Shown here: positions 1-64,000 of the stretch, one piece after another
Layout: the number at the start of each line of letters is the position of its first letter
Position numbering within the stretch: the first letter of the stretch is position 1
Origin: Pseudoips prasinana
Taxonomy: Eukaryota; Arthropoda; Insecta; Lepidoptera; Nolidae
Assembly (NCBI GenBank): GCA_951640165.1
Contig: OX621266.1
Location: 7,936,001-8,000,000 of the forward strand
Length of the DNA stretch: 64,000 bases
Reading direction: 5' to 3'
The notes under the pieces: model-generated
What the model was told of the DNA's origin: nothing
Databases searched by the model: none
Seen by the model: only the letters and a program-made list of their open reading frames with translations
Translations under genes and position numbers: made by a program

Positions 1-1
1 C

Positions 2-1996
2 AAGCTCAGACCATGGGTCCCTCCGCTCACCGAAACGCTCGACCCCGAGTTCGTGGGAAGAGTGGTAGACACCCTCTTCCCAAGGGCCGAGCCCGGTGAC
101 TCGGTCGCTCCACCGCCATCTATACCGGACTGGACATCCGACATGGATGTGACGGAGGACGAGCTTGAGAGCGCAGTAAGGCGACTCGCGGCGCGAAACA
201 CCGCCCCTGGGCCCGACGGTATCCCAGGTCGGGCCTGGGTGCTGGCCCTGTCGGTGCTAGGCGGTAGGCTGCGTCGCCTCTTCTCTCGCTGCCTCCACCT
301 TGGGGTTTTCCCGTCTGAGTGGAAGGAGGCCAAGCTCGTCCTCATCCAAAAGAGAGGGAGAAATGCGGACTCTCCCTCTTCGTTCCGACCCATTTGCCTT
401 CTGGACGAGGTGGGCAAACTCTTCGAGCGAGTAGTGTCCGCCCGTCTCAGCGGGCACCTGTCACGAGATGGGCCTGACCTGTCGGACTGCCAGTTCGGCT
501 TCCGTCGCGGTCGTTCGACGGTGGACGCAATCCGGCGGGTCCAATCCCTGTCACAGGACGTCGTTCGGGAGGGGGGAGTGGCGATGGCTGTCAGTCTTGA
601 CATTGTCAACGCCTTCAACTCCCTCCCGTGGTGGGCAATAAGGGAGGCACTGGGTTACCACAACGTGCCCCCTTACCTACAGGGGATTGTTAGCTCGTAT
701 CTGAGCGATAGGCTCATCGTGTACACGGCTCGGGGCGGAGAGGGAATGTCAAGGGAGGTCGATCGCGGGGTTCCACAGGGATCTGTTTTAGGACCCCTCT
801 TGTGGAACCTCGCTTTTGACGCGGTCCTTAGGACGAGGCTCCCCCTCGGCGTAGATGTCGTTTGCTATGCAGATGACACTCTCGTGTTGGCCAGGGGGAG
901 CAACTTCACGGATGTGGCACGGCTTGCCGAACTGGGAGTGGCCTGCGTCGTCGGCAGTGTCCGCGGGCTGGGCCTTCAGGTAGCGCCTCATAAAACTGAG
1001 GCGCTTTGGTTCCACAGCCTCCGTCGGGGTAGGGAACCTCCCAGCACGCGGATTCAGGTGTGTGGTGAGGCGGTCCCAGTTGGGCAAACCCTCAAATACC
1101 TCGGGCTGACGCTGGACAGTAGGTGGGCTTTTGACGCCCACTTTGTCCAGCTGGTCCCCCGACTTCGCGGAGCGGCGGGCGCACTCCAGCGTCTGCTGCC
1201 CAACCTCGGGGGACCCCGGGAAGAAGTCCGCCGCCTCTACTGTGGGGTTATCCGGTCTATGGCCCTCTACGGCACTCCCGTCTGGTCTTCTGGACTGGCG
1301 AGAGCTCCCCGCTGCAAAGCTCTTTTGAATAGCGTGCAGCGGGTGGTTGGCATCAGAGTGGTCCGTGGATACCGGACGATCTCCTTCGAGGCGGCGACTT
1401 TACTAGGACGATTCCCGCCACTGGACATCTTGGCGGACATGGACGCGAGAGTTTACGATCTCGTCCGTGCCCGCTCGGATGCCGGGGGCCAACAACCGGA
1501 CTGGACAAACGTGCGGCGGGACGCGCACCGACAGGCCTTAGAGATTTGGCGCGAGCGGCTTGAATTGCCGAGAGGCTTGCGTCAACGCTCTGTCGGTGCG
1601 GTCCTGCCGTGGTTTGACGCATGGCTGCTCCGGAAACGGGGCAGCCTAACCTTTAGGTTGACACAGATACTCACCGGACACGGGTGTTTCGGTGAGTACC
1701 TGTGTCGAATAGGTAGAGAGGCGACACCGTCGTGTCACCATTGTGGCGGCGGCCCGGACTCGGCCCAACATACACTCGAGGAGTGCCCAGTTTGGGCCCC
1801 CGAGAGGCGAGTCCTGGTCGCTGAAATAGGATTGGACCTCTCGCTGCCAGCAGTGGTTTCGGCTATGCTGGCGGCGACAACCGGATGGAACGCGGTGGCC
1901 TCCTTCTGTGAAGCTGTTATGCTCAAGAAGGAGGCCGCCGAGCGCGAGAGGGAGCGCAACGATCCCTCCCGTAGGAGAACGAGACGGCGCCGATGA
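2..1996 (+). CDS. ORF2 fragment: reverse transcriptase and C-terminal zinc finger, family A copy 1
   Basis: Reverse transcriptase that would copy element RNA at a nicked chromosomal target (target-primed reverse transcription). The frame is open from base 2, so the N-terminal endonuclease lies left of the window. Visible RT landmarks in order are GPDGIPG, DEVGKLFERV, QFGFRRGRSTVDAI, the SLDIVNAFNSLPW block (first catalytic Asp), GVPQGSVLGPLLWN, the catalytic YADD box and LKYLGLTLD. A CCHC-type finger near the C terminus (C-x2-C, then H and C, starting CHHC) is the usual R1-clade feature. The frame ends in an Arg-rich tail and a TGA at 1994-1996. Within the window the frame is intact, unlike copy 2, which has a shifted C terminus. 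Confidence 0.85.
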   Translation, partial: KLRPWVPPLTETLDPEFVGRVVDTLFPRAEPGDSVAPPPSIPDWTSDMDVTEDELESAVRRLAARNTAPGPDGIPGRAWVLALSVLGGRLRRLFSRCLHLGVFPSEWKEAKLVLIQKRGRNADSPSSFRPICLLDEVGKLFERVVSARLSGHLSRDGPDLSDCQFGFRRGRSTVDAIRRVQSLSQDVVREGGVAMAVSLDIVNAFNSLPWWAIREALGYHNVPPYLQGIVSSYLSDRLIVYTARGGEGMSREVDRGVPQGSVLGPLLWNLAFDAVLRTRLPLGVDVVCYADDTLVLARGSNFTDVARLAELGVACVVGSVRGLGLQVAPHKTEALWFHSLRRGREPPSTRIQVCGEAVPVGQTLKYLGLTLDSRWAFDAHFVQLVPRLRGAAGALQRLLPNLGGPREEVRRLYCGVIRSMALYGTPVWSSGLARAPRCKALLNSVQRVVGIRVVRGYRTISFEAATLLGRFPPLDILADMDARVYDLVRARSDAGGQQPDWTNVRRDAHRQALEIWRERLELPRGLRQRSVGAVLPWFDAWLLRKRGSLTFRLTQILTGHGCFGEYLCRIGREATPSCHHCGGGPDSAQHTLEECPVWAPERRVLVAEIGLDLSLPAVVSAMLAATTGWNAVASFCEAVMLKKEAAERERERNDPSRRRTRRRR

Positions 1997-2458
1997 ACTG
2001 GATATTGACACTAATATCCGCTTCATCGGCGCCGGCGCTGGGATCTAATCTTAGCGCGAGAGAGAATGCGGCGTCCGGCTGGCTTCTCCCCGGCTTGACG
2101 TCGCCCCTGGGACCGCTGGCGTTTGGAGGAGGGGAACTCCACTCGTCTTACATAAGCGGTCCCGGGAAGAGGTAACCTGCTGTAGCTCAGGTTGCCTAAA
2201 CGCGCTTGTGCGTTAAGGGGAGGGGAGGAGGCATTTGGCCCCCTCCCGTCCCCGGAGGAGAGTCTCAGACGCTCAGTGTATAGCGGGGGTACTGGCGAGA
2301 TCGTTCACGAGTACCCAGGCCCCCCGCTACAGGCATTGTGAGGCTGGCTACCATGGTGGTTTTAGTGCGTATCCCGGGACTAGCCCGAGTGAGTCCCACA
2401 TAACCCGTCGCCTCCCCAAGCGGCGGGTATGCGTAAGTTTAATGCATTTCCACCATGT
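1997..2458 (+). other. 3' UTR of family A copy 1
   Basis: Non-coding stretch between the ORF2 stop and the poly(A) tail. It is nearly identical to 8097-8580 of copy 2, which shows it is the element's own 3' UTR. In R1-clade elements the 3' UTR is recognised by the reverse transcriptase. Confidence 0.75.
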
Positions 2459-2479
2459 AAAAAAAAAAAAAAAAAAAAA

Positions 2480-2483
2480 GGTT
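2480..2483 (+). repeat. Telomeric repeat remnant (GGTT) between tandem SART-like copies
   Basis: Four bases GGTT separate the poly(A) of copy 1 from the 5' end of copy 2. They match the start of the GGTTA unit seen in four copies at 8610-8629, so they are read as a remnant of the TTAGG target. Short, so the call rests on the two other junctions. Confidence 0.45.
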
Positions 2484-2740
2484 GGGGCACGTGGTCGGAA
2501 AACCTCCTCGTTGTCCGAGACTATCGGTCCTATTCGAATATTTATATTCGGTGGGAACGGTAGATTTTTCGGATTGGTGTGCCCTGGGCGTGGGCGCTGG
2601 CTTCTTCCTGTGCTTGCATGGGGAGAAGCCACCGTCCGTGGCTAATATTCCGACATCTCACGCCTCTGCTGTCCCTTCCATACTCTGGAGGGGACAGCGG
2701 AGGACGCAAGCCTAAGCTTCGTCGGACGGTGATGGGCTGA
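2484..2740 (+). other. 5' UTR of family A copy 2
   Basis: From the telomeric remnant to the ORF1 ATG. Copy 1 lacks this part in the window, so the exact 5' end is inferred from the GGTT boundary. No convincing promoter motif was seen. Confidence 0.5.
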
Positions 2741-5092
2741 ATGGCCGCTGCGTTAATCCGGTCGATAGCATTCGGCAAACCCTTAACCTCTGAGCAAACC
2801 CGGCGAGGGGGCTACCGGGGGGTAAACCGGTCTACAGGGTATAAGGTTAGGATGTCTTCTGGTAAAACATTACCCCAGGAGGGTACCGGCTTAGCCGGAG
2901 AATCCCTCCCGGGTCCTTCTGGGCCCGGCTGTCCCACCGTATCTGGGGGGGACACTATTGGACATGTTTCCGCGGAGGTCGCGGATAGGGCGCACACGCC
3001 CAGTTTTGTGTGCCCAGTTTTGAGTGTCGAGGGACCCTCACCTGCAGCTAACGAGCTGCGGGTGAGAGTCTCTAAAGAGGAAAGGAGTCTGGCTGATAGA
3101 GCCAGAGAGACTGCTCCACCGCGGAGGCAGCTGCGACCGCGTTCTACTTCTCGGTCGCTGTTGCGTTCGCGGTCGCGGTCACGCTCGAAGTCCGTACTTC
3201 GAAGCGATTCCGTGGGAAGCGACAAGTCAGCCGCTTCCTGCGTGTCATTGCCGGCAGAAGGGCCGAAGCTTGGGAAGCGGAGATCCCTTGTGGCTCCAAA
3301 TGCTCGCACACAGATTGTGCGGGCAAAAATAGGAATTGACGAGGGGGGGGACTTGGATGGGGATATTTCGGATATCCTCAACCCTCTCCTCCCTCCTTCA
3401 AATACGCGGGCTAAGAAATCTTTGCCCCGCGTTGAAGACATAGCGGAGGAGCTCCGACATCAGCCTACGGCTGATGTTGGGGCTAGGCTGCTCGAGGCTC
3501 TGTCTGTGGTGGAGAAGGCCACGGATAGGTCCTCGAACATCCAAGGGCCGCTGAAGCACGCCATTAGGCGAAGTGTGCGTGAGGCGCAGGCCGCCACCTC
3601 CGAACTGCACGTTCGGACGTATGGGGGCGAGGCTGAGCGATTGGAGGTGGAGAACCGGGAGCTTCGTTCGAAGCTCTCCTCCCTCGAGGGACGTCTCGCC
3701 AAACTGTCGGCGGAGGTTGAGACCCTGCGCTCTAGTCAGGGGCCTCCCACAGTGACCCAGGCGAATCCTGCTACGACGACCAGTGTGCCACGGAAGGCTT
3801 CTAAGCTGGATGCAGCTAAGCCAAAGGCCACTGGACGAGATAGCGGCTCCAACGCCGAGCAGGTGGCTGCCATTATGGAGGAGAAACTCGTCTCCTTCCG
3901 TGCAGCCCTCATGGCGGAGCTCTTCCCAGGAAGGGCCATCAGGCCCCCACTTGGGAAGAAGGCTGCGGCCATCCCTCCTCGTGGTGCTGAGGCGAAAAAG
4001 CCGAAAGCTCCAGCGCCGCCGCCACTCCCGATCCCTTCTACCTCGTCCAATAAGGACAAGAGGAAAAAGAAGCGGGAAAAGGAGAGGCAGCGTAAGAGCA
4101 AAGGCATGCCTGTTGCTCCTACACAGATTGTTGGCGCTTCGCCGAGCCAGCAGTCTAGTGCAGTGCATGCGAATGCGGGAGAGACCACATGGGCGAAAGT
4201 CGTTGGTCGCAAATCTGCGGCCAAGGCCAAAAAGGCAGCGGCCACATTAAATACCGCTCCCGGAGGTGCTACGAGGCGACTCCCTCGTTCACCGAAAACG
4301 GCAGCGGTTTTAATAACGCGGGCAGAAGGGTCAGAGACTCCTCTTGCCGACCTTATAAGGACGGCGAAGGAAAAGGTCTGCCTCAAAGACTTTGGACTGG
4401 AAGGTGGTATCTTCCAGAAGAGAGCCTTAAACGGTGGCTTGGTCTTGAGAGTCTCCGGGCCCGACAATAACACAAGAGCCGATGCCCTCGCAGCCAAACT
4501 AAGGGAAGTTCTGGCGGATACGGACGCTCGGATCTCGCGCCCTGTCAAGACCGCAGAAATGCGCGTCTTTGACCTGGACGAGACTGTCACTCCCGCAGCG
4601 ATCGCGGTGGCCTTAGCGGGCACCGTCGGTTGCTCCGCGAATGACTTTAAAGTAGGGCCTGTCCGAGTCCATGCGTCTGGGCTCAACACTGCGTGGGTCA
4701 GATGCCCGCTAGAGGCGGCCAATAAGCTCGCAGGCAAACGCGTGTGCGTTGGTTGGTCAGCAGCAAGGGTCGAGGCACTCAAGGCTAGACCCTTGCAGTG
4801 CTACAAATGCCTCGGGTTTGGCCACGTTAAGGCCAAGTGCAGTAGTCCCACAGATCGCAGCAAATGCTGCTATGTCTGTGGCGACCAGGGCCATAAGGCC
4901 GTAAACTGCAAAGCCAGCGAACCGAAGTGTCCGATCTGTACGGACCTTGGCGTCGCTGGCAAACACAGGATGGGAGGAAGTAAGTGCTTCCCTCCCAAAA
5001 GCCGGACAGTGCAGAAGCCGCAGGGTCCACCCACTACGCCAGTAGCGAATTCGTTCGCGCTGCTGGCTGGTCAGGAGACAATGGAGGTCTAA
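2741..5092 (+). CDS. ORF1 (Gag-like RNA-binding protein), SART-like family A
   Basis: 783 residues, intact. ORF1 proteins of telomeric R1-clade elements package element RNA and carry it to telomeres. Visible parts: a Ser/Pro-rich N terminus; an Arg-Ser dipeptide run (residues about 133-155) resembling an RS region; a leucine-heptad coiled coil (about 296-331); a Lys/Arg-rich cluster (about 433-452) that could be a nuclear localisation signal; and three cysteine motifs at 687-749. The first two are CCHC knuckles (C-x2-C-x4-H-x4-C), the third is a longer variant. The length suits SART-type ORF1. The ATG at 2741 opens the frame directly after the 5' UTR. The stop TAA at 5090-5092 lies inside the open ORF2 frame. 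Confidence 0.85.
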   Translation: MAAALIRSIAFGKPLTSEQTRRGGYRGVNRSTGYKVRMSSGKTLPQEGTGLAGESLPGPSGPGCPTVSGGDTIGHVSAEVADRAHTPSFVCPVLSVEGPSPAANELRVRVSKEERSLADRARETAPPRRQLRPRSTSRSLLRSRSRSRSKSVLRSDSVGSDKSAASCVSLPAEGPKLGKRRSLVAPNARTQIVRAKIGIDEGGDLDGDISDILNPLLPPSNTRAKKSLPRVEDIAEELRHQPTADVGARLLEALSVVEKATDRSSNIQGPLKHAIRRSVREAQAATSELHVRTYGGEAERLEVENRELRSKLSSLEGRLAKLSAEVETLRSSQGPPTVTQANPATTTSVPRKASKLDAAKPKATGRDSGSNAEQVAAIMEEKLVSFRAALMAELFPGRAIRPPLGKKAAAIPPRGAEAKKPKAPAPPPLPIPSTSSNKDKRKKKREKERQRKSKGMPVAPTQIVGASPSQQSSAVHANAGETTWAKVVGRKSAAKAKKAAATLNTAPGGATRRLPRSPKTAAVLITRAEGSETPLADLIRTAKEKVCLKDFGLEGGIFQKRALNGGLVLRVSGPDNNTRADALAAKLREVLADTDARISRPVKTAEMRVFDLDETVTPAAIAVALAGTVGCSANDFKVGPVRVHASGLNTAWVRCPLEAANKLAGKRVCVGWSAARVEALKARPLQCYKCLGFGHVKAKCSSPTDRSKCCYVCGDQGHKAVNCKASEPKCPICTDLGVAGKHRMGGSKCFPPKSRTVQKPQGPPTTPVANSFALLAGQETMEV

Positions 5093-8000
5093 AATTCCCG
5101 CCCCCATCCAAGATATTGCAGGGTAACTTAAACCACTGCCGTGCAGCGCAGGATCTCCTGCTACAGACGCTCGCGGAGTGGTCAGTTGCCCTTGCGGTGA
5201 TATCGGAGCCCTATTCCATCCCAGATCACCCGAGGTGGTTCGGGGTGGACGGGGGTTCCGTCGCTATTTACTGGGCGGAAGCATCGGGTGGCCTCCATTG
5301 CCGCCTCATCCATGGTGGGACAGATTTTGTTGTCATCGAATGGGGCGACGCCGTAGTGGTGGGATGTTACATCTCTCCAAACTGCGGCCTTGCCCACTTC
5401 GAGGACACCATCGACAGACTGGGCACCTGCATCCAGGGTCTACTCTCACGTCCACTGTTCGTCATGGGCGACTTCAATGCACACTCCAGGGTGTGGGGGG
5501 ACGCTCGTGACGACCTGAGAGGGGAAGCACTGATAGAGTGGGCTGCATCACTTAATCTTCAGCTACTCAACCAAGGATCAACCAGTACTTGCGTGCGGTG
5601 GCAGGGGGAGTCGGTTGTCGACCTAACGTGGGCGACTGTCCCTGCTGCGCGCAGGGTATCAGGCTGGAGAGTGGCTGAGGAGCTCGCAACTCTATCAGAT
5701 CACCGGCACATTCTCATTGAGATGTCGGGCAGGTGCCCAGATGGCGAACTGGGACGCCAACAAAATGCCGCCCCGCGACGATGGGCCTTGAAGCGATTGG
5801 ACAGAGATCTGCTTCTTGCTTCTGCCCTCGTCGCGGATTGGGAAGAGTTGGAGGACGAAGCCTCTCCGGAGGTGGTGGCGGCATGGTTCGGGGAAAAGAT
5901 GACCACTATTTGTGACATCGCTATGCCCCGGGCCAGGCCGACAACGAGGTCCTCCGTCTACTGGTGGTCAGCGGACTTAGCACGGCTGCGGGGGTCCTGC
6001 GTCTCTGCGCGCCGCCGTTATACTAGGACTAGAAGGAGACCAGGGCGTGGGAGGAGCTGATCGAGGGGATCAACAGGGATCCATGGGGGCGCCCGTACAA
6101 GATGGTTATGGGCAAGCTCAGACCATGGGTCCCTCCGCTCACCGAAACGCTCGACCCCGAGTTCGTGGGAAGAGTGGTAGACACCCTCTTCCCAAGGGCC
6201 GAGCCCGGTGACTCGGTCGCTCCACCGCGATCTATACCGGACTGGACATCAGACATGGATGTGACGGAGGACGAGCTTGAGAGCGCAGTAAGGCGACTCG
6301 CGGCGCGAAACACCGCCCCTGGGCCCGACGGTATCCCAGGTCGGGCCTGGGTGCTGGCCCTGTCGGTGCTAGGCGGTAAGCTGCGTCGCCTCTTCTCTCG
6401 CTGCCTCCACCTTGGGGTTTTCCCGTCTGAGTGGAAGGAGGCCAAGCTCGTCCTCATCCAAAAGAGAGGGAGAAATGCGGACTCTCCCTCTTCGTTCCGA
6501 CCCATTTGCCTTCTGGACGAGGTGGGCAAACTCTTTGAGCGAGTAGTGTCCGCCCGTCTCAGCGGGCACCTGTCACGGGATGGGCCTGACCTGTCGGACT
6601 GCCAGTTCGGCTTCCGTCGCGGTCGTTCGACGGTGGACGCAATCCGGCGGGTCCAATCCCTGGCACAGGACGTCACTCGGGAGGGGGGGGTGGCGATGGC
6701 TGTCAGTCTTGACATTGTCAACGCCTTCAACTCCCTCCCGTGGTGGGCAATAAGGGAGGCACTGGTTTACCACAACGTGCCCCCTTACCTACAGGGGATT
6801 GTTAGCTCGTATCTGAGCGATAGGCTCATCGTTTACACGGCTCGGGGCGGAGAGGGAATGTCAAGGGAGGTCGATCGCGGGGTTCCACAGGGATCTGTCT
6901 TAGGACCCCTCTTGTGGAACCTCGCTTTTGACACGGTCCTCAGGACGAGGCTCCCCCTCGGCGTAGATGTCGTTTGCTATGCAGATGACACTCTCGTGTT
7001 GGCCAGGGGGAGCAATTTCACGGATGTGGCACGGCTTGCCGAACTGGGAGTGGCCTGCGTCGTCGGCAGTGTCCGCGGGCTGGGCCTTCAGGTAGCGCCT
7101 CATAAAACTGAGGCGCTTTGGTTCCACAGCCTCCGTCGGGGTAGGGAACCTCCCAGCACGCGGATTCAGGTGTGTGGTGAGGCAGTCCCAGTTGGGCAAA
7201 CCCTCAAATACCTCGGGCTGACGCTGAACAGTAGGTGGGCTTTTGACGCCCACTTTGTCCAGCTAGTTCCCCGACTTCGCGGAGCGGCGGGCGCACTCCA
7301 GCGTCTGCTGCCCAACCTTGGGGGACCCCGGGAAGAAGTCCGCCGCCTCTACTGTGGGGTTATCCGGTCTATGGCCCTCTACGGTGCTCCCGTCTGGTCG
7401 TCTAGACTGGCGAGAGCTTCCCGCTGCAAAGCTCTTTTGAATAGCGTGCAGCGGGTGGTTGCCATCAGAGTGGTCCGTGGATACCGGACGATCTCCTTCG
7501 AGGCGGCGACTTTACTAGGACGATTCCCGCCGCTGGACATCCTGGCGGACATGGACGCGAGAGTTTACGATCTCGTCCGTGCCCGCTCGGATGCCGGCGG
7601 CCAACAACCGGACTGGACAAACGTGCGGCGGGACGCGCACCGACAGGCCTTAGAGATTTGGCGCGAGCGGCTTGAATTGCCGAGAGGCTCGCGTCAACAC
7701 TCTGTCGGTGCGGTCCTGCCGTGGTTTGACACATGGCTGCTCCGGAAACGGGGCAGCCTAACCTTCAGGTTGACACAGATACTCACCGGACACGGGTGCT
7801 TCGGTGAGTACCTGTGTCGAATAGGTAGAGAGGCGACACCTTCGTGTCACCATTGTGGCGGCGGCCCGGACTCGGCCCAACATACACTCGAGGAGTGCCC
7901 AGCTTGGGCCCCCGAGAGGCGAGTCCTGGTCGCTGAAATAGGATTGGACCTCTCGCTGCCAGCAGTGGTTTCGGCTATGCTGGCGGCGACAACCGGATGG

Positions 8001-8096
8001 AACGCGGTGGCCTCATTCTGTGAAGCTGTTATGCTCAAGAAGGAGGCCGCCGGAGGCCGCCGAGCGCGAGAGGGAGCGCAACGATCCCTCCCGTAG
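5080..8096 (+). pseudogene. ORF2 (endonuclease and reverse transcriptase), frameshifted, family A copy 2
   Basis: The first part (to 6060) encodes an AP-like endonuclease. Motifs are QGNLNHCRAAQDLL, the SEPY catalytic Glu box, GDFNAHS, VVDLTW and the terminal SDHR. The RT part continues in another frame from about 6045 to the stop at 8096, with SLDIVNAFN and YADD boxes. Compared with families B and C, roughly 30 residues between the Arg-rich TRTRRR segment and the RDPWGRPY motif are missing, so a deletion of about 90 bp caused the frame change. A 10-bp tandem duplication at 8042-8061 also changes the C terminus relative to copy 1. The ORF2 start is unclear: the frame is open upstream into ORF1 and no TAATG junction is present. 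Confidence 0.85.
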
Positions 8097-8577
8097 GAGA
8101 ACGAGACGGCGCCGATGAACTGGATATTGACACTAATGTCCGCTTCATCGGCGCTGGCGCTGGGAGCTAATCTCAGCGCGAGAGAGAATGCGGCGTCCGG
8201 CTGGCTTCTCCCCGGCTTGACGTCGCCCCTGGGACCGCTGGCGTTTGGAGGAGGGGAACTCCACTCGTCTTACATAAGCGGTCCCGGGAAGAGGTAACCT
8301 GCTGTAGCTCAGGTTGCCTAAACGCGCTTGTGCGTGAAGGGGAGGGGAGGAGGCATTTGGCCCCCTCCCGTCCCCGGAGGAGAGTCTCAGACGCTCAGTG
8401 TACAGCGGGGGTACTGGCGAGATCGTTCACGAGTACCCAGGCCCCCCGCTACAGGCATTGTGAGGCTGGCTACCATGGTGGTTTTAGTGCGTATCCCGGG
8501 ACTAGCCCGAGTGAGTCCCACATAACCCGTCGCCTCCCCAAGCGGCGGGTATGCGTAAGTTTAATGCATTTCCACCA

Positions 8578-8580
<3 letters not shown>
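8097..8580 (+). other. 3' UTR of family A copy 2
   Basis: Nearly identical to the 3' UTR of copy 1 (1997-2458), including the Gly-rich pyrimidine-free run near 8338-8352. It ends in the poly(A) tail at 8581. Confidence 0.75.
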
Positions 8581-8609
<29 letters not shown>

Positions 8610-8611
<2 letters not shown>

Positions 8612-8629
8612 TTAGGTTAGGTTAGGTTA
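8610..8629 (+). repeat. Telomeric repeat, four GGTTA (TTAGG-type) units
   Basis: Four perfect GGTTA units directly follow the 29-A tail of family A copy 2 and directly precede the 5'-truncated family B element. (TTAGG)n is the standard insect telomeric repeat and the known target of SART and TRAS elements. Confidence 0.9.
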
Positions 8630-8695
8630 CAGCCTGGCTGCCCTACGGCCGACTCCCGGCCTGAGAGGGGTGCGGAGGGAATGGACACAGCCTAA
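8630..8695 (+). pseudogene. ORF1 C-terminal remnant, family B
   Basis: The last 21 codons of an ORF1 frame, ending in TAA at 8693-8695. The remainder was lost by 5' truncation on integration. The stop overlaps the ORF2 ATG by one base in a TAATG arrangement, as described for silkworm SART1. Confidence 0.6.
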
Positions 8696-11214
8696 TGGCG
8701 CTGTTACATTTCCTCCAGGGCAATATCAACCACTGTGCCAGAGCTCAGGATCTCTTGCTCCAGAGCATGGCGGAGTGGTCGATTCGCGTGGCGGTGGTCG
8801 CCGAGCCGTACTTTGTCCCCCCCAGGGATAACTGGTTGGGGGACTTGGACGGCTTGGTGGCCATCATTGGCGGGGCTCTTGTCCACCCGTCCCGAGGTCA
8901 CGGCTGGGTAGCAGCCCTCGTGGACGGCATTGGTACGGTTGGGGCGTATTTTTCGCCCAACAAGAGTCTCGCCGACTTCGAGAACTTCCTTGTCGAGTTG
9001 GGTGCCGTCGTAGGCCGGCTCCACCCTCGCCCCGTGCTGTTGCTCGGGGATCTCAACGCCAAGTCTGCGGCGTGGGGATCTCCGGTGACGGATGCCCGGG
9101 GTGAGGTGCTGGAGGAGTGGGCGGTCACGACTGGCTTGACCGTCCTAAATCGGGGGTCGGTCCACACGTGCGTGCGGCAGCGGGGTGGTTCAATAGTGGA
9201 CGTCTCGTTCGCTAGCCCTGCTGTCGCGAGCCGTGTCCGCGACTGGCGTGTCGCCGTGGAGGTGGAGACGTTGTCGGATCATCGGTATATCCGTTTCGAC
9301 GTCTCCGCCCAGACCACTGGCGGCCGCAGTCCACCGGCCCCGCGAGCGGACGGTCCGCGCTGGGCGCGTAAGCGCATCGACAAGGAACTTCTCGAGGAGG
9401 CCGCCATTGTCCAGGCCTGGTACCGGGAGTCGGCGACGAATGGACCCGTCGACGTCGAAGAGGAGGCGCTGTGGTTCCGCGGGGCGATGACGCAAATCTG
9501 CGACGCGTCTATGCCCCGGGTCCACACACAGACAGGAAGGCGCCAGGTGTACTGGTGGACCGCCGAGATCGCACAGTTGCGCGTCGCGTGCGTGGCGGTC
9601 AGGCGCCAGTACACCCGATACCGGAGGAGACGTCGTCGGGTCCCTGACGAAGAGGCCGCGCGGTATGAGGTGTACCGCGCGGCGAAGGAGGCTCTGTGGC
9701 TGGCCATTGGCGAGGCCAAGACGCGAGCCAGGGAGGAGATGTTGGAGACTCTGGACAGAGATCCGTGGGGGCGCCCTTATCGTGCGGTTCGAGGGAAACT
9801 TCGAGCCGCGGCGCCTTCAATCACGGAGAGTCTCCAACCCGAGCTGCTGGAGGAAGTAGTGGCAGTCCTCTTCCCGGCAAGAGCGGAGCATATGCCACCG
9901 CCAATGGCTTTGCCCACAGCCGCAGAGCCTACAGACGAGAACGTCATCAGCGTCCCAGAGGTGACACAAGAAGAGTTGAGGGCGGCCGTGATGCGGCTCC
10001 GGGCCAAAAACGTGGCTCCGGGGCCCGACGGGATTCACGGCTGCGTGTTAGCCCTCGCTCTGAAGGAGCTGGGTCCCCAACTGAGAGGTCTCTACACAGC
10101 GTGCCTTGAGCGGGGCCAGTTTCCCACCTTGTGGAAATCTGGTCGTCTGGTCCTGCTCAGAAAGGCGGGGCGCCCTGCAGACTCGCCGTCCGGGTACCGG
10201 CCCATAGTGCTGCTGGACGAGGTGGGCAAGCTGCTCGAGCGGATAATCGCAGTCCGCCTCGTCGGCCACTTGTGCGGAGAGGGGCCGGACCTGGACGAGA
10301 GCCAGTTCGGCTTTCGGCATGGGCGCTCTACCATTCACGCTGTGTCGAGGGTGAGAGTCCTGGCGGAGGAAGCGGTGTCCCGGGGTGGGGTGATGTTGGC
10401 GGTGTCCTTGGACATCTCCAACGCTTTCAACACCCTGCCCTGGAGTTGCATTCGGGAGGCACTGCGATATCATCGGGTGCCTTCCTACCTCCGCCACATT
10501 GTTGGGGATTACCTGGCGGAGAGGTGTGTCACCTACGTGGGACGTGATGGCGGACACCGGCACTCAATGTCGTGCGGTGTTCCACAGGGTTCGGTATTGG
10601 GCCCGCTCCTGTGGAACATCGGGTACGACTGGGTGCTGAGGGGCGAACTCCAGCCGGGCGTGGACCTGACGTGTTATGCGGACGACACGCTGGTCACGGC
10701 CCGTGGGAGTTCGCAAAGGGAGGCAGCGTTGCTGGCGACGGCGGCGGTCTCACAGGTGGTGGGCCACATCCGGCGCCTCGGCCTGGAGGTAGCCCTCAGC
10801 AAGTCGGAGGCCATGATGTTCCATGGTCCCCGGCGGGCGCCGCCGCCCGGATCACACATTGTGGTCGGGGGGGTCCGGATCGCTGTCGAGCCTACCATGA
10901 AGTACCTGGGATTGGTGCTCGACAGCCGGTGGGACTTCGGACCCCACTTCCGGCGGCTGGTGCCCAAGCTGATGGGCGCGGCTGGGGCGCTGTCAACGCT
11001 GCTTCCCAATCTGGGGGGCCCGAGCGCAGCCTGTAGGCGGCTCTACGTGGGGATCGTGCGATCGATGGCCCTGTACGGGGCCCCGATCTGGGCGGCTGAC
11101 CTGACGGCCGGTAGCATCGCTGTTTTGCGGAGACCGCAGAGAGCTATGGCCGTCAGAGTTATCAGGGGGTATCGCACGGTCTCCTACGAGGCGGCTTGTG
11201 TACTGGCCGGATCC
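8695..11214 (+). pseudogene. ORF2 N-terminal part (endonuclease and RT), family B, interrupted
   Basis: The ATG at 8695 forms the TAATG stop-start. About 840 codons are open. Endonuclease motifs: QGNINHCARAQDLL at the N terminus, AEPY, GDLNAKSAAWG, IVDVSF and LSDHRY. RT motifs: GPDGIHG, DEVGKLLERI, SLDISNAFNTLPW, GVPQGSVLGPLLWN and CYADDTL. The frame is broken exactly at the TGTAAC terminus of the inserted LTR element at 11215 and continues at 22943. Before that insertion it would have been an intact ORF2. Confidence 0.88.
11211..11214. other. Target-site duplication (left) of the giant-LTR element
   Basis: ATCC at 11211-11214 is repeated at 22939-22942, directly flanking TGTAAC and GTTACA termini. 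A 4-bp duplication is typical of LTR-retrotransposon integrases. Confidence 0.85.
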
Positions 11215-12247
11215 TGTAACCACCCACCCTAATAAAAAAAACCCCTAATGCTAACGACATTAAAATCTTCTAAAAGGAATACATAACTAATTAATTAATA
11301 ACCTTAACGTCGATAACCTAAGCATAAATGTATTGTATTAACTTGAACTATATTGGGTTGGATTGCATTGGATTGTATCGGAGATTTAATCAATTGAAAG
11401 CATATATTTGGACTCGTGATTCGTCTAGTGATCAGTAATACGTCATGGCCGATAATAACCTCAGTTCTATTAAAAGGAGAAAAGGATTCCTATTTATAAA
11501 CTACACTAACTAGTAGAACCTAATTCCAAATAATAGTTAATATTTGACAATATCCTATAGTAAAATCTAAATAAGGCTTAATCATACAATTTTACAAACA
11601 TGTAAATAAATCACGAAATACTATGTTGTTGTGAATGCTCTTTATATTATTCCTACAGTCAAAATTGATGCAACAAACTAGCCTACTGTCAGTTTATGTA
11701 ATAGACATATAATAATTAAAGTTACACGAGTACCAAGAGTACGACGAGTACCACGAAGCAAGTCATGTCAGTATATAATTATAAAATAAATCCATAGATA
11801 CAGTGTATATGTATAAGCTGTGAGAATGTGAACAGAAATGTTCGTTTGACATAAAAGTTTGTAAGTTTATCATTTAAGTTTGATGTATTCCGGCTCGAGC
11901 TACTTGTGTTTACCGGCTCGAGAGTTACAGCCCCGCCGTGTCGCTGAAACCAATTGGACTCATCCACCATACTTGGGCATCCATCTTCCGGACTGGACCG
12001 CTGATGGTCTTAATATGGGACTCATCAAAAATAAACTCAGCATCGATAAATATGGGACAAGAGGGCATTCTCTTTTTTCAACTCTAACAGTCAGTCATTA
12101 TCAGTAGTCAATTGTCCTTCGACCTACGTGGCATAAACCTCCTACATGTCATCTAGCAATACTAAATACTGTACATCTACATTTCAATATAATTTTATGG
12201 TATAATGTCGTCAAGCATGTATGAGCAATTCCTTGAATATACTGTTA

Positions 12248-13680
12248 ATTATCTCACATATTAGAAACTCTCCTTAAATTATTGTAGTCAGCGGCGGATA
12301 TTCGAAACGGACATATTTTAAAATCGAAATATATTAGATACTGGACCAATAACTGGGCTACTCCATGTCAACAGCAACGACGTAACACCGTAGTGTAAGA
12401 ACAAGCTTTCCACTTGTCTTAAATCTCGAACAAATCTCGAAGATATCTCGAACAAATCTCGAAGATATCTCGAACAAATCTCGAACATATGTCGAACAAT
12501 TCTCGAACAACAATTGCACATTCACACGGTCTCCGAAGATAAGATCCCACCTGGTTCACAGAGTGGTCACTTTATTTGCCATGCTCTAGGCGAGACACAT
12601 GATGAAATATACAACTGCTTCTGCAGCCATATCAGGATATTAATTTGTAACTGGAACTTTGCTCCGCCATAGGTCACCCAGCCATCAGCTTATCAAACAT
12701 AAGTAATGTTTAACAATTACTTTTCAATGAACTCCAACAAAGTTATTTTAAATCAAAACATTATCAGCTTCAAACACCACCGCCAAAATGATAATTATTT
12801 GGTTACTCGTACCTCCAACAATGCGCCATACAATTCCGACTAAGGGAACTCTCAAGTAAAAATCAACGACTGATTTTCAAATAGCTACTACCTAATATTG
12901 TACCTAGATCTACCTAGCCCTATACTCCCTATTATTTAAAATATAATACTACATGAAAATCTATTAGTACGTACGATTAATTTCTCTAACACCTACCATA
13001 ATTTCTTCAAACATTTATATAAACTCTCCTTAGTTTATTATAACCAACAGCTCGCATTCGAAACTGACACACTTCGATCATATTACAAATTCTAAATATG
13101 ACATTAAATACTGAACTAATAACTGGGGTATTCCACGCCAACAGCAACGACGAAACACCGTAGACATAATCTCCCGATAAATATCTCGAAGAAATCTCCA
13201 ACAACAATTCGTACATTCACACGGTCTCCGAAGATAAGATTCCACCTGTTTCACAGAGTGGTCACTTTAGTTGCCATGCTCTAGGCGCGACACATGAAGA
13301 AGTGCACAACTGTTTCCGTAGCCATTATCAGGAAATTATTTTATAACTGGAACCTTGCTCCAATATGGATCACCCAGCCAACAGATCATTAAAAATAAGT
13401 AATATTCAATAATTACGTTCAAATTAACTCCAAAACTGATATAAATCAAAATATTGTCAGCATCAAACACATTACTGCGAAAACGATAATTATTTAGTGT
13501 CTGCTCCTACCTACAATAATGTGGCGCCACACAGTTTTAAACAAAGGAATTTCTAAATAAGAATTAACACGTTGATTTATATGTCACGTCTTAGTATGAA
13601 GTGATTATTTCCCGATTATCCTACCTAATATTGTACCGGGTCCTACCTAGCCGTAGAAATCACAATAATTAAAAAGGTTA
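12248..13680. repeat. Diverged tandem duplication inside the left LTR
   Basis: Two blocks of about 700 bp, near 12248-12945 and 12990-13680, align in order. Shared stretches include ATTCGAAAC, AATAACTGG, the CAACAGCAACGACG block, the CACGGTCTCCGAAGATAAGAT block, CACAGAGTGGTCACTTTA and TACCTAATATTGTACC. The copies are clearly diverged. The same pair is in the right LTR at about 19412-20844. Confidence 0.7.
12422..12513. repeat. Short tandem repeat of TCTCGAACAAA / TCTCGAAGATA type units
   Basis: A run of about eight units of roughly 11 bp built on CTCGAA. The second duplicated block of the LTR (near 13190) has only about two units, so the array expanded in one block. The copy in the right LTR is at about 19586-19677. 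Confidence 0.75.
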
Positions 13681-13845
13681 ACACGTGTATGTGACCTAAC
13701 TTGCCCCTACATCCATAGAATGCTAAATAAACCGTTCAAACTATTTAACCGTCAAAACGCGCATATTGTCACCATAATATTTGAATATAACACGTTGGGC
13801 GTATTTTCAACAACCAATATGTTGTATAATAATATAATAATATGT

Positions 13846-14083
13846 TGGTACAACGTCACACAGACCATCCCAGCCCCAAACCAAACAAAGCCCGTACCAC
13901 GGGCACCAGGCGACGACACACACACCCATACAGATAGACAAACACTTAAATACATAGAAAACATCCACGACTCAGAAACAAACACTCGCGCTCAACACAC
14001 AAATACCCGCACCCACCGGGACTCGAACCCAGGACCACCAGCCTCGCAGGCACGAGCACCACCAACCAGGCCACGGTGATCGT
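13846..14083 (-). mobile_element. tRNA-derived SINE inside the left LTR
   Basis: On the minus strand the segment starts near 14083 with an A-box-like TGGCCTGGTTGG. About 40 bases on comes a B-box match (GGGTTCGAGTCCC), both spaced as in a tRNA head. A GT-rich body and an AT-rich end with ATAATATAAT repeats follow. It is not a functional tRNA gene, because no cloverleaf 3' acceptor pairing is evident. Confidence 0.65.
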
Positions 14084-14555
14084 CCGACCACAAAGTATAA
14101 ATCACGCAAAACAACACGTGTTATGAATTTCACAGATGTCAAAAGTTCTTCAGTGCAGCATTAGACCAACAGGTGCCTTTTAAATAATATAATAAAAGTA
14201 CTTACAGGTTTCTTCTCATAAAATAAAGATTCACCACTCACACTCGACACGAGGTACTTTTACTTTAGAGGTTACTTTAAATGTACTCTAATACAAACTG
14301 GTGAATTCTCACCAAAGCAGAGTTGCCCATGCCGTCTCCTTATTTGCAAAGAGAAAGCACGATCAACTTCGCCCCGAAAAGAACAAACCAATTATCTTCA
14401 TATGTTAATATTCCGTATTTTCTCGAAAGAACTCAAAGACTCGACCGGCAGCAAGACAGCCTAACAATCAGAGCCCGTACTCTCTTCACTGTTAAATAAA
14501 AACTTCTTCCACGTTCACTGATACAGCAAAACTATTCTTCAACGATAACCACGAA

Positions 14556-14589
14556 CTGCCACGAAGCTCCAACATGTATCCTTTATATA
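14556..14589 (-). promoter_or_regulatory. Predicted LTR promoter (TATA plus initiator), left LTR
   Basis: TATATAAA on the minus strand at 14589-14582. An initiator-like GCAGTTCG has its A at 14557, 32 bases from the first T. This spacing fits RNA polymerase II TATA/Inr promoters and supports minus-strand transcription. It would place U3 at 14558-15774 and a 3.3-kb R-U5 to its left. Confidence 0.5.
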
Positions 14590-15408
14590 GGCTGCTAGAC
14601 ATTGCGCTAACCTTTTATTTTATTGAACAGTGAAGGTAGTTAACACACGTAACCGAGCCTAAATTACAACGTATACACAATAACGTCTAAAAATAAAATT
14701 GAAAATGTTAAGGTGTAACAAAAATTCACGATTATAAATTTCATAATTTGATTTAAAATTTATGGTGAAAACTTAGTAATTAGACGTCAGTTAACTACTT
14801 TGTATCATTTAGACACTATTGGAGAAATTTTATTATTTAACTTTGCCAAATGAATGCTATTGATCTTTAAAAGTACTCTATTATGTAATATAGCTATAAT
14901 AAGAGCGTCTGTGGTCATTTTACAATTGATTTATCATCAGATTCTACATATTTTTATAATAAAGTACCAAAACGATTGATTTAAATTAATTTGTTTACGC
15001 CACACGTCTTCTGATATTACCTTCTTTATAGTTTTAATCATTTACTAAAAGATATCAGCTCGTAGAAAATAATTTCACTTTCATACAAACTAAATATTAA
15101 AATATTCATTCGACATTGCGCTAACAGTGTGCTATATATACTACATATACCTATATATATATACAATATGTACCCATAAACAATTACCCACTTCTCTAAA
15201 TTTATTAAAACCTAAACTGAAGTTCTACGAGGAACCATAATTCATTCGTGACTTTTACTAAACAAATATAAATAAATTAATTAATAGAGTTTTTATTAGA
15301 ATAAAATTATTTCTTTGCTTTTTAAATCGGCAAACGTTTGTCGTCAGGACTAGCGACATCTATCGATTTTCTTCAAGACTATTTCATAAATTAAAATAAT
15401 AACGACTA

Positions 15409-15735
15409 TTAGTTCCTAATGATTACAGAGATGGAGTTATTTTATACAAATGTTTGAGAGTTCCTACTCATGAATAAAATATAGATTATAAAATCAAAGC
15501 GAGCAATAAAGTGGAAATAAATAAAATGAACGCAACTGTATTATAACATAAACCGAAGTTCTACTAGTAACGACTCGGGCGCATTGTTTGGCGTTATGAA
15601 ATTCTCTTATTAGTTCCTAATAATTCCAAAGATGGAGTTATTTTAAACAAATCTTTGGGAATTTTGCTCAGGGTTGAAATGATAAATAAGATCAAAGCGA
15701 GCAATAAAGTGGAAATAAATAAAATGATTTGAATC
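15409..15735. repeat. Direct repeats at the U3 end of the left LTR
   Basis: About 130 bp (TTAGTTCCTAATGATTAC to the AATAAAGTGGAAATAAATAA block) recurs near 15607 with a period of about 195 bp. A further partial copy of the AGTTCTAC motif lies near 15220. The same is present at about 22573-22899 in the right LTR. Repeats in U3 often act as enhancers; that role is inference here. Confidence 0.6.
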
Positions 15736-15774
15736 CTACTATAAGTAACGTGACATGACCTATGTTTAGTTACA

Positions 15775-15791
15775 GTTGCCCCTTCAATTTT
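15775..15791 (-). promoter_or_regulatory. Candidate polypurine tract
   Basis: On the minus strand the bases AATTGAAGGGGCAAC lead straight into the TGTAAC terminus of the left LTR. A purine-rich tract just upstream of the 3' LTR primes plus-strand DNA synthesis in LTR elements. The tract is short and slightly interrupted. Confidence 0.45.
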
Positions 15792-18358
15792 ACGAAAATA
15801 AAACCATAACGTGGTTTGATTAGAGGAAAATTGACCATATGATTTAAATTATTTTATTATTCTAGTTTGTGCGAGCTTAAATTTAGAAGCGTTTTTTTTT
15901 TCAGTGTCGTGTGTGTAAAATTTAGACCAAACTATCGATCAGTCTCCCCAAAGTAGAAGCGGTTTCATCAATTCTGCTTATGCATATCCAAAAGCTTTTC
16001 TGCAAATTTGCTTGAGATTGCGCAAGGGGTATAACCTTGTGGGGGAAATCCTACTCTAGCCGTACGAGATACACTACTCCGCTTCCCGAACATCAGTCGT
16101 TTCACGTGAGCATTGTAACTTGTCCCTCACAATCAAAATGTTTACAGAATATAAACTCAGAGATTCACATAGCAGCAAAAAAGACTTCCCCAGACTCCCA
16201 ATTAGAGTTGATCTAATCCACAGATTTGGTGTAGGTAGAGTGTCTGTCGAATAAGTGATAGCTTCTTGTGGAGTATGACCTTTCATGAGTTCAGCTCTGC
16301 TGATATAATATTTTGTCTTCGGGATTATTTCTCCTCAGACTTATCTAACCTAACACCAATATACATCATAAAAGGCCAATTGATGTAGTGATATTTCCAA
16401 AATCAAGCCCTAACAAACCCTTTCCTTTTCTCCAGATTTGGCTCCATTTAAGGCCCTCTCATACATGCACATTTTGTGTTTTATTCTACGCTTTAGCTTA
16501 CGCAATATACGCACGTACATTATTATAAATATTCTCATTTTTACGCCTTGTGTAATCTTAACACAATATATGCATTTAACGCTTTGCATATTCATTCATC
16601 TCTCAATATTCTACTTACCAAACTACCTTACACTTTGCCAATTCTTCTTAAGCAAGGGAAGACGAATAATATTGGAATTATAACAAACCCTCCCATTATT
16701 TTATACAGATATGTCACATCAACTCAACCCAAATTAAAATAAATTAAAAAAAAATTATCTCAAAATATTCAACCCTTTTATTGTTTTTATTTAAATAAAT
16801 TGCTCGGCTCAATATGTGGCCTATCTTTAATCTTATTTTCTAAACAATTTAAATTAAATCTTAACACCACAATAATGGAAATGCTTATTTGTAATATTTA
16901 TTTATTTAAAAATATATTTTAATTATTAGTTCCATATTCCTATAAAAGCGTTCTACTGCAAACGGAAATACCTAAAATGCATATTTCATAAAAGAGACAA
17001 ATACTGTGATATATCATATCCTAGTCCTGATTGTTCTACAGCTATAAAGAATTGTAATGAAATAATAACGTACTTTCCAACCTATCTTATTTAACACTAA
17101 TTATTTATTGTTGATGATATGAAAAAGTCGAGAAATCAAATGATTTACACTATAGTTTCTTTACTCCAAATTTTAATATAAAAATTATAATTAAACATTG
17201 TTTGTATGAACCTGTTGATGATTTTTTTGACTGTACCAATAATATTAAACATTATCCTATTTTAATTTATTTCCTTTCTATTAAATTTGTTACTACTCCC
17301 TATTTATTGTGTATTATTTCATTCACTACTAAAACAATATTTTATCTACTAGATTTCTATTCTTTATGGTTATTGTGTAATAGATATTCTTGCATAGCAA
17401 AGAACATGATATCCACAATAACAATAATTATGTAACTTTAGTATTTTTACTACTGCTTAAGATGCTTGCCCCTAATACTATACAAATTCTTATATTTTTG
17501 CGATTCTACTAAATACCAATAACTAATACTATTTCTATTAAGTGAGAGGAAATTTAAATAAGTCTAAATAAACAACTATATAAAACCAATTAAAGCCTTT
17601 AATTGTTTTTATCAATATCCAAATTATTAAGAGATTTCTACAAAAAATAACTTGAAAGATATTTTACCGAATTTTCCTACTGTTATATGCACGTAACCAC
17701 TATAAATAACTATATATTATAATAATAAAATATTATAGCTATTAAAGTTATCGACATTTTTAATAATGGCACAATAAATTAAAAGTCTGTCACGAAACAA
17801 ACGTAATGTAAACATTACAAAGTTCTCGCATTGCAGTAAACTGAAGTCTACCGCTATTTATTATGCAAATAATAAATGTATCAAAAATATTAGTAAAACG
17901 ATACTTTACTTGTGAAATAAAATGCCTACTAATAAATATAATCTATTAAGAAGAAGAAGAGCTCCAACTACAAGAAGAACCTACGTTAGAATGAATAATT
18001 TATAAAAATATAATATTATTCAAATTCTAAGATTTTTCTCCTTTTAACATCCGTTCTCACGGCAACAAATTTGGCAGCTAATACAAGCTGCACAATTTTA
18101 CATAAGAAATCAATCAACCAATCCCCAACACTCACAACAATCCAACCCATCAAAATAAAAAGTTTATAAATTAAATTAATAAATTAAGCTTTACCAAATA
18201 AAATTAACTAGTTAAGTTACTAAATAAAATAAATAAATAAAATTGCTAAATCCTGGTCAAAATTATAATATTTTTTTTCAAAATAAATGATTAAGATCTT
18301 ACTAAATCAAATAAATTAAATTACTAAATAAAATAAATAAATTATGTTATTGAATACT

Positions 18359-18378
18359 GGTCACGGCAACACTAAATT
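18359..18378 (-). promoter_or_regulatory. Candidate primer-binding region of the giant-LTR element
   Basis: On the minus strand the right LTR is followed by AATTTAGTGTTGCCGTGACC. The GTTGCCGTGA core resembles the start of the internal region of several insect LTR elements and is repeated near 18059. It does not begin with the usual TGG, so the assignment is tentative. Confidence 0.3.
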
Positions 18379-21009
18379 TGTAACCACCCACCCTAATAAA
18401 AAAAACCCCTAATGCTAACGACATTAAAATCTTCTAAAAGGAATACATAACTAATTAATTAATAACCTTAACGTCGATAACCTAAGCATAAATGTATTGT
18501 ATTAACTTGAACTATATTGGGTTGGATTGCATTGGATTGTATCGGAGATTTAATCAATTGAAAGCATATATTTGGACTCGTGATTCGTCTAGTGATCAGT
18601 AATACGTCATGGCCGATAATAACCTCAGTTCTATTAAAAGGAGAAAAGGATTCCTATTTATAAACTACACTAACTAGTAGAACCTAATTCCAAATAATAG
18701 TTAATATTTGACAATATCCTATAGTAAAATCTAAATAAGGCTTAATCATACAATTTTACAAACATGTAAATAAATCACGAAATACTATGTTGTTGTGAAT
18801 GCTCTTTATATTATTCCTACAGTCAAAATTGATGCAACAAACTAGCCTACTGTCAGTTTATGTAATAGACATATAATAATTAAAGTTACACGAGTACCAA
18901 GAGTACGACGAGTACCACGAAGCAAGTCATGTCAGTATATAATTATAAAATAAATCCATAGATACAGTGTATATGTATAAGCTGTGAGAATGTGAACAGA
19001 AATGTTCGTTTGACATAAAAGTTTGTAAGTTTATCATTTAAGTTTGATGTATTCCGGCTCGAGCTACTTGTGTTTACCGGCTCGAGAGTTACAGCCCCGC
19101 CGTGTCGCTGAAACCAATTGGACTCATCCACCATACTTGGGCATCCATCTTCCGGACTGGACCGCTGATGGTCTTAATATGGGACTCATCAAAAATAAAC
19201 TCAGCATCGATAAATATGGGACAAGAGGGCATTCTCTTTTTTCAACTCTAACAGTCAGTCATTATCAGTAGTCAATTGTCCTTCGACCTACGTGGCATAA
19301 ACCTCCTACATGTCATCTAGCAATACTAAATACTGTACATCTACATTTCAATATAATTTTATGGTATAATGTCGTCAAGCATGTATGAGCAATTCCTTGA
19401 ATATACTGTTAATTATCTCACATATTAGAAACTCTCCTTAAATTATTGTAGTCAGCGGCGGATATTCGAAACGGACATATTTTAAAATCGAAATATATTA
19501 GATACTGGACCAATAACTGGGCTACTCCATGTCAACAGCAACGACGTAACACCGTAGTGTAAGAACAAGCTTTCCACTTGTCTTAAATCTCGAACAAATC
19601 TCGAAGATATCTCGAACAAATCTCGAAGATATCTCGAACAAATCTCGAACATATGTCGAACAATTCTCGAACAACAATTGCACATTCACACGGTCTCCGA
19701 AGATAAGATCCCACCTGGTTCACAGAGTGGTCACTTTATTTGCCATGCTCTAGGCGAGACACATGATGAAATATACAACTGCTTCTGCAGCCATATCAGG
19801 ATATTAATTTGTAACTGGAACTTTGCTCCGCCATAGGTCACCCAGCCATCAGCTTATCAAACATAAGTAATGTTTAACAATTACTTTTCAATGAACTCCA
19901 ACAAAGTTATTTTAAATCAAAACATTATCAGCTTCAAACACCACCGCCAAAATGATAATTATTTGGTTACTCGTACCTCCAACAATGCGCCATACAATTC
20001 CGACTAAGGGAACTCTCAAGTAAAAATCAACGACTGATTTTCAAATAGCTACTACCTAATATTGTACCTAGATCTACCTAGCCCTATACTCCCTATTATT
20101 TAAAATATAATACTACATGAAAATCTATTAGTACGTACGATTAATTTCTCTAACACCTACCATAATTTCTTCAAACATTTATATAAACTCTCCTTAGTTT
20201 ATTATAACCAACAGCTCGCATTCGAAACTGACACACTTCGATCATATTACAAATTCTAAATATGACATTAAATACTGAACTAATAACTGGGGTATTCCAC
20301 GCCAACAGCAACGACGAAACACCGTAGACATAATCTCCCGATAAATATCTCGAAGAAATCTCCAACAACAATTCGTACATTCACACGGTCTCCGAAGATA
20401 AGATTCCACCTGTTTCACAGAGTGGTCACTTTAGTTGCCATGCTCTAGGCGCGACACATGAAGAAGTGCACAACTGTTTCCGTAGCCATTATCAGGAAAT
20501 TATTTTATAACTGGAACCTTGCTCCAATATGGATCACCCAGCCAACAGATCATTAAAAATAAGTAATATTCAATAATTACGTTCAAATTAACTCCAAAAC
20601 TGATATAAATCAAAATATTGTCAGCATCAAACACATTACTGCGAAAACGATAATTATTTAGTGTCTGCTCCTACCTACAATAATGTGGCGCCACACAGTT
20701 TTAAACAAAGGAATTTCTAAATAAGAATTAACACGTTGATTTATATGTCACGTCTTAGTATGAAGTGATTATTTCCCGATTATCCTACCTAATATTGTAC
20801 CGGGTCCTACCTAGCCGTAGAAATCACAATAATTAAAAAGGTTAACACGTGTATGTGACCTAACTTGCCCCTACATCCATAGAATGCTAAATAAACCGTT
20901 CAAACTATTTAACCGTCAAAACGCGCATATTGTCACCATAATATTTGAATATAACACGTTGGGCGTATTTTCAACAACCAATATGTTGTATAATAATATA
21001 ATAATATGT

Positions 21010-21247
21010 TGGTACAACGTCACACAGACCATCCCAGCCCCAAACCAAACAAAGCCCGTACCACGGGCACCAGGCGACGACACACACACCCATACAGATA
21101 GACAAACACTTAAATACATAGAAAACATCCACGACTCAGAAACAAACACTCGCGCTCAACACACAAATACCCGCACCCACCGGGACTCGAACCCAGGACC
21201 ACCAGCCTCGCAGGCACGAGCACCACCAACCAGGCCACGGTGATCGT
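21010..21247 (-). mobile_element. tRNA-derived SINE inside the right LTR
   Basis: Same sequence and position within the LTR as the copy at 13846-14083, with the A-box-like and B-box motifs on the minus strand. One ancestral SINE insertion copied into both LTRs by reverse transcription explains the pair. Confidence 0.65.
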
Positions 21248-21719
21248 CCGACCACAAAGTATAAATCACGCAAAACAACACGTGTTATGAATTTCACAGA
21301 TGTCAAAAGTTCTTCAGTGCAGCATTAGACCAACAGGTGCCTTTTAAATAATATAATAAAAGTACTTACAGGTTTCTTCTCATAAAATAAAGATTCACCA
21401 CTCACACTCGACACGAGGTACTTTTACTTTAGAGGTTACTTTAAATGTACTCTAATACAAACTGGTGAATTCTCACCAAAGCAGAGTTGCCCATGCCGTC
21501 TCCTTATTTGCAAAGAGAAAGCACGATCAACTTCGCCCCGAAAAGAACAAACCAATTATCTTCATATGTTAATATTCCGTATTTTCTCGAAAGAACTCAA
21601 AGACTCGACCGGCAGCAAGACAGCCTAACAATCAGAGCCCGTACTCTCTTCACTGTTAAATAAAAACTTCTTCCACGTTCACTGATACAGCAAAACTATT
21701 CTTCAACGATAACCACGAA

Positions 21720-21753
21720 CTGCCACGAAGCTCCAACATGTATCCTTTATATA
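21720..21753 (-). promoter_or_regulatory. Predicted 5' LTR promoter of the giant-LTR element
   Basis: TATATAAA on the minus strand at 21753-21746 and an initiator-like GCAGTTCG with its A at 21721. Identical to the left LTR site. In the inferred orientation this is the promoter that would start the genomic transcript. Confidence 0.5.
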
Positions 21754-22938
21754 GGCTGCTAGACATTGCGCTAACCTTTTATTTTATTGAACAGTGAAGG
21801 TAGTTAACACACGTAACCGAGCCTAAATTACAACGTATACACAATAACGTCTAAAAATAAAATTGAAAATGTTAAGGTGTAACAAAAATTCACGATTATA
21901 AATTTCATAATTTGATTTAAAATTTATGGTGAAAACTTAGTAATTAGACGTCAGTTAACTACTTTGTATCATTTAGACACTATTGGAGAAATTTTATTAT
22001 TTAACTTTGCCAAATGAATGCTATTGATCTTTAAAAGTACTCTATTATGTAATATAGCTATAATAAGAGCGTCTGTGGTCATTTTACAATTGATTTATCA
22101 TCAGATTCTACATATTTTTATAATAAAGTACCAAAACGATTGATTTAAATTAATTTGTTTACGCCACACGTCTTCTGATATTACCTTCTTTATAGTTTTA
22201 ATCATTTACTAAAAGATATCAGCTCGTAGAAAATAATTTCACTTTCATACAAACTAAATATTAAAATATTCATTCGACATTGCGCTAACAGTGTGCTATA
22301 TATACTACATATACCTATATATATATACAATATGTACCCATAAACAATTACCCACTTCTCTAAATTTATTAAAACCTAAACTGAAGTTCTACGAGGAACC
22401 ATAATTCATTCGTGACTTTTACTAAACAAATATAAATAAATTAATTAATAGAGTTTTTATTAGAATAAAATTATTTCTTTGCTTTTTAAATCGGCAAACG
22501 TTTGTCGTCAGGACTAGCGACATCTATCGATTTTCTTCAAGACTATTTCATAAATTAAAATAATAACGACTATTAGTTCCTAATGATTACAGAGATGGAG
22601 TTATTTTATACAAATGTTTGAGAGTTCCTACTCATGAATAAAATATAGATTATAAAATCAAAGCGAGCAATAAAGTGGAAATAAATAAAATGAACGCAAC
22701 TGTATTATAACATAAACCGAAGTTCTACTAGTAACGACTCGGGCGCATTGTTTGGCGTTATGAAATTCTCTTATTAGTTCCTAATAATTCCAAAGATGGA
22801 GTTATTTTAAACAAATCTTTGGGAATTTTGCTCAGGGTTGAAATGATAAATAAGATCAAAGCGAGCAATAAAGTGGAAATAAATAAAATGATTTGAATCC
22901 TACTATAAGTAACGTGACATGACCTATGTTTAGTTACA

Positions 22939-22942
22939 ATCC
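22939..22942. other. Target-site duplication (right) of the giant-LTR element
   Basis: ATCC directly after the GTTACA terminus matches 11211-11214. The host ORF2 frame resumes right after it at 22943. Confidence 0.85.
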
Positions 22943-23569
22943 CCGCCCTGGGACCTCGAGGTGAAAGTACTCGCGTCACTGTACCGGTGGCGCGAGGAGA
23001 TGCTGGCGCAAGGCGAGGGGCCGATGCAGCAACACATGGGGCTGCGTCGGTCCCAGCTTCGCGAGGCCCTGGTGGCGGAATGGCGGGACAGGCTATCGCG
23101 CCCAACCGCCGGCCTCGTCACTATCGAGGCGGTCCGGCCGGTACTCGAGCGTTGGCTCGGGAGGAGGCACGGCTCCCTGACGTTTCGGGTGACGCAGGTA
23201 CTCTCGGGGCATGGCTGCTTCGGGAAGTACCTGTGTCGCATAAACAGGGAGCCGGACGCCCGGTGTCACCACTGCGTCGACTGTCGGGAGGACACGGCGC
23301 TGCATACGCTGGCAGAGTGTGCCGCTTGGGAGGAGCAGCGCCGTGCCCTCATTTTTGGAGTAGGCAGTGACTTGTCGCTGCCGGCCGTCGTGAACTCGAT
23401 GGTTGGCAGCGAGGAGTCCTGGGACGCGGTGGTTTCCTTCTGCGAGACAGTCATCTCGCGGAAGGAAGCTGCGGAGCGGGAGAGGGAGATTACATCCTCT
23501 CATCCGGCCCGCAGCAGACGCACCGGGCGTCGGCGGAGGGCGGACAATGCCCTCTTCCAGCCCCCCTAA
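22943..23569 (+). pseudogene. ORF2 C-terminal part, family B, separated by insertion
   Basis: Continues the ORF2 of 8695-11214. It starts with the PPWDLE segment that parallels PPLDILA in family A and contains the LTFRVTQVLSGHGCFGKYLC block. It also has the C-terminal CCHC finger (starting CHHC, then H and C) and an Arg-rich end, with the stop TAA at 23567-23569. No further lesion was seen. Confidence 0.88.
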
Positions 23570-23909
23570 ATGGGTCCAGGGGCGACGGACTCGGGGGCGT
23601 CCGTCGCCCACTACACATCTGGACCCGAGGCGGCGGCGCGACGTGTTCCACGCGCGCCCCTCTTAGACGTTGCGGGGGGAGTTTAACACCTCACTCCCCC
23701 CGCTAATGCGAGGAGGCCCGCAGGCATGGGCCAGCACCAGCTGGGGTTGCGGAAGTATCATTCGTTCCCGCGACCCCCGGCGCAGGTGTGAGATGGAACA
23801 CCGGGGTGGTTTTTAGTCAGTAGGAGTCTGACAGACCCCTCCGCCTCCCCCAAGGCGGAGGACATCCATGCAGGATTTTCCACCCCGCAAAAAAAAAAAA
23901 AAAAAAAAA
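23570..23909 (+). other. 3' UTR and poly(A) tail of family B
   Basis: About 320 bases of GC-rich non-coding sequence, then 21 A (23889-23909). A GGTTA unit follows. It is unlike the family A 3' UTR apart from the ending TTTTCCACC/TTTCCACCATG-type sequence before the tail. Confidence 0.75.
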
Positions 23910-23914
23910 GGTTA
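23910..23914 (+). repeat. Single telomeric unit GGTTA between families B and C
   Basis: GGTTA directly after the family B poly(A) tail, before the truncated family C sequence. It matches the four units at 8610-8629. Confidence 0.7.
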
Positions 23915-24232
23915 GAGCCGAGGTGTTACCGGTGCTTCGGCATCGGTCACACCCGGGCCCTCTGTCCGTCCAGTGTTGACAGGACGGACAGCTGCTACCG
24001 CTGCGGCAAGGAGGGGCACAAAGCCGCCTCCTGCGAGGCCACCGCACCGCACTGCGCGGTGTGTGCCGCCAGTGGCCGCCCTGCGGGCCACATTATGAAG
24101 GGGAGGAATTGTATTCCTCCCCTTAAGAAGGGCAAAGCGCAGGCGCCGACCCGGCCCGTCGCTGCCACCGCCACCCCAGTAGCTGGGACCTCGGCGGCTG
24201 TGGAGGAGGAGGGTATGATGTCCGATGCATAG
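23915..24232 (+). pseudogene. ORF1 C-terminal part with zinc knuckles, family C
   Basis: About 105 codons. Two CCHC knuckles, CYRCFGIGHTRALC and CYRCGKEGHKAASC, and a third longer C-x2-C...H...C motif, as in family A ORF1. An Ala/Pro-rich tail ends at TAG 24230-24232. The frame has no ATG at its start because of 5' truncation. The ORF2 ATG at 24225 overlaps the ORF1 end by 8 bases. Confidence 0.8.
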
Positions 24233-26688
24233 AGTTGAACATCGAATCCTCCAGGCGAACACCAACCACTGCAGAGCGGCACAGGATCTGTTGATGCAGA
24301 CTGTGGCCGAGTGGTTGGTGGACGTGGCGGTGGTTGCCGAGCCGTACTCGATACCTGGCCGCTGGCTAGGTGATCGGGACGGCTTGGTGGCGTTGGTGTC
24401 GCGGCCTTCCACGGACTCCCCTCCCTTCTCGCTTTTAGAGAGGGGTCCGGGATACGTGGCCGCCGCGTGGGGAGAAATAGCCCTGGTCGGGGTCTATTTC
24501 TCCCCAAACCGCCCTCTAAGGGACTTCGAGAATTTTCTCGAAGTCCTTACGGCAGTCGTCGGGAGGGCGGCACCACGTCAGGTCGTCGTAATGGGCGACC
24601 TGAACGCCAAGTCGGTGGCCTGGGGTAACCCGGCGGCGTCGTGCAACGTCCGGGGGCGCGCCGCCGAATTTTGGTCGGCTTCGTGCGGCGTGTCCCTCCT
24701 GAACAGGGGGGATGTTCACACGTGTGTGCGGCAACGGGGAGGGTCAGTGGTGGACGTATCGTTCGCCACCCCCGTTCTAGCCGCCCGCGTCGTGAACTGG
24801 CGGGTGGAGATGGTGGAGACCCTGTCGGACCACCGATATGTGCGGTTCGACATCTCCACCCAGAGCCCGCGGGGGATGGCCCGCTCGGGCCAATCTCCCT
24901 TCCCGCGGTGGGCTCTCACCCGCCTGGACCGGGAGGCAGCCCTGGAGGCAGCGTTCCTCGAGGACTGGCTCTCGCCCCCTGTGCAGGGCACGGACGTCGA
25001 CGCCGCAGCGGTTCGGCTCCGTGGGTCCCTGACCGAGGTGTGCAATTCCAGCATGCCTCGGTCTCGCCGTCCGCCTCCCCGTCGCGCTGTTTATTGGTGG
25101 ACGGTGGAGCTGGCGGCGCTCCGGGCCGCGTGCGTGGAGGCCAGGAGGGCCTACACGCGGAGTCGGCGGCGCACCAGCCGATGTCAGGCGGAGGAGGACC
25201 GCCTCTACGCCTCTTACGTAGAGGCAAAGACGGTCCTCAAGTTGGCAATGTGCGCCGCCGAAGACTCGGCAAAGGCCGAGATGCTGGAGGGACTCGACAG
25301 GGATCCGTTTGGGAGGCCATATAAGCTGGCGCGGAGCCAGCTGCGCCCTTATGGCCCCCCACTAACGGAGACCCTAGAGCCGGCGTTGCTGGATGGGGTG
25401 GTTCGGTCACTGTTTCCGCGCAGGACCGAATTCACCCCACCAACGATGAACCCCCCACTGGGGGGGGTGGTGGCTTCGCCGGCGGAGGAGGTCCCTCCGG
25501 TTTCGGCGGAGGAATTTGGCGCGGGGGTTCTGTCCCTCCGCGCGAAAAAGACGGCCCCTGGACCGGATGGCGTCCCCGCACGGGTGGTGGCCATCGCGGC
25601 GTCCCTAATGGAGCAGAGGTTTCGGGACCTCTTCAGCGCTTGCCTGACGGCTGGGAGGTTCCCGAAGCTCTGGAAGGAGGGGCAGCTTTGCCTGCAGGGA
25701 CGCCCGGTGGACTCCCCCTCGGCATACCGGCCCATCGTTCTGCTCGATGAGGTCGGTAAACTGTTCGAGGGGATCCTCGCCACCCGGCTTAACAGCCATT
25801 TGCGGGAGGTAGGGCCAGACCTGTCGGACGCCCAGTTCGGCTTTCGACAAGGGCGTTCGACGGTCGACGCGGTGGCCCTACTCAGGGGCCAAGTAAAGGC
25901 GGCGGTCGAGGCTGGGGACGGAGTGTTGGCGGTGTCGTTCGACATCGCCAACGCGTTCAACTCCGTGCCCCACTCGACCATATTGGAGGCACTCCGGTAC
26001 CACGGAGTGCCCCAATATCTGCGGGCGATCCTGGCCAACTACCTGGAGGACCGGGAGGTCCTCCTGGCAGATAGGACGGCCAGGATCAGGCGCTACGGCG
26101 CGGAGTCCGGTGTTCCACAGGGTTCGGTGCTAGGGCCCCTCTTGTGGAACATCGGATTCGATTGGCTCCTGCGGGGCACCCTCCTCCAGGGCACGAGTGT
26201 CATCTGCTACGCGGATGACACTCTCCTCGTTGCCCGGGGGAGGGACTTTAGGGAGGCGGCCTGTCTGGCCTCAGCTGGCGGATCCTTAGTGGCAGGTAGG
26301 ATCCGCCAGCTTGGTTTGAGGGTAGCGCTGAACAAGACTGAGGCCGTGTTCTTTCACGGGCCTCGGCAGCGCTGCCCTCCTGACGCCCACATCGTGGTGG
26401 AGGGCGTCCGTATAGGGGTCGGGGCCCAGATGAAGTATCTGGGCCTCGTGCTGGACAGCAGGTGGCGCTTCGGCCCGCACTTCAGCGGGCTGTCGACGCG
26501 CCTGCTCAAAGCCGCGGACGCCCTCTCATGGCTCCTCCCAAACCTGGGAGGGCCCAAGGAGCGATGCCGGCGCCTCTATGCCGGCATCCTGAAGAGCATG
26601 GCCCTATACGGGGCACCCATCTGGGCGGACTCCCTCCACAGGAGGGAGAATGCAACCGCCATCCGCAGGCCCCAACGGGCCATTGCAC
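24225..26688 (+). pseudogene. ORF2 (endonuclease and RT), family C, 3'-truncated
   Basis: The ATG at 24225 overlaps the ORF1 stop, a stop-start arrangement for coupled translation. Endonuclease: QANTNHCRAAQDLL, AEPY, GDLNAKSVAWG, VVDVSF and LSDHRY. RT: GPDGVPA, DEVGKLFEGI, SFDIANAFNSVPH, GVPQGSVLGPLLWN and CYADDTL. Near the first RT blocks it is about three residues shorter than family B (GQLCLQGRP against GRLVLLRKAGRP), possibly a small deletion. Family C homology ends in RPQRAIA at 26688. The frame then runs a few codons into foreign DNA and stops at 26726. Confidence 0.85.
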
Positions 26689-27262
26689 CGTATGTGCATG
26701 TATGCACATTGCAAAAACTAGTCTGATGACTAAAAGTCTTCTATGCATGGCTCCAAAAATATTTAATAAAATACCCCATCTTATAAAGCTTCACAATACA
26801 CAACTATTCAAAAATAAATTGAAATCTATTTTGTTAAAAAAGTGTTATTATAATGTCCAGGATTTTTTAAATGATAATAATTTTGTATAGAATAATTCGA
26901 CAGTTTACATGCTACATCTGATCTGGAATAACTTAGGTGATGACATTTTATATTTTCTCATTTATTTTTCTAATATATTGTATAATTATTGTAATTTTAT
27001 CTGACGACATTTGTAAGTTATTATAGGAAATTTTAATCTTTTTAGTTTACCACTTGTTGACATGTTTTTTTTAATGTAATTAATGTAGTGTAATTTGTAA
27101 TTAATGTAATGTAATGTAATGTAATTTTAGTGTCACTTTTGTTAACCAAACGATTCATACGCCTCACAGGCAGATTTTGGTGATTCATTTTATATTAACC
27201 ATACGACCATGTAATACCCAAAATGTAATGAATAATAAATGATTTGATTTGATTTGATTTGA
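26689..27262 (+). mobile_element. 3' end of another non-LTR retrotransposon (CR1/Jockey-type tail)
   Basis: AT-rich fragment fused to family C. A short frame ending at 26890 encodes a typical C-terminal tail of LINE-type ORF2 (FKNKLKSILLKKCYYNVQDF, then a stop). A non-coding AT-rich 3' UTR follows, and then a (TGATT)n tail at 27239-27262 instead of poly(A). The 5' truncation is extreme. Its 3' end abuts a truncated BEL LTR. Exact clade is uncertain. Confidence 0.6.
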
Positions 27263-27489
27263 CTTATATACTAATCTTAAACTAAATACACATTCACGCC
27301 TATTCACTTGTGTGCCATCCGTGTGTTGCGTCGACGCTGCAGTCTTCAATATTTCGGTCAGTTGTATGCTGACGCTGAGCTGTACTTTGTCCCAAGATGC
27401 GTCGATGTAGTAAATTTGTCATTGATTGCTGTGTTGATATAAATTAATTAGGGTTCCTTGAAGTAAATATTATGGTTCACATGTGAACA
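27263..27489 (-). repeat. Truncated 3' LTR of the BEL/Pao element
   Basis: 227 bp matching 35660-35886 of the 5' LTR. Minus-strand TGTTCACATGTGAACC start at 27489. The remaining 371 bp found in the 5' LTR are missing, and the sequence changes to the (TGATT)n tail of the neighbouring non-LTR fragment. Confidence 0.85.
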
Positions 27490-28184
27490 TTCTGCCGCCT
27501 CTCGGGAATAGGCTTCAGTTCATATAGTTCAGTTGTCCCGCTGGTGATGGTCGGTATCTCATTGGTTGAGTTTTTCGTTGACGTGAAGTTCTTTGTCGAC
27601 TGTCGATTCGGTTGGCTGTAAATAGTATCGTTTGCGCTGCCTGGTCTCGTTGTTGGTTGTTTGGCACATGGTTCCTTGGGATGCCTGGTGTTGCGCTGTA
27701 TTGCCGTTCTAATACAGTTTATCATTTTTGGACCATAACGTACGATTATTATCGCTAATATTAACATGAGTAGTGACGATATAAAACTAACTACATAAGT
27801 ATGGGAATAAATTTGTTTCCAAATGGTATTATTTAGTTCTAATTTTAAACTATTTTCATTGTTAACTAAATTTAGAAAAAAATCTCGTGAGTTACCTATT
27901 ACTTCCTCTTTAGACATATTTACAATTTTATTACTAGTGGACACGTATGTATCTATAGTGAAATTTATCTGTTTTGAATATGATGATGCTATTTGTGCTG
28001 ACACTGATCTTTGAGCGGCAAGTATGCTGTTGGTTGATTTAATGATACAAGTGTCGGAGATTTTTATTACACCGACATTTTGAAGCACTACTTCCTCTCG
28101 TTGTCCATCACAAACTATTGATGCAGTGGTACTGTCCTTAGCTAAAAACATCCAAGTGTTCTGCATGCATAGTTGTTTCCACAT
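27477..28184 (-). pseudogene. Env-like (F-type) glycoprotein, C-terminal part
   Basis: 235 codons on the minus strand. They contain a predicted membrane-spanning stretch at residues about 129-149 (rich in I, L, V), followed by a basic and then Ser/Thr/Asn-rich cytoplasmic tail. Cysteines and an Asn-rich ectodomain precede it. The stop lies 13 bases inside the 3' LTR. It continues the env-like region of the upstream frame but is separated from it by frame changes at roughly 28250 and 28395. It is best read as the broken second half of an envelope fusion protein, by analogy with F/env proteins of insect retroelements. Confidence 0.65.
27490..27505 (-). promoter_or_regulatory. Polypurine tract of the BEL/Pao element
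   Basis: Minus strand GAGAGGCGGCAGAA directly before the TGTTCAC start of the 3' LTR. Position and composition fit the plus-strand primer. Confidence 0.6.
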
Positions 28185-28388
28185 TATGCTACTTGGTATG
28201 TCAAAACTTTTTACAGGGCATTTCGTTCGTGTCTCATTTTTGAAGAGTTGGTCAATAATGCAATTTTTTATTTAATTGCATAATTTTCACCGCCCCAGGA
28301 AAACAAATAAAATGGAGATCTCTCTGCAGACAACTCTTGTATTCGTCATGATTTAACTCAAAATATAGCTCATTGTTATAGTCTAATG
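28185..28388 (-). pseudogene. Env-like linker region with frame changes
   Basis: No single frame spans this stretch. On the minus strand, short open stretches in two frames look like continuing glycoprotein sequence with conserved Cys, interrupted by stops and two shifts. It joins the two env-like frames only in the degenerate sense; the element could not make a whole protein from this copy. Confidence 0.5.
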
Positions 28389-30431
28389 CTATGTAAGGTT
28401 TTGAAATTCTATGCTTTGAAATGACTTATGAGCATCCTTCTTTGGAATCGGTGTGGTGTGAATCAACGTATACTTGTTAATATCTTGAATAGGAAAGTAT
28501 GCATGAACTAGTATGTGGCTAATGTTTTCAAATATTTTGGTTTCTAGTAAGTGTTGTTGAATGATTTTCAAATTAGATGGAAGTTTTTTATTTGCTGACA
28601 ATATCAAATCGCTAACATTTTTTGGTGATAACACGCTATATACCGTTGTTTTACTTAGATAGATATCTAGTAATCCATTATAATAATCTATGATTTCCGT
28701 AATGTAGTTATTTGCAAGTTGGTACGTCTGCATTATTTGAATTTTTATTCTGTTGTGGTCGATCGTAGTATACCAGTGGTTGTAGTTATTTATGTATTCT
28801 ATTACATGATTAATTTTTGTTTGAAAACCTTCCAGTTTTTTTCTTATTCTCTCCTCAGTACTGTTAACTTGTGAAATAGTTGAGATCATGAATTTAGTTT
28901 GATGGTTAGCTGCTTTAATTAATTTTTCTTGATTCATATTCAGTGAGTTTATATCTTTGTAGACTTCATCATTTACGCCAAAAATTGACGTTAGAAATTG
29001 CCCTAATAGTCCTCTCTTCTTCCTGGTTTGATTAACTTCTGTTAAGTATTCTTTGATTCGCTCATATTTTGTTTCTTGTTCAATTAAGTGGTGATATAGT
29101 TGTTTGCAGTGAGTTTCTGTTGTTACGACTTCTGTATTACTGCAGAGTATATTGAATTTGGATGTTACTGTTTTTATTCTCATGTAGTCTTGTTGTAGGC
29201 GTTGTCTTTCAAAATGTTTTTCTATCCTAAACATTCCTCTGTCGATGCTTGCTGTTCCTATTTGCTCAACGTATATTCCTGGTGATAAACTTTTTATAAA
29301 ATATGTGGTTGTTGATGTTACTGTACTGAACATTTGTATAATTATTAATAAGTATATGAACCATTTTGAACAGTTACTGGCTGTTTTGGTTTGGTTTCCA
29401 TTACTATTTCTTGTATAAGTTTTTGTCATATTCGTATGTACAGTGTTTGATGCAACATTGTTACAACTGTGATCGTCCTTATTTGATTTTATAGGTAATG
29501 GAATTAGGGTATGAATTGATCTTTTTAGCGTGGAGCCCGACGGTTTTAGAAGTGTCACAACTCTAGTTAAACCATCGTTTCCAACGTGTACTTCTTTAAC
29601 TTTTGCAAGTGGCCATTTGCTAGGATTAATATTTTCATCTTTTATAATTACTACGGATCCAATATCTAAATTTTCTTGATTTTTCTTCCATTTGTATCTT
29701 TGTTGTAATTGTTGTAGATAGTCATTAGTCCAACTTTTCCAGAAATCTTTTTTCATTCTTTGAATATGTTTCCATCTATTCACAAGGTCGGTGTTGATGT
29801 TCGATAGCGGATCCGGTACGCCGACCGCTTCTCTACCAATAAGGAAATGACTCGGTGTTAATACTACGTTGTCGTTTATATCCTCACTCTGTGCACATAA
29901 TGGTCTTGAATTCAGGCATGCTTCCGTTTGATGCAGAAATGTAGTTAACTCTTCATATGTTAGAGTCTGCTCTCCTATTACTCTGCGCAAATGATGCTTC
30001 ATTGACTTGACTCCTGCTTCCCATATACCTCCGAAATGGGGTGATGACGGTGGAAGAAAATGCCAGTGTGTTCCAATGTTTGCCATGGTGTTTTGAAAGT
30101 CATTTGATTGAGTTATTATCAACAGTTCTCTATATAAGAAGTTGGCCGCACCCACAAAATTTGTTGCGTTGTCACTATAAATATGTGCCACTGGACCTCT
30201 GCGTGCCATGAATCTCCTTAACGCGGCGATGAATGATTCTGTTGACAAATCACCCACTAATTCTAAATGTATGGCTTTAGTTGATAAACAGACAAATATT
30301 GCAATGTATCCTTTGTACGATTTATGACCCCGACCTTTCATTGCTCTAACCTGGACTGGACCTGCATAGTCTATGCCTGTGTGGCTAAATGGATATGATT
30401 CCGTTACTCTGGCTTTTGGTAATGCCCCCAT
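28389..30431 (-). CDS. BEL/Pao integrase core fused in frame to env-like N-terminal half
   Basis: 680 codons following the gag-pol stop. Residues 1-310 are the integrase core with the acidic triad D21 (IDYAG), D87 (SDNAT) and E138 (WEAG). A C-terminal DUF5641-like domain (about 255-312) follows. After a hydrophilic linker, residues about 357-372 form a hydrophobic signal-like stretch and an envelope-like ectodomain begins. It carries a basic furin-type motif RKKR at 470-473 followed by a hydrophobic Gly/Leu/Phe stretch, as in F-type fusion proteins of insect retroelements and baculoviruses. The env part is in frame with pol, without its own stop-start. The frame ends early near 28389, before the membrane anchor encoded further on. 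Confidence 0.75.
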   Translation of the reverse strand: MGALPKARVTESYPFSHTGIDYAGPVQVRAMKGRGHKSYKGYIAIFVCLSTKAIHLELVGDLSTESFIAALRRFMARRGPVAHIYSDNATNFVGAANFLYRELLIITQSNDFQNTMANIGTHWHFLPPSSPHFGGIWEAGVKSMKHHLRRVIGEQTLTYEELTTFLHQTEACLNSRPLCAQSEDINDNVVLTPSHFLIGREAVGVPDPLSNINTDLVNRWKHIQRMKKDFWKSWTNDYLQQLQQRYKWKKNQENLDIGSVVIIKDENINPSKWPLAKVKEVHVGNDGLTRVVTLLKPSGSTLKRSIHTLIPLPIKSNKDDHSCNNVASNTVHTNMTKTYTRNSNGNQTKTASNCSKWFIYLLIIIQMFSTVTSTTTYFIKSLSPGIYVEQIGTASIDRGMFRIEKHFERQRLQQDYMRIKTVTSKFNILCSNTEVVTTETHCKQLYHHLIEQETKYERIKEYLTEVNQTRKKRGLLGQFLTSIFGVNDEVYKDINSLNMNQEKLIKAANHQTKFMISTISQVNSTEERIRKKLEGFQTKINHVIEYINNYNHWYTTIDHNRIKIQIMQTYQLANNYITEIIDYYNGLLDIYLSKTTVYSVLSPKNVSDLILSANKKLPSNLKIIQQHLLETKIFENISHILVHAYFPIQDINKYTLIHTTPIPKKDAHKSFQSIEFQNLT

Positions 30432-33400
30432 TTACTGTGACATTGTAGCTGACTTATATCGTATGCATTTCACACACTTTCTTATATGGCCTTTTACTAA
30501 ACGTTTTCCTCCAAGTATCCAATACTTCTGTCGTATATACGCCAAGGTTAAACGATTGCCTCCGTGTAATGTGTTTATGTGAGCGTCGTGTACTAAGATT
30601 GCAACTATGTGGTGGTGGTGGGGTAATAGAATTGGATGCTTTTGGTCGTATGGAAGATTTGAGTTTTGAAGTCTTCCTCCCACTCGTAATAATCCATCTG
30701 GATCAATAAACGGATCCAAACATGCAATTTTATTGTTTTTGAGTAGTAATCCACTTTTGATAGTTTTGTATTCTTCCAAAAATTCGACTTGCTGAACAAG
30801 TAGTATAATTTGGACAGTTGTTCTATTAATTTCCGTACGAGTTAATGGTTTAATGTTTCTTTGTTTGTCTCTGAACCTGTAACAATAAGATAATACTCGT
30901 ACCATTTTTTGAAAACTCGCAAATCTTTCCCAAATAGTGTCCTGTTGTTGAACATTATTCGTTATGTGGTAACAACGCTTAATTTCTTCACATATTTCTG
31001 GTATAGTCTTTGTACTAGGGATGTAGCCGGTTTTTAACCAATCTGGTCCATTCCACCACAAATCAAAATTTTTAAGTTTGTTCGGGACAACCCCCCTTGT
31101 AATGACGTCAGCAGGATTTTGAGATGTATTTATGTAATACCACTTTCCTTGAGGTAACTTTTTTTGTATTTCGGAAACCCTGTTTGCCACGAACGTTTTC
31201 CATTTGTCTGCCTCTCCTTTAATCCAACCAAGGGTGATCATAGAGTCTGACCAACAATATATGTTTGTAATCGGAATTTTCATTTCGTTTACAATCTTCT
31301 GCATTAATTTCGCGAGTAAAACGGCTGCACATAACTCTAATTTAGGTAACGTAGTTTTTTGTTTCTTTGGTGCCACCTTAGATTTTGCTTGTAGTAAGGT
31401 GACATCATATGTGTTATTTCCTTTATATATTCGACAGTATACAACTGCACCGTACGCTTTTTCTGATGCATCACTGAATCCATGTAATTCCGCTTGTGAA
31501 TCAGTTGTAAATTTGCACCATCTTGGAATAGAAATGTTCTCAAGTGCTTTTAATTGATCTTGTATATCTACCCATCTACTTTTGATAGCGTTATCTACAG
31601 GTTGATCCCATTCTGTACCATTTGTCCATAGTTCCTGGATTATAAGTTTCATATTTATTAGAACGGGTGCCAGCCAGCCGAGTGGGTCAAACAATTTTGC
31701 AATTTCTGATAAAATAAACCGTTTTGTTGGTATTTCCATTTTATTGACTGTAACCGAGAATGAAAAACTGTCTTTTAGTGGTGACCATAATATCCCTAGT
31801 GATTTTCTAGTTTCATCAAGAGGAATTTTCATCATTTGGTTATCCTGATTTTCATTGGGTATATTCCGTAATAACTCAACGTTATTGGATGACCATTTCC
31901 TTAAGTTGAATCCACCTGCTTGTAGCATATGTATGAGATCTATTTGCAATATTTTTGCTGACTCAACGTCATTTTCTCCTGATAACATGTCATCTACAAA
32001 AAAATCTTGAAGCGCTACTTGACTGGCTTTGGGGTACTTCTTTTTTTCACTCATAGCTAGTTGTTGTAATGTTCTGATTGCTAAGTAAGGTGCAGATGAG
32101 GTTCCGTATGTTACAGTGGTCAATTCATATTCATCCATTGGTTGTTTCGGGGAATCTCTCCAAAGTATTCTTTGAAATGTCCAATCTTCTTTACCAATTT
32201 TTATAAATCTATACATCTTCTCTATGTCAGCCATAAACACTATTTTGTGCTTACGCCAGCGTAATAAGATCGATGCTAAATCTTGCTGTAATCTTGGGCC
32301 CACATACATATTGTCATTTAAGCTTATCTGGGAGCTTGATTTACTTGACGCATCAAACACTACTCGTAACTTCGTGGTCAATGAATCTTCTTTAATCACG
32401 GGTTGATGAGGGATGTAGTATTTTCCTTGATAATAATCGGATTTCGGCACTTTTGTCATGTGACCCATCTCTAAGTATTCGGTAAGGAAGTCTTGGTATT
32501 TGATTTGTAAGCTTTTATCTTTGGCAAACTTTCTTTCTAATTGTAAAAGCCTTGCAGCGGCTTTTTGGCGAGAATTCCCGTAACTTACATTATATTGTTT
32601 GAAAGGAAGCCTTACAGTGTATGTTCCATCTGGATTTCTCACAGTAGTTTCTTGGTAAAAATTTTCACACATACGGTCATTATTGGACAATTGATACTTT
32701 TCAGGTACTTCTTCTATTTCCCAAAACTTGCTTATTTGTTGGATTTCGGTAGTACGGGTTGTCATACTAATTATTTTAATATTTGTAATAGTGTTACAGG
32801 AAATTCCGGATAAAATCCACCCAAACTCGGTATCTTGTGCGATAATTCCATCTTGTATTTTTTGTAACCCTTTTAGCAATAATTTGCTATATTCTTGAGC
32901 TCCTAGTATTATATCTATTGGGCCTTGTTTGTAATAGGTAGGATCTGCTATTAGTTTGTTTTCTAAATAGTTTGTATGTAGTTGTGGTATAGTTCTCTTC
33001 GGTAGGGAACCAGTTAGCTTCGGTAGTACAATAAGTGTGACAGGTAATTTATATTTGCTAGTGAATCTTGGTTGTAGTACAACGTTAATACAATAGTTCG
33101 ACGTTTTAGGTTTGTCGTCAGCAATACCGATTATTTCAGTTTGTATTTTGCTGCGCGGATATGATAATATTTGTGCTGTTTCTTCCGTGCAAAAGGATGC
33201 CTCGGACCCTTGATCATACAATACTCTTAACAAGTGTGGTGTTCCATCTATGGCGTTTGCTCGTACGAGGGCTGTCGCCAACAACGTTGTTTTTTGTATG
33301 TCAGGTTTGGTAGTGGTAGATATGTTTGACAAAGTTTTTGTCTCATTTTTACTAGTGAACGGGATCACTGAGTTACGACTTTCCGACCCCCTAGGGTTTT

Positions 33401-34946
33401 CATGTCTCGGGCTTGAAGTGGTGAATTGTTTAGAATGTTGATAATTTACATGTAAAAAAGAGTGATGACCTTTTTTTCCACAATACACGCAAGTTTTAAA
33501 ACTATGACACTTTTCTGATGAGTCATGCGATAAACAATTTCTGCACATATGTTTTTTATTTACTTCCATACTACGACTTTGTACTGACATCGCTTTAAAT
33601 TCCGTGCACTGGTATATAGTGTGTTCTTGACTGTCACAGAACCAACAAAATTGATACTCCTTCTCTCTACTCTCTACTATTTGTTTGTTTGATGCCAGTG
33701 GTGATTCATACGAGTAATTAGGTTTACTGGAGGGTTCTTCTTTGAAATAGCTGTTTGTTTCCAGACATTTAAACCGTTTTTCTAAGAACTGCATCATTTC
33801 CGCAAATACTTGGGGCTTGTTTGGTTCTTCTAGTTGATGTTCATACTTTTCATCAGTTTCGGAATCCCATATTCTACTCAGTATTCTTGTCATAATAGGG
33901 TCCCATGTCGAAGTGTTTACGTTTTGATTTTTTAATGCTTCCAGGTTTTCATTGATGGTGTCGTGCAATTCTCTTAAATTTACTGCATTGCCTTTCTTTA
34001 TTTTTGGAATATTCAGCATATTGTCAATATGTTTAGTAATTATTATTCTCTCATTTTTATATCGTTTAATCAGTAGGTTCCACGCAGTTACGTAATTAAT
34101 GTCGCAAACTGTTAAATGCTTAATCAGCTTAGCGGCGTCACCCCGTACATGTGTTTTCAAATATTGCATTTTTTCTGTGGCGGTCAATGATTTGTCTTCA
34201 TGTATTATTTTCAGAAATAAATCATAAAAAGAGCTCCATGACTCATAACTCCCGGTGAATATTGGAATGACTATTTTCGGTAATTTAACCGATGAAGCAT
34301 GTTTCTCATTGGTTGATTGTACTTTGTCGCATACTTGATTTGTTATACGATCATAATCCACTCTTAATGTTTCGAATATACCGTCTTGAAAATAACTGTG
34401 ATCCATTGTGTTTTCTTCGTCCAATATGTCAAAATGAGTTTCCTCTACTTTCTGCCATTGTTTTTGCAAAATTCCCAGTAACGTAGTAAAATGCGACATA
34501 GGCTTATTTTGCTCCAGAGATTGGGCTGCGTTTTGTAGATTAAGTTTTATGTGGTTAATGCGATATAGTTGCAAATTCATTTTTGCTGAATTAACAACTT
34601 CTGGTTGCGGCTCCACGCCTTCTGGTTCATATAATTGACAAAGTGTTTGAACTTTCTTCTCACACTTTCCTAGGTATTCCATGGCTTCTGTATATAGCTC
34701 TTTAATGGACCCGAAATAGTCAGAAGTGACGTATTTATGGTTTAACAGTATTTCTTGGTCCTCTAAACATACATGATTGTCCGAAGTTCTGGTGAAGATA
34801 TCTGTTAATCGAGATCTCCTTTCCGTAATGTATTTCAACGTTTTCCTTGAAGCTGAGTCTTTTTTGATGTTGGTGAATATTTGGTTTATTTCCTTGTAGT
34901 TCGCTTCTTGGTTTCTTATGATCTCATTTATTTCTTGTACCTCCAT
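30432..34946 (-). CDS. BEL/Pao Gag-Pol polyprotein (gag, protease, RT, RNase H, integrase zinc domain)
   Basis: 1504 codons. A gag-like DUF1759 region (about 220-400) is followed by Cys/His knuckles (434-499, including CWFC and CVYCGKKGHH). The retropepsin-like DUF1758 domain has its active-site segment at about 577-585 (YDQGSEASF). RT motifs include ADIEK (Asp 907) and the FVDDM catalytic box (985-986). RNase H acidic residues are visible at about D1159 (GFSDAS), E1204 and D1234. The C terminus is the H2C2 integrase zinc-binding domain (about 1435-1500). The frame ends in TAA at 30432-30434, one codon before the integrase core continues in the same frame, so this is either a nonsense mutation or a readthrough stop. 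Confidence 0.85.
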   Translation of the reverse strand: MEVQEINEIIRNQEANYKEINQIFTNIKKDSASRKTLKYITERRSRLTDIFTRTSDNHVCLEDQEILLNHKYVTSDYFGSIKELYTEAMEYLGKCEKKVQTLCQLYEPEGVEPQPEVVNSAKMNLQLYRINHIKLNLQNAAQSLEQNKPMSHFTTLLGILQKQWQKVEETHFDILDEENTMDHSYFQDGIFETLRVDYDRITNQVCDKVQSTNEKHASSVKLPKIVIPIFTGSYESWSSFYDLFLKIIHEDKSLTATEKMQYLKTHVRGDAAKLIKHLTVCDINYVTAWNLLIKRYKNERIIITKHIDNMLNIPKIKKGNAVNLRELHDTINENLEALKNQNVNTSTWDPIMTRILSRIWDSETDEKYEHQLEEPNKPQVFAEMMQFLEKRFKCLETNSYFKEEPSSKPNYSYESPLASNKQIVESREKEYQFCWFCDSQEHTIYQCTEFKAMSVQSRSMEVNKKHMCRNCLSHDSSEKCHSFKTCVYCGKKGHHSFLHVNYQHSKQFTTSSPRHENPRGSESRNSVIPFTSKNETKTLSNISTTTKPDIQKTTLLATALVRANAIDGTPHLLRVLYDQGSEASFCTEETAQILSYPRSKIQTEIIGIADDKPKTSNYCINVVLQPRFTSKYKLPVTLIVLPKLTGSLPKRTIPQLHTNYLENKLIADPTYYKQGPIDIILGAQEYSKLLLKGLQKIQDGIIAQDTEFGWILSGISCNTITNIKIISMTTRTTEIQQISKFWEIEEVPEKYQLSNNDRMCENFYQETTVRNPDGTYTVRLPFKQYNVSYGNSRQKAAARLLQLERKFAKDKSLQIKYQDFLTEYLEMGHMTKVPKSDYYQGKYYIPHQPVIKEDSLTTKLRVVFDASSKSSSQISLNDNMYVGPRLQQDLASILLRWRKHKIVFMADIEKMYRFIKIGKEDWTFQRILWRDSPKQPMDEYELTTVTYGTSSAPYLAIRTLQQLAMSEKKKYPKASQVALQDFFVDDMLSGENDVESAKILQIDLIHMLQAGGFNLRKWSSNNVELLRNIPNENQDNQMMKIPLDETRKSLGILWSPLKDSFSFSVTVNKMEIPTKRFILSEIAKLFDPLGWLAPVLINMKLIIQELWTNGTEWDQPVDNAIKSRWVDIQDQLKALENISIPRWCKFTTDSQAELHGFSDASEKAYGAVVYCRIYKGNNTYDVTLLQAKSKVAPKKQKTTLPKLELCAAVLLAKLMQKIVNEMKIPITNIYCWSDSMITLGWIKGEADKWKTFVANRVSEIQKKLPQGKWYYINTSQNPADVITRGVVPNKLKNFDLWWNGPDWLKTGYIPSTKTIPEICEEIKRCYHITNNVQQQDTIWERFASFQKMVRVLSYCYRFRDKQRNIKPLTRTEINRTTVQIILLVQQVEFLEEYKTIKSGLLLKNNKIACLDPFIDPDGLLRVGGRLQNSNLPYDQKHPILLPHHHHIVAILVHDAHINTLHGGNRLTLAYIRQKYWILGGKRLVKGHIRKCVKCIRYKSATMSQ

Positions 34947-35269
34947 CGTTTTCTTGCCGCCCTACCCTATCTACTAACAGATATAATATATATGATAAAC
35001 AACACTTAGTTGCGTTCTTTGTCCTCGATACGGTATAATGCGACTTCTCAAATACCGGGGCGACCCGCTGGTGGGAGACCGGTACCCGATCCGCTACCGC
35101 ACGATCGCAACTAAGTTAGTCAGTCTTAACATACAACAACCTAGCGCTAATTGGGTACGCTAACCTGGGTATGTAAGGGTGTCAGTCAGTCAGCCTACGG
35201 AAAAAAAAAAAAAAAAACAGTAAAATATAATAAGTATTATTTCACAAATTTTAAGGGACTGATTCAAAT
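34947..35269 (-). other. Leader between primer site and gag of the BEL/Pao element
   Basis: Non-coding stretch with a 17-A run (plus strand 35201-35217). Contains no recognisable gene. It probably holds packaging signals. Confidence 0.5.
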
Positions 35270-35286
35270 TAATTCTCGAAGGACCA
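35270..35286 (-). promoter_or_regulatory. Primer-binding site of the BEL/Pao element
   Basis: Minus strand TGGTCCTTCGAGAATTA, two bases after the CA end of the 5' LTR. TGG at the start matches the CCA end of a tRNA, and the 2-base spacer is normal. The tRNA species was not identified. Confidence 0.65.
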
Positions 35287-35288
35287 AA

Positions 35289-35886
35289 TGTACGGGCATA
35301 AGATAATTTGTAGGGTCAAATTAACCAACGCTCGCACTTTACCTACTCCTTACTGTGTACCACTCGTAATAGTCCTACCACCCTAGCCTAACCATATGTA
35401 CTGATAACATATAATTATATAGATAGGTACGGGAAGCCTGTTGCCAGGAGACCTAAGGCAACAGACGGAAACTATGAAGGAAGTGTACGTAGTGCAATGT
35501 ACACAGGAGAGAGGGTTTTCTCACTGCCGGTCAAGCAGGCTCACAAGACCGATCGTACTGACGGCTAAAGGTGTCTTGGCCGCAGTGAGAGGTGGTGACA
35601 GGGTAATGAGTCAAAGTCGGATTCAACGTAATGACTGCTTTTATTTACAATATTAAAATCTTATATACTAATCTTAAACTAAATACACATTCACGCCTAT
35701 TCACTTGTGTGCCATCCGTGTGTTGCGTCGACGCTGCAGTCTTCAATATTTCGGTCAGTTGTATGCTGACGCTGAGCTGTACTTTGTCCCAAGATGCGTC
35801 GATGTAGTAAATTTGTCATTGATTGCTGTGTTGATATAAATTAATTAGGGTTCCTTGAAGTAAATATTATGGTTCACATGTGAACA
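35289..35886 (-). repeat. 5' LTR of the BEL/Pao element, 598 bp
   Basis: Minus strand starts TGTTCACATG at 35886 and ends GCCCGTACA at 35289. The first 227 bp are shared with the truncated 3' LTR. An AATAAA-type signal lies near 35640. The end is set by the CA before the primer site, because the other LTR is incomplete. Confidence 0.75.
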
Positions 35887-36138
35887 ATATTAATATAGAA
35901 AGTAGGTATATAATAATATATATGTAGGGGGGATGTAATTACCGTTATATTTCCGAATCTATGGGACCTACGACGGATATAAAAGCGCTGTTGGTACTGT
36001 GGGAAGATATCTAACAGGTTTAGAAAAGAACCGGTTAAAATGACAGGAGTTATGGGGCTTTGGAGTTGACTTTACAAAACAAAATGGCGGCCAAGATGGC
36101 GTTTGTCCACCAAGTTGGTACCGCGTAAATTAGGTCTA

Positions 36139-36176
36139 CCTCAAATTTAGTTCTCTTTAGAGAACTAAATTTGAGG
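36139..36176. repeat. Perfect hairpin, 17-bp arms and TTTA loop (copy 1)
   Basis: CCTCAAATTTAGTTCTC, loop TTTA, then its exact reverse complement. Repeated twice more downstream. Confidence 0.9.
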
Positions 36177-36374
36177 GTATTTTTGTGCTACGATGAGCCG
36201 TTTACGAGATATAGTTAATGTTGCCGGAAGATGTATACGGATTAATTGGGTAGGGTAGGGGTACCAGTTGTCGATACAGAGAAAATAAAAATTACTACAA
36301 CGTGGTGTTTTTGTAAAGTAGTTATATAAAGTTAAGAGGAGTGCGAATGAAATATATATTATTATAAAAGTAGG

Positions 36375-36375
<1 letters not shown>

Positions 36376-36429
<54 letters not shown>
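36376..36429. repeat. (AT)n microsatellite
   Basis: About 54 bases of alternating A and T. It marks the boundary between two hairpin-bearing repeat units. Confidence 0.9.
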
Positions 36430-36431
<2 letters not shown>

Positions 36432-36448
36432 GGCGGGAGTTAGATCAA

Positions 36449-36486
36449 CCTCAAATTTAGTTCTCTTTAGAGAACTAAATTTGAGG
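36449..36486. repeat. Perfect hairpin (copy 2)
   Basis: Same 17-bp arms and TTTA loop as at 36139, at a distance of 310 bp. Confidence 0.9.
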
Positions 36487-36729
36487 CTATTTTAGTGCTA
36501 CGCTGAGCCGTTTCCGAGATATAGTTAATGTTGCCGGAAGATGTATGCGGATTAATAGGGTAGGGTAGGGGTAACAGTTGTCGATACAGGGAAAATAAAA
36601 ATTACTACAACGTGGTGTTTTTATAGAGTAGTTATATAAAGTTAAGAGGAGTGTGAATGAAATATAAATTATTATAAAAAGTAGGTATATAATATATATA
36701 TATATATATGTAGACGGGAGTTAGATCTA

Positions 36730-36767
36730 CCTCAAATTTAGTTCTCTTTAGAGAACTAAATTTGAGG
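36730..36767. repeat. Perfect hairpin (copy 3)
   Basis: Same sequence as the two upstream copies, at a distance of 281 bp. Shorter variants with GGTTCTCTTTAGAGAACC occur near 37330, 37350 and 39320. Confidence 0.9.
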
Positions 36768-37852
36768 ATATTTTTGTGCTACGATGAGCCGTTTACGGAA
36801 TGTAGCTAGTGTTGCCGGAAGATGTATACGGATTAATAGGGTAAAGGTGTCAGTTGTCGGTACAGAGAAAATAAGATTTACTACAGCGTGGTGTTTTTAT
36901 AGGGTAGTTATCTAAAGTTAAGGGGAGTGCAAATGAAATATATATAAGTATAAAAATTAGGTATATAATAATAATATATATATGTAAAGGGAATGCAAAA
37001 TCCGTTATATCTCCGAATCTATAAGGCCTACGGCGGATATAAAAACGCTGTTGGTAACTGTGGGAAGATATCTATTAGGTTTAGAAAAGAACCGGTCCAA
37101 ATTTAGTGTCTGGGCCCAAGAACCCCTGCTGGGCTCCTCAATTTGAGGAGTTCAGGGGTGGGAATAATTTTGTCCGTTAGATGTTGTGTTCAGCTAAGTG
37201 AAAAGGCGCCTATTTATACAAACACTGGTCTGCAAGCTGAGGTAGGCCCCAGGAAGTGTAAAAGCTTGAGGGTTTGGGGACCAGACCACGTGTATAAATT
37301 AGATCTACCTTGATATTGGGTTCTCTTTAGAGAACCATATTGGGTTCTCTTTAGAGAACCAGATTTGATGTTATTTTTGGGCTAGGATGAGCCGTTTCGG
37401 AGATATAGCTGTTTTAACTGAAAAATGGCTCAAAACAAATTTAATTTGTAGTCGGGTAGGGTAGTGGGGTTGTGGTTAGAGTTACTTATCTCGGAAACTA
37501 CTCGCGATAAAAATATGGTTCAAACGGTTTTGAGTTGTTGAATATATAGGCAATACAATTCCGTGGAGATATTATCAGTATATACGATAGTATACCCGAT
37601 GTATGACCCCGTATATTGCCAGTGTATTTTCCCAACTGCAAAACTTGGGTGGTTTACGTTAAGCCGAGCTGGTATGAGATTTCTGTATAATGTACGTTAT
37701 ACGCCTGGGTAGTAGCTATTGGACCTAGTTTTCAGAATTTCCCTATCATGTATGAATAATAAGATTTGAGTTGATAAGTTAATAAATTGAAGAATGTCTC
37801 AAAACAAATTTAGTATGCAGTTAGTAAAATTATGAGGCTATAGTTAAAATTA

Positions 37853-38466
37853 TTTATTTATTTATTTATTTTAAAACTTCATGCACATTAAGTACACAGG
37901 CGGACTTAATGCCGTAGGCATTATCTACCAGTCTACCTTTGGGTGATGCAGACAAAACTATAGTAGGTGCACTTAAATTTGGATAAAGGACAAAGCAAGT
38001 TAAGAAGACATACAAAACATATTACTTAATAAAAAAGAAAGAATAAGAGGAAACTTCACATAACGGAGAGTACATCCATATAAATATTATATATGAATAT
38101 ATAAAATAAATATATACAGCAATATAAATAAATAAATAATATATATATATATAATAACATATACATACAAATATTATTGTGGAGATGATTCTGCCTTAAT
38201 AGTACTAAGAAAGTACTTACGGATTTTATTTTTAAACGTGTATCGAGTCTTAGCCATTCTGATTTCGAGGGGTAGCGCATTCCAAAGAAGTACAGATTGT
38301 ACGAAAAACGAAGAATGGAGAAAGTTAGTCCGGTGAGAAGGGCATTGTAAAAGGCGGTTATAGGAAGAAAGGTATTGAAAATGGGAAGCTAAGTAAGCAG
38401 GAGAAGTAGGAGAGTTAAGAAATGAAAATAGAGTAGTGAGAGCCCTTAGCTTTCTTCGATGCCGAA
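37853..38466 (-). mobile_element. 5'-truncated non-LTR retrotransposon tail (CR1/Jockey-like), minus strand
   Basis: Reading the minus strand, about 50 codons of an ORF2 C terminus are visible (WNALPLEIRM, then FKNKIRKYFL and a stop near 38176). An AT-rich 3' UTR and an (ATTT)n tail at 37853-37873 follow. Flanking AAAATTA on both sides looks like a short target duplication, since an uninterrupted AAAATTACT occurs in the related repeat near 39455. Inserted in the repeat block. Confidence 0.65.
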
Positions 38467-39781
38467 AATTACTGTTCTCTGAAACTATACAAGATAAAAA
38501 TATTAATCAAACGGTATTAAGTTGGGGAATATATGGGCTATGTAAGTCCGTGGTTATATTGTCAGTATGTACTGTGGTATTCCTGATATATGTCCCCGTA
38601 TATTACTGATATATTTTCCCGGCTGCAATACGTGGATGGTTAGTATTAAACCGAGCAGATAACGGATCTAGGTATAACGTGCGTTACGTGCCTGAGTTAT
38701 ATATATATATAAGTTATATATATATTATATATGTCGGACCTAGTTTTGGGATTTCCCTATTATGTACGAGTGCCGAGATTAACGTTAAGAAGTTAATAGC
38801 CTTTATGTACTTATCGGTTGGCTAATGAGGGAATGTGAAGTAGATGTCCCCCCCTTTAACAACAGTGGGGACCCCGACGCTCTACGGCTGAAATCACGGG
38901 AGTAAAGAGTTAAGAAGTGGGAACGAAAATATATATTTATTTAAAATTATGTATATATAGTTTATTTAAATGTATGTATATATAGGGGGGATATTAAAAC
39001 AGTAATATCTCCGGGTCTGCAAGTCCTACGACGGATATAAAAACACTTTTAGTAATGGTGGGAGGGTAGCTAACAGGTTTAAAGAAGAAACGGTACAAAT
39101 TAGGTATCTGAACCCTAGAACCCCTGCTGAGTTCCCTCAGTTTGAGGAGTTCAGGGGTGGAAATAGTTCTGTCCGTTGTATGTTATGTTCTGCTAAGTAA
39201 GGAGATGACAGATTATACAGATACTGGTCTGCGCGCTGAGGTAGGCCCCCGAGAGTGTGAAAACTTGGGAATTTGGAGACCAGACCGCGTGTGTAAATTA
39301 GCTCTACCTTGCTATTAGGTTCTCTTTAGAGAACCAGATTTGATGTTATTTTTGGGCTAGGATGAGCCGTTTCGGAGATATAGCTGTTTTAACTGAAAAA
39401 TGGCTCGAAACAAATTTAATTTGTAGTTGGGTTAAATTATGGGATCCTGGTTAAAATTACTTTACTCGGAAACTAGACAAGATAAAAATATAGATTAAAC
39501 GGTTTTGGGTTCGTAAGTGTATAAGCTATCTGGTTACGTTAAGAAACTATCAATATGTCTAATAAAAACCCCTGGAATCAGGTGCCGACGGTATGGGTTT
39601 TATTTTCCTGACTACAAAAGTGGGGTGGTATGTGTGCAATCAAGCTAATGTGGGGTTGGTATGTTTTATGGGTTGTACCCCTAGTTGAAAGCTAGCGAAC
39701 CTGATTTTTAGAATTTTAATATTATGTATAGCTGGTGAGATATGTGAGATGAAGTGGGAAAACCCCATATATTTTGGTAGT

Positions 39782-39785
39782 TTAA
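39782..39785. other. TTAA target duplication, left of piggyBac
   Basis: TTAA precedes the CCCTTCATTGCAT terminus and is repeated at 42324-42327. TTAA is the obligatory piggyBac target. Confidence 0.9.
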
Positions 39786-39798
39786 CCCTTCATTGCAT
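39786..39798 (+). repeat. Left terminal inverted repeat of piggyBac
   Basis: CCCTTCATTGCAT, matched by ATGCAATGAAGGG at the right end. The repeat is short, as usual in this superfamily. Confidence 0.88.
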
Positions 39799-40075
39799 CT
39801 GGATGGAAATTTCCATCAAACGGTTCACGGGTTAAAAAAACACACAAATCAGTGGACGATGTTAATATTTTTGCGTCTGACAATTTCTTGAAATATTTTT
39901 GGTTGATACGGAACGTAACTACGTAAAAAAAAAAAAAAAAAAAAAACAAACGTCAATGTCAAAAATGACAATCACAGTTTGGATATAAGTGACTGATAAT
40001 TTTGCTGTAACGGTGCAAAAATAATACGTTATTTTGCTTGCTTTTTATCTACGGGAGTTGTTGAAAATATTCATC

Positions 40076-42121
40076 ATGAGTGGAAATAAGGTAAATTTTT
40101 TTAGAATTTGCTAATATTTTGTAACGAAAACATGAAAAATATATCGAAAATGGGTCGATTTGGTATGATGTAAATTTACATCATTATGCAGTATGGTCAT
40201 ACCTGAAGTATGGAGAAATTGTTGTTCATGAAATTTTACATTTTTTTTGTTGTTTTAGAATAATTTACAAGAGAGAGATATAGAACACTATCTAGCACAA
40301 CTGGAAGACGGTTGGCTGTCAGAAGATGGACTAGAAGCTGATGACTCTGATGAAGATGACCCACCAAATTCACACTATACTAGAGATGAACTTCTACATG
40401 TGTTAGGTGATGAGAATGATAATGAAGATGATCAGCAATTTAATGAAGAAGACCCACCTCTGGTTGAAGAACCACTAGAAGGAGCAGAAATTCAAAATAG
40501 ATCCCCTGGTGGAAATATTTTAAATTCACTATTGGACAAGAGAAAACTTATTTGGAAAAAGAGGAACATGGACTATAATGAAGACAAAATTAGATTCTTA
40601 GGCTGCTCAACATTTGTTTCTGAAATATCTCAACTAGAAACTCCTTACCAATGTTTTAAATATTTTTTTTTTAATGATGGTTTGATAGAGAAAATTGTAG
40701 CAGAAACTAATTTATATAGCATGCAAAAAGATCCTAATAACAAAACAGTATACACAGCATCAGATATCAAAAAGTTTTTTGGGATATTGCTGTTCATGTC
40801 AGTGCAAAGATTTCAAAATACCAGAGCATATTGGCACCCTGTTTATGGTTATGGCCCAGTTTCATCCACAATGCCTGTCAATAAATTTGAAAAAATCAAA
40901 CTTGCATTGCATTTTCAAGACAATGACCTTCATAGACCTGTGGGCCATGCAGATCATGACCGGTTATTTAAAATTCGTCCAGTTATTGAGTACCTCAAAA
41001 CAAAGTTTTCTTCTCTACCAATGGAACAACGATTATCAGTAGATGAGCAGATGTGTGCAACAAAGATTGGACACTTTCTAAAACAGTACCTGCCAAAAAA
41101 ACCCCACAAATGGGGGTTCAAATTTTATGTACTTTGTGATTTATCTGGATATGCACATACATTTGAATTGTATGCAGGACAGGAAACAGGGAGACTTGAA
41201 GGAGAACCAGACCTAGGAGCTACAGGGAATATTGTAATTCGTTTGCTAAGAGGTGTACCAAGATATCAAAATTATATTGTATATTTTGATAATTTTTACA
41301 CATCACTGCCTCTAATTTACTTTCTAGCCAAACAAGGAATTCACTCTGTTGGAACTGTCCAGCAGAATAGAATCCCTAACTCAAAATTGCCAGAAAAAAA
41401 AGAGTTTATGAAGAAGGCAGTACCCAGGGGCAGTCATGAAGAAAGAACATCTACTTATGATGGCATTGAGATGTCCTGTGTCACTTGGAAAGACAATAAG
41501 ATTGTGACACTCTTATCAACCTATGTTGGGGCAACACCAGTGTCTAGTGTCACTAGATATGATAAATCGAAAAAGGAAAGAGTAGTAATTCCATGTCCCC
41601 AAATTGTTCATGAATATAATAAGCATATGGGGGGAGTGGACTTAATGGACAGTTTTTTGGGGAGGTTCCACATTCCAGTAAGGACAAAAAAAAAATGGTA
41701 TTTGCGTATATTTTTCCATCTATTTGATTTAACAGTGATTAATGCTTGGATCTTGTACAAAAAAAATGCAGCAAATAGAAATATACCAAAAAAGGATATA
41801 CTTTCAATGGGCAGCTTTAGAAATGAATTAGCACAAGTTTTGTGTAGAATAGGAGCTGACACAGAGGTTAAAAGAGGTCGTCCCAGTAATAGTTCTCTAG
41901 AGAACGAAATACAGGCAAAAAGGAAGAGGGGACCAGCAGTTATTGCTCCACCAAAGGACATTAGAACAGATGGTGTTGATCATTGGCCACAAGTTGGAGG
42001 TTCACTTCGTTGTAAGTACCCACAGTGTAAGGGGTATTCTACAATTAGATGCAGTAAATGTTCAATAAATCTGTGTCTTAATAAAAACAATAACTGTTAT
42101 GAAAATTATCATAAAAACTGA
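40076..42121 (+). CDS. piggyBac-type transposase (two exons, about 625 residues)
   Basis: Cuts and pastes the element at TTAA sites. Exon 1 is 40076-40090 (five codons from ATG). A GT-AG intron spans 40091-40258 (GTAAAT donor, TGTTTTAG acceptor after a T-rich tract). Exon 2 begins at 40259 in phase 0 and stops at 42119-42121. The acidic N terminus (many D and E) is typical. The DDE_Tnp_1_7 domain shows VDEQM (first catalytic Asp, 41041-41055), YFDNFYTS (second, near 41285) and the HMGGVDLMDS box (third, near 41625). The C-terminal Cys-rich domain (CKYPQCKGY, RCSKC, CYENYH) is the zinc-binding end domain. Starting at 40400 would lose the N terminus, so the spliced start is preferred. Confidence 0.85.
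40091..40258 (+). other. Intron of the piggyBac transposase gene
   Basis: 168 bp, GTAAAT at the donor and a polypyrimidine tract ending in TTTTAG at the acceptor. Joining the exons keeps the frame open into the acidic N terminus. Confidence 0.65.
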
Positions 42122-42310
42122 TTTCTAGTTGCATTATTTTCTTTTGTACTAAGCTCATTGTTACTAATTGCATAGTGATGAAAATATCCATCATATGGTC
42201 TTTTTTTCAAAAATAAATACTTAAAAAGGTCAATTTTTTTTTTTTTTTTTAACCCAACCTAGGGCTATAATTACATGCATATGATTTTTTCTACAAGAAC
42301 ACAATAAATC

Positions 42311-42323
42311 ATGCAATGAAGGG
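42311..42323 (-). repeat. Right terminal inverted repeat of piggyBac
   Basis: ATGCAATGAAGGG directly before TTAA (42324-42327). Exact inverse of the left end. Confidence 0.88.
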
Positions 42324-42327
42324 TTAA

Positions 42328-43050
42328 GATATTTCTGTGATTGAACCGTGGGGTTTTGAATAGCTAACTTAAAGAGAAAGTGATTGTTTTAGCTTGGGGA
42401 ATGTTAAGAAATTTTTGGAAGGAATTTAGAGTACTAATTAAGGCGGAAATCGAATGACAAGTTTAAATAAGAGCCGTCGAGAGTTCCCACTGTGATGAAA
42501 ATCTCAGATATTTCTGGAAGTTCTCGGTACAAAAATCTGAACTAAATATTTCTCGAAAGGTAGAGACTTACTGCGTTATATAAGCAGCTTAAACATATAC
42601 CTTCCACGATAGGAAGTGGGTCAAATATTTTTTTGAAGTATTAAGTTTATTTTGAAAAACCGCAAATGGCTGTGGTTTCTCTAAAAATAAGTGAAATTAG
42701 TGTTTTTGAGTAAGGATTAGTTAAGATAGGCAAAAAAGCTACGGCAAACTATTTTTAGAATTTTAGTGGGACTTCTGGGTGCTGAGATACTAAAAAGTTA
42801 TATATTTTTTTAAAAATCGATAAAAAATTCAGGGATGGTGTGCTGGAAGGCAAACTCGGGGGTGAGGTGGGGACCCCCAAGGCGCTTAAAACTGTATTCA
42901 AAAAATTATATGTTTTCGATCTACTTTTCGAGAAATAATTTAAAAACGTGTTATTTTCAACTTACCAGATTTGGTTTTGGGGCAATCCTAAATCAGGGGG
43001 AACACCTACAAACACCGTTGACGGATCAAAAGAAGCGCCTCTCGAATGCG

Positions 43051-43085
<35 letters not shown>

Positions 43086-43195
43086 CTACAACCGTTATTC
43101 TAAGTGCCCTGGGGCCAAAGTTAGGATTTTTTGAAAGAAAGCGTGGAGTAATTAAGCAACTGTTTCCGATAGCGTTGGAAACGCGACTGGTTAGG
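42328..43195. other. Unassigned sequence between piggyBac and the satellite
   Basis: About 870 bases with no convincing gene. Probably the right remainder of the repeat block that piggyBac entered. A run of 28 T at 43054-43081 could be the tail of a minus-strand retroposed fragment covering 43082-43195, but no coding similarity supports this. Confidence 0.4.
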
Positions 43196-45853
43196 TTTCA
43201 AGGCACAGGCATCCGATTCGGACGTTCCCAACGGTGCAAATAACGTGTATATAGACCTACCGATACACAAAACAACGCCTCACATTCTTAATAGTGGTTA
43301 AATTATTTTTAAATCAATTTTATATTAAATTTTCTTAGTTTTTTTTTCGGGCGTCGCGCCGTATTCTGCTCGTCCTGAAAAATTTTCTTCGGGAGCTTCG
43401 AACCCAACCACTTCTAAACAACAGCCCTGGTCTTTGCCTACCCGAAGACACCCATCTCGTGGGGTCAGACTCCAGGGAAAGTGGTAGGGAAGCGTCGGAA
43501 ACCGTTGCGACAGCAAAAATTGGCCCGCCCGCCACCTGAAACATAAAATATTTTCAAAATTATACATAATCAAACCGTTTACAATATATACTTACCTCTA
43601 TTATATATATACCTAAATAACTAAAACCAACTGGCGGCTTAAATATATAGGTGATACTTAAAAAAAAAAAGACATTTTCCTATACATAGTGAAATTTTTG
43701 ACCAAAAGTTCACCGTTTTTTGGCTATTTTAATTTATACTATCTACATATAATTGTTTTAATAGTGCATTTAGCAAAATCTCAACAAGACGCATCTCCTG
43801 ACACCCTGTTTGTGGTAGTATTGCGAAAGACTTTTGAGATTTTTTGCTAAAAAAGTCAATTTTCATACAAAACACCCGTAGTCTCAGGTTTTTGGGTGTT
43901 TTTAACCAAATTTTGTACGGATTCCTAAAATTTTATTTACCAACTAATTAGACCTTCTCAAGACGCGTCTACCGACACCCTATTTATATAGGTCAGCCAC
44001 ATACAACCTGTTAAATTTATCAAATTAAATCTCATAGACTCGACCGGCGTGGAGTATATATATAGGTGCTTTGCGCCCATACATTCGGCATTTTTCAAGG
44101 CACAGGCATCCGATTCGGACGTTCCCAACGGTGCAAATAACGTGTATATAGACCTACCGATACACAAAACAACGCCTCACATTCTTAATAGTGGTTAAAT
44201 TATTTTTAAATCAATTTTATATTAAATTTTCTTAGTTTTTTTCGGGTGTCGCGCCGTATTCTGCTCGTCCTGAAAAATTTTCTTCGGGAGCTTCGAACCC
44301 AACCACTTCTAAACAACAGCCCTGGTCTTTGCCTACCCGAAGACACCCATCTCGTGGGGTCAGACTCCAGGGAAAGTGGTAGGGAAGCGTCGGAAACCGT
44401 TGCGACAGCAAAAATTGGCCCGCCCGCCACCTGAAACATAAAATATTTTCAAAATTATACATAATCAAACCGTTTACAATATATACTTACCTCTATTATA
44501 TATATACCTAAATAACTAAAACCAACTGGCGGCTTAAATATATAGGTGATACTTAAAAAAGACATTTTCCTATACATAGTGAAATTTTTGACCAAAAGTT
44601 CACCGTTTTTTGGCTATTTTAATTTATACTATCTACATATAATTGTTTAATAGTGCATTTAGCAAAATCTCAACAAGACGCATCTCCTGACACCCTGTAT
44701 GTGGTAGTATTGCGAAAGACTTTTGAGATTTTTTGCTAAAAAAGTCAATTTTCATACAAAACACCCGTAGTCTCAGGTTTTTGGGTGTTTTTAACCAAAT
44801 TTTGTACGGATTCCTAAAATTTTATTTACCAACTAATTAGACCTTCTCAAGACGCGTCTACCGACACCCTATTTATATAGGTCAGCCACATACAACCTGT
44901 TAAATTTATCAAATTAAATCTCATAGACTCGACCGGCGTGGAGTATATATATAGGTGCTTTGCGCCCATACATTCGGCATTTTTCAAGGCACAGGCATCC
45001 GATTCGGACGTTCCCAACGGTGCAAATAACGTGTATATAGACCTACCGATACACAAAACAACGCCTCACATTCTTAATAGTGGTTAAATTATTTTTAAAT
45101 CAATTTTATATTAAATTTTCTTAGTTTTTTTCGGGTGTCGCGCCGTATTCTGCTCGTCCTGAAAAATTTTCTTCGGGAGCTTCGAACCCAACCACTTCTA
45201 AACAACAGCCCTGGTCTTTGCCTACCCGAAGACACCCATCTCGTGGGGTCAGACTCCAGGGAAAGTGGTAGGGAAGCGTCGGAAACCGTTGCGACAGCAA
45301 AAATTGGCCCGCCCGCCACCTGAAACATAAAATATTTTCAAAATTATACATAATCAAACCGTTTACAATATATACTTACCTCTATTATATATATACCTAA
45401 ATAACTAAAACCAACTGGCGGCTTAAATATATAGGTGATACTTAAAAAAGACATTTTCCTATACATAGTGAAATTTTTGACCAAAAGTTCACCGTTTTTT
45501 GGCTATTTTAATTTATACTATCTACATATAATTGTTTAATAGTGCATTTAGCAAAATCTCAACAAGACGCATCTCCTGACACCCTGTTTGTGGTAGTATT
45601 GCGAAAGACTTTTGAGATTTTTTGCTAAAAAAGTCAATTTTCATACAAAACACCCGTAGTCTCAGGTTTTTGGGTGTTTTTAACCAAATTTTGTACGGAT
45701 TCCTAAAATTTTATTTACCAACTAATTAGACCTTCTCAAGACGCGTCTACCGACACCCTATTTATATAGGTCAGCCACATACAACCTGTTAAATTTATCA
45801 AATTAAATCTCATAGACTCGACCGGCGTGGAGTATATATATAGGTGCTTTGCG

Positions 45854-45866
45854 CCCATACATTCGG
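45854..45866. other. Possible target-site copy left of Jockey-like element 1
   Basis: CCCATACATTCGG in the partial fourth unit. The same motif restarts the satellite after the element's poly(A) at 51813. Between this motif and the element lie 88 further satellite bases. Confidence 0.5.
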
Positions 45867-45922
45867 CATTTTTCAAGGCACAGGCATCCGATTCGGACGT
45901 TCCCAACGGTGCAAATAACGTG

Positions 45923-45928
45923 TATATA
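45923..45928 (+). promoter_or_regulatory. TATA-like box upstream of element 1
   Basis: TATATA in the satellite, 32 bp before the first base of element 1 (45955). Promoter function is inferred from spacing only. Confidence 0.3.
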
Positions 45929-45954
45929 GACCTACCGATACACAAAACAACGCC

Positions 45955-46718
45955 GAGGAGTCTCGTTTGGACAGCCGACGCGCACGGACACGTTCGTGCG
46001 CTCCTGCCTTACCCGACTATTTCCGACTATACGTGCTCGTGTACGTTCGTCAGTTGAGATAAATCGATCGTTCGATTGGTTGAATCTCGGCAAACCTTCA
46101 CACTATTAATTGGTGTAGTGGCGTCTTTTTTAAGACAGCGCTACCCCAATATAGTGTGTGTTTCTTTGTACTTTCGTGCCCCTTCAGGGAAAATCCACTT
46201 TTCTAGTGGTACTTGGTGGAAACGTAACCGTGCCAACTAAGCCAAGTTAGTGTAGCCCCAAGCACTAGGCCTTGCTCCTTCAGAGCAACGCCAGTTAATT
46301 GGAAGCGGTTTGGAATCATTGGCCTTGGGGGCTACCCTAGTCAACTCCAAATCGGAATCCCACCTCCTTACCCTACCTTTCCATTCTCTCTTGTTGTTTG
46401 GGTGCTGACGGCTTCGGCCCATATCGCCCTCTGCATTAGAGCTGCTAGGAACCCTTTCGCACAATAAGACTGGCGAGAGGGATACAAGCTTAGGGCTCAC
46501 CATAGGTACACATACCTCCTCGTCTAACCCGGCGAGGAGGGTGATACACACACCAACACACCCTCGGGCCCGTCCAACCCGAGGTGATAGTTGTTAGGGA
46601 CATCCAACTGTTAGAGCGATTGCCGAGAAGTTTCTTGTTAGTTCTTCTTCTCGGAACGCTCCGGGAGCGAACTAACGTAATTATTCGGTAGTTGTTAGGC
46701 TTTTAATACCATCACAAG
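45955..46718 (+). other. 5' UTR of Jockey-like copy 1
   Basis: About 760 bases, near-identical to 52717-53477. Contains TTCGTCAGTTGAG near 46046 and no long open frame on the plus strand. Confidence 0.65.
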
Positions 46719-48557
46719 ATGGCCGCCCCCGTACCCGCCTCCATGGTAGACATTACCAAGGACCCACGCTTCATTGAGGCTGCCTTCAAGGACCTCAAGT
46801 CTGACCCAGTTATCTGGGCAAACTTGATGGAGTCAGTGAAGACTAAGCTCATGCGAGACGACCTCCCCTGCTCCGGCGCAACAGCGCAGGAGAAACTCAG
46901 TCTCTCCGTCCCCTCCTCTTCTGCCCCGTTCACCCAGACGGACAGGCAGTCGCCACTCCCCCGTAACCGTACCCCCTCTCCATCTCAGCCTCTAGCCACA
47001 GAGGAAGAGATGGACGTCGTACCGATCGACAGCGAAGACGACGCTCACAACGAGTGGACAACCGTCAGGCGCGGGAAAGCTGATAAGCGGACCCGCGGCG
47101 ACAAGTCGTCGTCGTCTTCGTCTGGCAGCTCTTCCGGCTCTGATTCTGAGGCTTCGACTCAGGAGAAGAGCAAGAAGAGCGCCAAGACGAAGAAGTTGCG
47201 CACGGAGAGACCCTCCGCCACCAACTCTGTCCCCTCTTCCCCCACTACAAGCGCCCCCGCCTCACAGGCAAAGGCCAAACCCTCTGGCTTCACGGCCAAG
47301 ACCACTAAGCCCCCACCTATCATGCTACTCAGCATCGACAAGTGGGAAGACTTGTCCACCACGCTAAAAGCCAAAGGTGTAGTCGCACTCAGCACTACAT
47401 ACATCCTCAAGGAGCAGATGTACAAAATACAGCTGCAGACCTCCACTGAATACAGGACAACGACGGCTCTCTTCGATGCACGTAAGGTAGACTACTACAC
47501 TTACGGCACCGCTGAGGACAAAACACTCCGCGTGGTTATCCGCCGAGTGTGCCGTTACCTTCCCATCGACTCCATCAAGGAGGACCTAACCACCCAAGGG
47601 TACCCCGTGAGAGAGGTGCATCGGATGCGCCGATCAAACGGTGGCGAGCCCTTCGATATGGTGCTGGTCCACCTTGACGACTCGAAGGAAGGACAGAAAA
47701 TCCTGACTGTCCTTAAAACAGTTTGCGGCGTCGGCGGCATCGTCGTCGAGCCGCCGCGGCGAGGGACCGTACAGGGGCAGTGCCACAACTGCCAACTGTA
47801 CGGGCACTCGTCTAAGAACTGCCACGTCGCCCCGAGGTGTGTTAAATGCCTGACCCCAGGTCATCACACCTCCGAATGCCCAAGACCTAAGGATCGTAGC
47901 GAATGCTCCGAGCCACCCGGTTGTGTCAACTGCCAGTCCTTGGGACACCCTGCGAACTATCGCGGCTGTCCCAAGGCACCGGCGAGGAGACCCGCCAGGA
48001 GGCCTCGCAGCAAGCGCAACGCTCGCAAGCCTCAGGCGCAGACTAGCTCCGCCAAGCCCCAAGCAAGCCCTCCCCCGCTAATGTCCTTGGATGTCCAACA
48101 GACATCCCTGCGACCAGCAAGACCACACTGGCCTCTGCCAGATTACGTCCCCTCGACCGCACCCAAGGCTGCGGGTGAGGCGGTCGCCCCTAAGGCTGTG
48201 CCAGTCCCAGCTAAAGAGGCGTCCCCCAAACCCTCAACCAGCGCGACCCCTCCCGCCCCAGTCAAATCGGGCTGGGCTTACAACCCGCTGACCAGGAAGT
48301 CACAGGCTCCAAAGGCCCCGGCCAAAGGAGCCCAGACTCCAAAGTCATCAGCCCCAGCGCCCAAAACCCGGGCGCCCCAAGCGAATAGCAAAGGGCGCGC
48401 CTCAGGCTTTGCCGAGCGCATCATGACTCAGGGCTGGGAGTTGCTCGATCAGTTTGAGGACCTCACCCAGAGGGCCGAAGCTGATCCGACCAACATCCAG
48501 TTGGCCATCGACGCGGCACACTTATACCGCCGCTTTATTAAATCAATTCAACCGTAA
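46719..48557 (+). CDS. ORF1 (Gag-like zinc-knuckle protein), Jockey-like copy 1
   Basis: 612 residues, intact. RNA-binding partner of ORF2 in the retrotransposition particle. The N terminus carries a Ser-rich acidic stretch (about 129-145) and a Lys-rich segment (about 150-162). Residues about 270-345 look like the domain that precedes C2HC knuckles in Jockey-type Gag (PRE_C2HC), including VVIRRVCRYLP. Three knuckles follow at about 355-417: CHNCQLYGHSSKNC, CVKCLTPGHHTSEC and CVNCQSLGHPANYRGC. A Pro/Ala/Lys-rich C-terminal half follows. The ATG has a good context (AAGATGGCC). The stop TAA shares its last A with the ORF2 ATG. Confidence 0.85.
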   Translation: MAAPVPASMVDITKDPRFIEAAFKDLKSDPVIWANLMESVKTKLMRDDLPCSGATAQEKLSLSVPSSSAPFTQTDRQSPLPRNRTPSPSQPLATEEEMDVVPIDSEDDAHNEWTTVRRGKADKRTRGDKSSSSSSGSSSGSDSEASTQEKSKKSAKTKKLRTERPSATNSVPSSPTTSAPASQAKAKPSGFTAKTTKPPPIMLLSIDKWEDLSTTLKAKGVVALSTTYILKEQMYKIQLQTSTEYRTTTALFDARKVDYYTYGTAEDKTLRVVIRRVCRYLPIDSIKEDLTTQGYPVREVHRMRRSNGGEPFDMVLVHLDDSKEGQKILTVLKTVCGVGGIVVEPPRRGTVQGQCHNCQLYGHSSKNCHVAPRCVKCLTPGHHTSECPRPKDRSECSEPPGCVNCQSLGHPANYRGCPKAPARRPARRPRSKRNARKPQAQTSSAKPQASPPPLMSLDVQQTSLRPARPHWPLPDYVPSTAPKAAGEAVAPKAVPVPAKEASPKPSTSATPPAPVKSGWAYNPLTRKSQAPKAPAKGAQTPKSSAPAPKTRAPQANSKGRASGFAERIMTQGWELLDQFEDLTQRAEADPTNIQLAIDAAHLYRRFIKSIQP

Positions 48558-51497
48558 TGGCTGTACACCCGTTGATGACTCCCCAATTCACTTGCAGGCT
48601 AAAACCCAGATCTTTAAAGATCGGGTTTTACAATGCAGACGGATTAGCGAGACAACGCGATGAAGTCGCAGAATTCCTCTGCGATCACCAAATTGATCTC
48701 TTCCTCGTTCAAGAGACTTTCCTCAAACCGAGCAAACGGAGAAGTCCTACAGTTGCCAACTATCGTATAGTTCGCAACGATAGGACTCACTCCGCCAAAG
48801 GGGGCACGCTGATTTACTTTAAGAAATCACTGCATTGCGTACCTTTGGACCCTCCCGTGCTGAAGAACATTGAGGTCTCTGTCTGTCGAATAGGCATGAC
48901 AGGCCATCAGCCAATCACGATAGTCTCGGCCTACCTCCCCCCAGACAAGGAGATACTACTTAGCGATCTCCAAGCACTGTATGACTTAGATGGCTCTGTC
49001 ATAGTGGCAGGCGATCTAAACTCCAAGCATGAGCAATGGAGCTGCCGTACGAGCAACTCGAACGGCCGCGCACTTGCTAATCACTTGGCAATCATACCGT
49101 TCGACCCTATAGTCCCTCTCGAACCGACCCACTTCCCCAGAATTGACAGTCACCGACCCGACATACTCGACATAGCGCTCCTTAAGAATACAAACCTACG
49201 TTTGGCTTCTGTAGAAGTGCTACACGAGTTAGACTCCGACCATAGACCGGTCATCCTTAGTCTTGCCTCCCGCACAAGCCACTCTGGCGCGGATAGCAAC
49301 CTCCCACCCAGATATGTTACCGACTGGCAGAAACTTGAGGGTAAACTCAAGTCAGCCACATCGGAGCACTTAGATTCGATCCCATCCCTCATAGAGACCC
49401 CCGAGCAAACGCATGCAGCCATCGGCTCTTTCACGACTCACATCCAAATCCAAATGAACGAATGTTCCCGGGAGGTCCCAGCGGCTGACGCGTTCAGACG
49501 GTGGAAGCTCCCGGAGGATTTGCGTGAGTTAGTGACTGAGAAGAACGCGGCCATCAGAGCCTTCGACTCCTATAACACCTTGGAAAACCGCACTCGAATG
49601 CGTGAACTACAGCGTACTGTACGTGAACGCATGACCGAGAGGCGGGATTCCGGGTGGGATAGGACGTTAGCCGAGATTCAACCCTCGCGGAAGGCCTTTT
49701 GGAATCTCTGCAAGCGACTCAAGACAGACACCGACTGGACCATCCCCCCGCTGACGCGTCCGAATCAACGCCCCGCGTTCGATGACGACGAAAAAGCCGA
49801 ATGCATGGCCGACAATCTAGAGACCCAATGTTCTCCCAGTAGACCCGGAGCACCTCAACGAGGTCGACTCTGAGGTAGAACGTAGGCTCGCCATACCACT
49901 CCCTCCGACCCCAACTGCCCCCTCCCGGGAGGATGCAGACGTCGACGACGACGATCCTCTGAGGCCAGTGACCATCGAAGAGGTTAAAACTCTGATCAGG
50001 GACCTCCGCCCTCGCAAAGCCCCCGGGTATGACGGACTCACCAATCGCGTTTTCAAGCAACTCCCATTGCTTTTACTTAGCCTGATGGTCGCGATTTTCA
50101 ACGCGGCCTTTTACAACAACATCTTTCCACACCAGTGGAAACAGGCAAACGTGATTGGCATCCCGAAACCCGGAAAACCCAAATCCGATCCGGCGAATTA
50201 CCGCCCCATTAGCCTCCTCTGCGCCATGGGGAAACTCTACGAGCGCATCATTCACGCCCGTTTGTCGTCTTACATCCGCGCAAACGATATCCTCCCTGAC
50301 GAGCAGTTTGGCTTTCGAGCCAGACACTCCAGCGTTCACCAGGTGCATCGCATTGTCGAACACATCCTAGTGAAAGCTGCCCGTCAAAGAGCCCACACAG
50401 GAGCACTCTTCTTCGACGTGGCCAAAGCGTTCGATAAGGTCTGGCACAACGGCTTATTATATAAGCTGTTCGAACTCAAAGTGCCCGACCGTCTCGTGCA
50501 CATCTTACGAGACTTCCTTACGGACCGAACGTTTAGCTACCGCGTCGAGGGAAATTACTCCTCCCTCAGACCGATACGCGCAGGAGTTCCCCAAGGCTCA
50601 GTCCTTGCCCCGCTCCTGTTCTCGCTGTACACCAGCGACATCCCCAGACCCAATAAGGCTCATCTAGCCCTCTTCGCTGACGACACAGCTCTCTACTACT
50701 CCAGTAGGAGCACGTCAGTCATCCACCGAGAACTCCAATCCTCAGCCGACGCCCTCGGCGAATGGTTCAGGAAATGGAGGATCGAAGTAAATCCCACCAA
50801 GAGCGCAGCCGTGCTCTTCTCTAGGATAGACCCCGCCCCCACCGCCGATCCCGTCCGAATGTTTGGTGAACCGATCCCCTGGGAGAAGAAAACCAAATAT
50901 TTGGGAGTGATCCTCGATCGGAAGTTAAACTTCAAGGACCATCTGAGATACGCTCGTAACCGTGCCTCATTTGCCCTTTATCGATTACACAGCCTCCTGA
51001 ATGCACGCAGTAAAATGTCCCTTGAAAACAAGGTGAGAATTTACAAGACGTGCATTCGACCCATGATGACCTATGCGAGCCCGGTCTTCGCGCACGCTAA
51101 GGATCGATTCATCCACCTCCTCCAGGTAGTCCAGAACAAGTTTATGCGACGAGCCGCGGGCGCACCGTGGTTCGTCCGTAACAAAAGCCTCCATGCTGAT
51201 CTCCAATTGCCTACCATCAGGCAATGGATGAAGCAAGCGTCCAAAAGGTACTTTGACTCTGCCACTCACCATCCAAGTAAATTGGTGGTACAGGCGGTCA
51301 AATACACTCCTTCCCGACTCTCACGTAAACACCGTCGTCCGAAGAACGTCATAGACGAATCGGACGACGAGATCACCGTTTACTTAAACCAAATCAAATC
51401 GATTAGAGACTCTCGCAACACTGCTCAACCGATATTTCGTACTCGCCGGATGCGAGTACGACCGCGAACGCGTCGCGACCACCAGCGTCCTCCATGA
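48557..51497 (+). pseudogene. ORF2 (endonuclease and RT) with 11-bp deletion, Jockey-like copy 1
   Basis: Starts at the TAATG junction. Endonuclease motifs are FYNADGL, QETFL, GDLNSKHEQW and DSDHRPV; RT motifs are DVAKAFDKVWH, GVPQGSVLAPLLFS and FADDTA. Compared with copy 2 (56599-56609), eleven bases are missing after 49839, between two CCAG repeats. The frame therefore shifts and stops at 49873, while the RT part stays open in another frame to 51497. The lesion suggests microhomology-mediated loss. Confidence 0.85.
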
Positions 51498-51812
51498 CCC
51501 TTAGTTTGCATATCGTACCGATAAAAAGCCCCCCTCAACGCGGAAGGGGGGCCGCGTCATGTCATTAACGTAGAGCGAAAGTTGCACTAAACTCCCTAAA
51601 AACCATGATCTCTCGCCCTCTCCCCGTCAGTATCCGCCCAGAGCCGAGGTTCGAGCCCCACAGGGGGCGCCCTCCGGCGCGGGTACTTAGTTTGTAGTTT
51701 TATATTTGCTAGGCCGGTTAGAGCCCACGCTCACCCCTACTGTCCGGTGAAGCAGTAAAAGCCGAGAGGCTAACTGCACGCGTCACGTTAAAAAAAAAAA
51801 AAAAAAAAAAAA
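51498..51812 (+). other. 3' UTR and poly(A) of Jockey-like copy 1
   Basis: Contains a CCCCCCTCAACGCGG...GGGGGG hairpin near 51530-51555. A tRNA B-box-like GGTTCGAGCCCC lies near 51647, followed by 23 A. Nearly identical to the other two copies. Confidence 0.7.
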
Positions 51813-52681
51813 CCCATACATTCGGCATTTTTCAAGGCACAGGCATCCGATTCGGACGTTCCCAACGGTGCAAATAACGTGTATATAGACCTACCGATAC
51901 ACAAAACAACGCCTCACATTCTTAATAGTGGTTAAATTATTTTTAAATCAATTTTATATTAAATTTTCTTAGTTTTTTTCGGGTGTCGCGCCGTATTCTG
52001 CTCGTCCTGAAAAATTTTCTTCGGGAGCTTCGAACCCAACCACTTCTAAACAACAGCCCTGGTCTTTGCCTACCCGAAGACACCCATCTCGTGGGGTCAG
52101 ACTCCAGGGAAAGTGGTAGGGAAGCGTCGGAAACCGTTGCGACAGCAAAAATTGGCCCGCCCGCCACCTGAAACATAAAATATTTTCAAAATTATACATA
52201 ATCAAACCGTTTACAATATACACTTACCTCTATTATATATATACCTAAATAACTAAAACCAACTGGCGGCTTAAATATATAGGTGATACTTAAAAAAAGA
52301 CATTTTCCTATACATAGTGAAATTTTTGACCAAAAGTTCACCGTTTTTTGGCTATTTTAATTTATACTATCTACATATAATTGTTTAATAGTGCATTTAG
52401 CAAAATCTCAACAAGACGCATCTCCTGACACCCTGTTTGTGGTAGTATTGCGAAAGACTTTTGAGATTTTTTGCTAAAAAAGTCAATTTTCATACAAAAC
52501 ACCCGTAGTCTCAGGTTTTTGGGTGTTTTTAACCAAATTTTGTACGGATTCCTAAAATTTTATTTACCAACTAATTAGACCTTCTCAAGACGCGTCTACC
52601 GACACCCTATTTATATAGGTCAGCCACATACAACCTGTTAAATTTATCAAATTAAATCTCATAGACTCGACCGGCGTGGAG

Positions 52682-52691
52682 TATATATATA
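52682..52691 (+). promoter_or_regulatory. TATA-like box upstream of the insertion site, copy 2
   Basis: TATATATATA begins 35 bp before the first base of Jockey-like copy 2. The same box lies 34 bp before copy 3 (59452) and before element D (62593). Function inferred from spacing. Confidence 0.4.
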
Positions 52692-52702
52692 GGTGCTTTG
52701 CG

Positions 52703-52716
52703 CCCATACATTCGGC
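52703..52716. other. Target-site duplication of Jockey-like copy 2, left
   Basis: CCCATACATTCGGC directly before the element; repeated at 58583-58596 after its poly(A). Confidence 0.8.
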
Positions 52717-53477
52717 GAGTCTCGTTTGGACAGCCGACGCGCACGGACACGTTCGTGCGCTCCTGCCTTACCCGACTATTTCCGACTATACGTGCTCGTG
52801 TACGTTCGTCAGTTGAGATAAATCGATCGTCAGATTGGTTGAATCTCGGCAAACCTTCACACTATTAATTGGTGTAGTGGCGTCTTTTTTAAGACAGCGC
52901 TACCCCAATATAGTGTGTGTTTCTTTGTACTTTCGTGCCCCTTCAGGGAAAATCCACTTTTCTAGTGGTACTTGGTGGAAACGTAACCGTGCCAACTAAG
53001 CCAAGTTAGTGTAGCCCCAAGCACTAGGCCTTGCTCCTTCAGAGTAACGCCAGTTAATTGGAAGCGGTTTGGAATCATTGGCCTTGGGGGCTACCCTAGT
53101 CAACTCCAAATCGGAATCCCACCTCCTTACCCTACCTTTCCATTCTCTCTTGTTGTTTGGGTGCTGACGGCTTCGGCCCATATCGCCCTCTGCATTAGAG
53201 CTGCTAGGAACCCTTTCGCACAATAAGACTGGCGAGAGGGATACAAGCTTAGGGCTCACCATAGGTACACATACCTCCTCGTCTAACCCGGCGAGGAGGG
53301 TGATACACACACCAACACACCCTCGGGCCCGTCCAACCCGAGGTGATAGTTGTTAGGGACATCCAACTGTTAGAGCGATTGCCGAGAAGTTTCTTGTTAG
53401 TTCTTCTTCTCGGAACGCTCCGGGAGCGAACTAACGTAATTATTCGGTAGTTGTTAGGCTTTTAATACCATCACAAG
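52717..53477 (+). other. 5' UTR of Jockey-like copy 2
   Basis: Begins GAGTCTCGTTTGG at the satellite target site. It matches the 5' UTR of copy 1 with few substitutions. Confidence 0.65.
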
Positions 53478-55316
53478 ATGGCCGCCCCCGTACCCGCCTC
53501 CATGGTAGACATTACCAAGGACCCACGCTTCATTGAGGCTGCCTTCAAGGTCCTCAAGTCTGACCCAGTTATCTGGGCAAACTTGATGGAGTCAGTGAAG
53601 ACTAAGCTCATGCGAGACGACCTCCCCTGCTCCGGCGCAACAGCGCAGGAGAAACTCAGTCTCTCCGTCCCCTCCTCTTCTGCCCCGTTCACCCAGACGG
53701 ACAGGCAGTCGCCACTCCCCCGTAACCGTACCCCCTCTCCATCTCAGCCTCTAGCCACAGAGGAAGAGATGGACGTCGTACCGATCGACAGCGAAGACGA
53801 CGCTCACAACGAGTGGACAACCGTCAGGCGCGGGAAAGCTGATAAGCGGACCCGCGGCGACAAGTCGTCGTCGTCTTCGTCTGGCAGCTCTTCCGGCTCT
53901 GATTCTGAGGCTTCGACTCAGGAGAAGAGCAAGAAAAGCGCCAAGACGAAGAAGTTGCGCACGGAGAGACCCTCCGCCACCAACTCTGTCCCCTCTTCCC
54001 CCACTACAAGCGCCCCCGCCTCACAGGCAAAGGCCAAACCCTCTGGCTTCACGGCCAAGACCACTAAGCCCCCACCTATCATGCTACTCAGCATCGATAA
54101 GTGGGAAGACTTGTCCACCTCGCTAAAAGCCAAAGGTGTAGTCGCACTCAGCACTACATACATCCTCAAGGAGCAGATGTACAAAATACAGCTGCAGACC
54201 TCCACTGAATACAGGACAACGACGGCTCTCTTCGATGCACGTAAGGTAGACTACTACACTTACGGCACCGCTGAGGACAAAACACTCCGCGTGGTTATCC
54301 GCCGAGTGTGCCGTTACCTTCCCATCGACTCCATCAAGGAGGACCTAACCACCCAAGGGTACCCCGTGAGAGAGGTGCATCGGATGCGCCGATCAAACGG
54401 TGGCGAGCCCTTCGATATGGTGCTGGTCCACCTTGACGACTCGAAGGTAGGACAGAAAATCCTGACTGTCCTTAAAACAGTTTGCGGCGTCGGCGGCATC
54501 GTCGTCGAGCCGCCGCGGCGAGGGACCGTACAGGGGCAGTGCCACAACTGCCAACTGTACGGGCACTCGTCTAAGAACTGCCACGTCGCCCCGAGGTGTG
54601 TTAAATGCCTGACCCCAGGTCATCACACCTCCGAATGCCCAAGACCTAAGGATCGTAGCGAATGCTCCGAGCCACCCGGTTGTGTCAACTGCCAGTCCTT
54701 GGGACACCCTGCGAACTATCGCGGCTGTCCCAAGGCACCGGCGAGGAGACCCGCCAGGAGGCCTCGCAGCAAGCGCAACGCTCGCAAGCCCCAGGCGCAG
54801 ACTAGCTCCGCCAAGCCCCAAGCAAGCCCTCCCCCGCTAATGTCCTTGGATGTCCAAAAGACATCCCTGCGACCAGCGAGACCACACTGGCCTCTGCCAG
54901 ACTACGTCCCCTCGACCGCACCCAAGGCTGCGGGTGAGGCGGTCGCCCCTAAGGCTGTGCCAGTCCCAGCTAAAGAGGCGTCCCCCAAACCCTCAACCAG
55001 CGCGTCCCCTCCCGCCCCAGTCCAATCGGGCTGGGCTTACAACCCGCTGACCAAGAAGTCACAGGCTCCAAAGGCCCCGGCCAAAGGAGCCCAGACTCCA
55101 AAGTCATCAGCCCCAGCGCCCAAAACCCGGGCGCCCCAAGCGAATAGCAAAGGGCGCGCCTCAGGCTTTGCCGAGCGCATCATGACTCAGGGCTGGGAGT
55201 TGCTCGATCAGTTCGAGGACCTCACCCAGAGGGCCGAAGCTGATCCGACCAACATCCAGTTGGCCGTCGACGCGGCACACGTATACCGCCGCTTTATTAA
55301 ATCAATACAACCGTAA
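53478..55316 (+). CDS. ORF1 (Gag-like zinc-knuckle protein), Jockey-like copy 2
   Basis: 612 residues, same architecture as copy 1: Ser/acidic N terminus, PRE_C2HC-like segment at about 270-345, three CCHC-type knuckles at about 355-417, Pro/Ala-rich C-terminal half. It differs from copy 1 at about a dozen residues (for example D25V, E324V). It ends TAA at 55314-55316, overlapping the ORF2 ATG by one base. Confidence 0.88.
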   Translation: MAAPVPASMVDITKDPRFIEAAFKVLKSDPVIWANLMESVKTKLMRDDLPCSGATAQEKLSLSVPSSSAPFTQTDRQSPLPRNRTPSPSQPLATEEEMDVVPIDSEDDAHNEWTTVRRGKADKRTRGDKSSSSSSGSSSGSDSEASTQEKSKKSAKTKKLRTERPSATNSVPSSPTTSAPASQAKAKPSGFTAKTTKPPPIMLLSIDKWEDLSTSLKAKGVVALSTTYILKEQMYKIQLQTSTEYRTTTALFDARKVDYYTYGTAEDKTLRVVIRRVCRYLPIDSIKEDLTTQGYPVREVHRMRRSNGGEPFDMVLVHLDDSKVGQKILTVLKTVCGVGGIVVEPPRRGTVQGQCHNCQLYGHSSKNCHVAPRCVKCLTPGHHTSECPRPKDRSECSEPPGCVNCQSLGHPANYRGCPKAPARRPARRPRSKRNARKPQAQTSSAKPQASPPPLMSLDVQKTSLRPARPHWPLPDYVPSTAPKAAGEAVAPKAVPVPAKEASPKPSTSASPPAPVQSGWAYNPLTKKSQAPKAPAKGAQTPKSSAPAPKTRAPQANSKGRASGFAERIMTQGWELLDQFEDLTQRAEADPTNIQLAVDAAHVYRRFIKSIQP

Positions 55317-58267
55317 TGGCTGTACACCCGTTGATGACTCCCCAATTCACTTGCAGGCTAAAACCCAGATCTTTAAAGATCGGGTTTTACAATGCAGACG
55401 GATTAGCGAGACAACGCGATGAAGTCGCAGAATTCCTCTGCGACCATCAAATTGATCTCTTCCTCGTTCAAGAGACATTCCTCAAACCGAGCAAACGGAG
55501 AAGTCCTACAGTTGCCAACTATCGTATAGTTCGCAACGATAGGACTCACTCCGCCAAAGGGGGCACGCTGATTTACTTTAAGAAATCACTGCATTGCGTA
55601 CCTTTGGACCCTCCCGTGCTGAAGAACATTGAGGTCTCTGTCTGTCGAATAGGCATGACAGGCCATCAGCCAATCACGATAGTCTCGGCCTACCTCCCCC
55701 CAGACAAGGAGATACTACTTAGCGATCTCCAAGCACTGTATGACTTAGATGGCTCTGTCATAGTGGCAGGCGATCTAAACTCCAAGCATGAGCAATGGAG
55801 CTGCCGTACGAGCAACTCGAACGGCCGCGCACTTGCTAATCACTTGGCAATCATACCGTTCGACCCTATAGTCCCTCTCGAACCGACCCACTTCCCCAGA
55901 ATTGACAGTCACCGACCCGACATACTCGACATAGCACTCCTTAAGAATACAAACCTACGTTTGGCTTCTGTAGAAGTGCTACACGAGTTAGACTCCGACC
56001 ATAGACCGGTCATCCTTAGTCTTGCCTCCCGCACAAGCCACTCTGGCGCGGATAGCAACCTCCCACCCAGATATGTTACCGACTGGCAGAAACTTGAGGG
56101 TAAACTCAAGTCAGCCACATCGGAGCACTTAGATTCGATCCCATCCCTCATAGAGACCCCCGAGCAAACGCATGCAGCCATCGGCTCTTTCACGACTCAC
56201 ATCCAAATCCAAATGAACGAATGTTCCCGGGAGGTCCCAGCGGCTGACGCGTTCAGACGGTGGAAGCTCCCGGAGGATTTGCGTGAGTTAGTGACTGAGA
56301 AGAACGCGGCCATCAGAGCCTTCGACTCCTATAACACCTTGGAAAACCGCACTCGAATGCGTGAACTACAGCGTACTGTACGTGAACGCATGACCGAGAG
56401 GCGGGATTCCGGGTGGGATAGGACGTTAGCCGAGATTCAACCCTCGCGGAAGGCCTTTTGGAATCTCTGCAAGCGACTCAAGACAGACACCGACTGGACC
56501 ATCCCCCCGCTGACGCGTCCGAATCAACGCCCCGCGTTCGATGACGACGAAAAAGCCGAATGCATGGCCGACAATCTAGAGACCCAATGTTCTCCCAGCA
56601 CCCTACCAGTAGACCCGGAGCACCTCAACGAGGTCGACTCTGAGGTAGAACGTAGGCTCGCCATACCACTCCCTCCGACCCCAACTGCCCCCTCCCGGGA
56701 GGATGCAGACGTCGACGACGACGATCCCCTGAGGCCAGTGACCATCGAAGAGGTTAAAACTCTGATCAGGGACCTCCGCCCTCGCAAAGCCCCCGGGTAT
56801 GACGGAATCACCAATCGCGTTTTCAAGCAACTCCCGTTGCTTTTACTTAGCCTGATGGTCGCGATTTTCAACGCGGCCTTTTCCAACAACATCTTTCCAC
56901 ACCAGTGGAAACAGGCAAACGTGATTGGCATCCCGAAACCCGGAAAACCCAAATCCGATCCGGCGAATTACCGCCCTATTAGCCTCCTCTGCGCCATGGG
57001 GAAACTCTACGAGCGCATCATTCACGCCCGTTTGTCGTCTTACATCCGCGCAAACGATATCCTCCCTGACGAGCAGTTTGGCTTTCGAGCCAGACACTCC
57101 AGCGTTCACCAGGTGCATCGCATTGTCGAACACATCCTAGTGAAAGCTGCCCGTCAAAGAGCCCACACAGGAGCACTCTTCTTCGACGTGGCCAAAGCGT
57201 TCGATAAGGTCTGGCACAACGGCTTATTATATAAGCTGTTCGAACTCAAAGTGCCCGACCGTCTCGTGCACATCTTACGAGACTTCCTTACGGACCGAAC
57301 GTTTAGCTACCGCGTCGAGGGAAATTACTCCTCCCTCAGACCGATACGCGCAGGAGTTCCCCAAGGCTCAGTCCTTGCCCCGCTCCTGTTCTCGCTGTAC
57401 ACCAGCGACATCCCCAGACCCAATAAGGCTCATCTAGCCCTCTTCGCTGACGACACAGCTCTCTACTACTCTAGTAGGAGCACGTCAGTCATCCACCGAG
57501 AACTCCAATCCTCAGCCGACGCCCTCGGCGAATGGTTCAGGAAATGGAGGATCGAAGTCAATCCCACCAAGAGCGCAGCCGTGCTCTTCTCTAGGATAGA
57601 CCCCGCCCCCACCGCCGATCCCGTCCGAATGTTTGGTGAACCGATCCCTTGGGAGAAGAAAACCAAATATTTGGGAGTGATCCTCGATCGGAAGTTAAAC
57701 TTCAAGGACCATCTGAGATACGCTCGTAACCGTGCCTCATTTGCCCTTTATCGATTACACAGCCTCCTGAATGTACGCAGTAAAATGTCCCTTGAAAACA
57801 AGGTGAGAATTTACAAGACGTGCATTCGACCCATGATGACCTATGCGAGCCCGGTCTTCGCGCACGCTAAGGATCGATTCATCCACCTCCTCCAGGTAGT
57901 CCAGAACAAGTTTATGCGACGAGCCGCGGGCGCACCGTGGTTCGTCCGTAACAAAAGCCTCCATGCTGATCTCCAATTGCCTACCATCAGGCAATGGATG
58001 AAGCAAGCGTCCAAAAGGTACTTTGACTCTGCCACTCACCATCCAAGTAAATTGGTGGTACAGGCGGTCAAATACACTCCTTCCCGACTCTCACGTAAAC
58101 ACCGTCGTCCGAAGAACGTCATAGACGAATCGGACGACGAGATCACCGTTTACTTAAACCAAATCAATTCGATTAGAGACTCTCGCAACACTGCACAACC
58201 GATATTTCGTACTCGCCGGATGCGAGTACGACCGCGAACGCGTCGCGACCACCAGCGTCCTCCATGA
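55316..58267 (+). CDS. ORF2 (endonuclease and reverse transcriptase), intact, Jockey-like copy 2
   Basis: 983 residues. The AP-type endonuclease spans about 20-235 with N26 (FYNADG), E53 (QETF), D153 and N155 (GDLNS) and the D228/H229 pair (SDHRP). This nuclease nicks the target. The RT spans about 480-760: a KAPGYDG entry motif, DEQFGFRARHS, DVAKAFDKVWH, GVPQGSVLAPLL, the catalytic FADD at 710-713 and KYLGVILD. A C-terminal thumb-like part (KTCIRPMMTYA) and a basic tail follow. There is no RNase H domain and no C-terminal CCHC finger like that of the SART-like ORF2. Start by the TAATG stop-start overlap. Confidence 0.9.
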   Translation: MAVHPLMTPQFTCRLKPRSLKIGFYNADGLARQRDEVAEFLCDHQIDLFLVQETFLKPSKRRSPTVANYRIVRNDRTHSAKGGTLIYFKKSLHCVPLDPPVLKNIEVSVCRIGMTGHQPITIVSAYLPPDKEILLSDLQALYDLDGSVIVAGDLNSKHEQWSCRTSNSNGRALANHLAIIPFDPIVPLEPTHFPRIDSHRPDILDIALLKNTNLRLASVEVLHELDSDHRPVILSLASRTSHSGADSNLPPRYVTDWQKLEGKLKSATSEHLDSIPSLIETPEQTHAAIGSFTTHIQIQMNECSREVPAADAFRRWKLPEDLRELVTEKNAAIRAFDSYNTLENRTRMRELQRTVRERMTERRDSGWDRTLAEIQPSRKAFWNLCKRLKTDTDWTIPPLTRPNQRPAFDDDEKAECMADNLETQCSPSTLPVDPEHLNEVDSEVERRLAIPLPPTPTAPSREDADVDDDDPLRPVTIEEVKTLIRDLRPRKAPGYDGITNRVFKQLPLLLLSLMVAIFNAAFSNNIFPHQWKQANVIGIPKPGKPKSDPANYRPISLLCAMGKLYERIIHARLSSYIRANDILPDEQFGFRARHSSVHQVHRIVEHILVKAARQRAHTGALFFDVAKAFDKVWHNGLLYKLFELKVPDRLVHILRDFLTDRTFSYRVEGNYSSLRPIRAGVPQGSVLAPLLFSLYTSDIPRPNKAHLALFADDTALYYSSRSTSVIHRELQSSADALGEWFRKWRIEVNPTKSAAVLFSRIDPAPTADPVRMFGEPIPWEKKTKYLGVILDRKLNFKDHLRYARNRASFALYRLHSLLNVRSKMSLENKVRIYKTCIRPMMTYASPVFAHAKDRFIHLLQVVQNKFMRRAAGAPWFVRNKSLHADLQLPTIRQWMKQASKRYFDSATHHPSKLVVQAVKYTPSRLSRKHRRPKNVIDESDDEITVYLNQINSIRDSRNTAQPIFRTRRMRVRPRTRRDHQRPP

Positions 58268-58582
58268 CCCTTAGTTTGCATATCGTACCGATAAAAAGCC
58301 CCCCTCAACGCGGAAGGGGGGCCGCGTCATGTCATTAACGTAGAGCGAAAGTTGCACTAAACTCCCTAAAAACCATGATCTCTCGCCCTCTCCCCGTCAG
58401 TATCCGCCCAGAGCCGAGGTTCGAGCCCCACAGGGGGTGCCCTCCGGCGCGGGTACTTAGTTTGTAGTTTTATATTTGCTAGGCCGGTTAGAGCCCACGC
58501 TCACCCCTACTGTCCGGTGAAGCAGTAAAAGCCGAGAGGCTAACTGCACGCGTCACGTTAAAAAAAAAAAAAAAAAAAAAAA
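58268..58582 (+). other. 3' UTR and poly(A) of Jockey-like copy 2
   Basis: Same GC-rich hairpin and B-box-like motif as in copy 1; 23 A at 58560-58582. Confidence 0.7.
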
Positions 58583-59485
58583 CCCATACATTCGGCATTT
58601 TTCAAGGCACAGGCATCCGATTCGGACGTTCCCAACGGTGCAAATAACGTGTATATAGACCTACCGATACACAAAACAACGCCTCACATTCTTAATAGTG
58701 GTTAAATTATTTTTAAATCAATTTTATATTAAATTTTCTTAGTTTTTTTCGGGTGTCGCGCCGTATTCTGCTCGTCCTGAAAAATTTTCTTCGGGAGCTT
58801 CGAACCCAACCACTTCTAAACAACAGCCCTGGTCTTTGCCTACCCGAAGACACCCATCTCGTGGGGTCAGACTCCAGGGAAAGTGGTAGGGAAGCGTCGG
58901 AAACCGTTGCGACAGCAAAAATTGGCCCGCCCGCCACCTGAAACATAAAATATTTTCAAAATTATACATAATCAAACCGTTTACAATATACACTTACCTC
59001 TATTATATATATACCTAAATAACTAAAACCAACTGGCGGCTTAAATATATAGGTGATACTTAAAAAAAGACATTTTCCTATACATAGTGAAATTTTTGAC
59101 CAAAAGTTCACCGTTTTTTGGCTATTTTAATTTATACTATCTACATATAATTGTTTAATAGTGCATTTAGCAAAATCTCAACAAGACGCATCTCCTGACA
59201 CCCTGTTTGTGGTAGTATTGCGAAAGACTTTTGAGATTTTTTGCTAAAAAAGTCAATTTTCATACAAAACACCCGTAGTCTCAGGTTTTTGGGTGTTTTT
59301 AACCAAATTTTGTACGGATTCCTAAAATTTTATTTACCAACTAATTAGACCTTCTCAAGACGCGTCTACCGACACCCTATTTATATAGGTCAGCCACATA
59401 CAACCTGTTAAATTTATCAAATTAAATCTCATAGACTCGACCGGCGTGGAGTATATATATAGGTGCTTTGCGCCCATACATTCGG
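58583..59485 (+). repeat. Satellite unit between Jockey-like copies 2 and 3
   Basis: 890-bp unit from CCCATACATTCGGC (58583) to 59472, then CCCATACATTCGG (59473-59485), where copy 3 enters. Confidence 0.9.
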
Positions 59486-59489
59486 GATT

Positions 59490-60515
59490 AAACTCAAAGT
59501 GCCTGACCGTCTCGTGCACATCCTACGAGACTTCCTTACGGACCGAACGTTTCGCTACCGCGTCGAGGGAAATTACTCCTCCCTCAGACCGATACGCGCA
59601 GGAGTTCCCCAAGGCTCAGTCCTTGCCCCGCTCCTGTTCTCGCTGTACACCAGCGACATCCCCAGACCCAAGAAGGCTCATCTAGCCCTCTTCGCTGACG
59701 ACACGGCTCTCTACTACTCCAGTAGGGACCCGTCAGCCATTCACCGAGAACTCCAATCCTCAGCCGATGCCCTCGGCAAATGGTTCAGGAAATGGAGGAT
59801 CGAAGTAAACCCGACCAAGAGCGCAGCCGTGCTCTTCTCTAGGGTACACCCCAAGCCCACCACAGATCCCGTCCGAATGTTTGGTAAACCGATCCCCTGG
59901 GAGAGGAAAACCAAATACTTGGGAGTGATCCTCGATCAGAAGTTAAACTTCAAGGACCATCTGAGATACGCTCGCAACCGTGCCTCATTTGCCCTTTATC
60001 GATTACACAGCCTCCTGAATGCACGCAGTAAAATGTCCCTTGTAAACAAGGTGAGAATTTACAAGACGTGCATTCGACCCATGATGACCTATGCGAGCCC
60101 GGTCTTCGCGCACGCTAAGGAACATCTCATCCACCTCCTACAGGTAGTCCAGAACAAGTTTATGCGACGAGCCGTGGGCGCACCATGGTTCGTCCGTAAC
60201 AAAAGCCTCCATGCCGATCTCCAATTGCCTACCATCAGGCAATGGATGAAGCAAACGTCCAAAAGGTATTTTGACTCTGCCACTCACCATCCAAGTAAAT
60301 TGGTGGTACAGGCGGTCAATTACACCCCCCTCCGACTCACAATTAAGCACCGTCGTCCGAAGCACGTCCTAGACGAACCGGACGACGAGACCACCGTTTA
60401 CCTTGAGCACATCAAATCGATTAGAGACTCTCGCAACACTGCACAACCGATATTTCGTACTCGCCGGATGCGAGTACGACCGCGAACGCGCCGCGACCAC
60501 CAGCGTCCTCCATGA
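59490..60515 (+). pseudogene. ORF2 C-terminal half (RT), Jockey-like copy 3
   Basis: About 341 codons. RT GVPQGSVLAPLL and FADDTA boxes are present, then the thumb-like and basic C-terminal parts; stop at 60515. The frame is open from the satellite junction. No endonuclease or early RT blocks, so it is non-functional. Confidence 0.85.
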
Positions 60516-60803
60516 CCCTTAGTTTGCATATCGTACCGATAAAAAGCCCCCCTCAACGCGGACGGGGGGCTGCGTCATGTCATTAACGTAGAGCGAAAGT
60601 TGCACTAAACTCCCCAAAAACCATGATCTCTCGCCCTCTCCCCGCCAGTATCCGCCCAGAGCCGAGGTTCGAGCCCCACAGGGGGCGCCCTCCGGCGCGG
60701 GTACTTAGTTTGTAGTTTTTATTTGCTAGGCCGGTTAGAGCCCACGCTCACCCCTACTGTCCGGTGAAGCAGTAAAAGCCGAGAGGCTAACTGCACGCGT
60801 CAC

Positions 60804-60834
<31 letters not shown>
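60516..60834 (+). other. 3' UTR and poly(A) of Jockey-like copy 3
   Basis: Matches the 3' UTR of copies 1 and 2 with a few substitutions and a small deletion near 60719. Confidence 0.7.
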
Positions 60835-60836
<2 letters not shown>

Positions 60837-62626
60837 ATACATTCGGCATTTTTCAAGGCACAGGCATCCGATTCGGACGTTCCCAACGGTGCAAATAACG
60901 TGTATATAGACCTACCGATACACAAAACAACGCCTCACATTCTTAATAGTGGTTAAATTATTTTTAAATCAATTTTATATTAAATTTTCTTAGTTTTTTT
61001 CGGGTGTCGCGCCGTATTCTGCTCGTCCTGAAAAATTTTCTTCGGGAGCTTCGAACCCAACTACTTCTAAACAACAGCCCTGGTCTTTGCCTACCCGAAG
61101 ACACCCATCTCGTGGGGTCAGACTCCAGGGAAAGTGGTAGGGAAGCGTCGGAAACCGTTGCGACAGCAAAAATTGGCCCGCCCGCCACCTGAAACATAAA
61201 ATATTTTCAAAATTATACATAATCAAACCGTTTACAATATATACTTACCTCTATTATATATATACCTAAATAACTAAAACCAACTGGCGGCTTAAATATA
61301 TAGGTGATACTTAAAAAAAGACATTTTCCTATACATAGTGAAATTTTTGACCAAAAGTTCACCGTTTTTTGGCTATTTTAATTTATACTATCTACATATA
61401 ATTGTTTAATAGTGCATTTAGCAAAATCTCAACAAGACGCATCTCCTGACACCCTGTTTGTGGTAGTATTGCGAAAGACTTTTGAGATTTTTTGCTAAAA
61501 AAGTCAATTTTCATACAAAACACCCGTAGTCTCAGGTTTTTGGGTGTTTTTAACCAAATTTTGTACGGATTCCTAAAATTTTATTTACCAACTAATTAGA
61601 CCTTCTCAAGACGCGTCTACCGACACCCTATTTATATAGGTCAGCCACATACAACCTGTTAAATTTATCAAATTAAATCTCATAGACTCGACCGGCGTGG
61701 AGTATATATATAGGTGCTTTGCGCCCATACATTCGGCATTTTTCAAGGCACAGGCATCCGATTCGGACGTTCCCAACGGTGCAAATAACGTGTATATAGA
61801 CCTACCGATACACAAAACAACGCCTCACATTCTTAATAGTGGTTAAATTATTTTTAAATCAATTTTATATTAAATTTTCTTAGTTTTTTTCGGGTGTCGC
61901 GCCGTATTCTGCTCGTCCTGAAAAATTTTCTTCGGGAGCTTCGAACCCAACCACTTCTAAACAACAGCCCTGGTCTTTGCCTACCCGAAGACACCCATCT
62001 CGTGGGGTCAGACTCCAGGGAAAGTGGTAGGGAAGCGTCGGAAACCGTTGCGACAGCAAAAATTGGCCCGCCCGCCACCTGAAACATAAAATATTTTCAA
62101 AATTATACATAATCAAACCGTTTACAATATACACTTACCTCTATTATATATATACCTAAATAACTAAAACCAACTGGCGGCTTAAATATATAGGTGATAC
62201 TTAAAAAAAGACATTTTCCTATACATAGTGAAATTTTTGACCAAAAGTTCACCGTTTTTTGGCTATTTTAATTTATACTATCTACATATAATTGTTTAAT
62301 AGTGCATTTAGCAAAATCTCAACAAGACGCATCTCCTGACACCCTGTTTGTGGTAGTATTGCGAAAGACTTTTGAGATTTTTTGCTAAAAAAGTCAATTT
62401 TCATACAAAACACCCGTAGTCTCAGGTTTTTGGGTGTTTTTAACCAAATTTTGTACGGATTCCTAAAATTTTATATACCAACTAATTAGACCTTCTCAAG
62501 ACGCGTCTACCGACACCCTATTTATATAGGTCAGCCACATACAACCTGTTAAATTTATCAAATTAAATCTCATAGACTCGACCGGCGTGGAGTATATATA
62601 TAGGTGCTTTGCGCCCATACATTCGG
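60835..62626 (+). repeat. Satellite array, last block (two units)
   Basis: Units 60835-61723 and 61724-62613, then CCCATACATTCGG (62614-62626), where element D begins. Near-identical to the earlier units. Confidence 0.9.
62593..62602 (+). promoter_or_regulatory. TATA-like box upstream of element D
   Basis: TATATATATA, 34 bp before the first base of element D, at the same spacing as for copies 2 and 3. Confidence 0.4.
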
Positions 62627-62835
62627 GGACAGTCGGTAGCTCCATGCGCACGCGCACATCTCGCAACCGGAAGCTCGCCAACCGCAAGAGATCTCGCTCG
62701 GGCCCACCACCTCGCGCTTTGCGCGACCCTGCACCCCGACCTCTGGGTCGTAGGGCCGCGAGGGAAGCTACTCCCCATGAAGATTCCTGCTGAAGAAAAC
62801 TTTTTCTCCAACTACCCTCAAGATCTCTTCATATC
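62627..62835 (+). other. 5' UTR of family D
   Basis: GC-rich leader starting GGACAGTCGGTAGC. Two upstream ATGs (62642 and 62777) open only short frames. Confidence 0.5.
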
Positions 62836-64000
62836 ATGAAGAAAAACGGGAACTCGCCAGGCCCCGCACAGGGTCGGACGAGCGACGCCAACACCTCCAG
62901 AGAACCCAGAGCGACGGCGAAGCCTGGGCCCTCACCGCCGGGAACCGGAACGCGCACGTTCGTCCGTTCCCCACCGCGCGACCCGCGTATCCCCCCTTCC
63001 GCGAGAGGGTGGAAACCGTCCGCGCCCGTAACCGCTCCCCAGCCGCCTGGGTCGAGTGCCACCACGCGCGCGCCTCCTCTGGTTAGCCCAGAGTCGAGTG
63101 CCGCCCGATCTTCGTCGCGCGCGCCTCCTCTGGTCCGACCGGAGTCGAGTGCCGCCCGTACCGCGCCTACCCGGGAAGCGATAACCATTGCCCCCCGCGA
63201 CACCGCCACCTCACGCAGTAAGGGAAGAAGCGGCACCGTCCGCCATCAACCTGCACCGACGCCGCCCACGCCCCGAGCGTCAGCTACTCGCGCCGTTGTA
63301 CCGTTAGGCACGCACGCGTCAGCAGCCCGACCATTCGTGGCCACCCAGCCGCCGCCTATCCGCCCGCGCGTCCCAGAACAGACGCCAACGGACAAGGCCA
63401 AAACCCAAGATACCCTCCAAAAGGGAAAGAAAAACATAGACGTACCCTCGAGGACGCCTACCCCCGTGGATCGGCGCCCGATCGACACCGCACGCGGCAT
63501 CGACGTCGCCGATTTCTACGAAACCACAGACATCCAGGAGGGGGGGGAAGAACATCGCTTCACCCCCTCAGCCCTCCCACCGATGGATTCCCGTCCGTCT
63601 ACCCCCCTCAACACTCCGTACTCCGACAGGATATCGGCCTCCGCCGAATCCCTGCCGGACTCGCAGCTGTGTGGGCTGGAAGAGGACTACCCAGACTCCG
63701 ACTCTGAGTTCGACGAAGCAGAGGCGCTAGCCGAGGCATTCGCCGAAATAATTGAGATGGAGCTAGACCCCCCCACAGGCGGGGACAAGAGAGAACGAAG
63801 CTCAGAGGATGAGGACGACCCTGCCAAACGGCCGCGAGTTGCCCCACCCCCACCGACACCCTCAACCTCCTATGCTGCGGCCGCAGCAAGGAAGCCAACC
63901 CAACCCGACAGGGAACCAGTTCACGTCACCGATAAGGACAAGAACAAAAAGCCAAAGGCCCAGCTACCCACCGCTGGACAAAAAACCAAGAAGGTAAAGT
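62836..64000 (+). CDS. ORF1-like protein of family D, partial (open at window end)
   Basis: 388 codons without a stop from ATG 62836 to the window end. The N-terminal half is rich in Pro, Arg, Ser and Thr and holds a near-perfect 17-residue repeat (period 51 bp near 63071 and 63122). A strongly acidic stretch (near 63675-63775, many D and E) and a basic AKRPRV segment like a nuclear localisation signal follow. Next come a Pro/Ser run, an Ala run and a Lys-rich end. Such disordered N termini precede PRE_C2HC and zinc-knuckle domains in Jockey-type ORF1, which would lie beyond 64000. No knuckle is visible here, so the product is inferred. Confidence 0.6.
   Translation, partial: MKKNGNSPGPAQGRTSDANTSREPRATAKPGPSPPGTGTRTFVRSPPRDPRIPPSARGWKPSAPVTAPQPPGSSATTRAPPLVSPESSAARSSSRAPPLVRPESSAARTAPTREAITIAPRDTATSRSKGRSGTVRHQPAPTPPTPRASATRAVVPLGTHASAARPFVATQPPPIRPRVPEQTPTDKAKTQDTLQKGKKNIDVPSRTPTPVDRRPIDTARGIDVADFYETTDIQEGGEEHRFTPSALPPMDSRPSTPLNTPYSDRISASAESLPDSQLCGLEEDYPDSDSEFDEAEALAEAFAEIIEMELDPPTGGDKRERSSEDEDDPAKRPRVAPPPPTPSTSYAAAAARKPTQPDREPVHVTDKDKNKKPKAQLPTAGQKTKKVK

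Follow-up and report, generated by a model that had tools for sequence, protein, structure and literature searches.

Jockey-like LINEs inserted at a fixed distance from TATA boxes in a satellite array and at unrelated sites of one genome

The window analysed here (the whole stretch of 64,000 nucleotides) contains a satellite array in which several LINEs have entered the same point of the repeat unit, and junction sequences from elsewhere in the same genome, the only one covered, indicate that this point is one instance of a more general spacing rule. Taking the 3′ junction of each element as the junction of the first nick and counting from the first T of the TATA box, these junctions place the nick 21 nt (range 19–22) downstream of a TATA box, in unrelated sequences as well as in the satellite. 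We conclude, with a probability of about 0.85, that a Jockey-clade LINE family and the related families present at the satellite site integrate in sense orientation into TATA-box core promoters of RNA polymerase II (Pol II).

The satellite array and its LINEs

The satellite consists of units of 889/890 bp that are 98.9–100% identical to one reference unit in blastn alignments. All features described below are on the forward strand. The array's left edge, at 43196, corresponds to unit position 18, near the LINE insertion site; this first partial unit is followed by units at 44076–44964 and 44965–45853, and blastn also identifies a unit at 51813–52702, to which the unit at 58583–59472 is identical, and two units at 60835–62613. 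The 13-mer CCCATACATTCGG occurs in the window in nine exact copies and two with one mismatch, where 0.04 are expected (≤1 mismatch). The TATA tract of the unit, TATATATATA (45833–45842), has its first T 21 nt ahead of the insertion point, and TATA starts are found in the unit at 21, 19 and 17 nt from that point.

Three Jockey-like LINE copies and an element that we call D interrupt the array. Copy 1 (45955–51812) is full length and ends in poly(A); its ORF2 shows an 11-nt gap when aligned to copy 2, and its ORF1 (46719–48554) matches Pfam PRE_C2HC (PF07530, 54 bits). Copy 2 (52716–58582), likewise full length with poly(A), has both reading frames open, an ORF1 of 612 aa (53478–55316) and an ORF2 of 983 aa (55316–58267) with APE-type endonuclease (PF03372/PF14529) and reverse transcriptase (PF00078) domains; copy 3 (59486–60834) is 5′ truncated and 95% identical to copy 2. 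Copies 2 and 3 and element D (from 62627) each begin immediately past CCCATACATTCGG, as the preliminary description had it, and the 13-mers at 52703–52715, 59473–59485 and 62614–62626 are their left target-site duplications (first TATA base at 52682 for copy 2 and 62593 for D). Copy 1 begins at unit position 102, not directly after the 13-mer, so its target-site duplication is a long one of 101 bp (45854–45954), repeated after the copy. The satellite was also correctly said to resume after the poly(A), at CCCATAC for copies 1 and 2 and at CCATAC for copy 3.

Domain content and 3′ ends place these LINEs in the Jockey clade. At E ≤ 0.001 the only Pfam domains in ORF2 are Exo_endo_phos, Exo_endo_phos_2 and RVT_1, with no RNase H; ORF1 has PRE_C2HC on copy 1 and visible CCHC knuckles; and a poly(A) 3′ end is present in copies 1–3 and in 19 of 20 sampled genomic copies, the exception (L091) having just four A residues followed by a tandem copy. 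In a quick reverse transcriptase tree built without curated references, the window LINE groups with lepidopteran relatives and with proteins whose automatic names are jockey or transposon BS; the R1-like sequences lie apart, which in this tree puts the LINE outside the R1/TRAS clade. The predicted structure of ORF2 has a mean pLDDT of 78. Searches for related loci gave none in viral contigs and, in prokaryote genomes, eight distant LINE fragments; a 20-base target pattern had no match in viral contigs, and Rfam reported nothing but a sub-threshold PreQ1 match in window positions 43000–46700.

Element D (62627–64000 in the window, continuing to L033:1594) is about 2.97 kb long when complete and has only an ORF1, of 790 aa from 62836, with neither an ORF2 nor the poly(A) end typical of the Jockey clade. 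It had been described as unrelated to the Jockey-like copies, which proved mistaken: its ORF1 is a distant homologue of Jockey ORF1 (27% over 235 columns; E 8e-19 in a small local set). No homologues of the part of this ORF1 inside the window were found.

Over 5866 aligned columns, 35 substitutions and 11 gap positions separate copies 1 and 2; codon position 3 accounts for 12 of the 15 substitutions in ORF2 (p = 0.0003) and 7 of the 16 in ORF1 (p = 0.26). Because of this divergence and the codon-position-3 bias in ORF2, the two seem to derive from different source lineages, each of them active, and not from a single duplicated insertion. On C2, C6, C14, C18, C23 and C32 the same point of the satellite has been reused; the insertions there belong to no fewer than three Jockey-type families and have many different 5′ ends. 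Copy 3 and five other 5′-truncated copies (L025, L029, L047, L055 and L069) begin after the 13-mer, and two more (L077 and L078) follow a piece of it that is slightly shorter; in four of these eight copies (copy 3, L025, L077 and L078) the 3′ junction could be read too. Twelve sampled contig left ends, three small contigs and L001 gave no satellite, Jockey or D match above 100 bp.

TATA boxes at insertion sites across the genome

Of the non-satellite copies sampled, 14 have a readable 5′ junction, and in 13 of these a TATA-like box lies 19–22 nt above the nick, at a fixed distance and in a fixed orientation; the corresponding satellite value is 21, and six sampled copies (L080, L094, L095, L121, L123 and L125) were not scorable. 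The scoring pattern (including CATAAAA and TATTTAA) was chosen after the first 11 flanks, and TATATTA joined it later, after L147. When each promoter is counted once and the satellite is included, 12 of 13 have the TATA, compared with a mean of 0.14 and a maximum of 3 in 2000 dinucleotide shuffles, and the remaining upstream positions contain 2 TATA-like starts in 936. Among another 20 5′ ends from outside the arrays, used in the order listed, a TATA-like box is present 30–42 nt before the element in 16, or in 15 if only the pattern set in advance is counted (mononucleotide shuffling gives an expectation of 0.77 and a maximum of 4); control windows for these ends were positive in 2, 3 and 4 of the 20.

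There are 184 exact full-length 5′ ends, and the 72 in the range common to both searches (C1 to C15:17.95 Mb) are the ones listed here. TATA is present at a gap of 24–46 in 60 of these 72 and at a gap of 64–86, 40 nt further up, in 15 (Fisher 1e-14), and the values outside the arrays are 49/58 and 15/58 (Fisher 1e-10); these p values are optimistic, since the target copies are partly non-independent (repeated LTR-like flanks, histone repeats and inverted pairs). At least two of the 12 listed ends that fail the rule look like tandem copies, C6:234309, which starts 64 bp beyond a 3′ end, and C8:36348839, which lies 5.9 kb past C8:36342943. In L130, L140, L142, L146 and L152 a TATA-like box is missing from the position that the rule predicts.

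Among the targets are the promoters of histone genes H2A and H2B, two repeated flanks that resemble LTR promoters, and several further sites, and in seven copies whose 5′ end was not found the 3′ flank is that of a TATA promoter known from another copy. Target-site duplications are mostly 10–13 bp and end close to the predicted start site. The H2B duplication, at 20 bp, is outside this usual range, and in H2A the TCAGT is about 20 nt past the nick; both count against the model below, in which the start sites are predicted ones. For family E, 31 distinct 5′ ends (41 rows) with TATA upstream were collected, a count confined to TATA-bearing starts, and 21 of the 31 are at C30:8.5–9.8 Mb, the home of the histone copies.

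A promoter-targeting model and its alternatives

Was the satellite itself the target, as 28S rDNA is for R1? The preliminary description proposed this, and one part of the proposal stands: there is a single, base-precise, same-strand site that more than one LINE family has used repeatedly and independently, and base-precise insertions recur in arrays of several contigs. The part that made CCCATACATTCGG the specific target is very improbable and we reject it, because 58 of the 72 listed full-length 5′ ends (judged by position; two satellite arrays are in the range) lie off both arrays, an outcome that the description had itself set against its claim, and because the off-array copies that were read have unrelated flanks with the same TATA spacing. 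Furthermore, four 13-mer sites without satellite (L026, L070, L071 and L073) show no queried element in the stretch read. The most fitting view of the satellite is that its units are TATA promoters in tandem, one case of the promoter-targeting rule.

Such junctions could also have multiplied from a single occupied unit through unequal exchange, gene conversion or segmental duplication, since neighbouring satellite units are nearly identical, an inverted pair on C23 (L055/L056) has one common insertion, and L149/L150 have one flank in common. Duplication of this kind could well have added copies inside the arrays and in the histone region; as the whole explanation it is highly unlikely and was rejected, in agreement with the earlier statement that one duplicated insertion does not explain all, since copies at one site differ in 5′ junction, truncation point, extra nucleotides, family and contig, and copies 1 and 2 show the codon-position-3 bias. 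A loose preference for open chromatin combined with survival bias towards promoters would fit histone genes and LTR promoters, given their probable germ-line activity, but a spacing of 19–22 nt in a single orientation is far too precise for it, and we give it almost no weight. An endonuclease that itself recognises TATA in naked DNA, alone or together with a neighbouring pattern, and nicks at a set distance from it with no transcription machinery is unlikely, though less so than these alternatives: the offset is nearly base-precise, APE-type endonucleases such as those of TRAS1 and R1 can recognise long sequences, and the 13 sequences have exclusively C or G 8 nt upstream of the nick. Against it, 21 nt would be a long offset for one endonuclease domain, and the nick sequence itself is little conserved. 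An element-carried TATA box (5′ transduction) was rejected in view of truncated copies and two-sided duplications with the same nick; the element's 5′ end does not supply the box, since truncated copies hit the same site and 3′ flanks match TATA promoters.

In the promoter-targeting model, the LINE would find its site through a promoter-bound pre-initiation complex (TBP/TFIIB or the polymerase open complex). Promoter melting begins about 20 bp downstream of TATA, and the first nick would fall there; the second strand would be cleaved near the predicted start site, so that the duplication would roughly match the transcription bubble. A new full-length copy would then begin close to the point where a captured host promoter starts transcription, and the original gene would retain its start region with its own TATA box displaced about 6 kb upstream. 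A fuller version, to which we give even odds, is that the open Pol II pre-initiation complex is the integration target of this Jockey branch, with a template-strand nick at the bubble's upstream edge and the other strand cut near +1; the host TATA promoter would drive the copy from its first base, autonomous families A and E and gag-only D would have this target in common, with histone promoters and the TATA satellite as reservoirs.

If true, placement of a LINE at nearly single-base precision in Pol II TATA promoters would be a new targeting mode linking the pre-initiation complex with target-primed reverse transcription. It would explain how the element can be transcribed from its first base without a promoter of its own, provide a mechanism for repeated histone-promoter insertion and LINE-filled satellites, and turn hundreds of insertions into a natural record of germ-line TATA promoter use.

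Comparison with known targeted elements

To our knowledge, targeted LINEs are guided by DNA sequence (R1, R2, TRAS) or by Pol III factors (TRE5-A), and our literature search found no LINE with such Pol II TATA-promoter targeting. R1, TRAS and SART resemble the window LINEs in having an APE endonuclease and in nicking a repeated target at a single point, and the R1 duplication is 14 bp; however, the known site-specific LINEs of the R1 clade recognise 28S rDNA or TTAGG repeats, and the R1-like elements of the window are on another branch of our quick reverse transcriptase tree. The Drosophila elements HeT-A, TART and TAHRE are also targeted members of the Jockey clade, and HeT-A is gag-only like D, but they occupy telomere ends and are not known to keep a promoter spacing.

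In Tribolium freemani, Jockey-like LINEs regularly interrupt TfSat satellite arrays that serve as 5S spacers (PMC11202950), a situation similar to that in the window; there the targets are 5S arrays, and the Results section of that paper gives no junction rule for the Jockey elements. Ty3 integrates precisely at Pol III-transcribed genes (PMC8632968) and is similar in this precision, but it is an LTR element with an integrase, and its targets are Pol III genes. A parallel in guidance to promoters is the Dictyostelium non-LTR element TRE5-A, which inserts orientation-specifically about 47 bp upstream of tRNA genes with extra 5′ nucleotides, and whose ORF1 protein interacts with TBP in vitro (PMC5391098). 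Its targets are Pol III genes (tRNA and 5S), just upstream of the TFIIIB region, whereas the readable flanks of the moth LINEs are histone genes and other TATA promoters (a tRNA scan of the window detected no tRNA gene), and the window LINEs would use Pol II TATA promoters, with insertion between the TATA box and the predicted start.

Satellite array and its reused insertion point

An array of an 889/890-bp satellite, with units 98.9–100% identical to one unit, occupies the right third of the window; it is broken up by three Jockey-like LINE copies (copies 1–3, family A) and a further element, D. The full-length copy 2 (52716–58582) encodes a 612-aa ORF1 and a 983-aa ORF2, the latter with Pfam endonuclease and reverse transcriptase matches; copy 1, also full length, has a PRE_C2HC Pfam match in ORF1 and an 11-nt gap in ORF2, and copy 3 is 5' truncated. 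The top ORF2 matches (up to 59% identity) are unnamed and mostly from metagenomes, and named matches, from Mythimna, Euphydryas and Choristoneura, are 51–56% identical. D starts at 62627, runs beyond the window to position 1594 of locus L033 and has a 790-aa ORF1, no ORF2 and no poly(A) at its 3' end; the preliminary description called it unrelated, but its ORF1 is distantly homologous to Jockey ORF1. The left edge of the array (43196) falls at position 18 of the unit, near the insertion point, and adjoins GGTTAGG.

In each of copies 1–3 the poly(A) runs straight into satellite, which resumes at position 1 or 2 of the unit. The starts of copies 2, 3 and D directly follow the satellite 13-mer CCCATACATTCGG, and that of copy 1 lies 101 bp inside the unit. 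Three insertions falling at random in an 889-bp unit would have same-strand 3' junctions no more than one base apart with a probability of about 3e-6. The 5' ends of copies 1–3 and D differ, and 35 substitutions separate copies 1 and 2, yet the satellite units after both are identical. Codon position 3 holds 12/15 of the ORF2 substitutions between these two copies (p = 0.0003) and 7/16 of those in ORF1 (p = 0.26), as well as 30/64 of those between copies 3 and 2 (p = 0.017). Duplication of a single insertion thus fails to account for the whole set, as had been claimed from the window alone, because 5' ends differ, copies diverge beside identical units and ORF2 changes fall mostly at codon position 3.

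The window is C32:7936001–8000000 of an assembly of 1.126 Gb in 56 contigs. Across this assembly there are 108 forward and 37 reverse occurrences of the 13-mer, where controls give 2 and 2. Most of these 13-mers lie in arrays whose unit length, judged by spacing at 100 places listed, differs by contig from 857 to 893 bp and is about 1996 bp on C12. At 40 sites read, mostly picked next to gaps so that rates are biased, the 13-mer was directly followed by the Jockey family at 16 and by other elements at three (L035, L049, L052), had satellite on both sides at 17 and a 3' junction at one (L063), and had neither satellite nor element at three. These sites, with L025, L029, L031, L077 and L078, show use on contigs C2, C6, C14, C18, C23 and C32 with varied truncations and extra bases. 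A second Jockey-type family, E, is represented by L074 and L075, which have two ORFs and 74–80% nucleotide identity to family A where aligned. The C18 satellite site L076 has reading frames related to D ORF1 (71% over 137 aa) and, at 53% over 377 columns, to an endonuclease region from Mythimna. With six contigs, several families and varied 5' ends, the proposed site preference is real and independent.

TTAGG repeats and TRAS-like elements are also present; together with the named ORF2 matches they suggest that the genome is that of a moth or butterfly. In window 1–26700, + strand TRAS/R1-like elements have GGTT after three poly(A) tails and GGTTAGGTTAGGTTAGG after one (8612), a pattern like that of telomere-repeat LINEs; several contig ends carry similar elements. 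A 4560-bp stretch is duplicated at 100% identity (11215–15774 and 18379–22938, 7164 bp apart). Large − strand ORFs at 27477–34946, between identical 227-bp stretches, presumably belong to a BEL/Pao-type element, and we take a 573-aa ORF (40400–42121) to resemble a piggyBac-type transposase.

Insertions outside the satellite

With the 3' end of the Jockey element as query, 40 matches were listed (those scored of 2470 first-look candidates), of which 27 were examined; the remaining 13 comprise the copy in the window, five from the C6 array, L025 on a C2 satellite piece and six on C30. None of the 27 flanks had satellite at the junction and most listed copies lie elsewhere, so the earlier view of the satellite sequence itself as the target is not supported. 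One flank leads into M SGRGKGGKVKGKA, which we take to be the beginning of histone H2A, and a second into MPPKTSG, presumably the beginning of H2B; two repeated flanks carry AATAAA and may be LTR promoters, and at site L106/L134 a short open frame follows that ends at a splice-donor-like GT. Families A and E have repeatedly inserted in C30:8.5–9.8 Mb, a region with coding pieces that we assign to H2A, H2B and H4. In tandem insertions (L090, L091, L095, L035) a second element lies right behind the first's 3' end with a short target piece between.

TATA-like boxes at a near-constant spacing

The 5' junction was at the expected place in 14/27 examined copies (11/20 in a first set, 3/7 in a second). 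When these were aligned on the first nick (the 3' junction of the insertion; for the tandem case L111 it was set by hand, using the 3' flank that this promoter has in L084), the first base of a TATA-like box lay 19–22 nt upstream in 13/14, at 21 nt in nine, 22 in three and 19 in one; only L130 had no such box there. The satellite's own distance is 21 nt. With each promoter counted only once and the satellite included, the score is 12/13; 2000 dinucleotide shuffles averaged 0.14 and never exceeded 3. The TATA-like pattern was defined after the first 11 flanks had been seen. Among the 13 copies whose 5' end was not found, seven have a 3' flank identical or near-identical to one of these TATA promoters and six were not judgeable.

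Further 5' ends, taken in list order outside arrays (one already read was skipped), had a TATA-like box 30–42 nt before the element in 16/20, 15 by the pattern fixed beforehand and one (L147) by TATATTA, added afterwards; L140, L142, L146 and L152 had none. Mononucleotide shuffling gave 0.77 on average and at most 4, and other windows of equal width 0 to 4 of 20. L149 and L150 have one common flank; this C3 pair, like L055/L056 on C23, consists of one insertion present twice in opposing orientations, resembling an inverted duplication.

Exact 5' ends number 184 genome-wide, and among the 72 distinct ones listed as far as C15:17.95 Mb, TATA lies at a gap (TATA to element 5' end) of 24–46 in 60/72 and of 64–86 in 15/72 (Fisher p 1e-14); outside the C6 and C14 arrays, defined by position, the values are 49/58 vs 15/58 (p 1e-10), p values that are optimistic because copies are not fully independent. 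Family E appears to lend support: its distinct 5' ends that have TATA at gap 24–46, counted on their own, number 31 (41 rows), and 21 of them are at C30:8.5–9.8 Mb, where histone pieces were read. The site preference is best explained as caused by the TATA box of the satellite, not by the satellite sequence.

Possible mechanism and known systems

Target-site duplications measured by matching are 6–20 bp, mostly 10–13 (the 6-bp value, from L103, is shortened by a mismatch), and that of copy 1 is 101 bp. Since Inr-like TCA or TTAGT lies 11–13 nt past the nick in several sites, we infer that the duplication would end near the predicted start site; H2A and H2B fit less well. Promoter melting starts about 20 bp downstream of TATA. 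Position, orientation and duplication length, as read from sequence, fit integration at a Pol II complex, which might proceed through contact with TBP/TFIIB or, alternatively, by a nick at the edge of the complex's open bubble. It is also possible that the endonuclease reads TATA directly.

Titles and abstract beginnings from a mostly open-access, published literature yielded no LINE directed to TATA promoters of Pol II, and a Drosophila target-motif survey excluded non-LTR elements (PMC3276498). Among prior cases of Jockey LINEs inserted in satellites, the nearest is that of Tribolium freemani (PMC11202950). The best mechanistic precedent for the proposed promoter-guided integration is TRE5-A, whose ORF1 protein interacts with TBP in vitro (PMC5391098).
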